This document shows, in pieces, positions 1 through 64,000 of a DNA stretch of 64,000 nucleotides. This DNA is from Bdellovibrio sp. CG22_combo_CG10-13_8_21_14_all_39_27 (GTDB taxonomy: Bacteria > Bdellovibrionota > Bacteriovoracia > Bacteriovoracales > Bacteriovoracaceae), in the NCBI GenBank assembly GCA_002786715.1, contig PCTW01000082.1, positions 1-64,000 of the forward strand, in the 5' to 3' direction. Both the position numbers and the translations under genes were made by a program. Every line of letters starts with the position of its first letter. Position 1 is the first letter of the stretch. The notes under the pieces are model-generated. The model saw only the letters and a list, made by a program, of their open reading frames with translations, searched no databases and was not told where the DNA came from.

Positions 1-84
1 AGCCCAGTTCGTACAGTTAAGTTCCTAGACGAAGACGACAGAGTAATTAAGACTCAAAAAGTTACTGTTCCAGCTTGTAACTAA
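1..84 (+). CDS. C-terminal end of an unidentified protein (partial)
   Basis: An open frame enters from the left edge and ends with TAA at 82-84, giving the last 27 residues (ending VTVPACN). It is followed at once by a strong hairpin, which supports a real gene end. The fragment is too short to assign a family; the lone cysteine near the C-terminus and the beta-like pattern fit an exported protein, but that is a guess. Confidence 0.55.
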   Translation, partial: SPVRTVKFLDEDDRVIKTQKVTVPACN

Positions 85-109
85 TCATTTCCAAGGCCAC
101 TAGGCCGCG

Positions 110-147
110 ATTCACGGGACGATCCTCCATAGATTTGTCCCGTGAAT
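110..147. terminator. Intrinsic terminator between convergent genes
   Basis: A perfect 11-bp inverted repeat (ATTCACGGGAC at 110-120, GTCCCGTGAAT at 137-147) with a 16-nt loop is followed on the plus strand by a T-rich stretch. It lies between the plus-strand gene ending at 84 and the minus-strand gene ending at 156, so it probably serves the plus gene and perhaps both. Confidence 0.8.
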
Positions 148-155
148 TTCAATTT

Positions 156-836
156 TTAGGGAACATAGGTTTGAGTCGTTTCTCTAAGATTTACTGAATT
201 GTCACACGATTGCGCTCGATAAGATTCAACCACTAGCCCTAAAAGATTTGCAGAAGAACGAGAGTTAGTGAGAACTTTAAACCTTTCAACTTTATAAGGC
301 GAATAAGTGACATCCGTTTTTACTTTTTTTCTGCCATAACGAATTTCATACTCATCATAAAGACCATTAACGAATCCAACTTCCATCACAGACTCACTAT
401 CAATTGTGACGACATTCGAAGGAGTATTGCCTTTCAAAACATCATCGCAAATTTTATTAAGTGGTCCATAAATATGAGTCATGATCGTTCTAAAATATGG
501 ACGCTGACTTTGTGATAAGTATTGAAGAGGCTGATCAAAAGCAATTTCGGTAACAACAGTATTTAAAAATTCTTGTTCTTTATGTCCATCACAGTAATTT
601 TCTTTTAAATCAAAGGTAAATGGCTTGCCAACGAGCTCTGCTTTAAAGGTCGTGTGTTTTGATTTGAAAGCATAGCAAATTCTTAAGGCGACAGCGACTT
701 CACTGTCTGACAATGGCGCCCCACCGGCTTGAATGGACTGTACCAGGGCTTGTTCTTTTTTAACGGTCTGGCGGTCTGATCCACATGAGACCAAAACGAG
801 AGAAAGTAAAATGGCCATATATCCGAATTTATTCAT
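156..836 (-). CDS. Lipoprotein of unknown function, 226 aa
   Basis: The N-terminus has a short basic start, a hydrophobic stretch and a lipobox ending L-V-S-C at residue 18, so a lipidated periplasmic or outer-membrane protein is predicted. The mature part has further cysteines (for example in CYAF, YCDGHKE, ICDDV and SCDNS) that could form disulfides. I recognise no family. It stands alone, convergent with the gene to its left and divergent from the methyltransferase gene to its right. Confidence 0.75.
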   Translation of the reverse strand: MNKFGYMAILLSLVLVSCGSDRQTVKKEQALVQSIQAGGAPLSDSEVAVALRICYAFKSKHTTFKAELVGKPFTFDLKENYCDGHKEQEFLNTVVTEIAFDQPLQYLSQSQRPYFRTIMTHIYGPLNKICDDVLKGNTPSNVVTIDSESVMEVGFVNGLYDEYEIRYGRKKVKTDVTYSPYKVERFKVLTNSRSSANLLGLVVESYRAQSCDNSVNLRETTQTYVP

Positions 837-941
837 TAAATAGGACCCAATTGCTTAAGGCCAACCATTGGCCTGTAGACACTTATCGGTCGAAGCAGTA
901 TTAAACTTAAGTCTTTTTATCGGGTATAAAGGAGTCTTGGT

Positions 942-1676
942 TTGAGCAATAAGTTGCCTGAAAGCTATCGTTGGGTTGAGACAGAAGACGGGTCAAAAAC
1001 TCTCTACAGTCCGCTTTTTGATGAAAATTGCCACTCTACTGCCGGTGCCATAGCTGAGACCATTTACACTTATTTAAAACCTAATAAAGTACTCGAAAGA
1101 ATTCAGGAGTACGGCACCCTATCCATACTTGAAGTTGGTTGGGGAACGGGACTTGGATTCCACACAACTCTGGATGCAGTGAAATCGCTATCATCAGCAA
1201 CGATTGATTACCTCGCCCTTGAAATAGATCCGATCCTCATCGAAAACAGTCAAGACATGCGCTTTTCTGTCACTCAACTGACCTCAGAGATATTTGTTCA
1301 TCAGGCAAAAGTTGAAAACATAAATTTGAGAATTCTTCAGGGAGATGCTCGCCGATCACTTCCCTTTCTCAAATCGATTGAACCTCAATTGCAATTTGAT
1401 GTGATTTATCAAGATGCATTTTCCCCCAAGAAAAATCCTACTCTATGGACTGTGGAATGGTTTAAAGACATCAGTAAATGTGTCCACAAGCACACAACAT
1501 TATCAACCTACAGTGCCGCTAAAAGAATGCAAAAGGCGTTGCTTGAGGCCGGCTTTGGTGTCTCGATTTTTCCAGGTCATGGAATGAAAAGTAAAGCGAC
1601 ACTCGCTCAATGGGACACTGTCACATCACCTGAGTTATTTGATAAGTTAAAGATCATTGAATCTTTCAAAGATTGA
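942..1676 (+). CDS. mnmD: MnmD-like tRNA methyltransferase (MnmC2/DUF752 domain)
   Basis: A 244-aa stand-alone Rossmann methyltransferase resembling the MnmC2 domain, which in known members methylates the aminomethyl group of U34 in tRNA using SAM. Visible marks are the glycine-rich SAM loop E-V-G-W-G-T-G, the acidic end of the next strand (L-A-L-E-I-D), the Y-Q-D-A-F-S-P-K-K-N-P motif and the C-terminal S-T-Y-S-A-A and G-F-G-V...P-G-H-G-M-K-S-K blocks. The start is TTG at 942, supported by AAAGGAG at 928-934 with a 7-nt spacer. No FAD (MnmC1) domain is attached, as in MnmD proteins of many bacteria outside the enterics. Confidence 0.85.
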   Translation: MSNKLPESYRWVETEDGSKTLYSPLFDENCHSTAGAIAETIYTYLKPNKVLERIQEYGTLSILEVGWGTGLGFHTTLDAVKSLSSATIDYLALEIDPILIENSQDMRFSVTQLTSEIFVHQAKVENINLRILQGDARRSLPFLKSIEPQLQFDVIYQDAFSPKKNPTLWTVEWFKDISKCVHKHTTLSTYSAAKRMQKALLEAGFGVSIFPGHGMKSKATLAQWDTVTSPELFDKLKIIESFKD

Positions 1677-1747
1677 ACATATTTGCACGCTTGGCCCAAT
1701 CGCAACAAAAACGGTACAATAAATCTAAGATAAATTTTGGAACCTTT

Positions 1748-3100
1748 ATGGCACAAGTGATTTTGGTCGAAAGCGACAAAACATTGAGAGAACTTCTTTC
1801 CATAAACTTTAGCACCTATGTTGGATGTGAAGTTGTTCCAAGAGAAAATGCCCAAGATGTCATCGCCCTTTTAACCATTCTTCCCAATGTCGATCTTATT
1901 GTTTATCACGCCATCGAAACAGATAAAGAGGGACCATTTCAACTCCTCACCTATGTGAAAGAAAATTGTCCTGATACGACGATTCTTTTCACTGGATTTG
2001 GAATTGAAGATGAAAGTTTTTCAGTCATTGTTCCTGAGTTTAAGAACTGGGAAAAAATTGTTCAACAAGCTTCGAAAATTCTTGGTATAACGACGGAGAG
2101 CTTAAGAAGAAGAGCAACTCCAGACTATATTCCAATACCGATCAATTATTTTCTAACGCTCGATTCTTCATGTTGTGATGTTTTTATTCGAATTAAAAAG
2201 GGCGCTGACGATTATCAATTTATCAAGCGTATTCACACCGGTGATACATATTCCAAGGCCATGGTTCAACGCTATGTCGAACAGGGTCTCAAATTTTTCT
2301 ATGTCGCAAAAGATATGAGAGAAAACTTCACAAATTACGTTTCAAACTTTCTCGTTGAAAGACTTGAATCGAGTTATCAAGGTCCAGTTGATAAGCAGAT
2401 TGAGCATATCGCTCAAAGTTATGATGTGGCCACTCGTGAAATTGCGAAACTAGGATTTAATACGGCCACCATACAGTTAACTGAAAGTATTTTAGAATCG
2501 ATGACAAAAACTATTCAAAATTCACCAGAAATGGGACCACTGCTTCGAAAAGTTTTGAACTCCAAGACTGGATATATGTATCAACACTGTCATATGACCG
2601 CGATAGTCGCTTCTGAGATTTTAACCACACTCAATGCTGGAACAAAAGAAAATCATATGAAAATGGCCTATGCTGGTTTTTTTCATGACATCTCATTTGT
2701 TAATAATGAAGAATTAGCGAAAATTACAAGTTATGAGCAATTAGAAAAATCTGAACTCAATGCTGAAGATTGGGATTTGGTTTTTAATCACGCCCTTGAA
2801 GCTTCCATTATGGTTGGACGCCATCCAGATGTTCCTAAAGGCATAGTGGAAATGATTAGGAATCACCATGGTGCTATGAATGGAAAAGGATTTACCATTA
2901 CAGAACCTGAAAAACTCTCCGCTATGGATAAAATATTCTTCATTTCTTGCGAGTTTGTAAAAGAGCTATTGGCCTACAAGGAAGCTGGTGGAAAACCGGC
3001 GCCCATCATCGATGCCTTATATACTAAATATACAGATGAAGAGATGGTTAAAGTCATTCGAGCTCTTGAAAAAACACTTCGTGCTAAAACTAAAAAATAG
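1748..3100 (+). CDS. HD-GYP-like domain protein with degenerate receiver
   Basis: A 450-aa protein. Residues 1-115 look like a response-regulator receiver, but the phospho-acceptor position is His54 (D-L-I-V-Y-H) and neither the second N-terminal acid nor the usual K-P is evident. The middle (around F-I-R-I-K-K-G and the following I-H-T-G-D-T-Y) resembles the DUF3391-like region of HD-GYP proteins. The C-terminal half has H-D in FFHDI and an N-H-H-G-A-M-N-G-K-G-F stretch where HD-GYP enzymes have HHE...DGxGYP. Cyclic-di-GMP hydrolysis is possible but the signature is imperfect. The ATG at 1748 is chosen over one 25 codons upstream because it opens the receiver fold correctly and has GGAA five bases before it. 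Confidence 0.8.
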   Translation: MAQVILVESDKTLRELLSINFSTYVGCEVVPRENAQDVIALLTILPNVDLIVYHAIETDKEGPFQLLTYVKENCPDTTILFTGFGIEDESFSVIVPEFKNWEKIVQQASKILGITTESLRRRATPDYIPIPINYFLTLDSSCCDVFIRIKKGADDYQFIKRIHTGDTYSKAMVQRYVEQGLKFFYVAKDMRENFTNYVSNFLVERLESSYQGPVDKQIEHIAQSYDVATREIAKLGFNTATIQLTESILESMTKTIQNSPEMGPLLRKVLNSKTGYMYQHCHMTAIVASEILTTLNAGTKENHMKMAYAGFFHDISFVNNEELAKITSYEQLEKSELNAEDWDLVFNHALEASIMVGRHPDVPKGIVEMIRNHHGAMNGKGFTITEPEKLSAMDKIFFISCEFVKELLAYKEAGGKPAPIIDALYTKYTDEEMVKVIRALEKTLRAKTKK

Positions 3101-3108
3101 GATCCTGC

Positions 3109-4059
3109 ATGTATAAACCGACTTCCATCACAAAACTATTGGGAATAGAAACGCCTATCATTCAAGCTGGAATGGTTTGGGTCTCTGGTGGAAAATTAGC
3201 AGCAGCCGCCGCCAATGCGGGCGCCTTGGGATTGATTGGTGCCGGATCTATGAAACCAGATCTCTTAAAACATCACATAGAAAAGGCACAATCTTTAACG
3301 ACTAAACCCATTGGAGTTAATGTTCCCCTTTTATATAAGGACGTCGAATCTCAATTAAAAGTGGCCTTAGAATGTGGCATCAGAATTTTTTTTACAAGTG
3401 CAGGATCGCCAAAGAAATACACCACAATGCTTAAAGATCATGGCGCCATTGTTGTTCACGTCACCTCAACTCCAGAACTCGCCTTAAAATGCGAGCAGGC
3501 CGGTGTCGATGCTGTTGTGGCTGAAGGATTTGAAGCGGGCGGGCATAATGGACGTGATGAAATCACAACCTTAGCGCTTATTCCTCAAGTCGTCTCAGCA
3601 GTTAAAATTCCTGTGATTGCTGCTGGAGGAATTGCCACAGGTTCACAAATTGTAGCGGCCATGGCCCTCGGTGCTCAAGCCGTGCAAATGGGATCTCGCT
3701 TTGCCGTCACAAAAGAATCCAGTGCCCATGAAAATTTTAAAAAAGCGATCATGACTTCGGGACCAGGTGACACCAAACTGATGATGAAAAATCTGGTCCC
3801 TGTAAGACTCCTCAAAAATAAATTTGCGGAAGAAATAGCGGCCCTTGAAGATCGCGGCGCCGACGCCGAAGCACTCGAACAATTACTCGGCAAGGGTCGT
3901 GCTAAAAGTGGAATGCTCGAAGGCGATCTTGAGCGTGGAGAGTTAGAAATTGGCCAGGTTTCGGCCATGATTCGGCAAGATCTCACTTGTAAAGAGCTGA
4001 TGAATCAGCTGAGTCGTGAAGTTCAGGCAACGATTAAAAATCTTAATGCACTCTTTTAA
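3109..4059 (+). CDS. NAD(P)H-dependent flavin oxidoreductase (FabK / nitronate monooxygenase family)
   Basis: A 316-aa TIM-barrel FMN enzyme. Family marks are P-I-I-Q-A-G-M near the N-terminus, the G-V-N-V-P-L strand, the E-G-F-E-A-G-G-H-N-G loop, the P-V-I-A-A-G-G-I-A-T-G phosphate-binding loop and G-A-Q-A-V-Q-M-G-S-R-F. The AGGHNG loop and overall length suit FabK-type enoyl-ACP reductase II, but 2-nitropropane dioxygenase/nitronate monooxygenase enzymes share these motifs, so the substrate is unresolved. It begins 8 nt after the HD-GYP-like gene and is probably cotranscribed; its stop overlaps the convergent trxC by 4 bp. Confidence 0.8.
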   Translation: MYKPTSITKLLGIETPIIQAGMVWVSGGKLAAAAANAGALGLIGAGSMKPDLLKHHIEKAQSLTTKPIGVNVPLLYKDVESQLKVALECGIRIFFTSAGSPKKYTTMLKDHGAIVVHVTSTPELALKCEQAGVDAVVAEGFEAGGHNGRDEITTLALIPQVVSAVKIPVIAAGGIATGSQIVAAMALGAQAVQMGSRFAVTKESSAHENFKKAIMTSGPGDTKLMMKNLVPVRLLKNKFAEEIAALEDRGADAEALEQLLGKGRAKSGMLEGDLERGELEIGQVSAMIRQDLTCKELMNQLSREVQATIKNLNALF

Positions 4060-4493
4060 ATTCCAATCGAACTCAACCATTGCTTGAGTTGTGGAAGAGG
4101 AAATGCGCCAGATTGTCTCGCCACTTCTTTCCCACCTTTTAGAACCAAAAGACTCGGAATACCTCTTATATTGAGTTCCTGCGACGCTTGTGGATATTTC
4201 TCTGTATTCACCTTCACTAATACGGCCTTACCTAAATATTCTCTTGATGCCTGTTCAAATGTGGGAGCAAAGCTGCGACAAGGGCCACACCAAGGCGCCC
4301 AAAAATCGACAATGATCGGCAAATCAGACTTGAGTGATAATTTTTTTAGACTCTCATAGCTCAGCTCACTAACGGCAGAATGCATTTCGAGTGGCTGATG
4401 GCATTTTCCACAATCAGGTTTTTGCTGTGTTAATTTTTGAGCGTTAATTTTATTAACAGCACCACAATGGGAACATACAGAATAAGTAAACAT
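4056..4493 (-). CDS. trxC: Thioredoxin 2 with N-terminal zinc ribbon
   Basis: A 145-aa cytoplasmic thioredoxin of the TrxC type. Cys7/Cys10 and Cys28/Cys31 form the four-cysteine zinc motif, followed by a complete thioredoxin fold with the W-C-G-P-C active site (Cys69, Cys72) and the cis-proline segment R-G-I-P-S-L. TrxC reduces protein disulfides and is often linked to oxidative stress. It lies 11 nt downstream of the J-domain gene and two genes after htpX, so a proteostasis/stress transcription unit is likely. Confidence 0.93.
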   Translation of the reverse strand: MFTYSVCSHCGAVNKINAQKLTQQKPDCGKCHQPLEMHSAVSELSYESLKKLSLKSDLPIIVDFWAPWCGPCRSFAPTFEQASREYLGKAVLVKVNTEKYPQASQELNIRGIPSLLVLKGGKEVARQSGAFPLPQLKQWLSSIGI

Positions 4494-4504
4494 AAAAACC
4501 TCTC

Positions 4505-5386
4505 TTAGCTTTCAGCTGATAAAGTGTTCTTAAAATATTCTTCTAAGCGTGGATCGCGAATTTTAGGCAAATGAACTTCGGCCAAAACATAAAGATCCCC
4601 GCGACCAGCAACGCCTTTGCCTTTTAAGCGAAATTTTTTGCCAGAATCTGTCCATGCTGGAACAGTGAGATCAAAGGTTCCGGTTGGCGCAAAAACTTTC
4701 CATTGGCCACCTTGAACCGCTAAGTTCAATGGCAATTCTGCAGTGATATACAGGTCGTCGCCTTCTCGCTTGATTTGAGGATCTTCGTTGACGTTGATCT
4801 CAATCATCAAATCCCCTTCTTGCCCCTTTTGAAAGCCTGGACTTCCTTGACCTTTCATACGCAATTTTTGTCCGCTTTTAATTCCCACAGGAATAGCGAT
4901 ATCTAGTTGGCGGCCATCGGGAAGTGAAACTACGCGGTTCCCACCACGCAGAGAATCCATCATTTCAATATTCATTTTAAAATGGAGATCCTGTCCTTTC
5001 ATATTTTGTTGACGTCCACCAAATTGAAATCCACCGCGACGCTGTTGTCCTCGGTTGAATCCAAAAAGAGAATCAAAGAGATCATTCTCTAAATCTTCGA
5101 AGCTAAAATGAAATCCTTGAGAAAAGCCGCCCGCTTGACCACCGAATCCGCCAGCACCTGCAAATTGATTTGGGTCAAAACCGCCATTGTCATATTTTTT
5201 ACGGGCATCTTCGGAGCCAATCATTTGATAAGCTTCATTTACTTTCTTAAATTCTTCTTCAGCTTTTTTATTGTCAGGATTTTTATCGGGATGATATTTC
5301 ATCGCCAATTTTTTATAGGCCTTCTTAATTTCGTCTTGGGTGGCCTTTTCGCCTACTCCGAGAGTTTTATAAGGGTTGATATTCAC
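4505..5386 (-). CDS. cbpA: CbpA/DnaJ-like co-chaperone (J-domain, no zinc fingers)
   Basis: A 293-aa J-domain protein. Residues 1-70 are a canonical J domain with the H-P-D tripeptide (Y-H-P-D-K-N), followed by a Gly/Phe-rich linker and two DnaJ C-terminal beta domains, with no CxxCxGxG zinc centre. That is the layout of CbpA-type (class B) co-chaperones, which stimulate DnaK ATPase activity. The start codon is GTG at 5384-5386 with AAGGAGG four bases upstream. That ribosome-binding site and the first two bases of the start codon sit in a perfect 9-bp stem (see the site at 5385-5427), which suggests translational control. Confidence 0.88.
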   Translation of the reverse strand: MNINPYKTLGVGEKATQDEIKKAYKKLAMKYHPDKNPDNKKAEEEFKKVNEAYQMIGSEDARKKYDNGGFDPNQFAGAGGFGGQAGGFSQGFHFSFEDLENDLFDSLFGFNRGQQRRGGFQFGGRQQNMKGQDLHFKMNIEMMDSLRGGNRVVSLPDGRQLDIAIPVGIKSGQKLRMKGQGSPGFQKGQEGDLMIEINVNEDPQIKREGDDLYITAELPLNLAVQGGQWKVFAPTGTFDLTVPAWTDSGKKFRLKGKGVAGRGDLYVLAEVHLPKIRDPRLEEYFKNTLSAES

Positions 5387-5427
5387 AGCTCCTCCTTAAA
5401 CATAACTAAGTCTAAGATAGGAGCTGT
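5385..5427 (-). promoter_or_regulatory. Stem sequestering the cbpA ribosome-binding site; candidate RNA thermometer
   Basis: On the minus strand ACAGCTCCT (5427-5419) is the exact reverse complement of AGGAGCTGT (5393-5385), with a 25-nt loop. The 3' arm contains part of the Shine-Dalgarno AAGGAGG and the first two bases of the GTG start codon. A structure that hides both signals upstream of a heat-shock co-chaperone is the arrangement expected of a thermosensor. This is inferred from base pairing only. Confidence 0.55.
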
Positions 5428-5456
5428 TTCGCTTTTGGCAAGGGTCTTAACTCAAA

Positions 5457-6365
5457 TTATCGATTTTGTAATGCAGCGATTCTTTTCTCTAGCGGCGGAT
5501 GGCTGGCAAACAGCTCCATAAAAGCACCACGTGAGCTAATTTGCATGACTTCAACATTGCGAGCTGGTTGTTCACGCTTTTGCATTAAAACTTCATAATT
5601 TCGCTGTAAGGCGCGAAGGGCAGCTATCATTTTCTCACGGCCAACGATGGCGGCAGAACCGGCATCGGCACGATACTCACGCCATCGTGAAAATCCCATA
5701 ACAACGGGAGCAGCAAGAATACCGAAGATCATTTGAAACAAATTATTTAACATAATATAAGCAAAAAAACCTAAACCCCCACCGCGATTATCATCGCGAT
5801 CTCCACGCAAGGCCTGGTCAATAGCAAAAGTTGCAAGTCGAGCAAAGAACATCACAAAGGCATTCATGACTCCTTGAATAAGGGCCATAGTCACCATGTC
5901 TCCATTGGCGACATGAGCAACTTCATGGGCCAAAACAGCTTCGACTTCTTCCTCTCGCATTCCTCGAATAAGACCGGTTGAAACGGCAACAAGAGAGTTG
6001 TTACGTGAAGGACCAGTGGCAAAAGCATTCATGTCCGGAGAATCAAAATAATAAACTTCTGGCATTGTCGTCAGTCCTGCTTGACGAGCAATTCGGTGAA
6101 CCATCTGAACAAAATGTCCCATATGTCCACGCTCATCGATAGGTCGTAGTCCCATGCTAGTCTTTGCCATCCACTTACTAATCCAAAGCGAAATAAAGGA
6201 ACCACCCATCCCCCAAAGCAAACACATAATCATTAGACTTTGATAATTGATGCCGGTTGAATTGAGATAAGGTTCAATTCCTAATAATGAAATGATGGTC
6301 GAAATAACCAACATAATCAGTATATTTGTAATAAGAAAAAGTGAAATGCGTTTGGCCCACATCAT
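5457..6365 (-). CDS. htpX: Membrane zinc metalloprotease HtpX
   Basis: A 302-aa M48-family integral membrane protease. Two N-terminal transmembrane helices (about residues 5-30 and 42-64) precede the zinc site H-E-V-A-H (His147, Glu148, His151), and two more hydrophobic segments follow before the E-Y-R-A-D-A block that supplies the third ligand. HtpX degrades damaged inner-membrane proteins under stress. The ATG at 6365 has GGAGG eight bases upstream; a TTG start five codons earlier would lie inside that ribosome-binding site and is rejected. The J-protein gene follows after 70 nt. Confidence 0.93.
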   Translation of the reverse strand: MMWAKRISLFLITNILIMLVISTIISLLGIEPYLNSTGINYQSLMIMCLLWGMGGSFISLWISKWMAKTSMGLRPIDERGHMGHFVQMVHRIARQAGLTTMPEVYYFDSPDMNAFATGPSRNNSLVAVSTGLIRGMREEEVEAVLAHEVAHVANGDMVTMALIQGVMNAFVMFFARLATFAIDQALRGDRDDNRGGGLGFFAYIMLNNLFQMIFGILAAPVVMGFSRWREYRADAGSAAIVGREKMIAALRALQRNYEVLMQKREQPARNVEVMQISSRGAFMELFASHPPLEKRIAALQNR

Positions 6366-6449
6366 GAGCGTATCCTCCAAAAAGTATTACACTCATTGTG
6401 GGATAACTGCTGTAAGAGTCAAGGTGGAGAAGGACGATTTGACGAGGAT

Positions 6450-6455
6450 TTGACA
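6450..6455 (+). promoter_or_regulatory. Possible -35 box (TTGACA) for the K+ channel gene
   Basis: A perfect TTGACA lies in the AT-rich 149-nt divergent gap between htpX and the channel gene. At 17-18 nt downstream only a poor -10 (AAAATT or AAATTT) is seen, so this is a weak promoter call. Confidence 0.25.
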
Positions 6456-6514
6456 ATACTTCTAAGTCTTTAAAATTTATTACATATTGTCTGGCCTTTG
6501 TCCGATAGACAACC

Positions 6515-7786
6515 ATGTTTTCAAACAAAAAAGTAACCACCAAAGATCTCATTTGGCAGGGCCTTATCTTTTGGGCCATTGTCTATACGGCAGCGGAAGC
6601 TCCCTACTCAATTGTCTACCACACTCGTATACATCTGTGGCAAGTGATCATTGATATCGTCATCGGTGCCATGTTCTTTGTTGATTTTCAAAGTCATTAT
6701 CAAAAGCTAAAAAAAATTCGTGATAAAGAAAGAAAAAAAGGAATCATTGAATCTCATAAGCTCGAGCGCTTTACTCTCGTCATTGATTTGATCGCTTGTA
6801 TCCCTTTTGATCTGATCGCTTATATGATCGACTCTCCTAACATCCAACAAATTTTGAGTCTGGTACGTCTCCTTCGTTTAGTTCGAGTCATGAAGATCGT
6901 CGATATGTTTGGTGATTTGGTTTTCGTTCCTAAATTTATTAAGATGCAAATGATCGTTGTGTGGTCATTGATGGCGGTTCATTGGGTGACTCTCGGATGG
7001 ATTTGTATTTACCCCTCCGAAGAAGGCTTGAGTTTAGTCGATTATTATATCAAATCTTTTTACTGGGCAGTGACCACTCTCACAACGATTGGTTACGGCG
7101 ATATTACTCCAAATACGACCGGTGGACGCCTCTACACCATGGTCATTCAAATCGCCGGGGTCGGTGTTTACGGTATCGTTATTGGTAACGTCTCACGCCT
7201 CTTTGCGGAGAATGCGCGTATCAAAGAACAGACTCGCGATAAAATTTCTCAACTCAATCTCTTCATGCGCCACTATCATATTCCCAATAAACTCCAAGAT
7301 GCGGTCTTCGGTTATTATAATCATATCTTCACCAAGCGCTTATCCGATAATGATCATCAAATTATTTCTGAACTTCCTCAAGCTCTTCAACGCGAACTCC
7401 AGATGTATATGAACATCAACTTGATTCGCAATCTCACCATCTTCAAACATTGCTCGTTCGAATGCTTGCGTGCAGTTTCCTTATCACTAGAAGAGCGCTT
7501 CTTTGCTCCTGGCCAGCCAATTATCAATATTGGAGATCACGGCGAAGAAATGTTCATCATTGGCCACGGCAATGTCGAAGTCACACTGGCCGATGGAAAA
7601 CCCATTGCCACGCTTACAGAAGGAAATTTCTTTGGCGAAATCGCCTTGCTTCAAGAGACCACCAGAAACGCCAACGTGCGTGCGATAAGTTACTGCGATC
7701 TCTTTTTGCTTAAAAAGACCGATTTCCTTCGCATTATCAAGGACTTCCCAGAGCTTCTCTCCTCAATGGAAAACCAGAGAAAGTAG
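6515..7786 (+). CDS. Voltage-sensor potassium channel with cyclic-nucleotide-binding domain
   Basis: A 423-aa inner-membrane channel. It has six hydrophobic segments with an S4-like helix carrying regularly spaced positive charges (Arg118, Arg121, Arg124, Lys127), a pore loop with the selectivity filter T-I-G-Y-G-D (191-196), a C-linker-like helical stretch, and a cNMP-binding domain at about 300-415 that includes F-G-E-I-A-L-L and a nearby T-T-R-N-A phosphate cassette. This is the CNG/KCNH-like architecture known from some bacterial channels. The ligand (cAMP or cGMP) and voltage dependence are not readable. There is no strong ribosome-binding site before the ATG. Confidence 0.9.
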   Translation: MFSNKKVTTKDLIWQGLIFWAIVYTAAEAPYSIVYHTRIHLWQVIIDIVIGAMFFVDFQSHYQKLKKIRDKERKKGIIESHKLERFTLVIDLIACIPFDLIAYMIDSPNIQQILSLVRLLRLVRVMKIVDMFGDLVFVPKFIKMQMIVVWSLMAVHWVTLGWICIYPSEEGLSLVDYYIKSFYWAVTTLTTIGYGDITPNTTGGRLYTMVIQIAGVGVYGIVIGNVSRLFAENARIKEQTRDKISQLNLFMRHYHIPNKLQDAVFGYYNHIFTKRLSDNDHQIISELPQALQRELQMYMNINLIRNLTIFKHCSFECLRAVSLSLEERFFAPGQPIINIGDHGEEMFIIGHGNVEVTLADGKPIATLTEGNFFGEIALLQETTRNANVRAISYCDLFLLKKTDFLRIIKDFPELLSSMENQRK

Positions 7787-7846
7787 ACAAAGTCTCTCAA
7801 GCAATGCTTAGATTAAGATTCCAGATTATTTATTTAAGGAACCTTT

Positions 7847-8236
7847 ATGAAATGCTTGCTCGTGCTTTGCTCACTCTTGTTCTCTCTTTCAAGTTTTGCG
7901 ACAGATATGGACACACCCTATGATCAAATGCGCGATCTCAATATTGATTTGGAATCGATCATGTGTACGTTGAGCTGGGCCGCCATTTACAAGCCTGTGA
8001 TTCAAAAACTTCCGGGTTCGGATAAGCTCAAGCACTGCACCCTTTCCTGTATGCTGGCCAAGAGCTGTAATGAAGAAACAACATTTCTTTTAGGAATTCT
8101 TAAAGAGCTATCAGATATGATGGGACACGGAACCCCAGAATACGAAGATATTCTTGCCAATATCAAAGGCATTCAAATCTCACGCGATCTCGATACACAG
8201 CTCATGTGTTATCCGACATGTAAGCAGAGTTTTTAA
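7847..8236 (+). CDS. Small secreted cysteine-containing protein, 129 aa
   Basis: A signal peptide with an F-A-T-D junction near residue 19 leads into a mature protein with seven or so cysteines, including C-T-L-S-C-M-L-A-K-S-C and a C-terminal C-Y-P-T-C pair; periplasmic disulfides are likely. The ATG is preceded by AAGGAA. No family is recognised. It ends 1 nt before the convergent gene at 8238. Confidence 0.75.
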   Translation: MKCLLVLCSLLFSLSSFATDMDTPYDQMRDLNIDLESIMCTLSWAAIYKPVIQKLPGSDKLKHCTLSCMLAKSCNEETTFLLGILKELSDMMGHGTPEYEDILANIKGIQISRDLDTQLMCYPTCKQSF

Positions 8237-8237
8237 T

Positions 8238-8774
8238 CTATTTGTCCTGACTCTTTTTAAAATTTTCTTTTGTTATTTGTTCTGTTTCATCAGAGATCTC
8301 TTTTAATTTTCTTCCCAACTGATTAACTGAGTTGTCGAGCTTGTAAACTCTTCCATCAGGAGACTGACAAAAGGTTTGATCATTATTAGGAGTACAAAAT
8401 CCATTTGTATAGACCGGGTTTTGTAAATAAGGATTCATGATATAAGGGTTTGTATTCGTTGGTGGAATATAATTTCTTTTTGCATTTTCTTCTGTAAATT
8501 TAGAAATCAGAACACCTACTTTTGTTTGATACTCTGTTAACAACTTTTCTCTATCTTCATCTTTAGCATCGGCCTTAATTCCTGTGAGCTCAGTGAGATA
8601 CTCCAACTTCAACTTTAGAATAGCTTCCCTTTGCTTTGGTTCTGTAATTCCATAGTAATCAGAATTGATAAATGTTTGTGACTTCGTAAAAAAGGGCTGC
8701 ACATATACTGGTGATTCTGCAAAAGAATCAGGAACAATAGTTATCAAAAAAAGAAAAGAAAAAAACATCTTCAT
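8238..8774 (-). CDS. Secreted protein of unknown function, 178 aa
   Basis: A clear signal peptide (hydrophobic residues 4-14, cleavage probably after S-F-A) precedes a polar, partly helical mature protein with a Pro/Asn-rich middle (N-T-N-P-Y-I-M-N-P-Y) and two cysteines flanking it (F-C-T-P-N-N, F-C-Q-S-P). The start has AGGTTGTT upstream. No recognisable domain. Probably monocistronic. Confidence 0.7.
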   Translation of the reverse strand: MKMFFSFLFLITIVPDSFAESPVYVQPFFTKSQTFINSDYYGITEPKQREAILKLKLEYLTELTGIKADAKDEDREKLLTEYQTKVGVLISKFTEENAKRNYIPPTNTNPYIMNPYLQNPVYTNGFCTPNNDQTFCQSPDGRVYKLDNSVNQLGRKLKEISDETEQITKENFKKSQDK

Positions 8775-8833
8775 AACAACCTCTATAGACTTATCGGTAG
8801 ATATGAAGATGTCTTTAAATAAGAAATCTTGAA

Positions 8834-10195
8834 TTATTTCCCTAGTTTTTGAATCACATGATTTTTCGCATCTTCAATCATCTTTTCATAAACTTTTGGA
8901 TCTTTCCAACGCTCTTGAGCTTCTGGAGAGAGTTTATGGATGGGATCGAAGTAAGCAAAGACAGCGCCTGGTTTTACGTAAGGAGCAGTCCAAATACTGA
9001 TACCGTTTTCTTCGTCGTAATACTCGTAGCTAGCAACGTGGCGCTTGCCTCCACCACCAGGAAGATCACAAACAAAAGTAGGCGTATTGAATCCGGCCGT
9101 TGTTCCTCTCATCGCCTTTTCTAGCTCTTCAGCTTCTTTCAGCGTCGTTCTAAAATGCTCACATCCCGGAACCATGTCATGTAAATAGACGTAGTAAGGT
9201 TGAATATTCATATAGGAAAGTTGGCGAATCAAAAGAACCATTTCGTCTACTGAGTCATTAACACCTGTTTGCAAAACAGCTTGGTTGCGAACGATAAAAC
9301 CTTCTTGAAAAAGCTTATCCATCGCAAGCACTGACCATTTGGTGATTTCTTTTGGTGACGAGAAGTGAGTGTGAATCACGACTTGCTTTCCAAAAGAGCG
9401 ACCAAAAGCATGCACATCTTTTAAAGCTTGAAACCAAGCTTCATCTGAAGTGATCTTCATGGGAAAAATGGCAATTCCTTTGGTGGCATAACGAATTCTT
9501 CTAATATGAGGAATCTTGAGAAGACTCTCACCGATATACCTGATCTGATCTGGAGTGAGCATATAAGAGTCACCACCAGAAATAACCACGTCTTCAATCA
9601 ACGGGTTTTTAGCAATATAATCAAAAACCTTGTCCCAATTCTTTTGATTAGCACCGTAAGATTCTTTTTCAACAGCTTCTGTCGAACCGCCAATCAAGCG
9701 AGAGCGCGTACAGTACGAACAATAAACAGGACATAAAGTTGTTGGCAAAAAGAGTACTTTATCTGGATAACGATGGGTCAGCATCGGTACTGGAGAATCT
9801 TCATCTTCATGCAAAGAATCTTCTTTGTAATAAGGATGATCGGGAAGAAATTGCGATCCGAGAGGCAAGAATTGTTTTCGCAAGGGATCGTTGATGGGAT
9901 CTTTCCAATCGATCAAGGCAAAAATATACGGAGTGATCCGAATATTCATAGGTGTAATCTTTTGGCCTTCTTCAATATCTTTCACGATCTCATCACTGAC
10001 GAGATTGCCGAGAACTTTTTTAACTTGATCTACTTTTCTAATTGAGTTTTTAAGTTGCCACAAATGATCACCAAACTGATCTCTAGTGACCGAGGCCCAT
10101 GCTGGTATTTTTTTCCAAAATTCATCATCCCGAAAGTTTCGGTGCTGAAGTTCAGGTATTTTTTTACTTACCTTAGCAACGGGTGCTGTACTCAT
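8834..10195 (-). CDS. kamA: KamA-family lysine 2,3-aminomutase-like radical SAM enzyme
   Basis: A 453-aa radical SAM enzyme. The CxxxCxxC cluster motif is C155-x3-C159-x2-C162 (C-P-V-Y-C-S-Y-C), followed by T-R-S-R. Later motifs include V-I-S-G-G-D, the H-T-H-F strand, D-M-V-P-G-C-E-H-F and the P-G-G-G-G-K segment whose lysine binds PLP in KamA. The family interconverts L-lysine and beta-lysine, or beta-lysylates EF-P in shorter EpmB members; the long N-terminal region here fits full-length KamA-type proteins. AAAGGAT precedes the ATG. No lysine-fermentation genes lie nearby, so the physiological role is open. Confidence 0.88.
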   Translation of the reverse strand: MSTAPVAKVSKKIPELQHRNFRDDEFWKKIPAWASVTRDQFGDHLWQLKNSIRKVDQVKKVLGNLVSDEIVKDIEEGQKITPMNIRITPYIFALIDWKDPINDPLRKQFLPLGSQFLPDHPYYKEDSLHEDEDSPVPMLTHRYPDKVLFLPTTLCPVYCSYCTRSRLIGGSTEAVEKESYGANQKNWDKVFDYIAKNPLIEDVVISGGDSYMLTPDQIRYIGESLLKIPHIRRIRYATKGIAIFPMKITSDEAWFQALKDVHAFGRSFGKQVVIHTHFSSPKEITKWSVLAMDKLFQEGFIVRNQAVLQTGVNDSVDEMVLLIRQLSYMNIQPYYVYLHDMVPGCEHFRTTLKEAEELEKAMRGTTAGFNTPTFVCDLPGGGGKRHVASYEYYDEENGISIWTAPYVKPGAVFAYFDPIHKLSPEAQERWKDPKVYEKMIEDAKNHVIQKLGK

Positions 10196-10279
10196 ATCAT
10201 TATCCTTTTACAAAAATATAAATTGTGAATCGACTTATAAGCCTTTTTACTAAAATTTTCAAGGTTTTAGCTGTATTCC

Positions 10280-11791
10280 TTAACGCTTCGTGGGATGGAA
10301 GTATTTATGAAAAACAGCTTTCTTGCGCGTCGCTTTCTTAGTGTAAAGCGCGGCATCCTTTTGTTTAAAGGCTTCAATGGCTTGATACATCTCAATCGGA
10401 GAGAGAGGAAGCTCTCTACCTTCATGAATTTTGACCAGCTCTTTATGAAATTCTTCCGCCACGATATCGAGAACCATGAACATTTTAAGCTGAGCCGTTT
10501 TCATGTTGAGCGGGAACTTCTCTGTTAATTTTTTTCTAATAAAAGGAGTTCTCCTCATCCACCAAGCAGCATGCGCCTTAATCCCCATCATTGCAGTTGG
10601 ATCAAAAGCATAATTTTCTGATTCCATCCACTTAAAGAAATTTGTGAGGATAGCATCTTTCATTCTTATATCGCGAACCTTCGCTGGATTTCTAAATTCA
10701 GCAACAAGCTCCACTCGCGGGTCAAATTCAATATCCCCTGGAGCAAAAGTATCGAAGGTGTCGACGTTTTGTTCGTTAACCGAAATTCCTAATGCACCCA
10801 AAAAGGGAATGAGTCCGCGATTAAATTTAGTCTTGAATTTTGGAAGATTAAGCTTTCCTTCTGACGCCATTTGATAGCCGTCGTAAATAACTTCTGAACA
10901 GAAGAGTTTTGAATTGTCTTTATAATCCATGCCAAAATCATAGCGAATATTATTTTTCTTATCTTGGCGCTTTTTTACTTTTTCATACATCATTTTTGCT
11001 GCTTTATGGGCCATCTTTGCATCTCCAAAACGGAAGACGACTTCTCTGGCATTAAGAGACTCGAGGTGTTCATGGATTTCAGCAGTTACGTTACCTATTT
11101 CAATATGAGCTTCTACCGTAAAAAGCTTTCCTGAATCGTCGCGATAGACAAGGGTCAAATGACTAAACTGAGTATCGACAGCGCCAATTCGTGCGATGGC
11201 CGCTGATGAATAGGCATTACCGCGTGATAAAATCATGTCTCCTGATTTGAGATCGTGCCAATCTTTAAAACTATCTTTAAATGTTGGATTCACCAGAAGA
11301 TAAGGTTCTAAACCTTCTAACGATTTATAATCCTCACCTTTCTTATCGCCATTTTTCGTTTCTTTAATTTCGACCATATAATCTTCAACATATCTGAGCA
11401 CTCGAATCATATCTCGAACCGAGGCAAGACACCCTACTTCATCAGGAGTTTGAGCATCTGTGAGTTGTTTCAGTTTTTCTTTGATTAAAAGACGAGTTTC
11501 AAAAGAGCGCTTAATCACGCGGTCAAGATATTCGGATGTGAGAGAAGAAGCATCAAATTTATCCGAAGTTAATTGAAAAAATTCTTGGTAGTATTGCGAA
11601 AGTCCTTCATGGCACTCTTTAGCGCTGCTGACTGGATTCTCAACGTCACTCCCTAGTTGGTCAATCAAAGCGTAGATATCTCCCTTCTCTGTATACGAAG
11701 CTGGTACTCTCCATTTTTGCCCAAGAGGCGAGCAGCTCACAGAAGAAAGAGAGAGGATAAGTGCTGAAACAGCAAGACTTCTGAAAATCAT
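10280..11791 (-). CDS. Lipoprotein with YiiX-like permuted NlpC/P60 peptidase domain
   Basis: A 503-aa lipoprotein: residues 1-20 are a signal with lipobox S-V-S-C. The central part matches YiiX/permuted papain-like enzymes: a G-D-M-I-L-S-R-G strand, F-S-H-L-T-L-V with a catalytic-type His, an E-A-H strand and L-F-C-S-E-V-I-Y with the candidate nucleophile Cys. The N-terminal ~180 residues and the helical C-terminus have no recognised family. The ATG at 11791 is preferred because GGAG lies six bases before it; the longer frame would overlap the upstream gene and lose the signal peptide. Likely a cell-envelope amidase/peptidase. Confidence 0.78.
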   Translation of the reverse strand: MIFRSLAVSALILSLSSVSCSPLGQKWRVPASYTEKGDIYALIDQLGSDVENPVSSAKECHEGLSQYYQEFFQLTSDKFDASSLTSEYLDRVIKRSFETRLLIKEKLKQLTDAQTPDEVGCLASVRDMIRVLRYVEDYMVEIKETKNGDKKGEDYKSLEGLEPYLLVNPTFKDSFKDWHDLKSGDMILSRGNAYSSAAIARIGAVDTQFSHLTLVYRDDSGKLFTVEAHIEIGNVTAEIHEHLESLNAREVVFRFGDAKMAHKAAKMMYEKVKKRQDKKNNIRYDFGMDYKDNSKLFCSEVIYDGYQMASEGKLNLPKFKTKFNRGLIPFLGALGISVNEQNVDTFDTFAPGDIEFDPRVELVAEFRNPAKVRDIRMKDAILTNFFKWMESENYAFDPTAMMGIKAHAAWWMRRTPFIRKKLTEKFPLNMKTAQLKMFMVLDIVAEEFHKELVKIHEGRELPLSPIEMYQAIEAFKQKDAALYTKKATRKKAVFHKYFHPTKR

Positions 11792-11862
11792 AAGAAACTC
11801 CATTAACTTATTAATAAGGTCACAACCAATCAGCTTCTTTTCGGGAGATTGTGGGATGAAGT

Positions 11863-12309
11863 TTAAGAGGCTTTTTGTCGCTCTTTCCAAACGTCGTAAT
11901 ATTCTGTTCTATTCAAACGATCGACTTGAACGTGGGCCGATTTGATACGATTTCTAACAACTATCCGAGCAGTGGGGTCGGTTAAGCTATTTGTGAGTTG
12001 ATCAAGTATATCAACACTCTCTGAGAGGAGGTTGACGAGTTTTTTACTGGCCTTAACGTTCTCTGGCATGAGCAAAGCACAGCTACAGACTTCAGAGCAA
12101 TCCTTAAGGTAGTTATGGAGCGTAATTGTTTCTTCTGTATCAAGACCTTTTCTTAGATCTTCATAGATATCCTGAATCTTAGAGACGATAACCTCATCAA
12201 GCGACTCTCGCGAATTAGTCTCGACAAAAGTATTTACCACTTCTTTGAGTAAATCCACTTTGCCAAATAAATGTTTTTGTAATCTCACTGGATTCTTAAT
12301 CACGTGCAT
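11863..12309 (-). CDS. Hypothetical helical protein, 148 aa
   Basis: No signal peptide or transmembrane helix. The sequence is mostly heptad-like helix, with a short cysteine cluster (D-C-S-E-V-C-S-C) in the middle. AGAGG precedes the ATG. It lies 71 nt upstream of the YiiX-like gene on the same strand, so cotranscription is possible. I do not recognise a family. Confidence 0.65.
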   Translation of the reverse strand: MHVIKNPVRLQKHLFGKVDLLKEVVNTFVETNSRESLDEVIVSKIQDIYEDLRKGLDTEETITLHNYLKDCSEVCSCALLMPENVKASKKLVNLLSESVDILDQLTNSLTDPTARIVVRNRIKSAHVQVDRLNRTEYYDVWKERQKAS

Positions 12310-12505
12310 GGTACCTCTGGCGGTAAAATATTTAACTCTTTGATGATAACACCTACTCCATCGGCTATTGCGTCTTATGGCTTGATAGACAAAGCTTAAA
12401 AAAGCAGCACATTTTTTAAACGCTCAATTTCACTCGTTTTTCGTTGTCAAAAACTACTAATTCGCCAAAAATAGAGAGAACATTAATCAACTAAGGTTAT
12501 TGCCC
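12310..12505. other. Divergent intergenic region, 196 bp
   Basis: AT-rich spacer between the minus gene starting at 12309 and the plus gene starting at 12506; it must hold both promoters. I see no convincing -35/-10 pair, hairpin or short gene here. Confidence 0.4.
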
Positions 12506-13579
12506 GTGAAAAGAATCCATTTAGTCCTTTTTTGCCAACTCCTGTTTGCACCAGTCGCAATGGCAGGTTTACCTCCCCTTCATGGCACCCTCCAATGGCA
12601 TGCTCTCTCCGTCGATGAATCTTTTCAAAATGCTAAAGTTTTTGGTACTGCCTTTCTCTTTTCAATTCCCGATTTAAAAGTGACAGAGTCGATTACGCTA
12701 GAAGCTGAAGCTGGAGTGAACCTTGAAATAGGCTCGAATAATTCAACCTACATAAAAGAATTTGCTCCTCAAAGAGAAGTCGTGCTTCGCAAAGCCTATC
12801 TCGAATTTCTTCCAGTCTCTTTTATACAAATGAAAGCGGGCGCCATCAACCAACAAGACTATCAATCACCACTCCTTCTAGGTGGACGAGCTTTTGTCGC
12901 CGCTCAAGAGCAACTGACGATACCAATTGGAGAATTGAAAAATATTACCTTGCGCTCACAACAAGCCATACCGAGCAATGATACCCTTACCAATCGCATA
13001 GGTGCTGTTGAAGGCAAGCCTCCTCAATTCATGATTCATTCACTAGGTGCAGATTTTGATGGAGACGTGATCTCTATTCAGCTTGAAGCCTCTCTATGGC
13101 GCTTTCAAACTCTTCCAAATTCTGTCGCCTATTATTCTCGATTCATGGGAAATACTGTCGTCGGAATTGGTACAGATGCCTCACGTTTTTATTATAATTA
13201 TTATGGAAAAAATGCCTCATTTAAAATTGGTCTCTTTGAAAGTTCGCCAATAAATTTTATCTTCTCCGGCCAATGGGTCAGAAATGACGAAGCAGCAACG
13301 GGCCATGATACTGGCCTAATGGCCTCCGGCGGACTTGGTCTCTATGGTCACCGCTTTAGTCTTCATTGGTTAAAAAATGAATCGGACAGCTCTGTAGCAT
13401 TCTACAATGCGAGCAGCTTAGGTCATAATAATCGCAAAGGATATGGAGTCTCTCTCGAAGGAGCAGTCAATCCCGTTTGGAATTATTCTTTAAAATATTG
13501 GAACTTGGATTTGATTGAAAGCAATCTTTATCAATCGGCCGGCACACGATTTCAATTTGGATTAGAGCGTTCGTTCTAG
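12506..13579 (+). CDS. Putative outer-membrane beta-barrel (porin-like) protein
   Basis: A 357-aa protein with a signal peptide ending A-M-A-G, then alternating amphipathic strands rich in aromatic girdle residues and a C-terminal Phe (L-E-R-S-F), the usual end of outer-membrane barrels. No specific porin family is recognised. The GTG at 12506 is preferred over a TTG two codons upstream because the AAGG signal (12493-12496) is nine bases from GTG but only three from TTG. The gene overlaps its convergent neighbour by 4 bp. Confidence 0.7.
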   Translation: MKRIHLVLFCQLLFAPVAMAGLPPLHGTLQWHALSVDESFQNAKVFGTAFLFSIPDLKVTESITLEAEAGVNLEIGSNNSTYIKEFAPQREVVLRKAYLEFLPVSFIQMKAGAINQQDYQSPLLLGGRAFVAAQEQLTIPIGELKNITLRSQQAIPSNDTLTNRIGAVEGKPPQFMIHSLGADFDGDVISIQLEASLWRFQTLPNSVAYYSRFMGNTVVGIGTDASRFYYNYYGKNASFKIGLFESSPINFIFSGQWVRNDEAATGHDTGLMASGGLGLYGHRFSLHWLKNESDSSVAFYNASSLGHNNRKGYGVSLEGAVNPVWNYSLKYWNLDLIESNLYQSAGTRFQFGLERSF

Positions 13580-14253
13580 TGACAAAAAGGCAACTGATCC
13601 CAATGATTTTTTATAAACTGTCCGATGCGTGCACGGGTTACGGCCTTAGTCAGGACAGACCAATAATAATAGCTGCTCGGAAAGAGTGTTCCTGGCGTGA
13701 TCCCTCGGCCAGGTTTACCATTCAATTGCTCTTTTAAGATAGAAAGGCCGCACGCCAAATTTTCTTCACCGACAAGTATTGTTTCACTATCAATTCCTCT
13801 GCATCCCGAATGATAATAAGCATCGCTTGTGGAGAGTTGGAGTAACCCCTCTGAGTACTTACCTAAGCCATTTTCATAATAACGAAGGGATTCATTAAAG
13901 CTTGATTCCTCTTGCGCCATGGCCGCTATAAAGACAATCCAAAAACCTAAACGTTGATCACTAGAACTAAAGGCATAACCTGGACAATTAGCTTCAATGA
14001 GATCCTGAGAACGAACCTCTATTTTATCAAATTCCAAATCTTTTGCAGTAAAGGCAACGGTATCAGACCAACCTAAACGCCATTGATGGTTTTGATAAGG
14101 GACTTTCTTTATAGAAGGGAGCTGCTGAGGTGTGGGGTCAGGTCTGGTTTGGATGGGTGGATTTTGCGTTATGACTTGCGCGCTATCCACAGCCTCTTTT
14201 CCGCAGCCTGTGATTAAGATTACTAAAAATACGTTTTTTAAACAATTCTTCAT
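13576..14253 (-). CDS. Lipoprotein with lytic transglycosylase-like fold
   Basis: A 225-aa lipoprotein (lipobox L-I-T-G-C, residues 11-15). The C-terminal ~140 residues have the order of an SLT/goose-lysozyme-like domain: a catalytic-type Glu in M-A-Q-E-E-S-S-F-N, then S-E-G-L-L-Q-L-S and E-N-L-A-C-G-L-S-I-L. Such enzymes cleave the MurNAc-GlcNAc bond of peptidoglycan. It is shorter than most named MltX families. The inner ATG at 14253 gives a normal signal peptide; a longer frame starts at 14304. No strong ribosome-binding site. Confidence 0.7.
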   Translation of the reverse strand: MKNCLKNVFLVILITGCGKEAVDSAQVITQNPPIQTRPDPTPQQLPSIKKVPYQNHQWRLGWSDTVAFTAKDLEFDKIEVRSQDLIEANCPGYAFSSSDQRLGFWIVFIAAMAQEESSFNESLRYYENGLGKYSEGLLQLSTSDAYYHSGCRGIDSETILVGEENLACGLSILKEQLNGKPGRGITPGTLFPSSYYYWSVLTKAVTRARIGQFIKNHWDQLPFCH

Positions 14254-14326
14254 AAAACAATTGTCACAAATCCCAAATAATAAGAAAGACGCAACAAAAC
14301 ACAACTTAACGCCTCAGTTTTTACGC

Positions 14327-14336
14327 GTCAATTGAC
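14327..14336. repeat. 10-bp palindrome GTCAATTGAC
   Basis: A perfect 10-bp palindrome in the divergent gap between the transglycosylase-like lipoprotein gene and the recombinase gene. It could be an operator for either; there is no other support. Confidence 0.3.
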
Positions 14337-14421
14337 CTCATTTTGTATTTTCTGAGAGTTAGAACTTATTTTCATCTCATAATTCCTATTATGTGAACAA
14401 TGATGCTTTTAAAAAGAGTAG

Positions 14422-14454
14422 TTGACGATTTTGCTAATGTCAGTTTTTCGTCAA
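14422..14454 (+). repeat. Inverted repeat upstream of the recombinase gene
   Basis: TTGACGA (14422-14428) and TCGTCAA (14448-14454) are 19 nt apart and followed by T-rich sequence. It could be an attenuator-like hairpin or an operator. Its presence argues that this stretch is leader rather than coding sequence, in favour of the 14497 start for the recombinase. Confidence 0.4.
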
Positions 14455-14496
14455 TTTTTCTTTAATAAGTGTTGCGACACCAATAAAATAGCTGAA

Positions 14497-15489
14497 ATGA
14501 AAAAAGAAAATTTCCAATGGATGGAAGAATTTTTGGCGCATAACGAACGAATGAATCGTTCGCAACATACTTTAGTCAACTATCGTTTTGACTTGGAAAA
14601 GTTTATTGCGTGGTTCGAAAATATTTACGATTTACCTATTACTAAAGTCAGTGCCCAAATCATTTCAGATTATCAGGAATTTCTAAAAAGGGGCCTCAAT
14701 ATAAAAAGGCCTCTCTCGCATTGGGATAAATTTAAATATTTTGTGCAAAAATGGGAGCGCCCAAGGCCACAGATGCTGGCCATTAAAGAAGCTCATTTTT
14801 TAGCAGTGGCCTCACAAAAAAGACACTTATCAACGCTCAAAAATTTTTTTGAATTTTTAAAGCAAAGTTATGAAGAAAAAAAGTCATTTGCAATAAATCC
14901 TGTAAAAGACAAATTACACGCCATTAAATTAAAAGATATAGATCAAACACATACAAAGCTTTTTTGGAAACAGGATTGGGATTCGCTGAATGAAGCAATC
15001 ACAAAGCCACAAGATCGTCTTCTCTTGCAGTTACTTTATTTTGCGGGATTGCGATTGTCAGAGGCGACTTTCTTGCGATGGGAACACATTGACTTTGAGC
15101 GCGGACGCTTAAAAATCCCTCGAAAAGGAGGAAAGATTCACGAATGGATGCCCCGGCATTGGAATGAATTGTCCTATCAATTAAAATTTCATCTTCAGAA
15201 AAGTTCCACATCTTCTTTTGTTTTTTGTCGAAAAAATGGTGATCCTTATTCAACACGAGCAATGTACGGGCGAGTCATGAAAATCATTCAAAAAGCAGGA
15301 CTCTCGACTGAACTTGGACCTCATTCTTTTAGAAAAGGCTGTGCCACTGATCTCTATTTAGAAACGCGAGATCTCTTATATGTTCGCGATTATCTCAATC
15401 ACAGCGACGCCAAAGTGACCCAAACCTATATCGATCGCGAATTTCTCTCAGAACAGTATCTTCTTCAGGATCAATCTCCTTATGCTTGA
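14497..15489 (+). CDS. Tyrosine recombinase (Xer/phage-integrase family)
   Basis: A 330-aa site-specific recombinase. The N-terminal SAM-like core-binding domain (about 1-150) is followed by the catalytic domain with Arg in G-L-R-L-S-E, Lys in R-K-G-G-K, H-S-F-R-K-G (HxxR), L-N-H-S-D-A-K-V and the nucleophilic Tyr in Q-T-Y. Size and neighbours suit a chromosomal Xer-like enzyme more than a phage integrase, but the ~35-residue insert (F-K-Y-F-V-Q-K-W) in the N-terminal domain is unlike classic XerC/XerD. The start is uncertain; upstream ATGs at 14422 and 14437 would read through an inverted repeat. It overlaps plsC by 8 bp. Confidence 0.82.
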   Translation: MKKENFQWMEEFLAHNERMNRSQHTLVNYRFDLEKFIAWFENIYDLPITKVSAQIISDYQEFLKRGLNIKRPLSHWDKFKYFVQKWERPRPQMLAIKEAHFLAVASQKRHLSTLKNFFEFLKQSYEEKKSFAINPVKDKLHAIKLKDIDQTHTKLFWKQDWDSLNEAITKPQDRLLLQLLYFAGLRLSEATFLRWEHIDFERGRLKIPRKGGKIHEWMPRHWNELSYQLKFHLQKSSTSSFVFCRKNGDPYSTRAMYGRVMKIIQKAGLSTELGPHSFRKGCATDLYLETRDLLYVRDYLNHSDAKVTQTYIDREFLSEQYLLQDQSPYA

Positions 15490-16198
15490 AAAATTTAGAG
15501 TAATCATTGTTTCACTTTATCTTCTCTTGATCTCAGCCATTATCTGCCTAGCCTATCTCATCAGACCTTTTCATTATCCTTGGCTGCAAATGACAGGTCG
15601 AATATTTGGAAAAGGTGGCTTGTGGTTACTGGGGATTAAAATTGAGGGTGAGGGTTTAGAATTAATGGAAGAACTTCCTTCTTCAGTTGTCATAGGAAAT
15701 CATCAGCATAATATGGACGTCTTTATTTACTCTTCATTTTTTCCTCCCAATTGTGTCACCGTCGGGAAAAAATCTTTGATAAAAATTCCCTTTTTTGGAT
15801 GGCTCTATTATCTATCAGGACAAATTCTCATTGATCGCCAAAATAAAAAGAATGCTTGGTCGGCCATGTCTCAAGCAGCGACAAAATTAAAAGATCATAA
15901 TCTCACCGTGATGATTCTACCGGAGGGCACGCGCTCAAAAGGTAGAGGTTTACTTCCCTTTAAACGGGGAGCTTTTCAATTGGCAAAAGAATCGAATCGC
16001 CCAATCATTCCGATTGCAGTCTCCGATGTCTATAAGAACATTGATCTCAATCGCTGGCATGCGGGAACTCTGAAAGTAAAAGTTCTACCGGCCATTGGCC
16101 TAGAAATTGTTCAAATGAAGACACCTGAAGAATTGGCAAAGTTGGCCCATGATCATTATTTAGAGGCCCTAAGGCATTTAAATCCCATAGTTGCATAA
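15482..16198 (+). CDS. plsC: 1-acyl-sn-glycerol-3-phosphate acyltransferase
   Basis: A 238-aa membrane acyltransferase with an N-terminal transmembrane segment (about 7-28). Family blocks: the catalytic N-H-x4-D motif as N-H-Q-H-N-M-D, the glycerol-phosphate-binding block E-G-T-R-S-K-G and L-P-F-K-R-G-A-F. It makes phosphatidic acid from lysophosphatidic acid in phospholipid synthesis. The ATG lies inside the last codons of the recombinase gene (8-bp overlap), so translational coupling is likely. Confidence 0.92.
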   Translation: MLEKFRVIIVSLYLLLISAIICLAYLIRPFHYPWLQMTGRIFGKGGLWLLGIKIEGEGLELMEELPSSVVIGNHQHNMDVFIYSSFFPPNCVTVGKKSLIKIPFFGWLYYLSGQILIDRQNKKNAWSAMSQAATKLKDHNLTVMILPEGTRSKGRGLLPFKRGAFQLAKESNRPIIPIAVSDVYKNIDLNRWHAGTLKVKVLPAIGLEIVQMKTPEELAKLAHDHYLEALRHLNPIVA

Positions 16199-16220
16199 AA
16201 ACGAACGATCGTGCTATAAT
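16191..16220 (+). promoter_or_regulatory. Promoter with overlapping operator for the TetR gene
   Basis: TTGCAT (16191-16196), an 18-nt spacer and a perfect TATAAT (16215-16220). Only six bases separate the -10 from the ATG at 16227, so a transcript would start at or next to the start codon. The spacer contains ACGAACGATCG (16201-16211), which recurs exactly at 16874-16884 inside the next gene; this is a candidate autoregulatory operator. Confidence 0.6.
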
Positions 16221-16226
16221 TACACC

Positions 16227-16814
16227 ATGAGCAAAGGACAACTCACTAAAGATCAGATCCTCCTAACCGCACTCGAATTTTCGAGTAAGTTTGGTTTTGA
16301 AGCCTTGTCTATAGGCAAACTTGCCGAGGCCGTGGGTCTTTCTAAATCGGGTCTCTTTGGTCATTTTAAATCAAAAGAAAAACTACAAGAAATGATTTTG
16401 GATTACACTGCCGACAGTTTTACTTTTAAAGTTTTTCTTCCCGCAACTAAAATGCCACGAGGAATACCTCGCATCGATGCCATTTTAGAAAACTGGGTCA
16501 AGTGGACAAAAAATTTGATGAAGGGTGGATGCCCTCTTCTCACAGCGGCGATTGAATTCGATGATCGCCCAGGTGAAATACGCAATAAAGTACGTGATCT
16601 CTACCGCCAGAAAATGGATTTTTTCAAAAAAGCCGCTGTCATCGCCGTAACCGAAGGACAGTTTAAACGAGATTCTGATCCAGAACAGTTTGCTTACGAA
16701 TTTTATTCTTTGATGGCGGGTTACCATATCAATTCAAGACTTCTTGACGACAAGAAGGCCGAGCAAAAACTCAAAACGGCCTATCAAAAACTCATCAACG
16801 ATTATAAGGTCTAA
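16227..16814 (+). CDS. TetR/AcrR family transcriptional regulator
   Basis: A 195-aa repressor. Residues 5-55 form the TetR helix-turn-helix (A-L-E-F-S-S-K-F-G-F then K-L-A-E-A-V-G-L-S-K-S-G-L-F-G-H-F). The C-terminal domain resembles TetR_C regulators that sense small hydrophobic ligands (G-C-P-L-L-T-A-A-I-E-F block). It sits between plsC and an alpha/beta hydrolase gene 17 nt downstream and probably controls both itself and the hydrolase. The promoter spacing suggests a leaderless message. Confidence 0.9.
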   Translation: MSKGQLTKDQILLTALEFSSKFGFEALSIGKLAEAVGLSKSGLFGHFKSKEKLQEMILDYTADSFTFKVFLPATKMPRGIPRIDAILENWVKWTKNLMKGGCPLLTAAIEFDDRPGEIRNKVRDLYRQKMDFFKKAAVIAVTEGQFKRDSDPEQFAYEFYSLMAGYHINSRLLDDKKAEQKLKTAYQKLINDYKV

Positions 16815-16831
16815 GACAAAAGGGGGTTGTT

Positions 16832-17734
16832 ATGAACACACCATTGACAGTCACATCTCAAGTACAAAAAAGCACGAACGATCGCATTTTAAAAAGCCTT
16901 ATTCCTTCAGTTATAGAAAAACTATGGGATCTTAATCCCGAACTTTTTATGGGCACCATTGAAGAACTTTTTATGCGTCCAAAACCGTACCAGATTCGTG
17001 ACAGAGAAAAAATGTTCATGAGCAAGGCCGTAGTCGACACGCTCTTCATTGAAGACACATTTCAAACCATAACAACCTATGAGTGGCGACAAGAAAAAAG
17101 TAATGCTCCTGTTGTTCTCGTTAGTCATGGTTGGGCCGCACGCAGTTCGCAAATGGTGACACAAATGCAGGGCCTTTTTGAAAAGGGCTATACTGTCATC
17201 AGTTATGATCAAACTGCCCATGGTCTCTCAACAGGTTCAAGTACAAATCTTTTTGATTTCATTCTTGTTCAGTCGAGAGTCCTCCAGCGCTTTACAGAGG
17301 TCGAATACATTGTGGCCCACTCAATGGCCTGTTCAGCAACTCTGGTTAATCTTTCGACCCATCCATGGATACGCAAGGCCACGCTCATTTCTCCCCACAG
17401 AGATATTCTCCAAGAAATTGGATATTGGTTTTCGCGTGCAGGAATTCAAGGAAAACTACTTGAACGAATCATCCACAATATGAGTGGACGTTACAACTTA
17501 AACTTCGAAGAAGTTCGCGGTCGTATCGCCCATAGTTTAAAAGAAAAAGAACTGCTTATTATCCATGATACTGAAGATAGCGAATGTCCGTATCACGAAG
17601 CTGAAAAGCTTCATTATGAAGCGCCAAAATCGAGTTTTATGAAGACTGAAGGTCTAGGCCATTTCAGGATTATACGAAGCTCAAGCGTCCTCGAAAAAAT
17701 GGCAACTTGGATGGCTGAACCTGCGAAGTTATGA
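16832..17734 (+). CDS. Alpha/beta hydrolase
   Basis: A 300-aa soluble hydrolase with no signal peptide. Visible marks: the S-H-G-W-A-A oxyanion loop, nucleophile elbow A-H-S-M-A (a variant of GxSxG with Ala at both ends), an acid in I-H-D-T-E-D and the catalytic His in G-L-G-H-F-R. The substrate is unknown; a lipid or ester is plausible given the plsC and TetR neighbours. A strong AAGGGGG precedes the ATG. The candidate TetR operator motif lies in its first 20 codons. Confidence 0.83.
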   Translation: MNTPLTVTSQVQKSTNDRILKSLIPSVIEKLWDLNPELFMGTIEELFMRPKPYQIRDREKMFMSKAVVDTLFIEDTFQTITTYEWRQEKSNAPVVLVSHGWAARSSQMVTQMQGLFEKGYTVISYDQTAHGLSTGSSTNLFDFILVQSRVLQRFTEVEYIVAHSMACSATLVNLSTHPWIRKATLISPHRDILQEIGYWFSRAGIQGKLLERIIHNMSGRYNLNFEEVRGRIAHSLKEKELLIIHDTEDSECPYHEAEKLHYEAPKSSFMKTEGLGHFRIIRSSSVLEKMATWMAEPAKL

Positions 17735-17800
17735 TGTAACTTCAGTATGTTATATATATAAATAAAGAAAATCTAAGTTATATCCGATAATGGAAGTCGG

Positions 17801-18688
17801 ATGAATTGGATTAAATCTCTTTCTTTATTTAGCCTCCTTTTAATGTCTGTACCGAGTACTTGGGCCCAAGATTCAGACTTTACCTTTGATCCCAAAACCA
17901 AGTCCGTCATTCCAAAATTTTTAGGCAAGGTTTTACTCCTTAAAGGTCAGGCCAATGCTCTTTCAGAAAAGGGCGAACAAAGAGCACTCAAAATTGGCGA
18001 AAAACTTTATCTCAACGATACAGTTCAAACCGAACTCTCATCCTTCTTAAAAATTGAAATGGTCGACACTTCCCTCATCACATTAGGCCCAGATTCTTCT
18101 CTCAAATTTGATGAGTTCAAGTATAGAACAAAGGAAGATCGAGAATCGGTCTATAATCTTATCAAAGGACAATTGCGAACTCAGTTCAGAGTGAAAGCCC
18201 CAAAAGAAGAGGCGATCAAAGTAAAAACCGGAATGGTTTCAATGGGTGTTCGAGGTACTGAATTTGTGGTCAACAGTAAGGTTAATTCAAGAAATGAAAG
18301 AATCAGCGAAGTCGTCCTTCTTTCGGGAAAAATTCATCTCTATGACAAGCATGCAAAAAAAGATTTCAATATGAAACCACGCGATCACTATATTAGTATT
18401 GAGAGTGCTATCGCTGGTCAAGGTCGAGGTATCCAAGAAGAAATGGATGAAGAAACTTTTGAACAACTCAAAGGCCAAAAATTAGACCCTCGTCGCCATT
18501 TCACCCCTCTCCTCTCATTTCATGAATTGTCCCAAACAGCTTCCTTAAATTCTTCATCTTCAACTCGTTCTGCAGGTCGCGGACCCGCTTCTGTTGAACT
18601 TGATCGTGAAGCAGATGATTATACCCCTACCAGATCTTGGCGTTCTACTTTGAACGAACTCAATAAGCGACTTAACGAAGATGACTAA
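17801..18688 (+). CDS. Secreted FecR-domain protein
   Basis: A 295-aa protein with a signal peptide (cleavage near T-W-A-Q). Residues 40-165 are a FecR domain: V-L-L-L-K-G-Q-A, the L-Y-L-N-D-T-V-Q-T strand, S-S-L-K-F-D-E-F and V-S-M-G-V-R-G-T-E-F-V-V. Unlike sigma-regulator FecR it has no anti-sigma helix, so it belongs to the free periplasmic type. The C-terminal ~70 residues are Ser/Arg-rich and probably disordered. It overlaps the next gene by 8 bp. Confidence 0.85.
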   Translation: MNWIKSLSLFSLLLMSVPSTWAQDSDFTFDPKTKSVIPKFLGKVLLLKGQANALSEKGEQRALKIGEKLYLNDTVQTELSSFLKIEMVDTSLITLGPDSSLKFDEFKYRTKEDRESVYNLIKGQLRTQFRVKAPKEEAIKVKTGMVSMGVRGTEFVVNSKVNSRNERISEVVLLSGKIHLYDKHAKKDFNMKPRDHYISIESAIAGQGRGIQEEMDEETFEQLKGQKLDPRRHFTPLLSFHELSQTASLNSSSSTRSAGRGPASVELDREADDYTPTRSWRSTLNELNKRLNEDD

Positions 18689-19061
18689 ACCCTATCAAGA
18701 TTTTTGTGGAGTCTATCTGCAAGAACAAGGCAATAAATATGTCTTCTTTATCAAAGGCGATCAGCTCCATCTCAGCGCGAATGGAGACCAAATTGTTTTG
18801 TCGCCCCATGAAAGCGATAAAGATACGTTTGTTTTTGATCCTACAAAAGTTAAAGTAAAGTTCAATCGTACTTCTCAAGGCTTTTGTCATTTTGTCGATT
18901 TTTACTTTGCTGATCGCCATACTATCGCAGTTCGCAAATTTGATGGCCGCAGCAGCCTAGAACGAATCTTAAGCTTTGATAAGCGAGATTTTATCCTACT
19001 CTTTATCGGGTTTTGTATTTCATTAGCCTTTTTTGCTACAGTGTTTAAAGTTCGGTACTAG
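18681..19061 (+). CDS. C-tail-anchored membrane protein, 126 aa
   Basis: A soluble beta-rich N-terminal part (about 1-98) is followed by one C-terminal transmembrane helix (about 102-121, F-I-G-F-C-I-S-L-A-F-F) and a three- to five-residue basic tail. No signal peptide, so the soluble part is probably cytoplasmic. Translation is likely coupled to the FecR-domain gene (8-bp overlap), implying a functional pair. Family not recognised. Confidence 0.75.
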   Translation: MTKPYQDFCGVYLQEQGNKYVFFIKGDQLHLSANGDQIVLSPHESDKDTFVFDPTKVKVKFNRTSQGFCHFVDFYFADRHTIAVRKFDGRSSLERILSFDKRDFILLFIGFCISLAFFATVFKVRY

Positions 19062-19072
19062 GTGGTACCTAG

Positions 19073-20914
19073 ATGTCGATTAATTTAATATCCAAAAAGA
19101 GAAGTTTCAGTTTAGAGCAGAAAGTTTTATTAATTTCTTTTTCATCTATTTTGTCGATCATTCTTTATTATCTATTTCAAAAGAAAGCCTTATTCTTGCT
19201 TACCCCTTTAGTCATCTTAGCTTTTTTTCTAGGATTTTTTTATATCTATTGGTCAATGAATCTAAAAATAGAAAAGTATCTCCTTGTTATCCTACAAATA
19301 CCACTTGGGATTTTGCTTTATTTTAAAATAGATAATTATGTCCAATCTATAATTTTATTCACTTTCTATAATTGCATTATAATGTATACACAAAGATGGT
19401 TCATTCTTTCTTCTGAAAAATCACGAATAAAAAAGAAGTTACCCCTTTTAAAGAAGTGTCTCAATTGCAATCAAAATTTGAAGATTGATCAATACATTGA
19501 TCTCATTCTAGGCAAAGAATTTTTCTGTGATAATTGCAATACAAGTATACAACCTAGCAATATCAAATCTAAAAAAATAAAATATATAGTTATTGCGATA
19601 TTATTCTCGATGCCAATTCAAATATTGGCCCAATTCAGCGTAGATCTAAGTTCATTTGATTTTTACTTGTCTATCGCCATTAATATGATCATCTACATAT
19701 TACTCATTTTAAAGATTCTAAAAGTACAGTCTCTCTCAATTGACCTAAACGACAGGTCAGAGAGCAATATTCAGCTCAATAAAAAAGAAAATATCTTATT
19801 GATCCAACATCAAAAGGAAAAGGCCTGGGAAATGGCCAGTATGATTTTAAGACGTACAGGATTTAAGTTTATTGACCTAGAATATCAGGGCGATTCATTT
19901 AACCTTAAAGGTCCTTTTGGAATGATTATAAAAGCAGAATTAAAGTATAGAGAAGCGACAACTGAGTTCGCATTTTATATAACGTACTTAAATCACTCAA
20001 ATCTTTTAATGAATATGTATCGAGATTATATATACTCAAATATTGTATCTGAAACAAGTAAAAGCTTTAACCTGCAAAGAGACTTTTTGATCAAAGTTTT
20101 AAACCTTATTGGGATTATCATTTGCCCACTCATCATTTTTTCAATAGCACCATCCATTAAAATAAAAGGATACTCGGTATATCAAATGTCTTATTTCGAT
20201 TGGAGAGCTGGTCTCTATTTTTTGTTGCTCATCTCAATTAGCAATAAGCTTTTCTCTCGACGATACAGGTCTTTCGTAGAAAACTTCATATCGGAATGTA
20301 ATTTCAAAAATTATTTTTCACCTGGCCAACAATGTTTTTTTTATAAATTTTATACATTTATAAGTTCTTTGAGTCTTTCAATGATTATGATGTTTGCTTT
20401 ATTAACAATTAATATGCTTTTAGACTCTTCAAGTCCTACATCTGATAAAGGTACTTATGGGCAATACACTTTAAAACAAAGATATCCCGAGGTTAGATGC
20501 TTTGAAACTTTATACAGAGGACAATCCTTTCATTCAGGAAAGGAATGTTTCAGTTTTCCAGATCTTTATCCATTTAAAAAGAGCGCATCTTTTAATATTC
20601 ATAAAGGGTTACTATTCATACCTTGGATAAGTAATATTCACTCCTCAACAAATTTCGACTTCTATCAAATCCTTACGTTTTATGAGCTAAAAACTATAAA
20701 CGAGTGGCAGATCGCGGCAGTTCCAAAAAATAAAGTCTTTTTTGAGAATCTCAAAAAACTAGAAAATAAATGTAATGAAGGAGATGGAGCATCTTGCAGG
20801 ATATTCGCTATGGCCATTAAATATGATAAAAGTAGGAACAACACCGATGAGATAACGTCTGAATTTCATAAAAAAGCTTGCTCGTTAAACATTGTCAAAT
20901 CATGCAGAAAATAA
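19073..20914 (+). CDS. Polytopic membrane protein with zinc ribbon and Cys-rich Sel1-like tail
   Basis: A 613-aa protein with about nine hydrophobic segments. After four N-terminal helices comes a four-cysteine zinc-ribbon-like motif (K-C-L-N-C-N ... F-C-D-N-C-N, about 128-165). A soluble block (about 215-345) separates the two membrane halves. The final ~55 residues (K-C-N-E-G-D-G-A-S-C and K-K-A-C-S-L-N-I-V-K-S-C) resemble the paired-cysteine Sel1-like repeat of Helicobacter Hcp proteins. The DNA is clearly more AT-rich than the flanking genes, suggesting horizontal acquisition. GGTGG precedes the ATG. Function unknown. Confidence 0.75.
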   Translation: MSINLISKKRSFSLEQKVLLISFSSILSIILYYLFQKKALFLLTPLVILAFFLGFFYIYWSMNLKIEKYLLVILQIPLGILLYFKIDNYVQSIILFTFYNCIIMYTQRWFILSSEKSRIKKKLPLLKKCLNCNQNLKIDQYIDLILGKEFFCDNCNTSIQPSNIKSKKIKYIVIAILFSMPIQILAQFSVDLSSFDFYLSIAINMIIYILLILKILKVQSLSIDLNDRSESNIQLNKKENILLIQHQKEKAWEMASMILRRTGFKFIDLEYQGDSFNLKGPFGMIIKAELKYREATTEFAFYITYLNHSNLLMNMYRDYIYSNIVSETSKSFNLQRDFLIKVLNLIGIIICPLIIFSIAPSIKIKGYSVYQMSYFDWRAGLYFLLLISISNKLFSRRYRSFVENFISECNFKNYFSPGQQCFFYKFYTFISSLSLSMIMMFALLTINMLLDSSSPTSDKGTYGQYTLKQRYPEVRCFETLYRGQSFHSGKECFSFPDLYPFKKSASFNIHKGLLFIPWISNIHSSTNFDFYQILTFYELKTINEWQIAAVPKNKVFFENLKKLENKCNEGDGASCRIFAMAIKYDKSRNNTDEITSEFHKKACSLNIVKSCRK

Positions 20915-21086
20915 AATCTCACTCTGGTCTTTTTTGAAATATCACAGCTGCTGTACTGATTAAATATAAAAATGTTAATGAATTCGTAAGCCTAGATTCG
21001 AAAATAATTACTTTTTTACCCACTTTTAAAAAGTCGCTAGACAGATGGAAGCACCCCAAATAGGGTTCCCGCATTCGGGGGAATGT
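20915..21086 (+). other. Intergenic region, 172 bp
   Basis: AT-rich spacer. Apart from the short hairpin over the ribosome-binding site at 21066-21083 I see no gene, clear terminator or promoter here. Confidence 0.4.
21066..21083 (+). promoter_or_regulatory. Short hairpin over a G-rich ribosome-binding site
   Basis: TTCCC (21066-21070) pairs with GGGAA (21079-21083), and the GGGGG run is the Shine-Dalgarno of the gene starting at 21087. A similar C-run, CATTC-like loop and GGGGGA arrangement recurs before the gene at 63464. Confidence 0.4.
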
Positions 21087-21461
21087 ATGAAAAAACTAGT
21101 ATTATCGCTTGCTGCAATGGCCTTCACTGCTCCACTTTTGGCCTGTCATCTGCCTTCATACTTAGAAAACCAAAGCTTAGGTACAATTAAGAATTTTGGA
21201 CGGGAACTCACGAAAAGTGGCTTCAAAATAACTCCCCTGGTTCGCGAGCTGGTCAACAAAGTGATTGAGATTGACGACACCTGCAAGAATAGCTATCTCA
21301 CCGCCGAGACTTTTCTTTTAAAAAACGGGAAGATCATTCACCTTGCCTACACCAGCGAAGACATCTGTGATGGTGGCAACTCCTATGGAGTGGTTTTAGA
21401 TGCTAACTTGAGACCTTTAGCTTCGATTCAAGACACTGATTTCTATTGTCCAGTAGAGTAA
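21087..21461 (+). CDS. Small secreted protein, 124 aa
   Basis: A signal peptide (hydrophobic residues 4-18, ending L-L-A-C; a lipobox reading is possible at that Cys) is followed by about 100 residues with cysteines in D-T-C-K-N, D-I-C-D-G-G and F-Y-C-P-V-E. The inner ATG at 21087 has a GGGGGAA signal five bases upstream; the longer frame lacks a signal peptide. No family recognised. Confidence 0.72.
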   Translation: MKKLVLSLAAMAFTAPLLACHLPSYLENQSLGTIKNFGRELTKSGFKITPLVRELVNKVIEIDDTCKNSYLTAETFLLKNGKIIHLAYTSEDICDGGNSYGVVLDANLRPLASIQDTDFYCPVE

Positions 21462-21470
21462 CATTTAAAC

Positions 21471-21869
21471 TTAATTAATCTTTTTGTATTGAGACAAAAT
21501 TTCAATCACATGTTGGTAGAGATCTTCAAATTCAAAAGGTTTTTTCAACACGTGCATAAGTCCCATCTTATTTAATTTCTCTATAAAATCATGGTCTATT
21601 TCGCCTGAAATAATAATGACCTTATTAAATATTTTAGGATCCTTTTTTTTGTAATTAGTAAGAAATTGTACTCCATCCATTTTAGGCATATTTATATCGA
21701 GGACCACGAGATCGAATTCTTGATTTGAAATTTTACGAAAAGCTTCAAGCCCATCATTTGCAGTAATGATAAGCTTGAATAATTCTAATTCATTTAACGT
21801 TGTTGTGATGAAATCCAAAACTTCTTGGGTATCATCAACAACGAGAGCTTTATGAATTTTTTTGTCCAC
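21471..21869 (-). CDS. Single-domain response regulator (CheY-like)
   Basis: A 132-aa receiver with the full active site: the V-V-D-D-T acidic pair, phospho-acceptor Asp in V-V-L-D-I-N-M-P, Ser in I-I-I-S-G-E and Lys in L-K-K-P-F. No output domain. The start is GTG with GAGG eight bases upstream. It is the first gene downstream of the large beta-helix operon on the same strand, 256 nt away; it could receive phosphate from the kinases encoded at the other end of that cluster, but this is conjecture. Confidence 0.9.
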   Translation of the reverse strand: MDKKIHKALVVDDTQEVLDFITTTLNELELFKLIITANDGLEAFRKISNQEFDLVVLDINMPKMDGVQFLTNYKKKDPKIFNKVIIISGEIDHDFIEKLNKMGLMHVLKKPFEFEDLYQHVIEILSQYKKIN

Positions 21870-22125
21870 TTGATTAACCTCACTAAAAAACCGCCTTCTT
21901 ATTTTCGACCCATTCGGCTTTTGAGTAAAGCAACAAATACCCGACTACCTAAGTTCCAACACCTTTTTACTTAAACACTGCATAACGGGAAGAATAAGGA
22001 AAAATCCATGAGAATTGGACCAATTTTCTTTGATAAAAGTTCGTGATAATTTTAAAAAGCTCAAGCATTAAAACGCAGCAACCCATAAAAAAGTATCACG
22101 CACTTTAGCTACACTTTAGCTAGAA
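21870..22125. other. Intergenic region, 256 bp, between beta-helix operon and CheY-like gene
   Basis: It should contain the operon's transcription end and the response regulator promoter. On the minus strand a weak 5-bp stem (AAAGT/ACTTT) followed by a T run lies at about 22085-22108 and might act as a terminator. A tandem 11-bp repeat is at 22101-22122. No gene is seen. Confidence 0.35.
22101..22122. repeat. Tandem 11-bp direct repeat (CACTTTAGCTA x2)
   Basis: Two exact, abutting copies at 22101-22111 and 22112-22122, just past the stop codon of the last gene of the operon. Confidence 0.8.
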
Positions 22126-22890
22126 TTAATTTCTCGTAACCTTAATCGCCTTAATTCCAGTCGAACGAAAGTCGCTATCCACGCCTTCCACTGAAATGGT
22201 GTTCTCGCCCATATTAAGCGGAACAGCTTGGCAGAAGTATGTTTGAGCGCCCGTTGAAGTACAATAGATTCCATTAGCATTCACAAGATTGAGATCTACC
22301 TGAGTTGTAACCTCGACATCAACAGTTGTCGCTATTGTCGCAAATCCATCAACAGGTGAAGTAATTACCAAAATGGGTTCGGGCAAAGCACCAACTTCAG
22401 GAAGATCTTTATCGCAAAGCTCAGTGCTCACAATAACCATTTCATCCTTAATCTGCGATTGCCCGCAAAGTTTAGAATGACCAATCATCGTCGCCTCGCC
22501 AAACAGCTTGGCATCCTCAAAGACAGCAGCATTGCCATACACTCGAGCATTGCCAAAAACTTGGGCCTGATCGGCAATCACAACTAAGCTGGTACCAAAA
22601 GCCTTGGCCCGTCCATAAACCTCTGCATGCCCTGAGACCACCACATTTTTTCCAATTCTCGCTCTTCCATAGACACGAGAACTCCCCTCTATGCGACTTC
22701 CCTCTTCCACAATGGCACGATCACAAACTTGGGCATCGTAATCAACAAAGCTATCAGTCGAAACAGTGGCCGTCCTGGCAACAAAGCCATTGCCGTAAAT
22801 ATGTCGCTTCCCTAGCGCGCCTCCACACAAGGTAGGATCAGAGGCATAAGCAAAATTGAGTGAAGCGAGAACTAAAATAAAAAATTTCAT
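22126..22890 (-). CDS. Beta-helix operon gene 8: secreted hexapeptide-repeat protein with Ig-like end
   Basis: A 254-aa exported protein (signal peptide ends A-Y-A-S). The cap module shared by the operon runs from Cys22 to Cys56 (C-x33-C, with G-N-G-F-V-A-R-T-A between), followed by hexapeptide repeats to about 165 (V-Y-G-R-A-R, V-S-G-H-A-E, V-F-G-N-A-R) that predict a short left-handed beta-helix. Residues 170-254 are a beta-sandwich of the bacterial Ig/glucodextranase-B kind (I-T-S-P-V-D-G ... G-E-N-T-I-S-V-E-G-V-D). Its ATG overlaps the stop of the preceding gene by one base. It is the last gene of the operon. Confidence 0.82.
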   Translation of the reverse strand: MKFFILVLASLNFAYASDPTLCGGALGKRHIYGNGFVARTATVSTDSFVDYDAQVCDRAIVEEGSRIEGSSRVYGRARIGKNVVVSGHAEVYGRAKAFGTSLVVIADQAQVFGNARVYGNAAVFEDAKLFGEATMIGHSKLCGQSQIKDEMVIVSTELCDKDLPEVGALPEPILVITSPVDGFATIATTVDVEVTTQVDLNLVNANGIYCTSTGAQTYFCQAVPLNMGENTISVEGVDSDFRSTGIKAIKVTRN

Positions 22891-24650
22891 TAGTAATTCC
22901 TATAAGGAAGGGGAATAGAAGGGGGCTGTCTGCTACAGTTTGAAACAGCATAAGTATTTTCAGTTATGCGCTCTTGAAAACACAAAAAGGTACTTTGCAC
23001 TTTGGCCTTACCAGAAACGATGACATTACCAAAGAGAATGGTACCTGCTCTTATTTCGGCCTCGTCTAAAACCATGGCATTTTCAGCGATAAACAAATCT
23101 CCTGAAACTCTAACTTGATCACGCAATTGAGAGCGACCGAGCATCATCAATGTGGCATTGGCCTCAACAGTCACAGAGTCGGTCACAAGAGCATCTTCAT
23201 ACATATTAAAAAGACTATTAATCGTTGCACTTCCCGAGATATGAGAGTTTTGATTCATTGTAAAAGCAGGTGAATTGACAGTTGCAAAACCAGAGATTCT
23301 TGAGTTGCCAGTCATGGTAGAGGTTGATTTAATTTCTTTCGAAGCCCCCCCACTCACAATTGCAAAATCAGTAACAGAAGAGTTTCCTGACATTGCGAAA
23401 AGGTTTGAAACGCTAGCATGACCAGAAACAATACTATCATCTCCCATTTGGACATTTTCTACTTTTGCGTAATCTAAAATTTTTGCTCGATCTCCCGCAT
23501 TTACTGAATCAATGAAAAGATCAATTCCCTCAAAGTAGGCATCGCCATAAAAATATGAACTACTAACTTGTACCGTTCCTAAGATATTTAGTGGGTTTGG
23601 ATTATCAAATACAATATTGACTATTTCAGTGTTCTTGATGCTAATTTGTCCATCTCTCGCATCAATATTTAAAGCATTTCTTGAAATTCTTGAATCAATA
23701 ATTTCGATAGCTCCCGCAAAAACAAGATTTGGACCATTAATATGAGAATTAATAACAACTGTTTTATCTGAAAAGGTTCCATTTTCAATGAATGAAGCAC
23801 CACAGACTTCCATACCTACAGGAATAAAAACACTTGCAGAAACAATTGAATCACTTGAAACGAATCCCCCTCCGTTAGGATGTGGAAGTCCTAAAGCTCC
23901 ATTACATGGAGGAGTACCTGAGTCATCGTCGACAATCGTTACCGTTATATTGCTCGTATTATCTATTACAATATCAGGATCAGAAACTTCAGTTATAAGT
24001 AAATCAAAGGATTCAGTAGTCTCAGGAAGCGAATCATTAATTGAATTAAGAGTAAATGATCCACTAGTTTTACCCTCTAGAATTGTAATACTGCTGGGAA
24101 TTGAAGAAACATCAATACTTGATGCTGTAGCCACATCAAACAATGGCCTAATAAAAATTTCTAAATCTTTTTTTGCAGGTGAATCGAGAAGAACTCCTAC
24201 TTCAACCGCACTCCCCCCTTCTACAAGTTCTATATCGATCTGTTCAAAGCGGACCATTTGATCAGATACCCCAGAGATCAAATTCTTTGTTATTGTATTA
24301 GATTTTTTAGTAAAGGAGTTCGTAACGGTCAAAGTAACTTTGTGAGTGCCGTTTGAATTGTAGATTTTTGTAGGCTTTGCTGTATCGTTCCCATCGATAC
24401 TCCCTTTTCCTCCAAAATCCCATTTGTAAGTCAGCTTAGTAGCTCCAGCTTTATCGGGATTTGAGTCGAATGAACCTGTTGCATCGAAAAAAACTCTTTT
24501 GGTATTTGTTTGATCAATGACGAATTCAAATTTTGCAACTGGGGGCAAGTAACAATTAGTTTTTTCATCATTATCGCAAGCATAAAGATTGCAAATGAAA
24601 CCAGAAATGCCAAATATAAATACTAAAAATATATATTTTAATTCATTCAT
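22890..24650 (-). CDS. Beta-helix operon gene 7: PKD + Calx-beta + cap/hexapeptide helix
   Basis: A 586-aa exported protein with a hydrophobic signal (residues 5-20). Domains in order: PKD (about 35-125, with Y-K-W-D-F-G-G and G-T-H-K-V-T-L-T-V), Calx-beta-like (about 132-243, with I-D-I-E-L-V-E-G-G and ending I-V-D-D-D), then the operon's cap module from Cys249 to Cys283 (C-x33-C around H-P-N-G-G-G-F-V-S), then hexapeptide repeats to about 570. The cargo precedes the helix here, whereas in its sister genes it follows, so the cap is a true module and not merely an N-terminal sequence. Confidence 0.82.
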   Translation of the reverse strand: MNELKYIFLVFIFGISGFICNLYACDNDEKTNCYLPPVAKFEFVIDQTNTKRVFFDATGSFDSNPDKAGATKLTYKWDFGGKGSIDGNDTAKPTKIYNSNGTHKVTLTVTNSFTKKSNTITKNLISGVSDQMVRFEQIDIELVEGGSAVEVGVLLDSPAKKDLEIFIRPLFDVATASSIDVSSIPSSITILEGKTSGSFTLNSINDSLPETTESFDLLITEVSDPDIVIDNTSNITVTIVDDDSGTPPCNGALGLPHPNGGGFVSSDSIVSASVFIPVGMEVCGASFIENGTFSDKTVVINSHINGPNLVFAGAIEIIDSRISRNALNIDARDGQISIKNTEIVNIVFDNPNPLNILGTVQVSSSYFYGDAYFEGIDLFIDSVNAGDRAKILDYAKVENVQMGDDSIVSGHASVSNLFAMSGNSSVTDFAIVSGGASKEIKSTSTMTGNSRISGFATVNSPAFTMNQNSHISGSATINSLFNMYEDALVTDSVTVEANATLMMLGRSQLRDQVRVSGDLFIAENAMVLDEAEIRAGTILFGNVIVSGKAKVQSTFLCFQERITENTYAVSNCSRQPPSIPLPYRNY

Positions 24651-24689
24651 AAAAGTTACTTAAACAATCTGAACAGTAAATTATACTTT

Positions 24690-25439
24690 TTACCAAGGAC
24701 ACTGATTGCCTCCATCGTCGTTCAAAACAAAATCATCAAAAGATGATGAAGTCACACTTTTAATAACAATTTTATCGTCCTTTTTCCTACGACAAAAGAG
24801 AATCGTGGAATCATGTTTCAATACCTGATCCTCAATTTGTTGTCCTGCTCTTGCAAAAAATTTTCTAGGCATAATAATTGATTCATCGTTTCTTAAAAAA
24901 ATCATTTTAGTGTTAGGCAACCATTTTATACCAATAAACAAGATAATCTTTTTTGATTCGACTTCTCTAAAAAAACAACTATCATCCCAAATAGGACGTA
25001 GGCCATCTTCATTAAATATTTTATCAACATCAATTGAAAAATCATTTTTTTGTTTTACAATTTCACCTGTCTGATCGAATTCAATGAAATGGCCTTTTGC
25101 AAATTTAACCCCATTTACAAAAGCATCTTTGGCCAGAATGCCGCATTTGAATTTAAAATTAGGAAAAAAATATGCATTAAAATTCTTATCAATTTCAAAT
25201 TCATCTACTCTAAAATTTATAGGTATTTTTGTTGCGAACCTTAAATCTTTCCCCTGCATTATAATATATGATCCAGCAGGTAGCTCTCCCCCAACAAACT
25301 TAACGCTCTTGTTAATAACTCCATTTTTAAGAGGTAGATCATCATTGTTTAGCTTTTTTTTAGCAACGATAGGATTACAAAAAGCACTAGAGAGAAATAT
25401 TGTAAAGAATAAGATTTTAACAAATATCAATTTTATCAT
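24690..25439 (-). CDS. Beta-helix operon gene 6: secreted protein without the helix module, 249 aa
   Basis: The only gene of the operon lacking the cap and hexapeptide repeats. It has a signal peptide (residues 4-20, S-S-A-F-C-N) and a beta-rich mature part with short turn-type strands (V-K-F-A-K-G-H-F-I-E-F-D) and scattered cysteines. Its ATG overlaps the stop of the preceding gene (ATGA). No family is recognised; its position suggests an accessory role such as folding, anchoring or inhibition of the neighbouring peptidase-bearing protein, which is speculation. Confidence 0.72.
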   Translation of the reverse strand: MIKLIFVKILFFTIFLSSAFCNPIVAKKKLNNDDLPLKNGVINKSVKFVGGELPAGSYIIMQGKDLRFATKIPINFRVDEFEIDKNFNAYFFPNFKFKCGILAKDAFVNGVKFAKGHFIEFDQTGEIVKQKNDFSIDVDKIFNEDGLRPIWDDSCFFREVESKKIILFIGIKWLPNTKMIFLRNDESIIMPRKFFARAGQQIEDQVLKHDSTILFCRRKKDDKIVIKSVTSSSFDDFVLNDDGGNQCPW

Positions 25440-28400
25440 AATAAAAATTCCAGATGATGATGGTAAAGGTGTGTCTTGTCATTAACATATTTGAACACTA
25501 TCCCAGTTTTTTCTAAACTACATACTCCATCTACTTCATTGCATCGAATAGGTCGATCTATGATTGGAACAGAAATAATCCCCCTCCCTCCAACATTAAT
25601 AAGATCAAACCAACCTATGATTGCACCTACTACTATTGAGATATTCCATTTTCCTATATCAATAAAATTGCTCTCATCTTCAGCTCCTCTAGAAATAATC
25701 AAATTTTGAATTAATTTTCCATTTACTTGATTAAATTCTCCAAGAGCTTTAAATCCTAGTCTCAAATCATCTACCCAATCGGCAAGTTTCTTTAATTCAG
25801 GAGAATTCTCTATCTCTCTGTTAAAGACGGCTTGCCTAATAAGATCCTTTCTCTCCAGGTAACGAGCCGACAATTCATTATTTCTAAGACTGTGCGTCAA
25901 ATAAGTTATGTCTAAATTTTTTCCAATCTTATGTCCTGTTTTGTGAGGTCTAAATGCCCCTCCAAATGGGAGTGAGCCATCATTACATTTTAATCTTTTT
26001 GGTAATTCAAGATTCTCGGCAGTAGGAGTTAACATTTTCTTCAAAGTGAGAAATGAATGCCAGGTCAAGTAGCGGTCAATCACATTGCCAAATTCTGGAC
26101 AAGGAATCAACCTACCGTTGTATAAAGGGATTTGATTAAAAAAGACGGGTGCACTTTCTCTTGCCGTTCCATTTTCAATTGTAGAGACCGTAAATAAAAA
26201 ATTCACCTTTGTAACAGGAATTTTATCGACCCTATTTAACCAATCAAGCGCTGGATTGTTTCCAATAGAATCAATAGGCAATTGAACAATCAAATTAACG
26301 CAATTGAACTCACGGCAAGAGAATTCTTCTTTTTGGACAACACTATACTGTTTATTAGTAAATACTCCTTCTGCATCTTTTTTGCCAAAAAATTGGGTTG
26401 TATTCTTATCCTCTTTTTTAGAATCATTTCGCTCAACCGAAAGTCCAAGATCTGCATACTTTTGATTTTTTGGAAACTGCGCCGTTACAGTAAATTCCAA
26501 AAACCACCCTTTATTATAGCTATGAGGTAATGGCCCTTTTGTGCCACTTGGAACAGGAGCTACTGAAGTCAAATCTACACTTGTCGGAAAATACTCACTC
26601 GTCTCATTTCCATGACCATCAATTCTCTTAATTGAATTTGGAATAATTCTTGGTTGATTTTGTTCGAAAACAACACCGACTCCAATTGCTGATCCACAGC
26701 TAGATGAAGGCCCTCTTTTTAATGAAGTGGCACTCATTTCAATTTCAATTTCGATTTCATCTTGCTTAAAGCTCTTTGCTTTTTTTACTTCAATCGTTTC
26801 CCAATGTGAGGTGCTTACAGCATCACCAATTTGTGGAAATTCTTTATCTGCAGGGATGGAGGTTGTAACTCGAGTAAAATCAATCGGAGCTTTCCCAGGA
26901 ACCTTAATAGTTAAATTAACAAGATCTTCGGTTTCTTCACCGATCGTAAAGACTTGGTAAGCAACGATAATTGAATCCTTGTTGGCCGGTATTTTCTTTT
27001 TATAATTCAGCTTGGCAACTTTTCCTACTTTATCAGGAGTAAAGACAATCTTTTCAATCGCAAAATTTGATCTCGGGTCCTGCCCTTTGAGTTGCTTTTC
27101 AAATTTTAGTAAATTCTTGTTCGCTTGTGGCATTGTCTTTGTTGGGATTTCATTAAAAGAGATGATTCTCTCTGAAGTGAACTGAGGAAAAGCGACGACC
27201 AGATCACTTCTGTATTCATCGGCGTATTTTGCAATCAGAAGATAGCCGTCAAAGGGTAGATTTTTAAACTCAAATTCTCCAGAACTTCCAAGTCGAATCT
27301 CTTTATAGAGATCAAACTTTGTGCCTTTTAAGATTATGGTGGCGTTGCTTCGATCAGTAACCCTGCCTTTAATTGTACCTGAACCAAAGTAGATATTGGT
27401 AATCGTGCTGGTGTGTTCGACTCCTGACTCATCGAGAGCGTTAAAGTTGATTTTAAATTCATCATGCAGATCAATCGATTTCTTAAGGAGTTCTTCCATT
27501 GAAATCTTAAGTCTGCCATCTTCAACTCTTGAGATTCCAGAAATATCAAGTCTCGAAGGCAGACCACTACTTTCAACATAAACTTCTAATGCTGATTTAT
27601 TATCTGCGATAGGACTCAAATTCGGAACCAATTCGATGGCGATATCTTCATCACTAATGGGAATAATGCGATCATCATGTCCAATAATTCTTGAACAAGT
27701 GGTATCACCTATTTCTTGTTCACAGTTAACAGTTATTTCAGCGTAACTTGTATTAAAGCCACCAAGCTCATCCGTCACTTTAAGAGCAACGGTAAAAACG
27801 CCAGGGCCTATAAACTGATGGATAGGTTTAGGACCGGTAGCAGTGGTTCCATCTCCAAAATCCCAGTCATAGGAGACGACCATACCATCTTCATCACTTG
27901 AATCAGACCCGTTAAAATTGACTGTAAGATGGTTTTTCTTAGTGGCAAAAACATCGGCCTTAATAAAGGAGATCGGATCAGTGTTTAGCGGAAGTTCGAC
28001 TTCGAGAGGCAAAGTAAGAGAGTCACTCTCTCCATTTTTATCAATTGCCGTCATCTTAACAAAATATTTTCCCACAACTCTATACGAATGAGTCAGCTCC
28101 GACTTTTCATTTTCTCCCTCATCGCTTTGGTCCCCAAAGTCCCAAATGTATCTCAGTGTTAAATAGGAACCATTTCTTTCAGAGCTATCAATTGCATCAA
28201 AGGAGACTTCTCTATTGGGAAAATTGATATTTGATTGATTTCTATTAATTTTAAATTCTGCATAAGGAATCGGACAAAAATCAAATCGATTAAAAACATA
28301 CTCCGCTCTCTCAAGCTTGTTGTCTTTACAGACTCGACCATTGGCCTCGATTCTCACAGTGCCTGCAATGATCGCATTGCCTTGAACTCGGGCATTGTTT

Positions 28401-28801
28401 GAGAGTTTGGCGTAACCGTAGATTTTGGCCTTTTCTCTGACCAGAATATGATTGATTCCACTGGCCTCAAGTTTAGCGCCACCAAAGATTTCAACTTGAT
28501 CTTTTATGGTCACGTTACCCGAAATTTTCGCTCGTCCATAGACTTTAACTTCATCTTCAATTCTTGGAGTATCACTACCTAGTGCTGAGACAATCGCGCG
28601 GTCACAGACTTCGACATTGGGTCCTAAATAAACTCCCGCATCGACTTTAGCGGTTAAAGCGACAAAGCCTCCTGTTGGATTGCCCACTTCATCGTTTGGA
28701 TTGAAGTGCCTCGCGCCCGATTGGTTGTCGCAGTTTCTGCCCCAGCTATTAAAGGAGAGCAGCAGAAGAGAGAGAAATAGAAGAGATCGAGTCTTGTTCA
28801 T
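25436..28801 (-). CDS. Beta-helix operon gene 5: cap/helix + two PKD + carboxypeptidase-regulatory-like + MepA-like peptidase
   Basis: A 1121-aa exported protein. Signal peptide about 1-21; cap module Cys24-Cys66 (longer loop, x41); hexapeptide repeats to about 150; two PKD domains (about 190-360; Y-I-W-D-F-G-D and Y-D-W-D-F-G-D); a carboxypeptidase-regulatory-like beta sandwich (about 475-545; I-K-G-R-V-T-D); a long beta-rich stretch; and from about 947 to the end a region matching the M74 murein endopeptidase pattern: G-G-A-F followed by H957-K-I-G-K-N-L-D964, with a C-terminal H1111-L-Y-H-H-H. Those supply the HxxGxxxD and HxH-type zinc ligands of LAS enzymes. Predicted to cut peptidoglycan or a related cross-link. 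Confidence 0.78.
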   Translation of the reverse strand: MNKTRSLLFLSLLLLSFNSWGRNCDNQSGARHFNPNDEVGNPTGGFVALTAKVDAGVYLGPNVEVCDRAIVSALGSDTPRIEDEVKVYGRAKISGNVTIKDQVEIFGGAKLEASGINHILVREKAKIYGYAKLSNNARVQGNAIIAGTVRIEANGRVCKDNKLERAEYVFNRFDFCPIPYAEFKINRNQSNINFPNREVSFDAIDSSERNGSYLTLRYIWDFGDQSDEGENEKSELTHSYRVVGKYFVKMTAIDKNGESDSLTLPLEVELPLNTDPISFIKADVFATKKNHLTVNFNGSDSSDEDGMVVSYDWDFGDGTTATGPKPIHQFIGPGVFTVALKVTDELGGFNTSYAEITVNCEQEIGDTTCSRIIGHDDRIIPISDEDIAIELVPNLSPIADNKSALEVYVESSGLPSRLDISGISRVEDGRLKISMEELLKKSIDLHDEFKINFNALDESGVEHTSTITNIYFGSGTIKGRVTDRSNATIILKGTKFDLYKEIRLGSSGEFEFKNLPFDGYLLIAKYADEYRSDLVVAFPQFTSERIISFNEIPTKTMPQANKNLLKFEKQLKGQDPRSNFAIEKIVFTPDKVGKVAKLNYKKKIPANKDSIIVAYQVFTIGEETEDLVNLTIKVPGKAPIDFTRVTTSIPADKEFPQIGDAVSTSHWETIEVKKAKSFKQDEIEIEIEMSATSLKRGPSSSCGSAIGVGVVFEQNQPRIIPNSIKRIDGHGNETSEYFPTSVDLTSVAPVPSGTKGPLPHSYNKGWFLEFTVTAQFPKNQKYADLGLSVERNDSKKEDKNTTQFFGKKDAEGVFTNKQYSVVQKEEFSCREFNCVNLIVQLPIDSIGNNPALDWLNRVDKIPVTKVNFLFTVSTIENGTARESAPVFFNQIPLYNGRLIPCPEFGNVIDRYLTWHSFLTLKKMLTPTAENLELPKRLKCNDGSLPFGGAFRPHKTGHKIGKNLDITYLTHSLRNNELSARYLERKDLIRQAVFNREIENSPELKKLADWVDDLRLGFKALGEFNQVNGKLIQNLIISRGAEDESNFIDIGKWNISIVVGAIIGWFDLINVGGRGIISVPIIDRPIRCNEVDGVCSLEKTGIVFKYVNDKTHLYHHHLEFLL

Positions 28802-30100
28802 TTAGATTTCATTTCCTCGATTATAATCTCCAGTTATGAGATTTGCTGTGCCGTGGATCAGTGCCGTTCCATGAATCAAAGTATCGCCTCCTACTTCGGC
28901 ATTCTCAAAGATTTGACCCAGCTCAAAAACTGAAGCTGTGCCATAGACTCTGCCGTTACCGTAAATTTCTGCGTTCCCGTAGATTTTAGCACTATCAGCA
29001 ACCGAGCTGTCATCATAGATTTGCGCTTTCCCTGAAACTTCAGCAGTTCCTCTCACGACACCGCGCCCGTAAACTTGGGCGTGTCCTAAGATTTTCGCAA
29101 ATTCAAAGACATCAGCATTGTCGTAGAGGATTGAGTCACCAGATACTTGAGCATTGTCATGCACTTTAGCATTGCCTCTTACTTTTGCCCTCGCACTAAT
29201 GAGGGCACTGTCAAAGACTTCGGCATTATCAAAAACCTCTGCACGAGAGAGAATTTGAGCATTTCCATAGACTCTAGCATCACCAAAGACACGGGACTTA
29301 TCACTAACAATCGCGTTGTCGTAAATGAGAGCATTGTCTCCAACTCGAGCGAAATCTGAAACAGTAGCATTACCACTAATTAAAACTTCACCGTAGGCAA
29401 TAACATTATCTTTTACCGTTGCCGTATCACCAACTTGAGCAAAGTCATTGAGGATGGCAAAGTCAAAAACTTTGGCAAGTGCGTAGACTTGTGAAAAGTT
29501 ATTAAGAGTTGTTTGCCCGTAAACTTCTGCTGAACCATAAATAACAACTGAGTCATTGAGAGTTACTTTCTCTCTCACAACAGCAGAACCAAAAACTTGG
29601 CAGTCTCCATTAATTATCACTTCATCTCTTACACTAGCGCTGCCATAAACTTGTGCTTCACTTTGAGCAGAAAATTGGACAAGACCTACAATGCTGGAAG
29701 TTTCAAAAATCAAGGGTTCACCTTGAATAAGCAATTCAGTTAAGGTCGAGTTCGCAACCAACTGAGAAGTAATACTCGCTTGATCATAAATTTTGGCATT
29801 GCCAGTAATCGTCATAGGAGCATCAACACTTGTTAGGGTTGCGCTGTTATAGACTCTCGCAAGTCCACTGATGACAATCCTTTGAGCATTATTAGTTGTG
29901 ACAACCACATTGTCTAAAACTTGAGCTTCATCACAAACTTCCGCATCGACGCCAAGATAAACTGTGGCATCGACGGTGGCGGTGTCAGCAACAAAGCCAC
30001 CACCGTTGGCGTGAGTACTTCCTGGTACGCCACCGCAATTGATGGCGTACACAGGCAGAGAGAGAATTCCGAAAAGAGCTACTAAAAATGAATATTTCAC
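28802..30100 (-). CDS. Beta-helix operon gene 4: nearly pure hexapeptide-repeat beta-helix
   Basis: A 432-aa exported protein: signal peptide 1-19 (ending V-Y-A), cap module Cys22-Cys56 (C-x33-C around H-A-N-G-G-G-F-V-A-D-T-A), then about 60 consecutive hexapeptides to the C-terminus (patterns A-K-V-R-G-N, A-Q-V-Y-G-R, A-E-I-Y-G-N). This predicts an uninterrupted left-handed beta-helix of about 20 turns. The start is GTG, with GGAG upstream, and gives the signal peptide; the frame is open a further 72 codons upstream, but that overlaps the preceding gene and is not taken. It directly abuts the next gene with no gap. Confidence 0.85.
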   Translation of the reverse strand: MKYSFLVALFGILSLPVYAINCGGVPGSTHANGGGFVADTATVDATVYLGVDAEVCDEAQVLDNVVVTTNNAQRIVISGLARVYNSATLTSVDAPMTITGNAKIYDQASITSQLVANSTLTELLIQGEPLIFETSSIVGLVQFSAQSEAQVYGSASVRDEVIINGDCQVFGSAVVREKVTLNDSVVIYGSAEVYGQTTLNNFSQVYALAKVFDFAILNDFAQVGDTATVKDNVIAYGEVLISGNATVSDFARVGDNALIYDNAIVSDKSRVFGDARVYGNAQILSRAEVFDNAEVFDSALISARAKVRGNAKVHDNAQVSGDSILYDNADVFEFAKILGHAQVYGRGVVRGTAEVSGKAQIYDDSSVADSAKIYGNAEIYGNGRVYGTASVFELGQIFENAEVGGDTLIHGTALIHGTANLITGDYNRGNEI

Positions 30101-30113
30101 TTTATTCTCCAAA

Positions 30114-31214
30114 TTATAAACCAAAGTACAGACCAGTTGTGTAAGTTGTCGAACCGGTACTAAAGTCGGCAGAGCCGCGAACAATGGCATCACCTGTAAA
30201 AACATTTGTTCCACCAATAATGGCATTTTCATAAACATTAACTTGACCTGAGACTTGAGCCGAATCTTGAATGGTGGCACTTCCACCGATATTAGCTTCA
30301 CCAAAAACTTTTGCATTGTTTTGAATAGTGATTAGCTCACCAACATCGTAAGATGAAACATAAGCACTGCCATAGATCTTGGCGCTATCTTTGATCACGA
30401 CATTTGAATCAATATAAGCTTTGCCAGAGATAGAAATTCCTATTCCATCAATCAGTCCATTCTTAGATAAAATAACAAAAGCTTTATCTCCAATATAAGC
30501 AACTGTTGTCGGAGTCGTTGTTGTAAAACCACCAACTGCTGCATCACCAGTTACCGTCACGGTTCCACTTAAATTGGCCCCTTCTGCAACAAATCCATTT
30601 CCTTGAATAACCACATTGTCTCGGATTTGAGCAGCACTAGTGACATGACCATTTCCTTTGACAACGGCACTTCCACTGACTTTAGCATTGCTAGAGACTC
30701 TTCCATTTTCTTCAATGATAGAACTTCCAGATAAACGAGCTGAACCCAAAACTTGAGAAGTTCCTCTGACAATTGTTGTCTCGCTTAAATGAGCATTTCC
30801 TTCTACAACGGCATTTTGATAAACCTGAGCTGAACCACCGATATCAGCAGAACCTTTAACCACTACATCATCATAAACCAGAGCATTGTCATGAATTTGA
30901 GCAAACTCCGAAACAAAGGCATTTCCATGAATTTTGCCATTATCAAAGACTTGAACGTCGCCAGAGACTGAAGCGTTGCCTTCAACCAAAGCATCATCGC
31001 GCAAGACAACGTCTCCCGTTACAACTGCGGTATCGCAAACTCTAGCGTTGACATCCATATAGACAGAAGCTGCGACAGTGGCGGTATCATGATACTGACC
31101 ACCAGTGCTTCCATCTGGATTAGTATGAGGGAGAAGAGTTCCAGCGTTTGTACAAATTGCAGCATGGGAACTCAAAGTTGCAAAAATTATTGTCATAAAG
31201 AATAGTGTTTTCAT
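30114..31214 (-). CDS. Beta-helix operon gene 3: hexapeptide-repeat beta-helix protein
   Basis: A 366-aa exported protein: signal peptide about 1-18 (S-S-H-A-A), cap module Cys21-Cys60 with a slightly longer loop (x38; H-T-N-P-D-G-S-T-G-G), then hexapeptide repeats almost to the end (A-S-V-S-G-D, V-V-K-G-S-A, A-Q-V-S-G-Q). The repeat register is broken near the middle (about 240-275), which may be a loop protruding from the helix. No separate cargo domain. It is 13 nt upstream of the next gene. Confidence 0.84.
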   Translation of the reverse strand: MKTLFFMTIIFATLSSHAAICTNAGTLLPHTNPDGSTGGQYHDTATVAASVYMDVNARVCDTAVVTGDVVLRDDALVEGNASVSGDVQVFDNGKIHGNAFVSEFAQIHDNALVYDDVVVKGSADIGGSAQVYQNAVVEGNAHLSETTIVRGTSQVLGSARLSGSSIIEENGRVSSNAKVSGSAVVKGNGHVTSAAQIRDNVVIQGNGFVAEGANLSGTVTVTGDAAVGGFTTTTPTTVAYIGDKAFVILSKNGLIDGIGISISGKAYIDSNVVIKDSAKIYGSAYVSSYDVGELITIQNNAKVFGEANIGGSATIQDSAQVSGQVNVYENAIIGGTNVFTGDAIVRGSADFSTGSTTYTTGLYFGL

Positions 31215-31232
31215 GTTAATTCCTTTTAAAAT

Positions 31233-32924
31233 TTAATAAATATATTCAACAAAAATTGGAAGCAATGAAGAAGCTACATCAGAGCGACCTAATGGCCCAG
31301 AGCCCCAGCACATCAACACTCCCTCTGATCCAGCGCAAACTGAATTTAAAGTTGTCCCTAGGGTTGTCGGATTTAAGCCTTGAAGTACAGGAGTCACTAA
31401 GTCAATTCTATTTGTGCCTGATCCAATACCAAGTATGCCTACGTAACCCCAACAGCCCATTTGACCAAAAGCCACCGCACAAACTCCATTATAGCTTGAG
31501 GCTAAGTTGGAGACTGCAGGCAAGGAATTGACTGAAAGAGTTGGAATTTCAGTGGTAGCACCACCATGGCCACCTTGTAGATAAGTATTATTCCCCCAGC
31601 AATAAACTTCTTCATTGTCATTAATGGCACATGAAGAGACCCCTCCGAGTGAAATTGTTTGAACCGAGCCGATACTTACTGATAATGCAGTCGGTGAATA
31701 ATTATCAGTACCTATTATTCCGCTTCCCAATTGACCATAGTTGTTTGAACCCCAACATTGAACAGTGTTATCAGAAAGGACAGCGCAAGAGTGATTTTCC
31801 CCTACAGCAATATTAATCGCCGTCGTGATCCCTGTTGCCGTTGGAATATTTTTATCAATATTTGTTCCATCGCCAAGTTGACCATGACTATTAGCTCCCC
31901 AGCACCAAACACTTCCCGTTGATGATAGGGCACAGTTATGATTAAAACCTGAAACAACTTTTGTGATCGAAGTTAAACCACTTGCCACGACAGGAGTATC
32001 TGAATCGATAATGCTGGCATTACCTAGTTGTCCTGAGCTATTTAGCCCCCAACATTCAACGGTATCATTATTTCGAACGATACAAGTGTGAAATGAGCCG
32101 GTAGAAACGTCAGTAGCATCAAGAATTCCCGCTACCGCATTTTTAAGTTTGATTGTACTCTGAGCTCCTGCGAAAGAAGGAATCCCTAATTGACCAAATT
32201 GATTATTACCCCAACAAATAACCTGTGAGCCATACTGAGATGAACCAATCATACACATATGATGAGAGACTGAACTTTGTGAAAGTTTTGAGATTGAAAT
32301 TGGAGGAGCGCAATGATTCCATCCTCCTGAGATTTCAAAATCAATATTCTCATTATTACATACAACAGCACTTGAAGTGATTTTTCCTTCAGGACCAACG
32401 GTCGCCAAGCCATGCACTGTTGAAGATTCAATATAGCCTCCACCAATTAAGGCGTGACCATAAATTTTTGAAGAGATGATTTTAGAATCACTTATCACTC
32501 TGGCATTTCCATAAATTGTGGAATTATCAATTTGAGCATCATCCTCAATCACTGCATGTCCAAAAATTGAAGTTCCAGTCGTCACGTTTAATGTAGGGAT
32601 GCCAGGAAGTAAAAATCCACGTAAATTGGCAAACCCTCCTACATCAGAATCGTTTATCACAACATTTCCCTCAATTGTTGCAAAGTCGTTAACATTTGAA
32701 TTATTAATAATTTGAGCATTACCAGAAATTTTGGCATAGCCACAAACAGCACTATTACTAGAAACGACAACACTTGGTGCAACATTGGCGGTAATTGCGA
32801 CAAAGCCTCCACCATTGGGATGAGCAAATCCAATGTCACCTGCACATTGGGCCCATGCATTTGAAGTTAATCCAAAAGAGATGAGGGCCAACGCCATCAC
32901 TCCACACTTTTTCAATACATTCAT
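31233..32924 (-). CDS. Beta-helix operon gene 2: cap/helix + RCC1-like beta-propeller
   Basis: A 563-aa exported protein. Signal peptide about 1-25; cap Cys27-Cys61 (C-x33-C around H-P-N-G-G-G-F-V-A); hexapeptide repeats to about 215; then from about 235 to the end RCC1 repeats of about 50 residues, each with H-x-C-x(n)-C-W-G-x-N-x-x-G-Q-L-G (for example V-E-C-W-G-L-N-S-S-G-Q-L-G). The paired cysteines in each blade are typical of secreted bacterial RCC1 propellers, which usually mediate binding. It is 18 nt upstream of the next gene. Confidence 0.87.
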   Translation of the reverse strand: MNVLKKCGVMALALISFGLTSNAWAQCAGDIGFAHPNGGGFVAITANVAPSVVVSSNSAVCGYAKISGNAQIINNSNVNDFATIEGNVVINDSDVGGFANLRGFLLPGIPTLNVTTGTSIFGHAVIEDDAQIDNSTIYGNARVISDSKIISSKIYGHALIGGGYIESSTVHGLATVGPEGKITSSAVVCNNENIDFEISGGWNHCAPPISISKLSQSSVSHHMCMIGSSQYGSQVICWGNNQFGQLGIPSFAGAQSTIKLKNAVAGILDATDVSTGSFHTCIVRNNDTVECWGLNSSGQLGNASIIDSDTPVVASGLTSITKVVSGFNHNCALSSTGSVWCWGANSHGQLGDGTNIDKNIPTATGITTAINIAVGENHSCAVLSDNTVQCWGSNNYGQLGSGIIGTDNYSPTALSVSIGSVQTISLGGVSSCAINDNEEVYCWGNNTYLQGGHGGATTEIPTLSVNSLPAVSNLASSYNGVCAVAFGQMGCWGYVGILGIGSGTNRIDLVTPVLQGLNPTTLGTTLNSVCAGSEGVLMCWGSGPLGRSDVASSLLPIFVEYIY

Positions 32925-32947
32925 CTTTATCTCCTTTTTATCATCAT

Positions 32948-35900
32948 CTACTGACAGATTTCATTATTGGTTAGGGTCTTAAAACAAAGCTTATTATTCT
33001 TTTTGTACATCTCCTTAATAAAGGGCAATTTTTTAATCGCAGAATCTTTCCTTTGAACTTTATCGAAACAATGAACTTCGCCCTCGTTTGTTAAGGAGCA
33101 ATCATCAATCCAATTAATTGGTTCCGTGAGAGAGCGACTCATTTCTTTTCGATTTGAAATGACCGTGTTCATTCCAGTAAAATCACCACACTTTTGGAAC
33201 CCAAAAGCCTTATCAATTTCTGATTTGGCCCTAATTTTGATTGAGCAAGACTCGCCTTCTTGAATTTTTTGGTCGCGACAATCGTTATCGAGTAAAACAA
33301 GATTCTTTGAATCACGCCCCACTAAACTCAACGGCGCACAATCAAGAGCATCAGCAAAACCAATGTTGAAGATTTCGATGATAGAAGTTTCATTCTTTGA
33401 AAGTTTTAAAACTTGAGGTCTTAATAATAGAGTTGGGAAATCGGGATCAATTCCGTTGGCATAGAGATCCCCTTGAATACTTCCGCCTTTTGTACAAGAA
33501 AAAGAAACCTGTGCCGTTCTCTCTCCTAACAGCTCTGAAGGAATGGAAGAAATACTACCTTGGCAAAAATCTCCTGGCGCAAGCTCAGTAACTGAGCTAC
33601 ATGGCTTTAAAAGACTGGTATAATCAATGGAAAATTCAATTGAATTTGAGCCCGTTAATTGTGGATTAGAGCACCCTCTTAAGTATCCCGTTCCATTGTT
33701 TAAGAAAGTAAAAACTCTTTCTGGACTTTGATAACCAACTCCCACATTTTGAAAGTTGAAGGCTTTGGGTGCCATAACTATTGAACTTGGGAGCAATTTC
33801 CCCATAGAATGGAGATTAGCTGTAACGCTTCCACCAATTGAACAAGTTCGTCGCACTTGAGCTTCTTTTTTGGTCAATGATGTCGGCGCCGATTCAATTG
33901 CAAACTGGCAATAGTCGCCTGGCGCAAGATCATTGGTACCGCAGCTTTTTTCACTTAGAGTAATGATAGAAAATTCTGCGGCATCAACTCCTTCAAGCAC
34001 AGGAGCTGAGCAACCTTTAACTGGGCCAGGACCATTATTAATGACTTTGAAAACTTGCTGTTTGGAAATTTGGTTCTCACCGACCACCAAGAAATCATGT
34101 TCGCTTGGAGAGAAGGAAAGAGCAGAATTTCCTAGTTTGGCAAAAGTGGTCAAGTTAGATGAAACAGTTCCACCTATTGCGCATACTCTCTCTAAGGTAG
34201 CACTTTTAAGACCAATCGATTGTGGCTTCGCGTAGACTTGAACAAAACATGAGGAACCGGCATCTAAATCATTAGTTAAGCATTGATCAACTTCAAGTTC
34301 AAAATCAGCAGCATCAATTCCAGTTAATGTAGGAGCGCTACAACCAGAGACTTTCCCTTCACCTAAATTATTAAAGGTTATTTTCTTTAGACTTGAACTA
34401 TTTCCGACAACCGTTGGAGGAAACTGATAGGAAGGAGGATTCACCGTAAGTGATAGAACACCACTGATTGAATTGGCCTTCAGATCAATACTTACACTCC
34501 CACCCAAAGCACAACTATAGTCAAGCGAGGCTACTTTTTGACCAAGAGATGAAGGATGTGCGGTTATTCCAACATGACAGGCTTGAGACGCACCTAAATC
34601 CTCGGTCCCACAGGTATCTCTTGAGATTGAAAAGTCTGAAGCATTAATTCCAGAGAGAACCGGCGAAATACAGCTTCGTGCCACTCCTGAACTTGAATTT
34701 GTGATAACAAGGTCGATCTCTTTAGTCGCTTGACCTGAAACAATAGAACCAAAATTAATCTGTGACTGATTAGCAATGAGTGCACTTTCTTCAAGCTTAC
34801 CTTCAACACTTAAACTGGCCGTCGCATCCCCACCAATGCCACAAGCATGACTAAGTTGAGCAACCTTGACTCCCGTACTTGCAGGTCTTGCTTCAACCAC
34901 AACTTGGCAAGATTCATGAGCATTGAGAGTTGATAAACAACTATCGCTGACAATTGAAAAATCCGATGCGTTAGCTCCTTGAATAATTGTCGCTGAACAA
35001 TTAAGTAGTGAAGCTACGCCATTGTTTGTGAATTTAAAAACTTGTTGCTTCGAATTTTGTCCAGTCGTACTGTCACCAAAGGCAAACGTGGAAGGAGTTA
35101 CACCTTGCTCAGAATTCGCTGATACCCCAGTTACCTTTAACGAGGTTTGTCCAGTTCCGCCAAAACCACAAGTTCTGCTGAGAATGGCATTTTTTTGACC
35201 TAAGCTAACTGGGGCGGCCATGACTTGAACTTGACAAGACTCTTTTGGACCCAAGTCTTGAGTGGAGCATGTCTCTTGAACAATAGTAAAAGAAGTTACA
35301 TCTGCACCCGTTAATAATGGTGCGGAACAACTTCGAGCACTCCCTGTACCTAAGTTCGTAAAGCTTAAATTTAATATTTGAGAAGCATGATTGACTCCAA
35401 TGCTTAAGAAGTCATGTTCCACTTTAGAGAAGCTTAAATGAGAATCTGAACCCTCTGCAATAGCACTTAATTGCATGGATGCTGTTCCACCAATTCCACA
35501 ATCTCTTACAAGACTAGTGCTTTTTGGTCCAATTGAAATTGTTCTTGATTCTATTGCAATCAAACAAACCGATTGTGCACTTAAATTATTTGAAGAACAT
35601 TGATCATCGATGATTGAAAATTCGCTGGCATTTCCCCCAACTAAGCTAGCAGGAGTACAGCTTGAAGCCATCCCTGGCCCATTGTTTCTTACTTTTGCGT
35701 AAAAAACTTGTCCAGTACTTAAGACTTGCACTTTAGGAAATTGATATGAGCTTTGAAGAAAACTTATCATAGGGTTTGCTGATTCTGAAAGTGATTTTAT
35801 ATCGGCAATGGCCTTGCCACCAACAATACATTCTCTTTCAATGCGCGCAGTTTTTGCTCCAAGAGTCGTTGGTGTCGATGCAACTTCGATTTCACAACTA

Positions 35901-38900
35901 TCCATGGCATTCATGTTTGTTGAACACGTCGTCGTTATGATCTGAAATTGATCGGCATCAATGCCGACCAGAGTAGGAGGAGAGCACAGCTTTGATTTCC
36001 CACCGCTGGTGTTCGTGACTTTGAATACTTTGGAAGCTGAAGAATTCCCCATTCCGACTTTAAGGAAATCAAATTGAGCAGGATTAATAGGCATTTTTGC
36101 TATTATAGGAACACCTGTGGCGCTCAATGCACTTGAGATTGTTCCAATTAAGGGACAACTAAAATCTAATGAAGCCACCAGAGCATTAAGGTTCGTAGGA
36201 TGCGCGCTAACGTAAATGTTGCAAGATTGCCCAACATTGAGATGATCAGTGCAATTACTGACAGAGGTTAAGGCAAAATCACTAGCATTTAATCCAGATA
36301 AGCCTGGAGCAGAGCAAGAGGTAATATCGATTGGGCCAGGATTTGAAAGAGTAAAAGTATGCTGAGTTGAATAAGCTCCCAACGTAACATCACCAAAATC
36401 ATAAGCAAGTGGTGTCATGTTAAGAGTAGGATTTGCTGATTCAGCAATCACGGATGATTCGAGGCTGCCATTTGAACAAGTTCTGCGAAGAAGTGTAGAC
36501 TTCGATCCAAGGGTTGTTGGAATTGCTCTTAAATCGACAGTACATGATTGTCCTATTCCCAATGATGAAGTACATGTATCGCTTCCTGATACAATCTCAA
36601 ACTCCAAATTATGACCTGTTTCAAGAGTGTAAATCCCACAGCCAGTTGCTACAGCATCACCTGTATTTGTAAGGGTTACTGTCAAGTTTGGCGACGCTTG
36701 ATTATTGGCCACATAACCAAAATCAATCGGAGCAGGAGCTGTGCTTAAAATTGGGCCAATCCCCGTTCCTGTTAATGAAGCGGAAATCACTCCACCGATA
36801 GTGCAAGTTCGCTCTAAAGTGGCCGATTTAAGCAAGCGTGTCGTTGGAGAAAATTGGACATTAACAGAACATGTTCCCCCTTGAGGAGACATATTTCCAT
36901 CGGGACAGTTCACGATACTTAATGAGAATTGATCGGCGTCTACTCCAGAGATTATGGGAGTTGTACAACCGATTGCCGTTCCATCTCCTGTATTTGTTAT
37001 AGTAAATAATTGTGGTGTCGAACTCTGAGCGACCTCTATAGTTCCAAAGTCAAATGATAAAGGGGCTATTTCCAGATTAGGACTTACTCCTGTACCAGAA
37101 ATAGTTGAGACGATCTCACCACCCACGGTACAATTTCTTCTCAAATTAAGGGACTTCACTCCACCACTTTGTGGAATAAAATCGAGAGCAATATCACATG
37201 TGCTGTTCTGACCGACATTATTCGTTCCACAACCATCAAGAGAAATGGCAAAATCGCTAGTATCTCCATCAATAGTGGGCAAAGAGCAACCAGTAGCACT
37301 TCCAAAACCTGAGTTAGAAATAGTGAAATTTTGAGTCAATGAAGATCCAAGTGAAACGCCACCATAATCAAAAGCAAGAGGAGAAATACTCAATTCAGGA
37401 GTATTTGGTCTTGATTCAGCAATTATGCCATTACTCAGCGTCTTAACTGTTCCCCCAATGAGACATGTTCTTGTCAGCGATGCTTTAATAATCCCAAGTT
37501 GGTTAGGATTCGTCGTTACATCTACGGTACAAGTAGACATGGCCGGTAGGTCACTACTGCCACAATTATCTGCAGTAATTAAAAAATCATCAAAGTTTTT
37601 GCCAGTTAAATAAACCACTGAACATTTCTGTGCATCAGCATTGCCAAGGTTACTGATGGTAAATGTTTGCGTGTTATAGGTTGAGCCAATCGGCGCTGGT
37701 CCGAAATCGTAACTCACGGGAGAAAAAGATAATTCTGGCGTTGGAGATAAAACTTGAGATTGAACTTCAAGAACAGTTGTAACGAGGCCACCATTAACAC
37801 AATTCCTCGTCAAGTCGGCCGTTCTTAGATCAATTCCGGTCGGCTTTGCGCGAACATAGAGAGAACATTGACCAATATTTGCAGGAAGATCAGAAGCACT
37901 GCAATCATCGGCAACAATCTCAAACTCGCTTGGATGAGCTCCAGTTAAAGTAGCAGGAGAGCAGCCTGTAGCATCAGTGCCTCCGATATTATTAATCTTG
38001 ATTTCAAAAGTATCAGAAACTTCACCGATCAAGAGATTTCCAAAATCTAAATTTTCTGGAGAAATTTTAATAACTGGTAGTTGGTCCTCTCCAAATATGG
38101 TTAAACCATTGGCCACAGTACTTGCCACACCACCTTGAACACAGTTTCTAAATAAAGTGGCACTACGGGTTCCAATATCTTGGGCCGTCGCTTGCACCGA
38201 AACATCACATGACTGACCAGATGCCAATGAAGTGGTACCGCAACCATCACTCACAATAATAAAATCGGTAGGATTCGCCCCCAAGATGACGGGAGCTGAA
38301 CAAAATTGGGCCAATGATCCAGAATCATTTCTAAATTTGAAGACTTCGACTGCTGAAGGAACAGATAAGTTATATGTTCCATAATGAAAACTCGAAGGCG
38401 TGACATTAAGAACGGGATTTAGGGCAGAATAAGTGATTCCTTCTTTAGTCGTAGAAGCGGTACCTGAAGATGTGCAAGTGCGAGTTAAAGTCGCTTTCTT
38501 TTCTCCACTTGAAGTTGGTTTAGGTGCAATACGAACTTCGCATTCTCCAACTCTATCTCCAATCACTAATTCATCAAGCAAAGGTGTCGATTGTCCGGTT
38601 CCTGAATGTAAATAAGCACGAAATTTAAATTGTCCATTCGGGCCCAGCAAAGATATTTTTTGAGATATTGTTTGTGCGGTTGATGTTTGTGCGAGACTTT
38701 CATTGGAAAGTGTCCAAGCAAAACCATTCCAATATTTCCAAGTAACACCATTGTCGTCAGATAATAGGTATCGAATGAGATCTCCATTAATATATGTCGC
38801 GCGCTCTTTAAAATTCTTTAACGCTGAAGATAAAGAAATAGCAGTCGCGAGTTCCACATAAGGATTGTCCTGCGGATATGAGAGCCAATCTGACGCTACT

Positions 38901-40864
38901 GTGTAATTACTTGAATGTTGAATAGAACTAAACAGGGCCAGCTGCGAAACGGAAAAGTTAGAACTTAAACTAGCAATTCGATTTGAACCAATCCTAATTG
39001 TAGATGTCGAAACTCCTGAACGATTCACTGTCGCCACGACCGTCGGACCAAATTGAGTCCCATCGACAAAAAGACGTGTTTCTCCATTAACAAAATCCGC
39101 ATTTACTTCTAACTCATATTCTTGTCCTGCAACAGCATTAAAGATTCCAAATCCTGAAGTTGAAACGAGGACTCCCGTATTGTCCCATACGTATGCTTTA
39201 AGCTCTCCTGTGGTAGCATCATGATTAAGTTGAAAGCGGTTAACCTCTGAACTTGAACTCGCAAAAGAACCAAAAAAAGCTTGATTTGTACTTGGTGTAC
39301 CATTGTAATTTGGAATAATTTTGAGTCTCACGGCAACTAGTTGATCAAAATTGTCCTTCCCTGCCGGATCATAATCAACATAGCTTATATCATTGTGAGC
39401 AAGGTTTAAACTTCCACTGCTAATACCTGCTTGACCGACTGCTGTCCCCGTCAGAGAACCAAGGCCGATATCACCATCAATGCTGGAGTTGTAGCTAGCG
39501 TAAAATGTGGCAGTTGGGATATAGCCTTTCTTAAGGGCGACTGTTCCATTGGCGACTTCAATTTGAGAAGGATCACTCAGTGTAAATCCAATCGAATTAT
39601 CAAAAGAATACGTCGTATTTCCACCCGAGAGTAAAATCAGATCACTTGTTCCACAAAAATCCTCCACGATAGAAAATTCATCTTTATCTTGATCGGCCAA
39701 AGCTGGTGCACTACAGCCAGTAATAACTTGTGATCCACTGTTTTGAAAAACAAAAGAAGTACTTGAGCTGCTTGTTTCCCCAACCATTGTAGGAGCAAGC
39801 GCTGCTTCGAGAGGAGAAACAGACATCAAGGAAGCATCCGTTGCTGTAAAGGAAATTCCTTGATCGATTGTTTTGACCAAGCCACCAACCGTACAATTCA
39901 TTGAAAGAGTCAGATTTTTGGGACCAATCGTTTGAGGTTTAGCCTTCAATTGAACAGAGCAATAGCCACCTTCAGCAACGAGTATTGAAACCGAACAAGA
40001 GTTAAATGAAACTTCAAAATCAGAGGTATCGCCAACTAATTGTGCCGCCGAACATCCAGTGGCATCTGCTCCCCCCTCATTAACGAAGGCAAACACTTCG
40101 GGATTGGAAACTGAGCCGATAGGAGTATCGGCAAATACTTTTCGATCTGGATAAAGGGATACGGCTGGAATTTTTGGAGTACTGCTACAGTATTTATGAG
40201 TGCTCTTAATAATTGTATTATTTGAAAAGATAATATCATCACAAACTTCAAAAGAAGTACCCTCAGATAAAATTTTAGCATTACCAGAAACTTGAGTTTT
40301 CCCATGAACTTTAATTGAAATAAGATTAGCATTTGGTATTTCGAATTTACTTTTTGGAAGTGCGTCGATCGGACCAACATAGGCATTTTCGGTTAAGCGT
40401 GCCTGACCGTAAACTTCAGAGAATATGACGATAGAGTTGCCTCTTAAAACAGCTTGACCGTAAATAAGTGAGTTCGTAACATCAACATCGTCGTATAATT
40501 TTGCCTGGCCATAAATCCTAGACAAATCTATTGATAATAATCCCCTCGCATTTGTTCCATCCAGAAAAGCATTGCCTTCCACAATTGAATTTAATTGAAT
40601 CGAGACCTTGCCTTTAACATAGCTAAAGCCAGCAACTTTTGAACCGCCATCAATAGTGACAGAAGAACCATCGACTGTTGCGTAGTCACAAACCATGGAA
40701 TCAGCACCAATATGAGGATCGCCTATTATTTTCGCAGAGTCAGAAACAAATCCTCCACCATTTTCATGAAAATGACCTGGCTGTCCGTTGCAAGGCTTAA
40801 CTTGCGCGAATAGCGGGAAGGAAAAGACAATAAAACACACTGCAAGCAATTTTTGCTTGATCAT
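32948..40864 (-). CDS. Beta-helix operon gene 1: giant secreted protein with cap/helix, about 18 Cys-bearing ASH/HYDIN-like domains and inserted LamG-like domain
   Basis: A 2638-aa exported protein, first in the operon. Signal peptide about 1-20; cap Cys25-Cys59; irregular hexapeptide helix to about 210; then about 17 full and one degenerate ASH/HYDIN-like (choice-of-anchor-D type) units of about 105-115 residues. Each unit carries four spaced cysteines (G-C-S near strand 4, a second after F-x-I, a third in S-C-x-V, a fourth in R-x-C-x-x-G-G), probably two disulfides. Unit 2 is split: a LamG/concanavalin-like domain (about 450-765) lies between its second and third cysteines. The C-terminal ~80 residues resemble a fragment of an RCC1 blade. 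The ATG at 40864 has GGAG six bases upstream; an ATG 19 codons earlier adds non-signal residues. Confidence 0.82.
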   Translation of the reverse strand: MIKQKLLAVCFIVFSFPLFAQVKPCNGQPGHFHENGGGFVSDSAKIIGDPHIGADSMVCDYATVDGSSVTIDGGSKVAGFSYVKGKVSIQLNSIVEGNAFLDGTNARGLLSIDLSRIYGQAKLYDDVDVTNSLIYGQAVLRGNSIVIFSEVYGQARLTENAYVGPIDALPKSKFEIPNANLISIKVHGKTQVSGNAKILSEGTSFEVCDDIIFSNNTIIKSTHKYCSSTPKIPAVSLYPDRKVFADTPIGSVSNPEVFAFVNEGGADATGCSAAQLVGDTSDFEVSFNSCSVSILVAEGGYCSVQLKAKPQTIGPKNLTLSMNCTVGGLVKTIDQGISFTATDASLMSVSPLEAALAPTMVGETSSSSTSFVFQNSGSQVITGCSAPALADQDKDEFSIVEDFCGTSDLILLSGGNTTYSFDNSIGFTLSDPSQIEVANGTVALKKGYIPTATFYASYNSSIDGDIGLGSLTGTAVGQAGISSGSLNLAHNDISYVDYDPAGKDNFDQLVAVRLKIIPNYNGTPSTNQAFFGSFASSSSEVNRFQLNHDATTGELKAYVWDNTGVLVSTSGFGIFNAVAGQEYELEVNADFVNGETRLFVDGTQFGPTVVATVNRSGVSTSTIRIGSNRIASLSSNFSVSQLALFSSIQHSSNYTVASDWLSYPQDNPYVELATAISLSSALKNFKERATYINGDLIRYLLSDDNGVTWKYWNGFAWTLSNESLAQTSTAQTISQKISLLGPNGQFKFRAYLHSGTGQSTPLLDELVIGDRVGECEVRIAPKPTSSGEKKATLTRTCTSSGTASTTKEGITYSALNPVLNVTPSSFHYGTYNLSVPSAVEVFKFRNDSGSLAQFCSAPVILGANPTDFIIVSDGCGTTSLASGQSCDVSVQATAQDIGTRSATLFRNCVQGGVASTVANGLTIFGEDQLPVIKISPENLDFGNLLIGEVSDTFEIKINNIGGTDATGCSPATLTGAHPSEFEIVADDCSASDLPANIGQCSLYVRAKPTGIDLRTADLTRNCVNGGLVTTVLEVQSQVLSPTPELSFSPVSYDFGPAPIGSTYNTQTFTISNLGNADAQKCSVVYLTGKNFDDFLITADNCGSSDLPAMSTCTVDVTTNPNQLGIIKASLTRTCLIGGTVKTLSNGIIAESRPNTPELSISPLAFDYGGVSLGSSLTQNFTISNSGFGSATGCSLPTIDGDTSDFAISLDGCGTNNVGQNSTCDIALDFIPQSGGVKSLNLRRNCTVGGEIVSTISGTGVSPNLEIAPLSFDFGTIEVAQSSTPQLFTITNTGDGTAIGCTTPIISGVDADQFSLSIVNCPDGNMSPQGGTCSVNVQFSPTTRLLKSATLERTCTIGGVISASLTGTGIGPILSTAPAPIDFGYVANNQASPNLTVTLTNTGDAVATGCGIYTLETGHNLEFEIVSGSDTCTSSLGIGQSCTVDLRAIPTTLGSKSTLLRRTCSNGSLESSVIAESANPTLNMTPLAYDFGDVTLGAYSTQHTFTLSNPGPIDITSCSAPGLSGLNASDFALTSVSNCTDHLNVGQSCNIYVSAHPTNLNALVASLDFSCPLIGTISSALSATGVPIIAKMPINPAQFDFLKVGMGNSSASKVFKVTNTSGGKSKLCSPPTLVGIDADQFQIITTTCSTNMNAMDSCEIEVASTPTTLGAKTARIERECIVGGKAIADIKSLSESANPMISFLQSSYQFPKVQVLSTGQVFYAKVRNNGPGMASSCTPASLVGGNASEFSIIDDQCSSNNLSAQSVCLIAIESRTISIGPKSTSLVRDCGIGGTASMQLSAIAEGSDSHLSFSKVEHDFLSIGVNHASQILNLSFTNLGTGSARSCSAPLLTGADVTSFTIVQETCSTQDLGPKESCQVQVMAAPVSLGQKNAILSRTCGFGGTGQTSLKVTGVSANSEQGVTPSTFAFGDSTTGQNSKQQVFKFTNNGVASLLNCSATIIQGANASDFSIVSDSCLSTLNAHESCQVVVEARPASTGVKVAQLSHACGIGGDATASLSVEGKLEESALIANQSQINFGSIVSGQATKEIDLVITNSSSGVARSCISPVLSGINASDFSISRDTCGTEDLGASQACHVGITAHPSSLGQKVASLDYSCALGGSVSIDLKANSISGVLSLTVNPPSYQFPPTVVGNSSSLKKITFNNLGEGKVSGCSAPTLTGIDAADFELEVDQCLTNDLDAGSSCFVQVYAKPQSIGLKSATLERVCAIGGTVSSNLTTFAKLGNSALSFSPSEHDFLVVGENQISKQQVFKVINNGPGPVKGCSAPVLEGVDAAEFSIITLSEKSCGTNDLAPGDYCQFAIESAPTSLTKKEAQVRRTCSIGGSVTANLHSMGKLLPSSIVMAPKAFNFQNVGVGYQSPERVFTFLNNGTGYLRGCSNPQLTGSNSIEFSIDYTSLLKPCSSVTELAPGDFCQGSISSIPSELLGERTAQVSFSCTKGGSIQGDLYANGIDPDFPTLLLRPQVLKLSKNETSIIEIFNIGFADALDCAPLSLVGRDSKNLVLLDNDCRDQKIQEGESCSIKIRAKSEIDKAFGFQKCGDFTGMNTVISNRKEMSRSLTEPINWIDDCSLTNEGEVHCFDKVQRKDSAIKKLPFIKEMYKKNNKLCFKTLTNNEICQ

Positions 40865-40921
40865 TCTGTTCTCCATTAAAGGAAGTAAATTTTTTTGTAA
40901 AAAACTACTCAATTCATCCAT

Positions 40922-40973
40922 GAATTGAAGAAACCACTTCTTACGAACGTAAGAAAAAAGTGAAATTCAATTC
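40922..40973 (-). promoter_or_regulatory. Three-tier stem-loop at the head of the beta-helix operon
   Basis: On the minus strand an 8-bp outer stem (GAATTGAA at 40973-40966 with TTCAATTC at 40929-40922), a CAC/GTG middle stem and an 8-bp inner stem (TTCTTACG/CGTAAGAA, 40955-40938 with a 2-nt loop) can stack. The predicted transcription start is about 40979, so the fold would be the first ~50 nt of the leader, about 58 nt before the ATG. As DNA the 18-bp inner palindrome could also be an operator. There is no following T run, so it is not a terminator. Confidence 0.6.
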
Positions 40974-40985
40974 TTGAGTCACAAA

Positions 40986-41015
40986 AGTATAAGAACAATA
41001 AAAAGTGATGGTCAA
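40986..41015 (-). promoter_or_regulatory. Promoter of the beta-helix operon
   Basis: On the minus strand TTGACC (41015-41010), 18 nt, TATACT (40991-40986), each five of six bases from the sigma-70 consensus. It is the best promoter-like pair in the gap and points at the eight-gene operon. Confidence 0.6.
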
Positions 41016-41022
41016 TAAATTT

Positions 41023-41045
41023 GATGGTTAATTTTTTTAACCATC
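41023..41045. repeat. 9-bp inverted repeat just upstream of the operon -35 box
   Basis: GATGGTTAA (41023-41031) and TTAACCATC (41037-41045), perfect arms with a 5-nt T loop. It lies 7 bp upstream of the -35 of the beta-helix promoter, where activators bind, and 47 bp after the kinase operon stop, where a terminator could be. On the minus strand no clean T run follows, so the operator reading is slightly preferred. Confidence 0.5.
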
Positions 41046-41092
41046 GACAAACCTAACTCTTTAAATTTGCTGAAATCGAATAATATCAGAAG

Positions 41093-42232
41093 TTAACTCT
41101 CCCCTTTTAATGGCAGCTCAATTCTAAATGTTGAAAACTCATCGCTATCGACATAGTGAATTTCACCAGAGAGTTTTTGCGTAATATTGCTTTTGACAAA
41201 AGAAAGTCCCATGCCCATTCCCGACTCTGAGGTTAAATTTTTGGTCGAAAAATTAGGCTCAAACAAATAGGGGATATTGTCTTCATTTACGCCTGGCCCT
41301 GAGTCGATAACATCCAAAATTAATTTGTCAGTAGTTTCAATGGCGCTCAGTTCAATCCACCTCTCAATACAATTCTGTTCAACGATGGAATGCATGGCAT
41401 TTGAAACCAGATTAACTAACGATTGCAGGATAATGATTTCACTCCCAAAAATGGTAAGGTTGGGCTCACAATTATACTTAAGAGTAATTTTGTTAATCGC
41501 AAATTTCTGGCCGAAGTATTGCTCTATTGACTTAAACAAGTCATCCACCTTAATGCGCTCAAATTCGATTTTTGTGTCATTTGCTATGAGTTTTCGATAT
41601 TGATTGGCCAGCTTCTCTATTCTTTGAGCACCAAGATAACCTCTCTTTGAAAAGTCGTTAATTTTTGCCATAAGCTCATCTTCCAAGGAGTTTGAAGAGA
41701 ATTCTTCAATTCCCATAAAGCTCATCAAAACGATTGAATTGAAATTGCTGAGGTCATGAATAAGACCTCCCGCGACTTCCCCCATTTGCATCATCTTCTC
41801 TTTTGACTTAATTCTTTCAAATTCTTTTTTGAGAAGAAGCTCAAACTCCTGACGGACAATGGCTACTCTAATGGCATAATCCAATTGAACCTTGTTAAAG
41901 GGCTTGGGTAAAAAACCATACATCAAAGTTTGGGTTGCATTTTGAAAGACCTCAGAGTCCATATTGCCAGTGATGTAAATAATCGGAACATTACTTCGAT
42001 CTTTCACTTTTGTCGCAAAATCCACACCACTCATCTCTCCAGGTAAATTTATGTCAAGCAACAGAAGTTCAACCTCTCCACTGGCCAGATCCTTTTCCAG
42101 AGGTTCGAGTTCAATCTTCTCATAAGAGTTAAGCACCACATGCCCCAAGGCCTGAAGTAAGAGCTCTAAATTTCTTCGTACCACAGCATTATCTTCAACG
42201 ATAATTATCTTCTTAGATAGATTCTCTTTCAT
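41093..42232 (-). CDS. Receiver-histidine kinase hybrid (REC + HisKA/HATPase)
   Basis: A 379-aa cytoplasmic protein. Residues 8-125 are an intact receiver (V-E-D-N, L-L-L-D-I-N-L-P with the acceptor Asp, L-P-K-P-F); residues 145-375 are a kinase core with G-L-I-H-D-L-S-N-F (H box), L-V-S-N-A-M-H-S (N box), D-S-G-P-G-V (G1) and G-M-G-M-G-L-S-F-V-K (G2). No transmembrane segment or DNA-binding output. It follows the PAS kinase gene by 9 nt and probably acts after it in a phosphorelay. It ends just upstream of the beta-helix operon promoter. Confidence 0.9.
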   Translation of the reverse strand: MKENLSKKIIIVEDNAVVRRNLELLLQALGHVVLNSYEKIELEPLEKDLASGEVELLLLDINLPGEMSGVDFATKVKDRSNVPIIYITGNMDSEVFQNATQTLMYGFLPKPFNKVQLDYAIRVAIVRQEFELLLKKEFERIKSKEKMMQMGEVAGGLIHDLSNFNSIVLMSFMGIEEFSSNSLEDELMAKINDFSKRGYLGAQRIEKLANQYRKLIANDTKIEFERIKVDDLFKSIEQYFGQKFAINKITLKYNCEPNLTIFGSEIIILQSLVNLVSNAMHSIVEQNCIERWIELSAIETTDKLILDVIDSGPGVNEDNIPYLFEPNFSTKNLTSESGMGMGLSFVKSNITQKLSGEIHYVDSDEFSTFRIELPLKGES

Positions 42233-42241
42233 ATAATCTCC

Positions 42242-44149
42242 TTAGTCACATGACGATCTGAGAACAATCGCAAATGTTGTATTCTTCTCGTCTTTGTCAT
42301 AATAAATTTTACCATTAAAAAAACCTACAATTTCCTTGCATATCGCCAGTCCAAGACCTGAACCTTCTGATAAATCTTTCGTTGAAAAGAAAGAATCAAA
42401 CATTTGATTCTTTGCTTCTCCTGAAATACCCTCTCCTGAATCTTGAAAGCGAATGAGAACTTCTTCTGCCTTCTCATTTTTCTCAATATGAATTTTGATC
42501 CATTTCTCTTTCAGTCCCTTTATCGCAAAGACACTGTTGCTGATCAAGTTTATAAAGATTTGGGCCAATAGTATGTGCTGGCCAAAAACGTAAACGTCCA
42601 TAGCTGCAGGATCGAAATGAACCTCGACGTTATTGCCTCTAATCGATTTCTCACTTAGCTTCACGGCATGCGAAATAACACTTTCCAGATGAGACGTATC
42701 GTCCTGAGAAGGAGTATCCTCACTTGATCTAGCCAGCTGTTTAATCAGGTTATTAAGCTCGATCATTTCATTTAGGGTTTCTCTTATATGATTGAACTGC
42801 TCAATCACAAGAGGATTTCTCTTGCTCTCATCCTCTAATGCCATTTCGAGAAGTTCAGCAGAACTTAAGAGAGCACTAATAGGAGTACTGTATTGATGTG
42901 AAAGAGAGGCACTCATTCGACCGATGCCAGCGACGCTCGCAGCATGAAATTGCTTCATTTTATTTTCAAGCTCAATTTCTTTGGTAATATCAAATCTTAA
43001 AGCGGCATATCCTTCAATCTCACCATAGCGATTTTCAATGGGGGCGATGACTGAATAAACCCAATAAGGTGATTGATCTTTTTTCTTATTTTTTATTTTA
43101 CCGATCCAAACCTTTCCGTCTTTTAAGCAATCCCACATCTGTTTGAAAAACTCTTTCGAATGGGTTCCACTATTAATAATTCGGTGATCATTTCCATAAA
43201 GCTCTTCTTTTGAATATTGCGATATCTCCTGGAACATTTCGTTGGCATAAGTAATTTTTCCGTGTTTATCCGTGATACTAAAAATGGTCGATGAATCAAT
43301 GAACTTGCGATAAAAAAGACCGAGGTTGTAATACTCATCAAGTCCCGCTTTAATTCTGCGGTAAAGAGATGATAAAAGGATAAAGATCAGCACACATCCA
43401 AAAGCAATGCCGATAATATACTTTCTCTCCGACCTCACATCAAAAATAGCGCTTAACTTCCATGAAAAACTGGTCAACGAGGCGAGATGGGGCTCTTTTC
43501 CACTGGGAGAAACTTCTATGATCTTGACCAGTCTTCCCTGAAGATAGGCCAATAGCCCTTCATTCGATGGAATTTCAGCAATTGATATCTCAAAATCTTT
43601 GATCCCATCCAAAATCTCTTTGATATAATCGCTCGAAATATTTAAAACGAGATAACCCCCGTTGTTCAGGCGCGTTCCCACACGAAAGGTGATCTCCTCG
43701 TTAATGACAACTCCATTTTCAATATTGTTATCAATGGGGCCGACGTATATTTGGTCATCCTGTATTTTCTTTAACTCTTGAAAGTAATAGCGCTCCCCTT
43801 TATTTTGCAGTTGATCCTTGCTCACCTCGACAAAGCTCGTTCCGTAATGATTGAGTCGATAAAGCTCTTGTCCAGCGGAGTTCAAAATTCGAACTTGAGA
43901 ATACAGAGGAGAAAGTTTTGCAAATTCATAGAGGGTGCTGCGAGGTTTATTTGAGAGATATTTTATATCCCTCACTGAATTAAAAAGTGTATTTCTGAGT
44001 GAAGTACTTAAAATCTGAGAGCCTCTAATAATAGAACTCTCTGTTTGTGCAGTTCCAACACGATAGAGGTAGGTAAATAAAGCAATCGTTACAAATCCAA
44101 TTAAACAATAAAAAATGATCTGCTCGCGCAGAGATTTACTTAATTTCAT
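42242..44149 (-). CDS. Membrane sensor histidine kinase with periplasmic sensor and PAS domain
   Basis: A 635-aa inner-membrane kinase: TM1 about 10-28, a periplasmic Cache-like region (about 35-235), TM2 (about 243-265, I-I-G-I-A-F-G-C-V-L-I-F), a PAS domain (about 275-395, with I-T-Y-A-N-E-M-F and an aerotaxis-type E-E-L-Y-G-N-D-H-R), a HisKA segment with S-L-S-H-Q-Y-S-T-P, and an HATPase with L-I-S-N-S, D-S-G-E-G-I and G-S-G-L-G-L-A-I-C-K. The ligand is unknown. First gene of a two-gene signalling operon next to the beta-helix operon on the same strand. Confidence 0.9.
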   Translation of the reverse strand: MKLSKSLREQIIFYCLIGFVTIALFTYLYRVGTAQTESSIIRGSQILSTSLRNTLFNSVRDIKYLSNKPRSTLYEFAKLSPLYSQVRILNSAGQELYRLNHYGTSFVEVSKDQLQNKGERYYFQELKKIQDDQIYVGPIDNNIENGVVINEEITFRVGTRLNNGGYLVLNISSDYIKEILDGIKDFEISIAEIPSNEGLLAYLQGRLVKIIEVSPSGKEPHLASLTSFSWKLSAIFDVRSERKYIIGIAFGCVLIFILLSSLYRRIKAGLDEYYNLGLFYRKFIDSSTIFSITDKHGKITYANEMFQEISQYSKEELYGNDHRIINSGTHSKEFFKQMWDCLKDGKVWIGKIKNKKKDQSPYWVYSVIAPIENRYGEIEGYAALRFDITKEIELENKMKQFHAASVAGIGRMSASLSHQYSTPISALLSSAELLEMALEDESKRNPLVIEQFNHIRETLNEMIELNNLIKQLARSSEDTPSQDDTSHLESVISHAVKLSEKSIRGNNVEVHFDPAAMDVYVFGQHILLAQIFINLISNSVFAIKGLKEKWIKIHIEKNEKAEEVLIRFQDSGEGISGEAKNQMFDSFFSTKDLSEGSGLGLAICKEIVGFFNGKIYYDKDEKNTTFAIVLRSSCD

Positions 44150-44426
44150 GACCTACCATTAGTAATAAATAGTAATTATTAAGATAGCTCACAATAAAAT
44201 TTAAGTATATCAAGCCAACGCTAAATATTTTTTAACTCCCTGAAGAACCAAAAAGATCAAATATTCTCTCTGACTTTTGACTCGGATGAATTGTGTCATT
44301 GAATCCATTCTTATGAGTGTCTAAAACTTAGACACCATAGACTTAAACTCTATTGTCATTTTAGTGAGTTAAAGGTCCTAAAATGGCCTCCTTTTTGCTC
44401 ATAGAATCAACATTGAGGAAGGTTCT
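44150..44426. other. Divergent intergenic region, 277 bp
   Basis: Separates the kinase operon (minus) from the large lipoprotein gene (plus) and must hold both promoters. The only clear structure is the 19-bp palindrome at 44317-44335. No small gene seen. Confidence 0.4.
44317..44335. repeat. 19-bp palindrome GTGTCTAA-AAC-TTAGACAC
   Basis: Perfect 8-bp arms with a 3-nt spacer, about 90 bp upstream of the 1040-aa lipoprotein gene. The core CTAA-AAn-TTAG is shared with the palindrome at 51096-51112, upstream of another exported-protein gene. Candidate operator. Confidence 0.5.
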
Positions 44427-47400
44427 ATGACCAAAAAAGCGATTATCGTCGCTCTGACATTCATACTCATGGGTTGCTCAAAAAAAGCTGAGCGCCAGCA
44501 TCCGACGTTGTCGGACATGGGCTTCTCTGCCTCAAAAGTTACTCAAACATCAATTGATCAAGACACCACTGGTGAGTGGGCCCTTATGGGAGATCTCAAA
44601 AATGCCAGTCTTATAGGCCTGCAAACCTGTTTAAAAGATCCGCTTCTCGCTCCCTTATATCAAGAGCCAGTAAAGGTGGTAACGCCTTATAAAACTCATC
44701 AAGTCGTGGCCGATGCTAACGGCTGTCTCCAGTGGAATGAGTGGATTGAATTTAATCCGTTAGCTCAGCAAGATTTCATGGAATATCCTGTCGAAATTTT
44801 AAACAGTAGAAATAATCAGGCGATGATTGAACTTCCCCTTATGGTGAACCCATGGAAGAGTCGCGATAATGTTCGCGATCTTCGTTACGATGAAACTCCT
44901 GAAAGTCACAAGAGCAGCAAGCTTGATGAAGCCTCCCCTTTTAAGGTCGTCGCCGTCAGCTTTAAACAACTCTCCCCTGTGCGCGGTCGCAATGGACAAT
45001 CTCTCTTGCCTTTTCATGCTGAGTTCAGACTCCAAGTTGAACGCTTAGATGAATTTGGAAAAATTGTTCGCACAGATATTAAGCAGGCCAATCTTGAAAC
45101 GAAACTGACTTTAATAGACAACAATAGTAAAGTCATCGGCATGAGCTCGCAAAGCTCTCGCTCGCAAAATGGAAGTTTTGTGATTGATGGTGAGATGCCT
45201 ATCATTAATAACCTCACTGGACTTTCATCATTAGAAGTGATTTTTAATATTCAGTTACCAATGACGAAATTTCCTGCGCTTTCAGTTTCCCTTCCCATGG
45301 CCGGAATTGAAGGGGGCTCAGTGGCCGAAGCAAGGCCTGTTGAAGACCCATCCAAAGTTGAAGAATTGCGAAGTGATGCCATCATGGCCCAAGCCGTAAA
45401 AAAAGATGAAGAGGATGCGGAAAATGATGTCTCTGCTTCACAAAGCTTTATCGTGACAAGAATCGATGCTCGTGCAGGTTCTCTCGTCAGTGACTCTTAC
45501 CAGAAAACATCTCGTCGTACTCAACGCACGCGCTTGAGTTTATGTCTCGCCGATTCTATTAGCTCTTCGCTCGCCCGCCCGTTAGGAAATATTGATTTTA
45601 AAGTTACGAGTGACGTGGGCACAATTGAGCAAACCGAAAAGAGAACGCAGGCCAATGGCTGTAGCGATATTTCGCTTTTACTCGATTATGATCTCTTTGA
45701 CTGTGAAAACTTTATTCCCGTTAAGTTAACAATAAAAGGCACTGGCGAACTCGAAGGTCATCAGGTCACGAGAGAAGTGGCGGTGAATCCTTGGAATGAT
45801 GCCGACTATTTTTATGATATTGAACGCCAAGGCGCTGCCCCAAAACTTGCTTGCGTCCCTCCTACACTTTTCATGAGTGGTTTATCGTTTATCAATCAAG
45901 GTCTCGTACGTTCAGAACTTAAAGTAGATCGTTACTTACAACTCAATCTCAAGCGTCGTTATCAAATTCAATTAAACCCTCAGGTTCTTGTAGGAATGAG
46001 TTCTCTTCGAGAACAAGCTCCACGGGCCTTAAGCTTTGGAAGAATTAAGACCAAGATCAGTCTTTATGCTCCAACCACGGACCAACTTGATTATTTAAAT
46101 CCTAAAGCATCAGATCTGATGTTTTTAAGCTCTACCGAGGCAGAAGGCGAAATCAATGCCGGTGGGCAAGTGCTATTGAATATTGATCTGCCTTTTGATG
46201 TTGCGGACACTCACCTTCTTTCACATAAAAATATTATCATTATTGAATTGAGTTCGGATCAATTTAGTAAAGTAGAAAAAAGCACATTCTTGGCATCATT
46301 TATTGCTGGAAGCTCGCAGGGAACAATGTCAGCAACGAAAGCTGATAACAAGCTGATTGAACAACTTGCTCAAATTAAAAAAAGCAGTGTTGAACCCTTA
46401 AAACAGTCGCCTGTTGCTATTTATCGTGACTATCTCACTTCTATTCAAAAAGAAAATCACCAATTTAAAAGCTTTGAAGACTTTAAGTCATTAAATGAAG
46501 AGCGCCCGCTTGGAACTCAAGACTGGCAACTCGGCCGAGGCATGAATAAAGAGCGATACTTTTCAGAACTATCATTTGAAGAAACCAGAATGATGGCCAG
46601 AGAAAATGGAAAGCTTCCAAGCGAAACGTTGAAGAAATTATGCCGCCATTTTTACCAGATTCCACAAATTAAACGAGAGCTTCGTTCCCTTGGTGGAATT
46701 AACTATGTGGCCGACGGTGGATCTCTTTTCTTAAAATGCGTTGAAAACCCACGAGCTTATATTAATGTTTTAGGCATGACCTTCATCGATAAATTGATGA
46801 AGGAGAAAGAAGGCATGGCCCCTGCAAAATTTATTGCCGACAACAATGGCAAGCTCAATCGTGGAAAAGGTTATTTTGCTGGCAGTGGTGAGCGATCTGG
46901 AGTCGATCATACCACCAGCGAAGGTGAATCGTGGATGCTTGCCTTTGGTGGTGAATTTGGATTTCCAAATCCTTTTAGTTTTGGAATGGAAGGTGGCTAT
47001 GCTCGTACTTACGCCATTTCTGATTCGAAATCAGTAGGTAGCTCGCAGATGGCGATGGTTCGTTACGGATCAAACCAAGATGATCTCAATCTCAATTATG
47101 AATCTCTTACTTTAGAGGTCATTGCGGAAACCAAAGAATGCTTTACCGCTGGTGCACAAAAGGCATTAAGAACTATTCAAGTATGCCTCCCAGAAAGTCG
47201 CCTCCAAAAGATTCAAGAGACTTGGTATTTTATTGAAGAATCAGTATCGGCGAATAATGGTGTCATTGCAGATGGAACTCGTCCTGGACAAGACTATCTC
47301 GCCCAAGTTGTTCGTGGACAGGATAACTTCAATCGTATTTGGGATAAATTTGTTTATGATGATAATGCTATGATCGTTCAGAATTTAGATCAATTAGATA

Positions 47401-47549
47401 TCTTTGAAGCTTTTAGACCTTTTCTCAAAGATTCTCCTGCCGAATATCTGTTTGAGAAAAATAAAGATAATTCAATTCCTGGGGCGATTATAAAGACTGT
47501 TAGAAATCCTCATTCCAATACCGTCGGCACTTCTTCGCGGAATCCATAA
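44427..47549 (+). CDS. Large lipoprotein of unknown function, 1040 aa
   Basis: A lipobox (L-M-G-C, residues 13-16) follows a hydrophobic signal, so the protein is probably lipid-anchored in the periplasm or at the surface. Two regions look duplicated: about 67-145 and about 370-455 both start with a Cys-Leu, contain A-N-G-C and end with V-N-P-W, suggesting repeated beta-sandwich domains. The C-terminal ~220 residues are a separate part with G-G-E-F-G-F-P-N-P-F. AGGAAGG-like sequence precedes the ATG. No family recognised; overlaps the convergent neighbour by 50 bp. Confidence 0.75.
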   Translation: MTKKAIIVALTFILMGCSKKAERQHPTLSDMGFSASKVTQTSIDQDTTGEWALMGDLKNASLIGLQTCLKDPLLAPLYQEPVKVVTPYKTHQVVADANGCLQWNEWIEFNPLAQQDFMEYPVEILNSRNNQAMIELPLMVNPWKSRDNVRDLRYDETPESHKSSKLDEASPFKVVAVSFKQLSPVRGRNGQSLLPFHAEFRLQVERLDEFGKIVRTDIKQANLETKLTLIDNNSKVIGMSSQSSRSQNGSFVIDGEMPIINNLTGLSSLEVIFNIQLPMTKFPALSVSLPMAGIEGGSVAEARPVEDPSKVEELRSDAIMAQAVKKDEEDAENDVSASQSFIVTRIDARAGSLVSDSYQKTSRRTQRTRLSLCLADSISSSLARPLGNIDFKVTSDVGTIEQTEKRTQANGCSDISLLLDYDLFDCENFIPVKLTIKGTGELEGHQVTREVAVNPWNDADYFYDIERQGAAPKLACVPPTLFMSGLSFINQGLVRSELKVDRYLQLNLKRRYQIQLNPQVLVGMSSLREQAPRALSFGRIKTKISLYAPTTDQLDYLNPKASDLMFLSSTEAEGEINAGGQVLLNIDLPFDVADTHLLSHKNIIIIELSSDQFSKVEKSTFLASFIAGSSQGTMSATKADNKLIEQLAQIKKSSVEPLKQSPVAIYRDYLTSIQKENHQFKSFEDFKSLNEERPLGTQDWQLGRGMNKERYFSELSFEETRMMARENGKLPSETLKKLCRHFYQIPQIKRELRSLGGINYVADGGSLFLKCVENPRAYINVLGMTFIDKLMKEKEGMAPAKFIADNNGKLNRGKGYFAGSGERSGVDHTTSEGESWMLAFGGEFGFPNPFSFGMEGGYARTYAISDSKSVGSSQMAMVRYGSNQDDLNLNYESLTLEVIAETKECFTAGAQKALRTIQVCLPESRLQKIQETWYFIEESVSANNGVIADGTRPGQDYLAQVVRGQDNFNRIWDKFVYDDNAMIVQNLDQLDIFEAFRPFLKDSPAEYLFEKNKDNSIPGAIIKTVRNPHSNTVGTSSRNP

Positions 47550-48678
47550 ACTTTCGGCAAGCGCGCACTAATTCTTTTTCAGGATTGATGACTTGATCTT
47601 GACCTGTATGTTCCTTAATACAATTTTCAATCAATTCACAAAAGCGATTTTCAGTCATGTCTTGGAGATTGGTGGGTTCATCAAAAATGGAAACACCTGC
47701 CGCTTCTAGCTCTTTGGCCATATCAAGAAGGCCTTGCCCGTCTTCTGTCATTTGATCCAGCTTTTCGGCCTCCTGGGTGATTTCCTTTTGCTCTCGATAA
47801 AAATCCCAGACAAAATAGGCCGACAAATAGACTCCGATAGCGGTCAGATATCGTTTGCGCAGAAATTGATAATCACCATGAAAACGAGAAAAGAGCTCTT
47901 CGTTCTCGCCATAATAATGAAGCTTCACTTTCTTGAGGACCTCATCAGAGAGTCCGTTATGCAAAATGTCCTGTGCTAGTTCATCCGATAGTCTTGAAAC
48001 CTTGGCCGCCGGCAAATAGAGTGGAGGCATACCTGTCAAGACTGGTAGATTCCAAAATGAAGTTGCAAACAACTCTCCCCACTTACTCTGACGGAATCGA
48101 GTCCAGCGTGGGATATTCTCTGGAGCATATTTCGCAATAATGGATTCAAGACCTGAACGTACTAGATCTCGATGCAAAAGACTTTGCAAATGAGCTTCTA
48201 CACCATCGCTACCAAAACGGAAGCGCTCTGGAAATCGCAAATCAAGCAAGTCATCGACAGCGGCTTCAACATCGCGGAACTCAAACTTCTTTTTGCGTTT
48301 TAATTTTTCAATAAGCTTAATCGCCTGTTTTTTCTTTTTTGATTCAAAGGTCAATGGCTCGCGTTTTAACTGGGCCCCCATAAAATCAATCATCGCCACA
48401 ATAGATTCTGGTGAATCAGGAAGTGACTGGTACGAATTTGCCCCTTCGCGCTCCAATATCGAGAAATAATCTTCATAGGCGCGATCATTCCATTGGTCCA
48501 AAGGACGCTTCATAAGCTTACGATAGAGGTCACTTAAGTCGCTCTTCTGTCCTACTCCTAAAATTGATTGCATCAGCTCAAAACAGTCGCCATCAGCGGA
48601 CGCAGGACTTCGCTGACTGGTTGAACAGCTCCAAGTGATCAAAATTATTGAGAAGAGAAAGGCTTTTCTCATGGTCAT
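47500..48678 (-). CDS. Lipoprotein of unknown function, 392 aa
   Basis: A signal with lipobox-like T-W-S-C (about residue 18) precedes a mainly helical, charged protein; a hydrophobic helix in the C-terminal third (Y-L-T-A-I-G-V-Y-L-S-A-Y-F-V) may be membrane-embedded, and four cysteines lie near the C-terminus (F-C-E-L-I-E-N-C, A-C-R-K, K-C-R-R). Two in-frame ATGs lie two codons apart, neither with a clear ribosome-binding site. Its 3' end overlaps the convergent 1040-aa lipoprotein gene by 50 bp, a possible partner. Family not recognised. Confidence 0.7.
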   Translation of the reverse strand: MTMRKAFLFSIILITWSCSTSQRSPASADGDCFELMQSILGVGQKSDLSDLYRKLMKRPLDQWNDRAYEDYFSILEREGANSYQSLPDSPESIVAMIDFMGAQLKREPLTFESKKKKQAIKLIEKLKRKKKFEFRDVEAAVDDLLDLRFPERFRFGSDGVEAHLQSLLHRDLVRSGLESIIAKYAPENIPRWTRFRQSKWGELFATSFWNLPVLTGMPPLYLPAAKVSRLSDELAQDILHNGLSDEVLKKVKLHYYGENEELFSRFHGDYQFLRKRYLTAIGVYLSAYFVWDFYREQKEITQEAEKLDQMTEDGQGLLDMAKELEAAGVSIFDEPTNLQDMTENRFCELIENCIKEHTGQDQVINPEKELVRACRKFMDSAKKCRRYWNEDF

Positions 48679-48732
48679 CGTATCGGTAAAAAGGGATGAA
48701 AACTGAAAGGTTGAGACCCTAAAAACAAAAAA

Positions 48733-48751
48733 CCCACATGTTATATGTGGG
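48733..48751 (-). terminator. Intrinsic terminator of the methyltransferase gene
   Basis: CCCACAT (48733-48739) and ATGTGGG (48745-48751) with a 5-nt loop; on the minus strand it is followed by TTTTTTGTTTTT. It lies about 80 nt past the stop of the minus-strand gene at 48834. Confidence 0.85.
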
Positions 48752-48833
48752 CATTCTGAAGTGTGGATAAGTTGTTAAATAACCTATCTAAAATTATTTT
48801 ATCAAATACTAATTCTTTTGCAAGCCCTAATCA

Positions 48834-49472
48834 TCATGAACTCTTTTTAATCATCAATTGATATTCAGAAAAGATCGTTTCATATTTTCCAGCAAGCTCG
48901 TTCAGAAATTTATCAATGCCAACTTTTGGATTATTTTCGCCATCGCTAAATCGATAGTCATCAAAAATGAGAATCCCTTCGTGATCAAGCAAAGGCCAGC
49001 AAAGCTTGGCATCCCGGTAAACTTCTTCTGCGCCGTGGGCCCCGTCAATGTATATTAATTGAAAACGCTTGCCATACAATTCGGGCAATATGAGAGAGGA
49101 ATGCCCCTCAACGACTGTTACTTTTTCTCGTGCTGAGCAGAGTTCAAGATTTTTGAGAAGACGGCGTTCCAAACGAATATCAATTCCGATAGCTTCAGCT
49201 CCAGGCCCATTCAAAAGATTGTCGAGGACCCATAAAAATGATCGACCTTCAAAAACACCAATTTCCAAATAGCGCAGATTCTCGTTTTCTGTCAGATTTT
49301 TGAGATGCTCTTTCCAAGCTGGAACATGATGCGAAAACCAATCAGTCTTAAACTGATAATTGTATCGGTATTGGTCTTTGGAACTGGGCTGATTGAAAAC
49401 AAAATAGCGCTCTTGAACAAAAAGGTCATACAAACGCTCGAGGCCATTGAGAATCAGATTAGAATGAGACAT
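48834..49472 (-). CDS. Class I SAM-dependent methyltransferase (Methyltransf_24 type)
   Basis: A 212-aa Rossmann methyltransferase: motif I is L-E-I-G-V-F-E-G-R-S, then G-I-D-I, and the family block Y-I-D-G-A-H-G-A-E-E-V with L-I-F-D-D-Y. Proteins of this kind methylate sugars or small molecules in surface-polymer and secondary-metabolite pathways; the substrate cannot be read here. No signal peptide, so cytoplasmic. It stands alone between two lipid/envelope-related genes and has its own terminator. Confidence 0.83.
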   Translation of the reverse strand: MSHSNLILNGLERLYDLFVQERYFVFNQPSSKDQYRYNYQFKTDWFSHHVPAWKEHLKNLTENENLRYLEIGVFEGRSFLWVLDNLLNGPGAEAIGIDIRLERRLLKNLELCSAREKVTVVEGHSSLILPELYGKRFQLIYIDGAHGAEEVYRDAKLCWPLLDHEGILIFDDYRFSDGENNPKVGIDKFLNELAGKYETIFSEYQLMIKKSS

Positions 49473-49506
49473 AAATTCATTCTACTCACTTTTTTAGTCA
49501 AGTCAC

Positions 49507-50277
49507 CTATTGCTTGCTTATAATTTGCTTACAAAGAAGCGAGTTGTTCGTCGTGATAAAATCGACACCTTTATTTAGATATTTTTGAATGCGTTTAGCA
49601 GAATCTTTCGTGTAGGCCCCAACTTTTATTCCTTTTGCTTGAAGCTTTTGCACTCTTGAACGATGAATATATTTAGTACTCAGAGCACTGATATTTCCAA
49701 GATCGCCGAAAAATCCCCATTTTTTTAAACGTACAGTTCCAATCTTTTGGAAAAAGACGTCTGACTTTGCCTTCTGTTCAACCACCTCAAGGATATTCCT
49801 GTTAAACGAAATAACTGAAACCAGCTCTGGTCGATCACTATAATAATTTTTGATCAATTCGAGATCAGAGTCAGTAATGGTCTCATCTTTAAACTCGATC
49901 AAAAGTCGTGTTTGCGATTGCGATAGGAGCAGAAGACCTTCTTCGAAAGTGGGAATGACTTCTCCATTTTGAAGTAAGCAGTTTTGCGAAATCTGGGCCA
50001 AGGTAAGTTCATGAATAGGCGATTTTAAATCACAATTTTGACCTTTCGAAACGCGCTTTAACTTTTTATCATGGAAGATTATCGTTTTTCGATCTTTGGT
50101 ATGACGAAGATCAAACTCAATTCCATCGGCTTCACCTTGGATGGCATTGGAAAAGGCTTCTAACGAGTTTTCTAATCCTCCATAGCCTAATGAACGGTGA
50201 GCAACACAATAAGAAGGTGTGCTTGCGTGAAGCTGTGAGCTTATGGCCAGAGAAAGACCCAGAATCAGTGTTTTCAT
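49507..50277 (-). CDS. Exported glycerophosphodiester phosphodiesterase
   Basis: A 256-aa GDPD-family enzyme with a signal peptide (1-18, Q-L-H-A-S). Catalytic marks: A-H-R (His-Arg), E-N-S-L-E-A-F, G-I-E-F-D-L-R metal-binding Glu/Asp and F-H-D-K-K-L. It hydrolyses glycerophosphodiesters to glycerol-3-phosphate plus alcohol, here probably in the periplasm or outside the cell. The ATG at 50277 gives the signal peptide; the frame extends six codons upstream. Confidence 0.88.
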   Translation of the reverse strand: MKTLILGLSLAISSQLHASTPSYCVAHRSLGYGGLENSLEAFSNAIQGEADGIEFDLRHTKDRKTIIFHDKKLKRVSKGQNCDLKSPIHELTLAQISQNCLLQNGEVIPTFEEGLLLLSQSQTRLLIEFKDETITDSDLELIKNYYSDRPELVSVISFNRNILEVVEQKAKSDVFFQKIGTVRLKKWGFFGDLGNISALSTKYIHRSRVQKLQAKGIKVGAYTKDSAKRIQKYLNKGVDFITTNNSLLCKQIISKQ

Positions 50278-50403
50278 TGCCCGATTGTACCTCATACCCC
50301 AAAAATAAGGGCAATCAGTGAAAATCTTATAAGGTACCTCCCCCCATAAGTTATGCTTATAGGTTTTAATTAAGGAAGATCATTTCCCTCTTTTTCAAAG
50401 GCA

Positions 50404-50427
50404 TGATTAAAAGGCCTCAATTAATCA
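50404..50427. repeat. Inverted repeat TGATTAA-N10-TTAATCA
   Basis: Perfect 7-bp arms (50404-50410, 50421-50427) in the leader of the gene at 50447, 20 nt before its ATG. Could be an operator or a leader hairpin. Confidence 0.4.
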
Positions 50428-50446
50428 CACATCTGAGGAGAGAAAG

Positions 50447-50977
50447 ATGAAAACATTATTTGCTTTTTTTGCTACCAGTGCCTTATTCCTAACCATGGCC
50501 GTAGAAGCCAGATCCATTCAAAAGCCAAGAATTCTTGAGGCTGATATCCACACTTTTAATGTAGATACAGAGGGATCTTTTGCCGGTTATAAAACTCAAT
50601 ATGGCAAAATTTCGGTGAATGAAATCAATCGTACTGTGACTCTTTATTTATCGCTTGGGCCAAAATGCGCGCCAGGAATGATGTGTCCAATGTATCTCAT
50701 TGCAAAGAAAATTGAACTCCCAATGATTTCGGGAAAAAGAGATCAATGCCATGCTGTCACTTACGTTGCCAATAAAAATGATATGCCCGTTGATGGCGCA
50801 AACGAAACACTTGTAGTGACTGATTTTAGTAATAATATTTGTCCTTCATTTGCCTTTGCCGCTTATCCAGAGACAAAAGTAGATTACATCTCAGAATACT
50901 TTGACCGCCTTCAAGGAAAGCTCAAGCGTGAGCACAACACCTTCTTGGCCGATAAATTAGAGATCGTTCAGCAATAA
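50447..50977 (+). CDS. Secreted protein of unknown function, 176 aa
   Basis: A clear signal peptide (residues 4-20, V-E-A-R) precedes a beta-rich mature protein with cysteines in K-C-A-P-G-M-M-C-P-M-Y, Q-C-H-A and I-C-P-S. A strong GAGGAG signal precedes the ATG. It is monocistronic, with an inverted repeat in its leader and its own terminator. No family recognised. Confidence 0.77.
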   Translation: MKTLFAFFATSALFLTMAVEARSIQKPRILEADIHTFNVDTEGSFAGYKTQYGKISVNEINRTVTLYLSLGPKCAPGMMCPMYLIAKKIELPMISGKRDQCHAVTYVANKNDMPVDGANETLVVTDFSNNICPSFAFAAYPETKVDYISEYFDRLQGKLKREHNTFLADKLEIVQQ

Positions 50978-50986
50978 ATAGAATTT

Positions 50987-51017
50987 CCCAGGAGATTTTG
51001 TCTCAAAGCCTCCTGGG
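50987..51017 (+). terminator. Intrinsic terminator
   Basis: CCCAGGAG (50987-50994) pairs with CTCCTGGG (51010-51017), loop 15 nt, followed by CCCTGTTTTCT. Ten bases past the preceding stop codon. Confidence 0.8.
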
Positions 51018-51095
51018 CCCTGTTTTCTATCTCCGTTTGATCTATTTCTGAACCGCTTCGCGCCCAGAGTAGACTCAACGACATTCTTCTCCAAG

Positions 51096-51112
51096 TGACT
51101 AAAAATTAGTCA
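51096..51112. repeat. 17-bp palindrome TGACTAA-AAA-TTAGTCA
   Basis: Perfect 7-bp arms with a 3-nt spacer, about 83 bp upstream of the ATG at 51195. It shares the core CTAA-AAn-TTAG and similar placement with the palindrome at 44317-44335. Confidence 0.5.
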
Positions 51113-51194
51113 TTTTCCCTACTCTAACTCTCTGTAATTAAATGATTTCATTGGTATGTATCTTGCTTATAACAACACTATAACGAGGTTGTTT

Positions 51195-51878
51195 ATGAAT
51201 AAGATGATGGTTTCACTTGTTTCATTTTTACTATGGTTTTCACCTTTGGCCCAGGCCCAAAGTGAAATCGATAAATGTAAAATGCTCAAAGAGCAACAAC
51301 ACATGCTCGCACGCGACAAAGAAATGCTAGGAAAAATGCAAACATTGCAAAAAGAAAAGCAAGCTGCCGAAGAAATGCGAGAGCATCTCTTATCTGGTGC
51401 TAGTCCGCGAGAAATTGCCCTTTTTACTGAAGATCAAGTTAATGAACTGGCCCTGATTGCTGAGAGTGACGATGTCACTCAAATGGCCGGGGTCGCTTCT
51501 GTTGGTGCGCTCATGGTAACCGGTTATATCATTAAACGTCTCAATGCAGATACGCGTGGTCAGACATTTTTAAAGCGTCTGCGTATGCAACTCTTTCCCG
51601 AAAAAAGGATTTTTGTAAAAACACTTTTAAACACGGCCTTTCTCGCAACCATTGCAGGCTCACTCTACAGCGGGATAAGATTATACCAAAATCACAATAG
51701 AAGATTGGAACTCAATCAGATCATTGCTGAACTGAATAAATTGCGCGATCTCTCTGAGCAAATTACAACAATGAAAGATACGATCGAAAGCCAAGAGATT
51801 GCCTTTCACCTCAATGCAGACGAGCTTGAAGAACAGGGTCTGATTAAGCGCAACAAATCGGGCTTTGACTGCAACTAA
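51195..51878 (+). CDS. Exported membrane protein with coiled coils, 227 aa
   Basis: A signal peptide (to A-Q-A-Q, about residue 22), a charged helical coiled-coil stretch (25-75), two central hydrophobic helices (about 98-120 and 148-165) and a second coiled coil (170-205). The Glu-rich C-terminus suggests a periplasmic or inner-membrane scaffold. The ATG at 51195, with GAGG upstream, gives the signal peptide. No family recognised. The LemA gene begins 62 nt downstream. Confidence 0.7.
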   Translation: MNKMMVSLVSFLLWFSPLAQAQSEIDKCKMLKEQQHMLARDKEMLGKMQTLQKEKQAAEEMREHLLSGASPREIALFTEDQVNELALIAESDDVTQMAGVASVGALMVTGYIIKRLNADTRGQTFLKRLRMQLFPEKRIFVKTLLNTAFLATIAGSLYSGIRLYQNHNRRLELNQIIAELNKLRDLSEQITTMKDTIESQEIAFHLNADELEEQGLIKRNKSGFDCN

Positions 51879-51940
51879 ACTTGAATTGACGTATATATCT
51901 CGTTACAATTTCGAAAACACTAATTTCGGAGTTGTGATTC

Positions 51941-52519
51941 ATGCAAAAAATCATTATTGCTACTTTAATTATCTTTATGACTACTTCATGTGGTTTACAA
52001 TCACTACCTAAGGCCAATAATGAAGTTGAGGCTTCTTGGGCCGAAGTTCAAAACCAATACAAAAGACGTGCTGATCTTATTCCGAACTTAGTTGAAGTGG
52101 TTAAAGGGTATGCCTCCCATGAAAAAGAAACTCTTGAATCTGTTATTGCGGCGAGAGCAAAAGCAACCTCGATCAATGTTAATGCGCAGGATTTAAATCC
52201 AGAAAAACTGAAAGAATTCCAAGCAGCACAAGGACAATTATCGCAAGCTCTTGGTCGTTTAATGGTTGTTTCAGAGCGCTATCCTGAATTGAAGGCAAAT
52301 GAGAACTTTAAAGATCTTCAAGTGCAATTAGAAGGAACAGAAAATAGAATTACGATTGCGCGCAATCGCTATATTGGAACGATAAAGGAATACAATAACC
52401 TTGTTACAGTTCCACCTACATCTTGGTTCAATTCACTTTTTTACCATTATGACAAAAAACCACAATTTGAAGTTGAAAACCTCGAAAAAGTACAAGATGC
52501 ACCTGAGGTGAAATTCTAA
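51941..52519 (+). CDS. lemA: LemA family lipoprotein
   Basis: A 192-aa LemA-family protein: lipobox T-T-S-C (residues 14-17), then W-A-E-V-Q-N-Q-Y-K-R-R-A-D-L-I-P-N-L-V-E-V-V-K-G-Y (the family signature) and a helical body with E-R-Y-P-E-L-K-A-N. LemA proteins are membrane-linked and usually encoded with TPM-domain proteins, as here. Exact role unknown. CGGAG precedes the ATG; the stop overlaps the next start by one base. Confidence 0.93.
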   Translation: MQKIIIATLIIFMTTSCGLQSLPKANNEVEASWAEVQNQYKRRADLIPNLVEVVKGYASHEKETLESVIAARAKATSINVNAQDLNPEKLKEFQAAQGQLSQALGRLMVVSERYPELKANENFKDLQVQLEGTENRITIARNRYIGTIKEYNNLVTVPPTSWFNSLFYHYDKKPQFEVENLEKVQDAPEVKF

Positions 52520-53217
52520 TGTTTAAATTATTGTTTATTCCCTTCCTTCTTTGGTCTCAACTTTTATTGGCCCAAGAAATACCAGCTCTAACGGGCCCAG
52601 TTGTTGATGAAGTAGGAATCTTTTCAAGTTCCTCTAAGTTGCAATTGGAAAATGCTCTTCGCGATGTCAATCGCCAAGGAATCTTGCAATTACAAATCTT
52701 AGTTGTAAAAGACTTAGCATCAGAACCCATAGAAAGTTATTCCATTAAGGTTGTCGACAAATGGAAATTGGGAAAAGAAAAAAGCGACAATGGAGTCCTC
52801 TTCATTATAGCGCCAAATGATCGCCAAGTTCGAATTGAAGTTGGAACGGGATTAGAAGGCGACCTCACTGACGCCCAATCTGGTCGAATCATTCGTCAAG
52901 TCCTTCCCTATTTTAAACAGAATCGTTATCAAGACGGTGTCATTGTCGGAGTGAATGCCATTCTAGCGCAATTTAATAGCGAAACGACTGGCATGACGGC
53001 AAGGCCAGCGCGAACAAAACAAACCGCCAACAGTTTCTTTATCATCATTTTCTTTATCCTCTGGTTCACAATGTTTTTTTCTCGTTTTTGGATCGGAAAA
53101 GGTGGTCGCTATAGAAGCTCCTCTTACCGAAGCGGAGGCTTTGGCGGTAGTAGTGGAGGTGGCTGGAGTGGCGGCGGAGGCGGCTTTTCTGGCGGTGGCG
53201 CAAGTGGGAGATGGTAA
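52519..53217 (+). CDS. TPM domain protein (YgcG-like) with Gly/Ser-rich tail
   Basis: A 232-aa exported protein: signal peptide 1-18 (L-L-L-A-Q), a TPM domain (about 25-150; V-V-D-E-V-G-I-F-S and N-G-V-L-F-I-I-A-P-N-D-R-Q-V-R-I-E-V-G-T-G-L-E-G), a transmembrane helix (about 172-192) and a C-terminal Gly/Ser-rich tail of about 35 residues. Family members are linked to acid-phosphatase activity or membrane-stress repair. Second of the LemA-TPM-TPM operon. Confidence 0.9.
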   Translation: MFKLLFIPFLLWSQLLLAQEIPALTGPVVDEVGIFSSSSKLQLENALRDVNRQGILQLQILVVKDLASEPIESYSIKVVDKWKLGKEKSDNGVLFIIAPNDRQVRIEVGTGLEGDLTDAQSGRIIRQVLPYFKQNRYQDGVIVGVNAILAQFNSETTGMTARPARTKQTANSFFIIIFFILWFTMFFSRFWIGKGGRYRSSSYRSGGFGGSSGGGWSGGGGGFSGGGASGRW

Positions 53218-53850
53218 ATGACATTAGTTAATTTTAAAGAAGAATTAGATAATAAAATTAAAATCATCGAGCAAGATTCAGATGCTGAAGTGATGGTCCT
53301 CTTTAATCAATGGAGTGATCGATACCCTGGCGCCCATTTAAGATTGGGACTCTTTTTCTCTTTGTTATTACCGACAATATACTATTTTTCTCCTTGGGAA
53401 CTACCGGATCTCATTTATCTTATCGTCCTTCAGCTTATTGGTTTTTTTCTTGGACATTATCTCGCCTATCTTCCCCGTTTAAAAAAAATATTAGCGACAA
53501 GCAAAGAGTTAAAAGAAGAAGTGCAACAGGCGGCCATTGAGTGTTATCACAACATTGGCATCACCAATCATCCGAAACGCCTCGGAATGATGGTTTATCT
53601 CTCTCTCGGAGAAAGACGAATGAATATCATCTGGGATAAAGGCCTAAAAGAGGTTGCCAATTCTGAACTTGAAGCTTGGGCCAAATCGACACGGAAAGAA
53701 ATGAAGAAATTGGGTTGGGAACAAGGTCTGCTACAGGGTTTAGAAGAACTAAAATCGCTATTAGCTGTTAAAGCACCTCAAACCAGCGATGGCAGTGAAA
53801 ATCATCTTGGTAATATCGTCACTAAAGAGCAGGAAGCCCCGAAAGCTTAA
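53218..53850 (+). CDS. Second TPM-domain membrane protein
   Basis: A 210-aa membrane protein: a short N-terminal part with the usual S-D-A-E-V-M-V-L beginning, two transmembrane helices (about 42-60 and 66-86), then the rest of a TPM-like domain (M-M-V-Y-L-S-L-G-E-R-R-M-N-I-I-W-D-K-G-L). Begins right after the previous stop codon. Third gene of the LemA operon. Its 3' end overlaps the convergent gene by 29 bp. Confidence 0.82.
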   Translation: MTLVNFKEELDNKIKIIEQDSDAEVMVLFNQWSDRYPGAHLRLGLFFSLLLPTIYYFSPWELPDLIYLIVLQLIGFFLGHYLAYLPRLKKILATSKELKEEVQQAAIECYHNIGITNHPKRLGMMVYLSLGERRMNIIWDKGLKEVANSELEAWAKSTRKEMKKLGWEQGLLQGLEELKSLLAVKAPQTSDGSENHLGNIVTKEQEAPKA

Positions 53851-54589
53851 TCTTATTCACAATATCATTACTGACTAATTGAACAGCACCTGACACTGCC
53901 TGCGCGAAGAGAGTCGTCACTAGTTTTGGTGAAACGTATCCAGGTATTTGGTTCATTGAATAATAGTGTTCGTATTCAAGACCTTCAATTTTTGAAGGTC
54001 GAGATTCAATCTTTATAAAAACCTGAGAATCACAATTGCGACAGGTAAAGGAAAAGCGTCTATATTCACTCTCCCTTTCAAAGTATTGATCGAAAAAAAG
54101 ATTAAAGTCTTCAAAAGGATATCTGTAGTGAAGTTTCAGTGACTTTTCTTGTTTCCTTAGACTAACCTCTAGCCCCATTGGTTCAACGGTGAGTTCATAA
54201 CGAGTAACGTTCTTACTGCTAGGGAGTTTTAAAAGTTTAGCCTCCTCAAATGTCCACGGCCTTAGATTTGCGCCTTCGCGAATGACTGTCGTCGTAAAAA
54301 TGACAGAACCTTTATATTGAAGCTGAACTTGGGCAGTACGAGTTTCACCTCTAACAATCTCTTCGAAGCACCATTCAAGATCAAAGTGACCATTCATACG
54401 TTGAAGCTGTAGCTTTAAGCAACGATCCCCTGCCGGAGTGGCCACCGATTGGAAAAAAAGCTGGCGAAAATAGGCCGAGCTATTAATTAAATTTTGCTGA
54501 AGAAAATACTGATCATTAGGAACCCACGAAGGAAATTCGTTAGCGATAGCAGAAAAGCAAAAGAAGAATGAAAGAGCTAATAGCTTCAC
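53822..54589 (-). CDS. Exported protein of unknown function, 255 aa (third of three)
   Basis: A signal peptide (1-16, A-I-A-N) precedes a beta-rich protein with cysteines in R-C-L-K, W-C-F-E and a C-R-N-C pair. Its ATG overlaps the stop of the preceding gene by 4 bp, so it is cotranscribed with the two genes upstream. Unknown family. Part of its C-terminal code lies opposite the TPM gene. Confidence 0.72.
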   Translation of the reverse strand: MKLLALSFFFCFSAIANEFPSWVPNDQYFLQQNLINSSAYFRQLFFQSVATPAGDRCLKLQLQRMNGHFDLEWCFEEIVRGETRTAQVQLQYKGSVIFTTTVIREGANLRPWTFEEAKLLKLPSSKNVTRYELTVEPMGLEVSLRKQEKSLKLHYRYPFEDFNLFFDQYFERESEYRRFSFTCRNCDSQVFIKIESRPSKIEGLEYEHYYSMNQIPGYVSPKLVTTLFAQAVSGAVQLVSNDIVNKIKLSGLPAL

Positions 54590-55599
54590 GGTGTGCCCGC
54601 TGGTCTGTTGTCTTGAAGTTGACCTTTTTCTGCAGCTAGAATTAATTCCTGGATATAATTACGGACTAAATTAGGCTCGGTATTATTAAGGAGTCTGGTA
54701 TAATTAAGTCTTAACTCTTCTAATAATCGCTGATTCTGAGTTCCCGTATTAACGACCGCAGTCGGTGGAAATTCATTAATGAGTACACGAACAAAACTTC
54801 CGACTCGGGACAAGGTTCTCTCGCGAACATTATAACCAAAGTTAGTGAGGAATGTTCCTTCAGAAACTTGAGTATTGGATGAATCGAAATAAGTCACATA
54901 ATTTTGTGGCTTTGCAAAAGCGTTGGCAATATTTGTATACGGAGTAAATCCCATCGTCGTGGTCCACTCTGATTGACCGATTTGAATCTTTAGACTGTAA
55001 GGAAAGTATTTATAGGTGACACGAGAAACTTCATCTGAATAAGTATAGGTCACTTGATAGGCCAATTGACCACCAATGCGGTATTCGTGAAACTCTCCTG
55101 ATGGTGTCCTCTCTTGTGACAAGGAAAAGAGCTCCGTTTGATCGCCATAAATCATACGATAAAAACGCTTTTTCTCACCAGCTTTTAAATTGAGAGCGAT
55201 CTCGCCTTTTCTCATTTGATTAAAAGTGAGAGGTTTTTCATCACCACCAACGACTTGCAAATGCTCTTGGAGGACTAATTTTTCACCACAACCAAAATAG
55301 CGCATTGATTGGAAGCGCTCCTCACCATTAATCTTTGAAGTTAATTCCAAGCGTGCCAAGTTTGAACCAGGAGCAAAGGGCCGGTTTTGACAAGTAATCA
55401 CTTCGTGGGAGCGATAGGATAAGGAACGATCGCCATAAAGAGCATAGTAGTTTTTCTCTAGCTCAAGAAGCTTCACTCGAAAGGAAGCTCTAAACTCTTC
55501 CACCATTTCATTGGCCGTAAGAATTGATGATGGCAATACAACAGTGGCTTGTAGGTTCAGAGTAAAAATAAAAAAGAGAAGAGCAATAAGCTTTTTCAT
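54586..55599 (-). CDS. Exported protein of unknown function, 337 aa (second of three)
   Basis: A signal peptide (1-18, L-Q-A-T) and a beta-rich body with Tyr/Phe-heavy alternating strands; two cysteines (T-C-Q-N-R, G-C-G-E-K). One-base overlap with the upstream gene, 4 bp with the downstream one. It shares with its downstream neighbour a body of beta strands with a Y-x-Y/F-x-pattern, and the two may be distant paralogues. Family not recognised. Confidence 0.72.
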   Translation of the reverse strand: MKKLIALLFFIFTLNLQATVVLPSSILTANEMVEEFRASFRVKLLELEKNYYALYGDRSLSYRSHEVITCQNRPFAPGSNLARLELTSKINGEERFQSMRYFGCGEKLVLQEHLQVVGGDEKPLTFNQMRKGEIALNLKAGEKKRFYRMIYGDQTELFSLSQERTPSGEFHEYRIGGQLAYQVTYTYSDEVSRVTYKYFPYSLKIQIGQSEWTTTMGFTPYTNIANAFAKPQNYVTYFDSSNTQVSEGTFLTNFGYNVRERTLSRVGSFVRVLINEFPPTAVVNTGTQNQRLLEELRLNYTRLLNNTEPNLVRNYIQELILAAEKGQLQDNRPAGTP

Positions 55600-57026
55600 T
55601 ATTCAGTAATAAAACGATTCGTTTCTGGGTTATAAAAAAGTTCTTTCTTTACAGATTCGCGCCCATTGAATTTCTTAAGCGTAATTCGCAATTTAACCAC
55701 ATCCTTCTCAAGAGTCTTTGGATCAAGCGGATTAAACTTCAAACCTGAGAGCATCAAGTTTTCAACTGTTCTGATGGCCTTTTGTTTTAGACCACCGCCG
55801 CCGAACTTAACTTCTTTAACTTCGATTTCAATACTCTTCTTAATGTTATTCTCGCGTGCGAGTTTGCGATCGAGGGTGAAACCTAAGACTCTCTCTCCAG
55901 AAGGAGTTGAGAATGAATAAGGCTTAATTGTTTTCATAACAGTTTCAAGATCAACTGATGATTCAGGCAGTTTTTCTACTTCTTCATTAGTAAATTCGCG
56001 AAAAAGGTCGTACTGACGCAATTTTTTCAAGCTTGCAACATAACTTTCAAAACTCATAGACTCCGCACGAGTGATGACCATAATTTTTGACTGGAGTTTT
56101 TCACGACGACGTCCAAAACTTAAGAGTCCTAAGCTTCTTCCTGTTGTTGTCTGGCTGGCAAGTGAGCTCACGAGAATATTACTTAAACCCTTAACCATAT
56201 AAAGTTGGGGATTTGTGAAATTGAGAATTGAAACGCGATCTTCTCTTCCCTCGACAGGAGGTAAAATAACTCCATAGCGAAATGAAAAATCGGAGAGCAG
56301 AACGAGATCAGGATCACTGGCAGAAATGGAAAGATTGCCCGCGAGAGTTAAACCTGCTTTCTCTTCTTTCACAATCCCGGCCGTAGGTGAGACATAAACA
56401 TTAGTAGAATGGTTATAATCAATTGAAGCGAGGTTTGGTAAAAGTTGAGTGACTGTCGTTACGCGATTGATTTGAGTGCGAACAAGTTTAGAACCAAGGA
56501 CAGAACTTAAAAGTTTATTTCCTACCTTAAGAGCGAGATCCACAGTCCCTAATGTTCCCATGTTTAGATTCCAATCAGAATCTTCTTCATTACTTCCCAC
56601 TCCTGATATTTGGGCCTGCATTTCGGCAAGTCCTTCATCACTTAGCGAAAAAATCTCTGTCGTCACTTGAACTAAGGCACTAGCATCAAAATCTTCAAGC
56701 ACATCGAGAACTGGAATCATGGCGATAAATTTATCGCGAAGGTTTTCATCATTAATCCAAAAGCTCATTTTCTTAAGAGATTCTAAAGCGATGTAACCGT
56801 CTGTAGGAGAAAGGACTGTTCCCGGAAAGAGAACAGCATTAATTTTTGCAATCAATTGGCGAGCAACTACATTCTTTGTGATGTATTCACAGCGCTCGAG
56901 CTCTTCATTACAGTTGACTGTTCCTGCCGGTTTTTCAAGAACCACGGGACCAGGAGTTTCTTGGGCATAGCTGACCATGGCCACTGAAGAAAGAAGAAGA
57001 AGAGCTGAAATGATAAGTGTACGCAT
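55599..57026 (-). CDS. Exported protein of unknown function, 475 aa (first of three)
   Basis: A signal peptide (1-21, S-Y-A-Q), a two-cysteine loop (V-N-C-N-E-E-L-E-R-C) directly after it, then an alternating helix/strand protein with a Gly/Ser-rich linker near 140. The C-terminal half has L-D-L-E-T-V-M-K and repeated beta strands. AAGGA precedes the ATG. Start of a three-gene operon of exported proteins that look dedicated to one process. No domain recognised. Confidence 0.73.
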   Translation of the reverse strand: MRTLIISALLLLSSVAMVSYAQETPGPVVLEKPAGTVNCNEELERCEYITKNVVARQLIAKINAVLFPGTVLSPTDGYIALESLKKMSFWINDENLRDKFIAMIPVLDVLEDFDASALVQVTTEIFSLSDEGLAEMQAQISGVGSNEEDSDWNLNMGTLGTVDLALKVGNKLLSSVLGSKLVRTQINRVTTVTQLLPNLASIDYNHSTNVYVSPTAGIVKEEKAGLTLAGNLSISASDPDLVLLSDFSFRYGVILPPVEGREDRVSILNFTNPQLYMVKGLSNILVSSLASQTTTGRSLGLLSFGRRREKLQSKIMVITRAESMSFESYVASLKKLRQYDLFREFTNEEVEKLPESSVDLETVMKTIKPYSFSTPSGERVLGFTLDRKLARENNIKKSIEIEVKEVKFGGGGLKQKAIRTVENLMLSGLKFNPLDPKTLEKDVVKLRITLKKFNGRESVKKELFYNPETNRFITE

Positions 57027-57125
57027 TGGAACGTCCTTAGTCGGATTATTGGATAATTTTGAACAGGTTTTAAGTTAAAAAATGTGGTGCGGCAAGAGCC
57101 GACTTTTGCCTAAGTAAAAGATACC

Positions 57126-57154
57126 TTGATCCTGCGACAATAGGCCTCTAAACT
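57126..57154 (+). promoter_or_regulatory. Candidate promoter of the nucleotidyltransferase-Mpo1-like gene
   Basis: TTGATC (57126-57131), 17 nt, TAAACT (57149-57154), giving a start about 20 nt before the ATG at 57181. Both boxes are four of six to consensus. Confidence 0.45.
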
Positions 57155-57180
57155 ATGGTAAAACCGAGAATAGAGAAAAA

Positions 57181-58167
57181 ATGGCTTATTGCAGCATAGT
57201 CGTTCCATTAATCAGTGAGTGCCAACGTTTTGAACGTTGGTCACAAGAACTCAAGCCGCTGCTATGCGTCGACGGCAAGCCGATGATTATCCATGCTCGC
57301 GATTCCTTTGCCTCAGTTGGCGATTTTCAATGGGTTTTTATTTTAAGGCCCGATCTGGTCAACGAGCTTCGCCCGCCACTGATGGAATGGTTTCCAGACG
57401 CGCAAATTATTGTTCAACAAGAACAGACACTGGCCCATACTTTAAGTGAATTATTATTGGGCCCTTTATCTGAAGATGAAGTTTATATCTGTGATGCTGA
57501 CTGTTCTTTCAAGGCTTCAGCTTTTTTTAATCGCCATGATAATAAGGGTGATGCCTTATTATTGGGAACTCGTTCACAACTTAAGGCCCGTCTCGGAACT
57601 AATCTCGAGAGCAAAAAAGTAGCTGCGCTTACTTCACATCCAGAAGAAGGACGACATACAAGTTGTGGCCTTTTTAAAATTTTAAATACAGAACGATTCT
57701 TACAATTTTTAGCCTCAGCAAGAGACGAAGACAATGCTGCGGAATTGATAAAAGCTTGGTTCCATTGGGGAGCTAAAATCAATTGGCATGAAGCGGAAGC
57801 CCTCTTTAGTTTTATTTCTCGCAATGACATTCTTCAATACAAAGGTCGTTACGGTTCTGGTTTTCATACGCTTTCAGAGTTTTATCCCTATTATCTTTCG
57901 GAGCATTTGCAACCTGGTACCAAAATTTTGCATTTTATTGGAACAAGTATTGGTATTATCTGTTTTATTTCGGCACTTCTTTTTTGGAATCCAACATTTT
58001 TATTGGCGGGTTTAGTAAGTGGTTATGCTTTCGCTTGGATTAGTCATATGTTGATTGAACACAATCGACCGGCAACGTTTAAGTATCCGCTCTACTCTTT
58101 TGCTTGTGACTTTATTATGTTTTGGGAATTGTTAACGGGTAAGCGCTTATTTTCTTCGGCTAAGTAA
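57181..58167 (+). CDS. Fusion of a GT-A/nucleotidyltransferase-like domain and an Mpo1-like (DUF962) membrane domain
   Basis: A 328-aa protein. Residues 1-225 resemble an NTP-transferase-like fold (I-V-V-P-L-I-S-E, K-P-L-L-C-V-D-G-K-P-M-I-I-H-A-R, then I-C-D-A-D-C with a metal-type D-x-D). Residues 230-325 match DUF962/Mpo1: L-H-F-I-G-T-S-I-G-I, several hydrophobic helices and W-I-S-H-M-L-I-E-H-N-R-P-A; in yeast Mpo1 such histidines bind iron in the oxygenase step of 2-hydroxy fatty acid oxidation. Substrate unknown. The fusion looks unusual. Its end overlaps the convergent folA by 21 bp. Confidence 0.75.
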   Translation: MAYCSIVVPLISECQRFERWSQELKPLLCVDGKPMIIHARDSFASVGDFQWVFILRPDLVNELRPPLMEWFPDAQIIVQQEQTLAHTLSELLLGPLSEDEVYICDADCSFKASAFFNRHDNKGDALLLGTRSQLKARLGTNLESKKVAALTSHPEEGRHTSCGLFKILNTERFLQFLASARDEDNAAELIKAWFHWGAKINWHEAEALFSFISRNDILQYKGRYGSGFHTLSEFYPYYLSEHLQPGTKILHFIGTSIGIICFISALLFWNPTFLLAGLVSGYAFAWISHMLIEHNRPATFKYPLYSFACDFIMFWELLTGKRLFSSAK

Positions 58168-58638
58168 ACTCAACGTCCAAGCAGGACTTTTCTCAGTTGC
58201 TTCATACTTTGCTTCTTCCACTTCACTCCATTCATTATTATTGATCTCTGGAAAATAAGCATCGGCTTTGCCATCGTAATCAACACGAGAGAGATAAATC
58301 TTATCAGCAAGAGGAAGGGCCTGAGAGTAAATCTGTGCGCCCCCAATGATGAAAAGCTCTGTCTCCCCACGCTCTTTCGCGTAATCAATCGCCACTTGCA
58401 AATCATCAAAAATAAAAACACCTTGAGCTTTAAACGAAGGGTCGCGGGAAAGAATAATACTGGTTCGCCCAGGTAGTGGACGGCCAATGGATTCAAAAGT
58501 CTTGCGCCCCATGATCATGTGGTGACTCATGGTGCGCGACTTAAAAAGTTTAAAATCTTCGGGAATATGCCAGAGCATTTGGTTCTCGCCACCCAGTTGG
58601 TAGCTCTTACCTACCGCTGCAATAAGCGAAATGATCAA
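58147..58638 (-). CDS. folA: Dihydrofolate reductase
   Basis: A 163-aa DHFR. Start of fold [19 protein letters not shown] with the catalytic acid (Glu27), [11 protein letters not shown] and the R-T-S-I-I-L-S-R-D strand. It reduces dihydrofolate formed by ThyA. I take TTG at 58638 as the start: it overlaps the thyA stop as TTGA, has GGTGG four bases upstream, and a longer frame adds 11 residues not seen in DHFRs. Confidence 0.9.
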
Positions 58639-59429
58639 ATCGCCACCGCAGCTTTGATATGCGGATGACATTCATAACCTTCCAATTTGAAATCATCAAA
58701 AGAGAAATCAAAAAGGGACTTGATATCTGGATTCAATGTCATCTGAGGAAGCTTATAAGGAGTACGCTTCAATTGCTCAATCGCTTGGTCGATATGATTT
58801 GAATAAAGATGAGCATCGCCCATAGTGTGAACAAATTCACCAGGCTTCAATCCTGTCACTTGAGCAATCATCATCGTAAGTAAAGCATAAGAAGCAATAT
58901 TAAAAGGAACACCTAAAAAGATGTCCGCAGAACGTTGATACAACTGGCACGAAAGTTTTCCGTCATTGACGTAAAATTGCATGAGAGTGTGACATGGTGG
59001 CAAGGCCATTTTTGGAAGGTCAGAAGGATTCCACGCCGAAACAATCAAGCGACGAGAAAAAGGATTCGCTTTGATTTCTTGGACAAGATTTGAGATTTGA
59101 TCGATACAAAAACCTTCTCGCGATTCCCAACAACGCCATTGCTTTCCGTAAATAGGGCCTAAATTTCCTTTTTCATCGGCCCATTCATCCCAAATCGTCA
59201 CTTTGTTTTCATTCAGATAACGAGTATTGGTTTCGCCTTTCAAGAACCACAAGAGTTCATGAATAATTGAGCGAACATGTAATTTCTTAGTAGTTACAAG
59301 AGGAAAGCCTTCCTCAAGATTATAACGAGCTTGATAACCAAAGACTGATTTGGTTCCAGTTCCTGTGCGATCAGCGCGATCAGCACCGTTGTCTAAGACG
59401 TGACGCAATAAATCATGGTATTGTTTCAT
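58635..59429 (-). CDS. thyA: Thymidylate synthase
   Basis: A 264-aa ThyA, the same length as the E. coli enzyme. The catalytic cysteine is Cys146 in L-P-P-C-H-T, and other family blocks are present: [11 protein letters not shown] near the N-terminus, [10 protein letters not shown] and [17 protein letters not shown]. It makes dTMP from dUMP. CGGGAG precedes the ATG. Forms a thyA-folA operon. Confidence 0.97.
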
Positions 59430-59550
59430 GAAAGAATTCTCCCGATAAATTTCAGTAGCTTGTGTGTGTGTTTCTACTACAATAATTGTAACGGGAAATT
59501 GGCATGAACGTCACGGATAAGTTCTGTCAAAATTTTACAGGAAGAAGCAT

Positions 59551-60741
59551 ATGCAAAGAGTCATTACAGGGTTAGAGCAGTTTTCCACAGAAAAAAATAT
59601 TCAGTCGCGCATCAAGGGCCGCACGGGGCTGCTTTGTCATGCAGCTTCACTGACGCCCGATTTTGAACATGCTGCCATTCATTTTAAAAAAATTCTTGGA
59701 AAGAACTTGGTTTCACTCTTTGGCCCTCAACATGGGTTCGTGACCGATGTCCAAGATAATATGATTGAAACCAAACATTTTATTCATCCCTATTTTAAAA
59801 TCCCTGTTTACTCGCTCTATTCTGAAACCAGAATTCCCACGGATGAAATGTTAGAAGGACTCGATACTCTTGTGATCGATCTCCAAGATGTAGGCACAAG
59901 AGTTTATACTTATATTACAACTCTGGGTTTAATCATTGATTCCCTCCATAAAAAAAATATTAAGCTGGTGATTCTCGATCGGCCCAATCCCGTCAGCGGT
60001 AATTTTGTTGAAGGCAATGTGCTTGAACCGGAATGGAAATCATTCGTGGGCCATCTTGAAATGCCCATGAGACACGCACTCACAATGGGAGAAGTGGCGA
60101 AACTTAAAATGCTGCAAGAGCATCGCGATGTTGAAATCGATATTGTGACCATGAAGAATTGGAAGCGCGACATGTATTTTCAAGATACGGGTCTTCCATG
60201 GGTCAACCCCTCACCTAACCTTCCGACCATGGAAGGATCAATCGCCTACTGCGGAACGGTTCTTTTTGAAGGCTGCTCAGTAAGTGAAGGACGCGGAACC
60301 ACACGCTCACTAGAAATCTTGGGTGCTGCAGGTATTGAACCTTTTGCCTTTGCGGACAAAGTAAAAGAGAAAATGCAAAAATTTGGAATTGAAGGAGCAG
60401 TTTGCCGACCTCAAGCTTTTGTTCCTACATTTCATAAATATGCTGGCAAAACTTGCGGAGGTGTTCAAATTCAAATTACTGATCCCACTCGTTTTGAAGC
60501 ATGGAAACTTGGACAGATTTTATTGCGAACCTTCAAAACAGAATTAGGAAATGATTTTCAATGGAGCGAGAAACCTTACGAATATCAATTTGACCGCTTG
60601 GCGATCGACTTCATTAATGGCTCAGAGACATTGCGCCATTGGGTTGATAATGATGGGACACCCGAAGCTCTCAACCAACTCGCCCAACGGGGCATGCCAA
60701 AATATCTCGAGCAGAAAAAGAGCTGTGAACTCTATTCATAA
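59551..60741 (+). CDS. namZ: NamZ-like exo-beta-N-acetylmuramidase (DUF1343)
   Basis: A 396-aa DUF1343 protein. Family blocks: G-R-T-G-L-L-C-H-A-A-S, L-F-G-P-Q-H-G-F, D-L-Q-D-V-G-T-R-V-Y-T-Y, L-D-R-P-N-P-V-S-G, W-V-N-P-S-P-N-L-P and the E-G-R-G-T-T-R loop. Known members release MurNAc from the non-reducing end of muropeptide-derived sugars. No signal peptide, so it probably acts in the cytosol on imported prey or recycled murein. AGGAAG precedes the ATG. It precedes a polysaccharide deacetylase gene, another glycan enzyme. Confidence 0.92.
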   Translation: MQRVITGLEQFSTEKNIQSRIKGRTGLLCHAASLTPDFEHAAIHFKKILGKNLVSLFGPQHGFVTDVQDNMIETKHFIHPYFKIPVYSLYSETRIPTDEMLEGLDTLVIDLQDVGTRVYTYITTLGLIIDSLHKKNIKLVILDRPNPVSGNFVEGNVLEPEWKSFVGHLEMPMRHALTMGEVAKLKMLQEHRDVEIDIVTMKNWKRDMYFQDTGLPWVNPSPNLPTMEGSIAYCGTVLFEGCSVSEGRGTTRSLEILGAAGIEPFAFADKVKEKMQKFGIEGAVCRPQAFVPTFHKYAGKTCGGVQIQITDPTRFEAWKLGQILLRTFKTELGNDFQWSEKPYEYQFDRLAIDFINGSETLRHWVDNDGTPEALNQLAQRGMPKYLEQKKSCELYS

Positions 60742-60833
60742 ATAATTCAACTCCTTTTTACAAGGGGGATGGACACAAATCGAAATTGGGTCCATAAATC
60801 GTCCCTATTCAATTAATGAACTCGGGGGAGTTA

Positions 60834-61595
60834 ATGAAAACGAAACTTAGCGTGTTGGCGCTTACATCTCTTTTGATGAGCTCAGCATTTGCCCAAATTA
60901 TCAATAAAGAATTTGCCAATGGAAATATTGAACGAGTTCATCGCGGAAAGAATCAAATCATTCTAACATTTGATGATGGGCCAACTCCTGGGGTAACGGA
61001 AAAAGTATTAAGTGTACTCAAGGCCAATCAGGTCAAAGGCACTTTTTTTATTGTGGCACAAAACGCCAAAAGACATCCCGAAATCATGAACAAAATTAAG
61101 GCTGAAGGACATCTTATTGGGAATCATTCTATGAGCCATCCCAAATTAGGCAGCCTCGGATTTTTCTCTTGGAAAAAAGTCGTTAAAGAGGAAGTCCTCG
61201 ATGCCCATGAAATTATTTTTCCTTATATGCAACCGGGGCAACGCTTTTACTTTAGAGCTCCTCACGCAAGCTGGGATTCTAAAATTTCAAAATACTTAAA
61301 TAAAACTGACGTGGGCGCTAAATACATCGGACCCGTTCTTTGGGATATCGGTGGTGATATGGAAGTTGAAGGTGATCATTACTCTAAGACTGCTGATTGG
61401 GCCTGTTGGAGTAAGAAGCTCACTGTTGATGAGTGTCTTGAGGGCTATTTGAGAGAGACTGATGAAGTCAAAGGTGGAGTGATCTTGATGCACGATTTGG
61501 TTAGCAAATCTGCTGAAATGCTCGCCAAGCTGATTCCAGAACTCAAGCTCCGAGGGTACACTTTTGCGACTCTTGAAGACGCACAATTTGAATAA
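60834..61595 (+). CDS. Secreted polysaccharide deacetylase (NodB homology, CE4)
   Basis: A 253-aa protein with a signal peptide (1-20, A-F-A-Q). NodB motifs: T-F-D-D-G-P (motif 1, catalytic Asp and metal Asp), H-L-I-G-N-H-S-M-S-H-P (motif 2, two metal His), R-F-Y-F-R-A-P-H (motif 3), and L-M-H-D (motif 5). CE4 enzymes deacetylate peptidoglycan or chitin GlcNAc; in Bdellovibrio related enzymes modify the prey wall. The ATG at 60834 with GGGGGAG upstream gives the signal peptide. Its last 8 bp overlap the next gene. Confidence 0.9.
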   Translation: MKTKLSVLALTSLLMSSAFAQIINKEFANGNIERVHRGKNQIILTFDDGPTPGVTEKVLSVLKANQVKGTFFIVAQNAKRHPEIMNKIKAEGHLIGNHSMSHPKLGSLGFFSWKKVVKEEVLDAHEIIFPYMQPGQRFYFRAPHASWDSKISKYLNKTDVGAKYIGPVLWDIGGDMEVEGDHYSKTADWACWSKKLTVDECLEGYLRETDEVKGGVILMHDLVSKSAEMLAKLIPELKLRGYTFATLEDAQFE

Positions 61596-62043
61596 GATCC
61601 TTTTCATAGTATTGCTTTTCTCTGTTTCAACAGTTCACGCTGAGATGATGCCTCCCACTGTTGGTACTTGTGGATTCTACCTGCAACTGGAACAGGAAAA
61701 GCAATGTGGGCCTCAGGGATATTTAAAATCATACGGATTCAAATATTGCCGGAAATTTCTCTATGAAATGAATCATGAGTTCTCTGCTAAAGGTAAAGTT
61801 TTTGTTCAAAAAGCGGGCCAGTGTTTGCAAAGTGCGCTTTGGAATAAAAGTGATATAAACTGCTTAGAAATCAAAAATCAAGCGATAAGCTCTCATGGCC
61901 CCTGTTATTATCATTCTGGATTTTGTCAGCTCTCTTTCCACGATAAAATGGTGATTTTCTCCACTATTAAGAAAGAGCTATTCCAAAGCGATTTTCGCAA
62001 GCAGGCCTTAAAAATGCTCAAAATCTGTCAGCACCTTAAGTAA
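61588..62043 (+). CDS. Secreted cysteine-rich protein, 151 aa
   Basis: A TTG start at 61588, inside the last codons of the deacetylase gene (8-bp overlap), opens a normal signal peptide (to V-H-A-E, about residue 18). The frame extends eight codons upstream but without a better start. The mature part has about ten cysteines (T-C-G-F, Q-C-G-P, Y-C-R-K, Q-C-L-Q, N-C-L-E, G-P-C-Y, F-C-Q-L, I-C-Q-H), probably disulfide-bonded. No family. Likely cotranslated with the deacetylase and perhaps its partner. Confidence 0.7.
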   Translation: MNKILFIVLLFSVSTVHAEMMPPTVGTCGFYLQLEQEKQCGPQGYLKSYGFKYCRKFLYEMNHEFSAKGKVFVQKAGQCLQSALWNKSDINCLEIKNQAISSHGPCYYHSGFCQLSFHDKMVIFSTIKKELFQSDFRKQALKMLKICQHLK

Positions 62044-62081
62044 TTCTTGGCCAAACTCCCCTTTTCCCCTATCATTTATCT

Positions 62082-62657
62082 ATGAAAATTATATTAGTCG
62101 TTTTTCTTGCCGTTTTATCACTAAGCTCTTGTAGTTTTCTTTCGAAATTTAATTCAGTTGAAGGAAAGCTCCTTAATGAAGAAAATTACGCCACGATCAA
62201 CGACAAGGACTATGCCTCAGGCGAATCTCAGTCTTACGGTATTTCCGTTACCAATAAACAAAAAGCTGTTTCTAATGATCTCTTTAGTCTCGACTTTTCT
62301 CTCTATCCGGATGCCTCTTTTGAAATTTCAAGACTTCTTCCTAATGATCGAACACTTCAAACTTTAAAGGTAAGAAGAGTTTCAGGATTTGCTTCAGGAA
62401 AAGGAGTTCTCCACACACCAATTGGAGCCTTTGAAATTAGTGCAGGAGTTGGACTGTCCTATTTAGATGCCTTTAATGACACAATTGATACTTCAAAAGT
62501 TGAACCGACCTTTCGCTATGAAGGAACTTATACAGCATTTTTAATTCAAAATTTTTACGGTGCCGTCTCTTTTACTTTTCAAGAATCGCCTCATAGCACC
62601 TATAGCGAGTACTATGCCTTGGTTTACAAAATCGGCTATGTTTTTGGCAAGTTTTGA
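62082..62657 (+). CDS. Lipoprotein of unknown function, 191 aa
   Basis: Lipobox S-L-S-S-C (residues 13-17) after a short hydrophobic signal. The mature part is rich in beta strands with a Gly-rich centre and an aromatic C-terminal end (V-F-G-K-F), suggesting a small barrel-like or outer-membrane-associated protein. Its 3' end overlaps the convergent gene by 22 bp. No family recognised. Confidence 0.73.
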   Translation: MKIILVVFLAVLSLSSCSFLSKFNSVEGKLLNEENYATINDKDYASGESQSYGISVTNKQKAVSNDLFSLDFSLYPDASFEISRLLPNDRTLQTLKVRRVSGFASGKGVLHTPIGAFEISAGVGLSYLDAFNDTIDTSKVEPTFRYEGTYTAFLIQNFYGAVSFTFQESPHSTYSEYYALVYKIGYVFGKF

Positions 62658-62917
62658 CGAGCAAAGAATGTACGAGAAGCTCCATACAAGCTAATCACAA
62701 CCCAAATGGATTCAATCAGAAAGCCTGAGAAATTAAACTCATGGGCCAGTGAATAGAGAATCATTCCTGAGCCAAAAGCATTGGCAAATGAGAATTTCAA
62801 TTCATGACTCTCCCATTTACCAGCATGCAAAAGAAAATAGGCAACTAAGGTTAAAGTCACACCAGTCGTTCCAACAAAATCGTGAAATTGATAATTCTGC
62901 ATGAAGTTTATTGACAT
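62636..62917 (-). CDS. Small membrane protein of the CBU_0592 type, 93 aa
   Basis: Three hydrophobic helices (about 14-31, 46-62, 66-82) and the pattern of CBU_0592-like proteins: V-G-T-T-G-V-T-L-T-L-V-A-Y-F-L-L, a polar F-S-F-A-N-A-F-G-S-G turn and F-L-I-E-S-I-W-V-V-I-S-L-Y-G at the end. Function of that family is unknown. Its ATG has AAGGACC upstream on the minus strand. Confidence 0.7.
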   Translation of the reverse strand: MSINFMQNYQFHDFVGTTGVTLTLVAYFLLHAGKWESHELKFSFANAFGSGMILYSLAHEFNFSGFLIESIWVVISLYGASRTFFARQNLPKT

Positions 62918-62983
62918 AAATGGTCCTTAGGATAAAAGAGAACTTAATTTTTTATTATGCTTTATATATCGGCTGAGGCTTTT

Positions 62984-63391
62984 ATGAAATGGTTTCTTTT
63001 ATTATCCCTCTCCTTTACCACATCTGCTTATGCTTTATCTTTTCAAATAAGCTATAAAGGAAATGTTCTTTTTTCCCAAAATCATTACGACATAGATCTC
63101 CAAGAACACTTAGGAATTCCTACTTTAGAGCTTTTAAATCAATCAGGATTAGACTTTGAGGGTGGAAGCTATGGGGTAAAATCCATATCAGGATTGGGTA
63201 ATAAAATAGAGAGTGTCTCGTCTACTGAAATGAAGGCCTACGGCTGGTGCTTCTCTATTGACTCCCAAGTTCCTGAAACTATGATCGATGAGACCTTTGC
63301 TTCAACCCAGGATTCTCAATTGCGCTGGTTCTATGCCTATGCCCATTTTAAAAATGGACAGTGGATCGCTCAGTGCCAAGAAGATCTCTAG
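62984..63391 (+). CDS. Small secreted protein, possibly DUF4430-like, 135 aa
   Basis: Signal peptide 1-17 (A-Y-A-L). The C-terminal segment (Y-G-W-C-F-S-I-D ... L-R-W-F-Y-A-Y-A-H-F-K-N-G-Q-W) has the shape of the DUF4430/transcobalamin-C-like ligand-binding fold, but the match is loose. Two cysteines (G-W-C-F, A-Q-C-Q) could pair. The inner ATG gives a normal signal peptide; a longer frame starts at 62957. Confidence 0.65.
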   Translation: MKWFLLLSLSFTTSAYALSFQISYKGNVLFSQNHYDIDLQEHLGIPTLELLNQSGLDFEGGSYGVKSISGLGNKIESVSSTEMKAYGWCFSIDSQVPETMIDETFASTQDSQLRWFYAYAHFKNGQWIAQCQEDL

Positions 63392-63439
63392 TAATTTTTT
63401 CAATGTGAAAGCTGAAAATTCAAAAATTTGATACATAAG

Positions 63440-63455
63440 CCCCATTCTTTGGGGG
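63440..63455 (+). promoter_or_regulatory. Short hairpin over a G-rich ribosome-binding site
   Basis: CCCC (63440-63443), loop ATTCTTT, GGGGG (63451-63455); the G run is the Shine-Dalgarno of the gene at 63464. Layout resembles 21066-21083. Confidence 0.4.
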
Positions 63456-63463
63456 ATTACGTT

Positions 63464-64000
63464 ATGCTGCATACATTAGCTTTGGCCATATTTCTCGCGA
63501 TTCCAGATACTCAAGCGATTGAAAAATTCACCTCTGATGCAGCAACTGAAGCCCAGCTTACATTTGAAGGACGCATTGAACTCGCTAAAGGTGAGAAAAG
63601 CCGCGACTTGATTGATGAACAATTACAACACTTGATTGGCCATTTTAGCTCAGCTTCATTTGTTAAAGCGTTTGGTCAACCAGCAGTCTTGAGCGATCAA
63701 TACGAATTCACTATCACGAACACCAAAACTCTAAGCAACGGCAGAAGATTGGTAACCTATCAATTTGATGGTAAGGCCGCTCTTCATAAAAAATCATTTG
63801 GAACGAAGTCATTCATTGAAGTTCCTCTACGACTCCCTTTGGCCCTTGATAAGATTTATGATTTAGGCTTAGTTCGCGGAAAAAATAAATGTACTGACGA
63901 ACATTACAATGAGCCAGGGGATTTCTTTTATTTCTGGGATGTCGATCAAAAAGGCTGTCCCCTCAAGGGCAATGACACTGATGTTGTCAGGGTTGTTGCT
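63464..64000 (+). CDS. Exported protein, 5' part (runs off the window)
   Basis: An ATG with GGGGG eight bases upstream opens a frame with no stop to the end of the window (179 codons). Residues 1-18 look like a short signal (L-A-L-A-I-F-L-A-I-P ... Q-A). The rest is mixed alpha/beta with two cysteines (N-K-C-T-D-E-H, K-G-C-P-L-K) bracketing Y-N-E-P-G-D-F-F-Y-F-W-D. No family recognised; the 3' end is missing. Confidence 0.7.
   Translation, partial: MLHTLALAIFLAIPDTQAIEKFTSDAATEAQLTFEGRIELAKGEKSRDLIDEQLQHLIGHFSSASFVKAFGQPAVLSDQYEFTITNTKTLSNGRRLVTYQFDGKAALHKKSFGTKSFIEVPLRLPLALDKIYDLGLVRGKNKCTDEHYNEPGDFFYFWDVDQKGCPLKGNDTDVVRVVA

What the first reader, a model, noticed from the sequence alone, without database searches (positions are those of the whole stretch)
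22126..40864. Eight-gene operon of modular beta-helix surface proteins, apparently a new system
Seven of eight genes share one plan: a cap with two cysteines and an H-x-N-G-G-G-F-V-like core, then hexapeptide repeats, then a different cargo per gene (Ig-like, PKD+Calx-beta, PKD+MepA-like, none, none, RCC1, ASH array+LamG). Gaps are -4 to +39 bp, so one ~18.7-kb transcription unit. A set of exported proteins with a common scaffold and variable binding or enzymatic heads looks like a modular adhesin or prey-interaction kit. The architecture is seen directly; the function is inference.
Basis: partly seen in the sequence, partly recalled or inferred. Interest (0 to 1): 0.93.

Follow-up and report, generated by a model that had tools for sequence, protein, structure and literature searches.

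The report
Predator operon of capped β-rod proteins
A relative of the predatory bacteria Bacteriovorax carries a run of eight co-directional genes, seven of which make exported proteins sharing one cysteine-capped β-solenoid rod (the same rod that lets a plant-pathogen protease, Svx, recognise sugar-coated targets) joined to different heads, one of them a likely cell-wall-cutting enzyme; it looks like a set of secreted or surface tools for binding envelopes, but the function is not proven.

Summary
Eight minus-strand genes (22126-40864) lie at most 39 bp apart; seven carry one ~60-aa cap (C..G..H.N..GGFVA.TA.V...VC) followed by hexapeptide β-solenoid repeats. A cap HMM built without window sequences finds exactly these seven (E 1e-19 to 5e-12), and none in 400 shuffles. 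Corrections: in gene 22890-24650 the cap-rod is C-terminal; gene 24690-25439 has no cap and only marginal matches elsewhere; no LamG in Pfam. The MepA-like head is supported: seven aligned sequences keep H-x2-G-x3-D...H-x2-H-x-H, and five match Peptidase_M74.

The module is not unique: 50 of 369 genomes of the phylum have it, including smaller clusters. Closest characterised relative: the left-handed β-helix domain of the type-II-secreted protease Svx; the cap matches that NCBIfam model in 24 of 32 sequences. Published work shows that domain is needed to cut a glycoprotein substrate, attributed to glycan recognition. Best explanation: a co-expressed set of exported proteins whose rod recognises envelope glycans and presents different heads. 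Homology to a glycan-targeting module is tested; ligand, surface location and role in predation are inference. New variant of a known kind. AlphaFold gave a regular solenoid but did not confirm handedness.

The parts
22126..40864 (-). Eight-gene co-directional run (H-G-F-E-D-C-B-A), putative operon
   Evidence: ORFs and gaps -4 to +39
32948..40864 (-). Gene H, 2638 aa from the ATG at 40864: signal peptide, cap, short β-helix, long array of choice-of-anchor-D/ASH domains
   Evidence: LamG not found
40610..40792 (-). Cap of H
31233..32924 (-). Gene G, 563 aa: signal peptide, cap, β-helix, RCC1 propeller (about 31323-32228)
   Evidence: RCC1_2 5.4e-39, WD40_RLD 7.8e-48
32664..32846 (-). Cap of G
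30114..31214 (-). Gene F, 366 aa: signal peptide, cap, β-helix only
30966..31154 (-). Cap of F
28802..30100 (-). Gene E, 432 aa (GTG start 30100): signal peptide, cap, long β-helix only; full-length counterpart (30% over 448 columns) of the 429-aa protein in L017
   Evidence: start site; YdcK structure match 3.3e-14; solenoid model pLDDT 84-97 over residues 221-390 of the mature protein
29855..30037 (-). Cap of E
25436..28801 (-). Gene D, 1121 aa: signal peptide, cap, short β-helix, two PKD domains, unassigned middle, C-terminal M74/MepA-like metallopeptidase domain
28520..28732 (-). Cap of D (8-residue insertion before GGFV)
25436..26194 (-). M74 (MepA)-like domain of D; invariant H953, H957, G960, D964, H1111, H1114, H1116 (numbered from alignment A5)
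   Evidence: Peptidase_M74 in 5 of 7 family members
24690..25439 (-). Gene C, 249 aa: signal-peptide-like start, no cap, no rod, no known family
22890..24650 (-). Gene B, 586 aa: signal peptide, PKD, Calx-beta-like, then cap and β-helix at the C-terminus
   Evidence: PKD_4 3.1e-10; Calx-beta below cut-off
23724..23906 (-). Cap of B (internal)
22126..22890 (-). Gene A, 254 aa: signal peptide, cap, β-helix, Glucodextran_B/Ig-like domain
22645..22827 (-). Cap of A
40986..41015 (-). Candidate sigma-70 promoter (TTGACC-18-TATACT) upstream of H
   Evidence: weak, total count of such sites equals the shuffled expectation

Best explanation
The run encodes a co-expressed set of exported proteins built on one module: a two-cysteine cap followed by a hexapeptide-repeat β-solenoid, homologous to the left-handed β-helix domain of the secreted protease Svx. 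Shown here: the shared module, its homology to the Svx domain, the export signals, the variable heads and a conserved metallopeptidase active-site pattern in D. Inferred: (1) the two cap cysteines form a disulfide that closes the end of the rod outside the cytoplasm; (2) the rod is a non-catalytic glycan- or glycoprotein-recognition element, as reported for Svx; (3) the proteins leave the cell by Sec plus type II secretion, or stay on the envelope; (4) the rod places the heads on an envelope, with D's M74-like domain cutting peptidoglycan cross-links and the Ig, PKD, RCC1 and ASH heads binding or spacing. In a relative of obligate predators the likeliest target is the prey envelope or the predator's own surface matrix during attachment and entry.
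For: Cap detected in 7 genes by an HMM from other genomes. The cap (61-101 aa pieces) matches NCBIfam Svx/AvrXca in 24 of 32 sequences (best 4.9e-11), twice the next family; in five window proteins the first cap cysteine falls on the same Svx profile position (~455, computed; D agrees once its 8-residue insertion is counted). Svx is type-II secreted, and deleting its β-helix domain abolishes cleavage of extensins but not of azocasein (PMC13164431); the domain lacks acyltransferase residues (PMC9266454). All 37 PDB hits of the module profile are left-handed β-helix proteins. A type II secretin is present in this genome. Cap-rod joined to enzymes recurs: the G013 protein L033 has six PKD + M74-like + cap-rod, the same modules as D in another order; other members combine cap-rod with PKD and a weak α/β-hydrolase-like region, and another family of the phylum with RING domains. 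M74 in 5 of 7 members of D's domain alignment.
Against: No ligand, localisation or expression data. Fold search of the E model gave mostly right-handed β-helix proteins at E>0.04 and TM<0.4, so the model does not confirm handedness. The D domain model was poor (pLDDT 46), and D itself does not reach Pfam M74. The Svx glycan role rests on deletion plus docking, not on a solved complex. Only 33 of 129 genomes in the family have the cap, so it cannot be essential to predation in general. No Svx-type peptidase was found in the phylum, though that search had no positive control, so only the rod module is shared. Whether Svx carries the same cysteine pair was not tested.
Confidence: 0.5

Rival explanations
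1. Purely structural surface or matrix proteins: the rods are spacers or polymer-forming elements (bactofilin-like packing) that make a coat or biofilm matrix, with heads cross-linking it; no specific glycan recognition.
For: Two genes (E, F) are rod only; weak Bactofilin profile matches (F 3.3e-08); ASH, PKD and RCC1 are typical of surface display proteins.
Against: The bactofilin match is explained by generic β-helix periodicity; the cap matches Svx, where the domain acts in substrate recognition (PMC13164431); the cap-rod occurs fused to enzyme-like domains in several lineages.
Confidence: 0.25
2. Periplasmic enzymes or remodelling factors of the bacterium's own envelope (sugar or lipid acyltransferases, a self cell-wall hydrolase), not outward-facing tools.
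For: The rod is related by sequence to acyltransferases such as LpxA/LpxD; D carries an M74-like murein-endopeptidase-type domain; only Sec-type signals are visible.
Against: Acyl donors (acyl-CoA/ACP) are not expected in the periplasm (general knowledge); the best matches are YdcK and Svx types, not catalytic families; the heads are mostly binding domains.
Confidence: 0.15
3. A chance cluster of a repeat-rich gene family expanded by duplication, with little joint function.
For: No other genome searched has this eight-gene set; the cap occurs in a minority of genomes; the caps within the run are only 37-45% identical to E's.
Against: All eight frames are intact with tight spacing; the caps in the run do not form a recent single clade (weakly resolved); clusters recur in G004, G079 and G118, with a ~180-aa capped gene followed by a ~430-aa capped gene in G004 and G079.
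Confidence: 0.1

Closest known systems
Svx/AvrXca secreted metallopeptidases (NCBIfam NF040510; Pectobacterium Svx, PMC13164431, PMC9266454, PMC10815107)
   Same: The cap and the start of the rod match the Svx left-handed β-helix domain; exported; rod plus separate catalytic or binding domain.
   Different: Svx is one gene with a gluzincin peptidase before the rod; here seven rods in one run, other heads, no gluzincin; no Svx-type protein found in the phylum.
YdcK family (NF040481, PF18836; PDB 2f9c/2pig)
   Same: Same hexapeptide β-solenoid repeats; best PDB sequence match.
   Different: The YdcK-like hits from other phyla (Bartonella, phage and others) mostly lack a signal peptide and lack the paired cap cysteines.
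MAT (mosaic adhesive trimer) fibres of Bdellovibrio bacteriovorus (PMC10769870)
   Same: A set of predator proteins with shared scaffold and variable tips, at least one binding prey glycans; a functional parallel.
   Different: MAT proteins are trimeric fibres; homology to this set was not tested and nothing here suggests it.
MepA / Peptidase_M74 (PF03411; PDB 1tzp, 1u10)
   Same: D's C-terminal domain: GG-x-F...H-x2-G-x3-D and a terminal H-x2-H-x-H.
   Different: D itself is below Pfam detection; the relationship appears only through its relatives.

Membership tests
Left-handed hexapeptide β-helix (LbH) proteins | Hexapeptide repeats and homology to LbH structures | tested here: met
   Profile of 22 cap-rod proteins: all 37 PDB hits at E<=0.001 are named as LbH-type proteins; Hexapep and YdcK repeats
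Left-handed hexapeptide β-helix (LbH) proteins | Three-dimensional left-handed triangular helix | tested here: inconclusive
   Regular 6-residue solenoid, pLDDT 84-97 over residues 221-390 of E, but fold search matched mostly right-handed helices, weakly
Svx/AvrXca protein family | Cap and LbH module | tested here: met
   24 of 32 caps match NF040510; register consistent in window proteins
Svx/AvrXca protein family | Gluzincin peptidase domain and curated score of 625 bits | tested here: not met
   Best window score 57.7 bits; none in 369 genomes at E<=1e-20 (no positive control rang). Shares the rod, is not a member
YdcK family | NF040481 curated cut-off of 350 bits | tested here: not met
   Best 81.7 bits
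Peptidase_M74 / MepA (LAS) domain in gene D | H-x2-G-x3-D and terminal H-x-H zinc-site motifs conserved in relatives | tested here: met
   Invariant in seven sequences
Peptidase_M74 / MepA (LAS) domain in gene D | Pfam PF03411 score | tested here: inconclusive
   5 of 7 members match (best 2.3e-4); D itself does not; the structure model is poor
Acyltransferases of the LpxA/LpxD type | Curated family scores | tested here: not met
   Highest about 50 bits against cut-offs above 200
MAT fibre superfamily | Trimeric fibre with MAT-specific tip/S74 features | not tested
   No MAT model searched; considered only as a functional parallel

The most novel reading that the evidence does not exclude
A predation toolkit: one transcript supplies a set of secreted glycan-binding rods that coat prey envelopes and bring different effectors to them, including a murein endopeptidase (D), with the two-cysteine capped rod as the Bdellovibrionota's general-purpose targeting module, re-used in other lineages to carry α/β-hydrolase-like or RING heads.
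Probability: 0.25. Interest if true: 0.8.

Novelty: new variant of a known kind. Interest (0 to 1): 0.58.

Why it matters
How Bacteriovorax-type predators recognise prey is open; MAT fibres are described for Bdellovibrio, not for this branch. The finding names a module without its own Pfam family, ties it by sequence to a β-helix domain with an experimentally supported targeting role (Svx), and shows that it is shuffled onto binding, murein-cutting-like and even RING heads across the phylum. That turns an anonymous 'hypothetical protein' run into testable proteins: bind purified rods to prey glycans, assay D on murein.

Tried and rejected
Promoter and terminator scans: counts equal the shuffled expectation. 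Rfam and tRNA: nothing. LamG in H: not found. Fold search of the D domain: the model was too poor to use. Fold search of E against PDB and viral models: no useful match. Plasmid, phage and viral collections: no close capped relatives, only cysteine-less YdcK-like phage repeats. First genome-contig scan with E: none. Gene C: only marginal matches. Extending the cap search to other phyla failed because the tool needs a genome handle there. Cap tree: too few columns to settle the order of duplication. One search's cysteine flags missed A and L008 because of how the script located the GGFV motif; both cysteines are visible.
Full report
OBSERVATION. The minus strand from 40864 to 22126 carries eight genes with gaps of +23, +18, +13, 0, -4, +39 and -1 bp. 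Gene E starts at a GTG at 30100 behind GGAG; the longer mechanical ORF overlaps F. Every gene begins with a signal-peptide-like stretch. Seven of the eight carry a ~60-residue cap, C-x-G-x2-G-x2-H-x-N-(x)n-G-G-F-V-A-x-T-A-x-V...V-C. In six of them the first cap cysteine lies a few residues after the likely signal-peptide cleavage site (read from the sequences, not predicted with a dedicated program); in B the cap is internal. After each cap come hexapeptide repeats. To exclude circularity I built the cap HMM from other genomes only: in six frames of the window it finds these seven ORFs and no other, and nothing in 400 shuffles.

HEADS. A: Glucodextran_B/Ig-like. B: PKD and a sub-threshold Calx-beta, placed before the cap. 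D: two PKD domains and a C-terminal domain. E and F: rod only. G: RCC1 propeller. H: about fifteen choice-of-anchor-D/ASH domains, no LamG in Pfam. C: 249 aa, no cap, no family, marginal matches only.

D'S DOMAIN. D alone has no Pfam hit at its C-terminus. Relatives found across the phylum share a GG-x-F...H-x2-G-x3-D block and a terminal H-x2-H-x-H. Five of seven members of the alignment match Peptidase_M74, and the profile's second PDB hit is MepA (1tzp, E 0.13, not significant alone), aligned on exactly that block. L033 (G013) has six PKD domains, the same M74-like motif and a cap-rod at the C-terminus: the modules of D in another order.

DISTRIBUTION. The cap occurs in 33 of 129 genomes of the family/order and 50 of 369 of the phylum. 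Named relatives are Bacteriovorax sp. BSW11_IV and a Halobacteriovorax marinus isolate, so the window belongs to the Bacteriovorax branch of Bdellovibrionota; its genus is not named. Smaller clusters exist in G004 (four capped genes in a row), G079 (three, plus a cap-like gene nearby) and G118 (two). In G004 and G079 a ~180-aa capped gene is followed by a ~430-aa capped gene; the short ones group firmly in the cap tree (99/97), and E aligns over its length with the 429-aa gene (30%). In G040 a capped protein lies next to a protein with RCC1, PKD and LamG domains that starts with an ASH-like stretch. A ~150-aa single-domain capped protein is widespread, including one elsewhere in this genome (L016). 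The caps within the window do not group as recent copies of one another, but the tree has too few columns to say more.

WHAT THE MODULE IS. By sequence the rod is a hexapeptide left-handed β-helix: YdcK is the best PDB match, and all 37 PDB hits of a 22-sequence profile are LbH-type proteins. AlphaFold gives a regular six-residue solenoid with pLDDT 84-97 over residues 221-390, but low confidence in the cap, and fold search returned mostly weak right-handed helices, so handedness is not confirmed structurally. The telling result is NCBIfam: the cap matches Svx/AvrXca in 24 of 32 sequences, against 11 for the next family, and in window proteins the first cap cysteine maps to the same Svx profile position, about 455 (computed). 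Outside the phylum, the YdcK-like hits mostly lack both the cysteine pair and a signal peptide.

HOW IT MAY WORK. Svx is secreted by type II secretion; deleting its β-helix domain leaves general peptidase activity but abolishes cleavage of the glycoprotein extensin, and docking places arabinan chains on that domain (PMC13164431). The domain lacks acyltransferase residues (PMC9266454). By homology I read the capped rod as a non-catalytic glycan- or glycoprotein-recognition element, probably disulfide-stabilised, that places a head on its target. In this run the heads are binding or spacing domains and one likely murein endopeptidase. The genome has a type II secretin. For a Bacteriovorax relative the likeliest targets are prey envelopes or its own surface matrix. 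Shown: anatomy, homology, motif conservation. Inferred: disulfide, export route, ligand, surface location, role in predation.

RELATION TO KNOWN SYSTEMS. It is not an Svx protein (no gluzincin, far below the curated cut-off), nor YdcK, nor a catalytic acyltransferase. It works, on present evidence, like the Svx targeting domain used in a set. MAT fibres of Bdellovibrio (PMC10769870) are a functional parallel only; homology was not tested. Hence 'new variant of a known kind'.

VERDICT. Interest 0.58.

Noticed in passing
L048-L059 (G330), L060-L064 (G331), L065 (G329), another family (f26) of the phylum: Large families of exported cap + YdcK-type rod proteins (at least 16 matches in G330, dispersed over contigs); of six scanned, three (two in G330, one in G331) end in RING-finger domains (zf-C3HC4 2.3e-09), suggesting eukaryote-directed effectors.
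   Followed up: partly
L005, L007, L010, L011, L012, L016 (this genome, contig C70), L031: A ~150-aa single-domain capped rod protein is conserved across Bacteriovorax/Halobacteriovorax-type genomes (55-71% identical to L005); possibly the basal member of the family.
   Followed up: partly
L101, L102, L104, L107-L111, L113 (G209, G212, G251): Large proteins (open frames of about 490-1750 aa) carrying a divergent Peptidase_M74/MepA-like domain, an apparently undescribed branch of that family.
   Followed up: partly
L025, L027-L030 (G085, G086): Proteins with a C-terminal cap-rod, PKD found in the two scanned (L025, L028); L028 shows a weak α/β-hydrolase (DUF900, E 0.056) match in its N-terminal part.
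   Followed up: partly
L022 14478-18443 (G040): A protein with transglutaminase-like, DUF6531 and RHS repeats directly downstream of a capped-rod gene and an RCC1/PKD/LamG gene.
   Followed up: no
41093-44149 and 21471-21869: A PAS/sensor histidine kinase and a receiver-HATPase protein lie directly upstream of the run in the same direction, and a stand-alone receiver protein directly downstream; possible regulators, not tested.
   Followed up: no
44427-47549 and 19073-20914: 1040-aa and 613-aa ORFs near the run without any Pfam match at E<=0.01.
   Followed up: no
L080 (Elusimicrobia), L035 and L037 (G060, G059): Signal-peptide-bearing rods with an H-x-NGGG-type cap that lacks the paired cysteines, a possible intermediate between the YdcK-type and the two-cysteine caps.
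   Followed up: no

What the first reader, a model, noticed from the sequence alone, without database searches (positions are those of the whole stretch)
25436..25963. MepA-like murein endopeptidase domain at the end of a beta-helix/PKD protein
The C-terminal 175 residues of operon gene 5 have G-G-A-F, then H957-K-I-G-K-N-L-D964, then H-L-Y-H-H-H near the end, matching the HxxGxxxD and HxH zinc ligands and the local context of M74 MepA enzymes. A murein-cutting head on a surface fibre-type protein would make sense for attack on prey or for self-wall remodelling.
Basis: partly seen in the sequence, partly recalled or inferred. Interest (0 to 1): 0.7.

Follow-up and report, generated by a model that had tools for sequence, protein, structure and literature searches.

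The report
Likely wall-cutting toxin with immunity partner
The end of this large secreted bacterial protein is a distant relative of the cell-wall-cutting enzyme MepA, and together with the small secreted protein encoded right after it, it looks like one more pair in a family of swappable antibacterial toxins and their protecting partners.

Summary
Residues ~885-1121 of the 1121-aa gene (25436-28801, minus) form a domain related to the zinc peptidase MepA (family M74). Nine C-terminal domains from six genomes keep H953, H957, G960, D964, H1111, H1114 and H1116 (window numbering). A profile of relatives made without the window finds this gene and no other of 565 window ORFs (E 3e-15); the relatives match an M74 profile at P 2.5e-9. 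The window protein itself stays below Pfam's M74 cut-off, and the fold was not shown (single-sequence model failed).

Nine of nine tested tip domains are followed at once by a small same-strand ORF; 7 of 9 starts are signal-peptide-like, against 1 of 20 ordinary M74 genes. Three relatives' genomes hold truncated C-terminal copies beside partner genes, a fourth three tandem partners: the layout of CDI/Rhs toxin-immunity modules. Three of the proteins share their N-terminal domain with Rhs toxins. Best reading: a murein-cutting toxin tip on an LbH/PKD fibre, gene 24690-25439 its exported immunity protein. Activity, toxicity, immunity and delivery are inferred.

The parts
25436..28801 (-). Gene 5 of the run: 1121-aa protein with a signal-peptide-like start (by eye)
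   Evidence: Pfam PKD_4 5e-32, Hexapep 1.2e-6
28352..28672 (-). LbH / hexapeptide beta-helix region, residues ~44-150
   Evidence: Hexapep (51-73) and weaker YdcK, Bactofilin and acyltransferase-type LbH matches
27728..28270 (-). Two PKD domains, residues ~178-358
   Evidence: PKD_4, 2 stretches; blastp to the PKD bodies of the G233 and G255 proteins
25439..26149 (-). C-terminal M74-like LAS zinc-peptidase domain, residues ~885-1121
25910..25984 (-). First motif, N940 to D964 (ND..P.GG....H953...H957..G960...D964); predicted zinc ligands H957 and D964
   Evidence: invariant in 9 of 9 rows
25454..25471 (-). Second motif H1111-x-x-H1114-x-H1116; predicted third zinc ligand H1116
   Evidence: invariant in 9 of 9 rows; lines up with HxxHxH of M74 in the global profile alignment
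24690..25439 (-). Gene 6: 249-aa protein with a signal-peptide-like start, overlapping gene 5 by 4 bases; proposed exported immunity protein; no LbH match, unlike the other seven genes of the run
   Evidence: no Pfam match at E<=1; GC 0.301 against 0.397 for the window
22126..40921 (-). Run of eight same-strand ORFs, seven with LbH-type repeats; probable operon (not tested)
   Evidence: ORFs; LbH-type matches, for 22890-24650 only weakly in Pfam (0.011) but by blastp to an LbH protein

Best explanation
Gene 5 is the fibre-borne toxin of a polymorphic toxin-immunity pair. A Sec-type signal takes it across the inner membrane; the LbH and PKD parts form a stalk; the C-terminal tip is a LAS-type zinc peptidase, distantly related to MepA, that would cut peptide bonds in the murein of a neighbouring cell (rival or prey), with H957, D964 and H1116 as zinc ligands and H1111/H1114, perhaps H953, in the active site. 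Gene 6, started from an overlapping ATG and itself exported, would bind and block the tip in the producer's own periplasm and so protect self and kin. Shown here: the domain, its conserved residues, its sequence kinship with M74, the adjoining small gene, and in relatives the truncated tip copies, the duplicated partners and an N-terminal domain shared with Rhs toxins. Inferred: enzyme activity, the bond cut, toxicity, inhibition by gene 6, passage through the outer membrane, and the target.
For: Domain and residues. M74 kinship; an M74 profile of 18 relatives' genes also ranks the window gene first of 565 ORFs, E 0.0034. Partner rule: 9 of 9 tip copies have a same-strand ORF of 172-336 aa starting -53 to +9 bases from the stop, 7 of 9 passing a crude signal-peptide rule; of 20 ordinary M74-type genes 7 have any such ORF of 150 aa or more within -60 to +120 bases and 1 passes the rule. 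Truncated copies: residues 254-704 and 477-706 of a 706-aa protein, 1508-1957 of a 1966-aa protein, the last 55 aa of a 1725-aa protein, with partner paralogues beside those of G230 and G233, and three tandem partner paralogues in G271. In G233 the two toxins are 76% identical over their length and the partner copies compared 47-64%, so partners change faster. N-terminal domain A2 in 27 places in 18 of 368 genomes; of 16 of these fetched 4 were tested and all 4 carry the Rhs-associated core above cut-off, one with a Tlde1 tip. The window domain falls with the tip type in a tree of motif blocks (split support 0.90). GC falls from 0.46 at the start of gene 5 to 0.29 at its end and 0.30 in gene 6. 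Precedents, read in passages: orphan cdiA-CT/cdiI modules (PMC3150448); Bd3459/Bd3460, a DD-endopeptidase and its periplasmic self-protection protein (PMC4686830).
Against: No activity, toxicity or binding was tested. The window has no truncated copy and a single partner; its case rests on analogy with relatives. Weak matches to gene 6 exist in other genomes (20 of 368 at E<=0.05 with its own, best other 8.0e-5), but in the 7 regions fetched around such matches no ORF with the LAS motif pair was seen. In this window 17 of 47 genes are followed by an ORF passing the same signal rule and 27 of 47 by any ORF, so a secreted gene there is not surprising by itself. The partners fall into three families and several proteins without a match to each other, gene 6 among them. 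The window protein has no A2 domain. The LbH-associated LAS proteins L066, L067, L068 and L199 carry the domain internally, not at the tip. The GC drop is small or absent in relatives. The structure model was useless. One of 60 column-shuffled controls gave a high score.
Confidence: 0.7

Rival explanations
1. Self-directed murein enzyme: the tip cuts the producer's own wall to let the fibre through or to remodel the envelope; gene 6 is a regulator or chaperone, not an immunity protein.
For: The gene lies in a run of exported LbH genes; LAS proteins with an internal domain and LbH exist; no tip toxin was seen beside the weak matches of gene 6 elsewhere.
Against: Truncated tip copies with partner paralogues and the N-terminal domain shared with Rhs toxins are toxin-immunity hallmarks; ordinary M74-type genes rarely have an exported ORF behind them (1 of 20).
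Confidence: 0.15
2. Predation enzyme with self-protection: the fibre cuts prey murein during attack and gene 6 protects the predator, as Bd3460 does against Bd3459.
For: Precedent read in passages (PMC4686830); the architecture is compatible.
Against: Truncated cassettes and partners that diverge faster than the toxins fit competition with relatives better; whether this organism preys on bacteria was not tested.
Confidence: 0.1
3. The LAS fold is kept but inactive and serves as a murein-binding or adhesive end.
For: LAS relatives with other roles are known (Hedgehog N-terminal domain, recalled); the window row is only 22-27% identical to the other rows of A1.
Against: The six histidine/aspartate positions are invariant in 9 of 9 rows.
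Confidence: 0.05

Closest known systems
MepA / peptidase M74 (Pfam PF03411; PDB 1tzp, 1u10)
   Same: GG, then H-x(2,3)-H-x2-G-x3-D, then HxxHxH, in this order; profile-profile P 2.5e-9; best PDB hit
   Different: Window protein gives no Pfam M74 match; the domain is the tip of a giant secreted protein, in the relatives with long insertions between the motifs, and a small exported gene follows. The genome has its own true M74 gene (C24, E 6.3e-63)
CDI and Rhs polymorphic toxins with orphan CT/immunity modules (PMC3150448, passages; PMC3482391, passages)
   Same: C-terminal toxin with a small gene at once behind, truncated C-terminal copies with partner copies in relatives, and N-terminal domain A2 of three relatives shared with Rhs proteins
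   Different: No Rhs match in the window protein; PKD and LbH stalk; a murein-acting tip whose partner must be exported. The words MepA, murein, PKD and Bdellovibrio do not occur in the held part of PMC3482391 (first 300,000 characters)
MepA-like DD-peptidase domains in WHIX type VI secretion effectors (PMC12135965, Table 2, passages)
   Same: MepA-like domain predicted as an antibacterial toxin (13 proteins listed there)
   Different: There at the N-terminus of WHIX proteins delivered by type VI secretion; here at the C-terminus of a protein with a Sec-type signal
Bd3459/Bd3460 endopeptidase and ankyrin self-protection protein (PMC4686830, passages)
   Same: Murein DD-endopeptidase gene followed by a gene for its exported inhibitor
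   Different: Bd3459 is an acylated, penicillin-binding-type enzyme (type recalled) and Bd3460 an ankyrin-repeat protein; no truncated cassettes mentioned in the passages read

Membership tests
Peptidase M74 (PF03411) | Score above the Pfam cut-off (25 bits) | tested here: not met
   No match for the window protein or its tip at E<=1 or E<=10; 3 of 7 full-length relatives match at 13.7-17.4 bits, 4 of 7 not at E<=0.05
Peptidase M74 (PF03411) | HxxGxxxD and HxxHxH motifs in order, with a histidine before the first | tested here: met
   H957-x2-G960-x3-D964 and H1111-x2-H1114-x-H1116. The preceding histidine stands four residues before H957 in the window and four other rows, three before in the other four rows and in the genome's own M74 gene
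Peptidase M74 (PF03411) | LAS fold and zinc site | tested here: inconclusive
   single-sequence model, pLDDT 32.5
Peptidase M74 (PF03411) | D-alanyl-diaminopimelyl endopeptidase activity | not testable with these tools
   bench assay
Peptidase M15 (VanY, PF02557) | profile similarity | tested here: not met
   probability 0.1-0.2% against 30 relatives' VanY sequences; M74 against VanY also fails by this method (0.1-0.7%), so distant kinship is not excluded
Polymorphic toxin-immunity system | C-terminal toxin-like domain with a small gene at once behind | tested here: met
   window and 8 further copies; controls 7 of 20 any ORF, 1 of 20 with signal rule; window background 27 and 17 of 47
Polymorphic toxin-immunity system | truncated C-terminal copies with partner copies | tested here: met
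   in relatives G230 and G233; G255 has a truncated copy behind the first partner, but the contig ends there. Not seen in the window
Polymorphic toxin-immunity system | same N-terminal part joined to different tips | tested here: met
   A2 domain with LAS tips, Rhs bodies and a Tlde1 tip; the window protein has no A2 domain
Polymorphic toxin-immunity system | toxicity neutralised by the cognate partner | not testable with these tools
   bench assay

The most novel reading that the evidence does not exclude
A so far undescribed polymorphic toxin branch in this phylum, in which Rhs bodies and PKD/LbH fibres exchange N-terminal and tip cassettes, with an M74-like murein-cutting tip family and fast-diverging exported immunity proteins (possibly built on a shared beta-repeat), used for contact-dependent killing or kin discrimination.
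Probability: 0.35. Interest if true: 0.75.

Novelty: new variant of a known kind. Interest (0 to 1): 0.58.

Why it matters
It would add a murein-peptidase tip family with dedicated exported inhibitors to the polymorphic toxins, show that PKD/LbH fibres can carry tips otherwise expected on Rhs or CdiA bodies, and give a short gene pair (tip of gene 5 and gene 6) on which toxicity and immunity can be tested directly.

Tried and rejected
Rejected: kinship with M15/VanY as the closer family. Rejected for the window: a teneurin-TTR-like domain at 476-526 (Pfam CarboxypepD_reg E 0.022), not borne out by a profile of four relatives.

Own-genome flanks (L145, L146) were fetched and not examined.

Left as a lead: a repeat-like pattern in the partner proteins (16 hits in 15 sequences, shuffles mean 2.9, maximum 7 of 200); the pattern was read off the same sequences.

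Controls and dropped rows: of 60 column-shuffled M74 alignments 59 scored 18.0 or less in local mode; one (seed 11) scored 132, also anomalous in global mode with a single aligned column, which I take for a numerical artefact (a first run of 50 shuffles showed the same outlier). The M74 alignment used 18 of the 20 M74 matches (L104 and L107 left out); the VanY alignment all 30 loci held, of 39 matches; two earlier VanY runs held only 2 and 1 sequences and are not used. The first partner control parsed 18 of 20 loci with 1 positive; the repeat parsed 20 of 21, L107 being cut off, with 1 positive; three of these genes are 580-720 aa long, so not all are stand-alone. G255's truncated copy was not in the partner test because the contig ends; G230's second one has a partner fragment about 0.27 kb further on. 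The tree holds 33 proteins; L195 and the shortest truncated copies of G230 and G233 did not yield both blocks and fell out.

Full report
What is there. The window's minus strand carries eight adjoining ORFs between 40921 and 22126, seven of them with LbH or hexapeptide-type repeats. Pfam and NCBIfam do not name the tail, and PHROGs gives one match of E 0.25.

It is a real domain. Searched against 368 genomes of the phylum, the last 302 aa matched other large proteins, best E 8.1e-6 (16 of 368 genomes at E 0.1 or better, own genome included, several surely by chance). Nine aligned rows, the window and eight relatives from five other genomes, keep N940 D941 P945 G947 G948 H953 H957 G960 D964 S1037 G1039 H1111 H1114 H1116. 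The eight other rows find the window gene at E 4.8e-15, the next of 565 ORFs at E 1.1; a profile of nine relatives' C-terminal regions aligned without the window finds it at E 3e-15, the only hit at E 1 or better. With the nine-row profile, ten near-complete places in five genomes were found, and weaker matches in many more (81 of 368 genomes at E 0.001); many of the weaker ones lie in frames of 230-310 aa and look like ordinary M74-type genes, which I did not check one by one.

It is M74-like. The best solved structure for the profile is MepA, 1tzp, E 0.0038; the second hit, a Mediator subunit at E 0.0084, shows how weak that is alone. Five of nine members match Pfam M74 weakly; the window member does not. 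Profile against profile, the eight relatives match 18 M74 sequences of the phylum with probability 96% and P 2.5e-9 over the first motif; in the global alignment of the nine-row profile the HxxHxH motifs line up as well. Thirty VanY sequences give nothing. MepA's zinc ligands H113, D120 and H211 are recalled; the paper was not held, but PMC3927764 (passages) says that MepA has both the HxH and the H...D motif. The structure prediction on the single sequence is uninformative (pLDDT 32.5), so the fold is not shown.

What surrounds it elsewhere. In G271 one tip protein is followed by three tandem partner genes, about 36% identical to each other, and a second tip protein by a fourth partner of that family. 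In G230 a 706-aa protein is followed by a partner, a copy lacking the first 253 aa, a second partner, a third C-terminal piece and a partner fragment. In G255 a 1966-aa protein is followed by a small gene and then by a 452-aa copy of its C-terminal 450 or so residues, where the contig ends. In G233 a partner overlaps the stop, then come a partner remnant, a 94-aa tip remnant and another partner copy. Nine of nine tested tip copies have a same-strand ORF starting -53 to +9 bases from the stop; seven of nine pass a crude signal-peptide rule, and the two others have hydrophobic starts without an early K or R. Of 20 ordinary M74-type genes seven have any such ORF and one passes the rule. As a caution, 27 of 47 window genes are followed by an ORF and 17 of 47 by one passing the rule, because this window is rich in exported proteins. 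Truncated C-terminal pieces with partners behind full-length toxins are what was described for CDI and Rhs (PMC3150448, passages).

Link to Rhs toxins. The N-terminal domain shared by the two G233 and the G255 tip proteins (A2) occurs in 27 places in 18 of 368 genomes. I fetched 16 of these. Ten end in an Rhs core by eye; the four tested all exceed the cut-off for the Rhs-associated core, and one of them ends in a Tlde1 domain, recalled as a murein-acting effector type. Two carry a LAS-type motif pair, L195 at the tip and L199 internally; three are cut off by a contig end and L194 is partly masked. So one N-terminal part is joined to different bodies and tips. The window protein has no A2 domain but an LbH start; LbH, in the same protein or the next gene, and LAS also occur together in L066, L067, L068 and L199, where the LAS domain is internal. 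In a tree of the two motif blocks (33 proteins) the window falls among the tip type, separated from internal and ordinary M74 domains with support 0.90; inner branches are weak.

Mechanism. The most likely reading is a fibre-borne murein-peptidase toxin with gene 6 as exported immunity protein. The partner has to be exported because the enzyme passes the producer's own periplasm and would act there in kin. A precedent for an exported inhibitor encoded behind a murein endopeptidase is Bd3459/Bd3460 (PMC4686830, passages). Against it: weak matches of gene 6 in other genomes had no LAS-motif ORF in the seven regions fetched, and gene 6 matched none of the other partners by blastp. GC falls from 0.46 at the start of gene 5 to 0.29 at its end and 0.30 in gene 6 against 0.40 for the window, which would suit an acquired cassette, but in relatives the drop is small and in one the partner is richer than the toxin.

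Novelty. MepA-like toxin domains are already listed among WHIX type VI effectors (13 proteins, PMC12135965 Table 2, passages), and polymorphic toxins with orphan modules are well known. Searches of the paper library for 'MepA' + 'polymorphic toxin' + 'immunity' + 'effector' (4 papers), 'Bdellovibrio' + 'polymorphic toxin' + 'immunity' (10 papers) and 'Bacteriovorax' + 'Rhs' + 'toxin' (3 papers) listed no paper whose title or shown abstract describes this arrangement; of these I read passages of PMC12135965, PMC10433427, PMC12419801 and PMC4686830 only. Hence: new variant of a known kind. No tool names the organism; that it belongs near Bdellovibrio is my guess.

Noticed in passing
window 22126-40921 (-): Eight-ORF run of exported-looking proteins, seven with an LbH module (often with H-x-N-G-G-G-F-V near its start) joined, by eye or Pfam, to choice-of-anchor-like repeats (2657 aa), RCC1-like repeats, PKD, Calx-beta-like or glucodextranase-B domains; perhaps a set of surface fibres on one scaffold.
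   Followed up: partly
L066 (G069), L067 (G210), L068 and L199 (G211): A second architecture: PKD proteins with an internal LAS domain and LbH in the same protein or the next gene; in L067, L068 and L199 a further secreted-looking gene of 334-387 aa follows, in L067 with the start of a similar one behind it.
   Followed up: partly
L002 1078-2480 (own genome, C66): A 287-aa M74 relative (25.1 bits, just over the Pfam cut-off) with a 184-aa signal-peptide-like ORF overlapping its end; a possible second enzyme-inhibitor pair, or a simple operon.
   Followed up: partly
L187, L192, L193, L196: Large Rhs proteins with the A2 N-terminal domain, each with a small ORF behind; L192 and L196 also carry PKD and teneurin-like TTR, NHL and YD-shell domains. 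Tips include Tlde1 (L192) and, by eye, HExxH-type sequences.
   Followed up: partly
L059 13672-16001 (G233:C51): Genes that by eye look like conjugation components lie about 4.5 kb behind one tip toxin; the toxin may travel on a mobile element.
   Followed up: no
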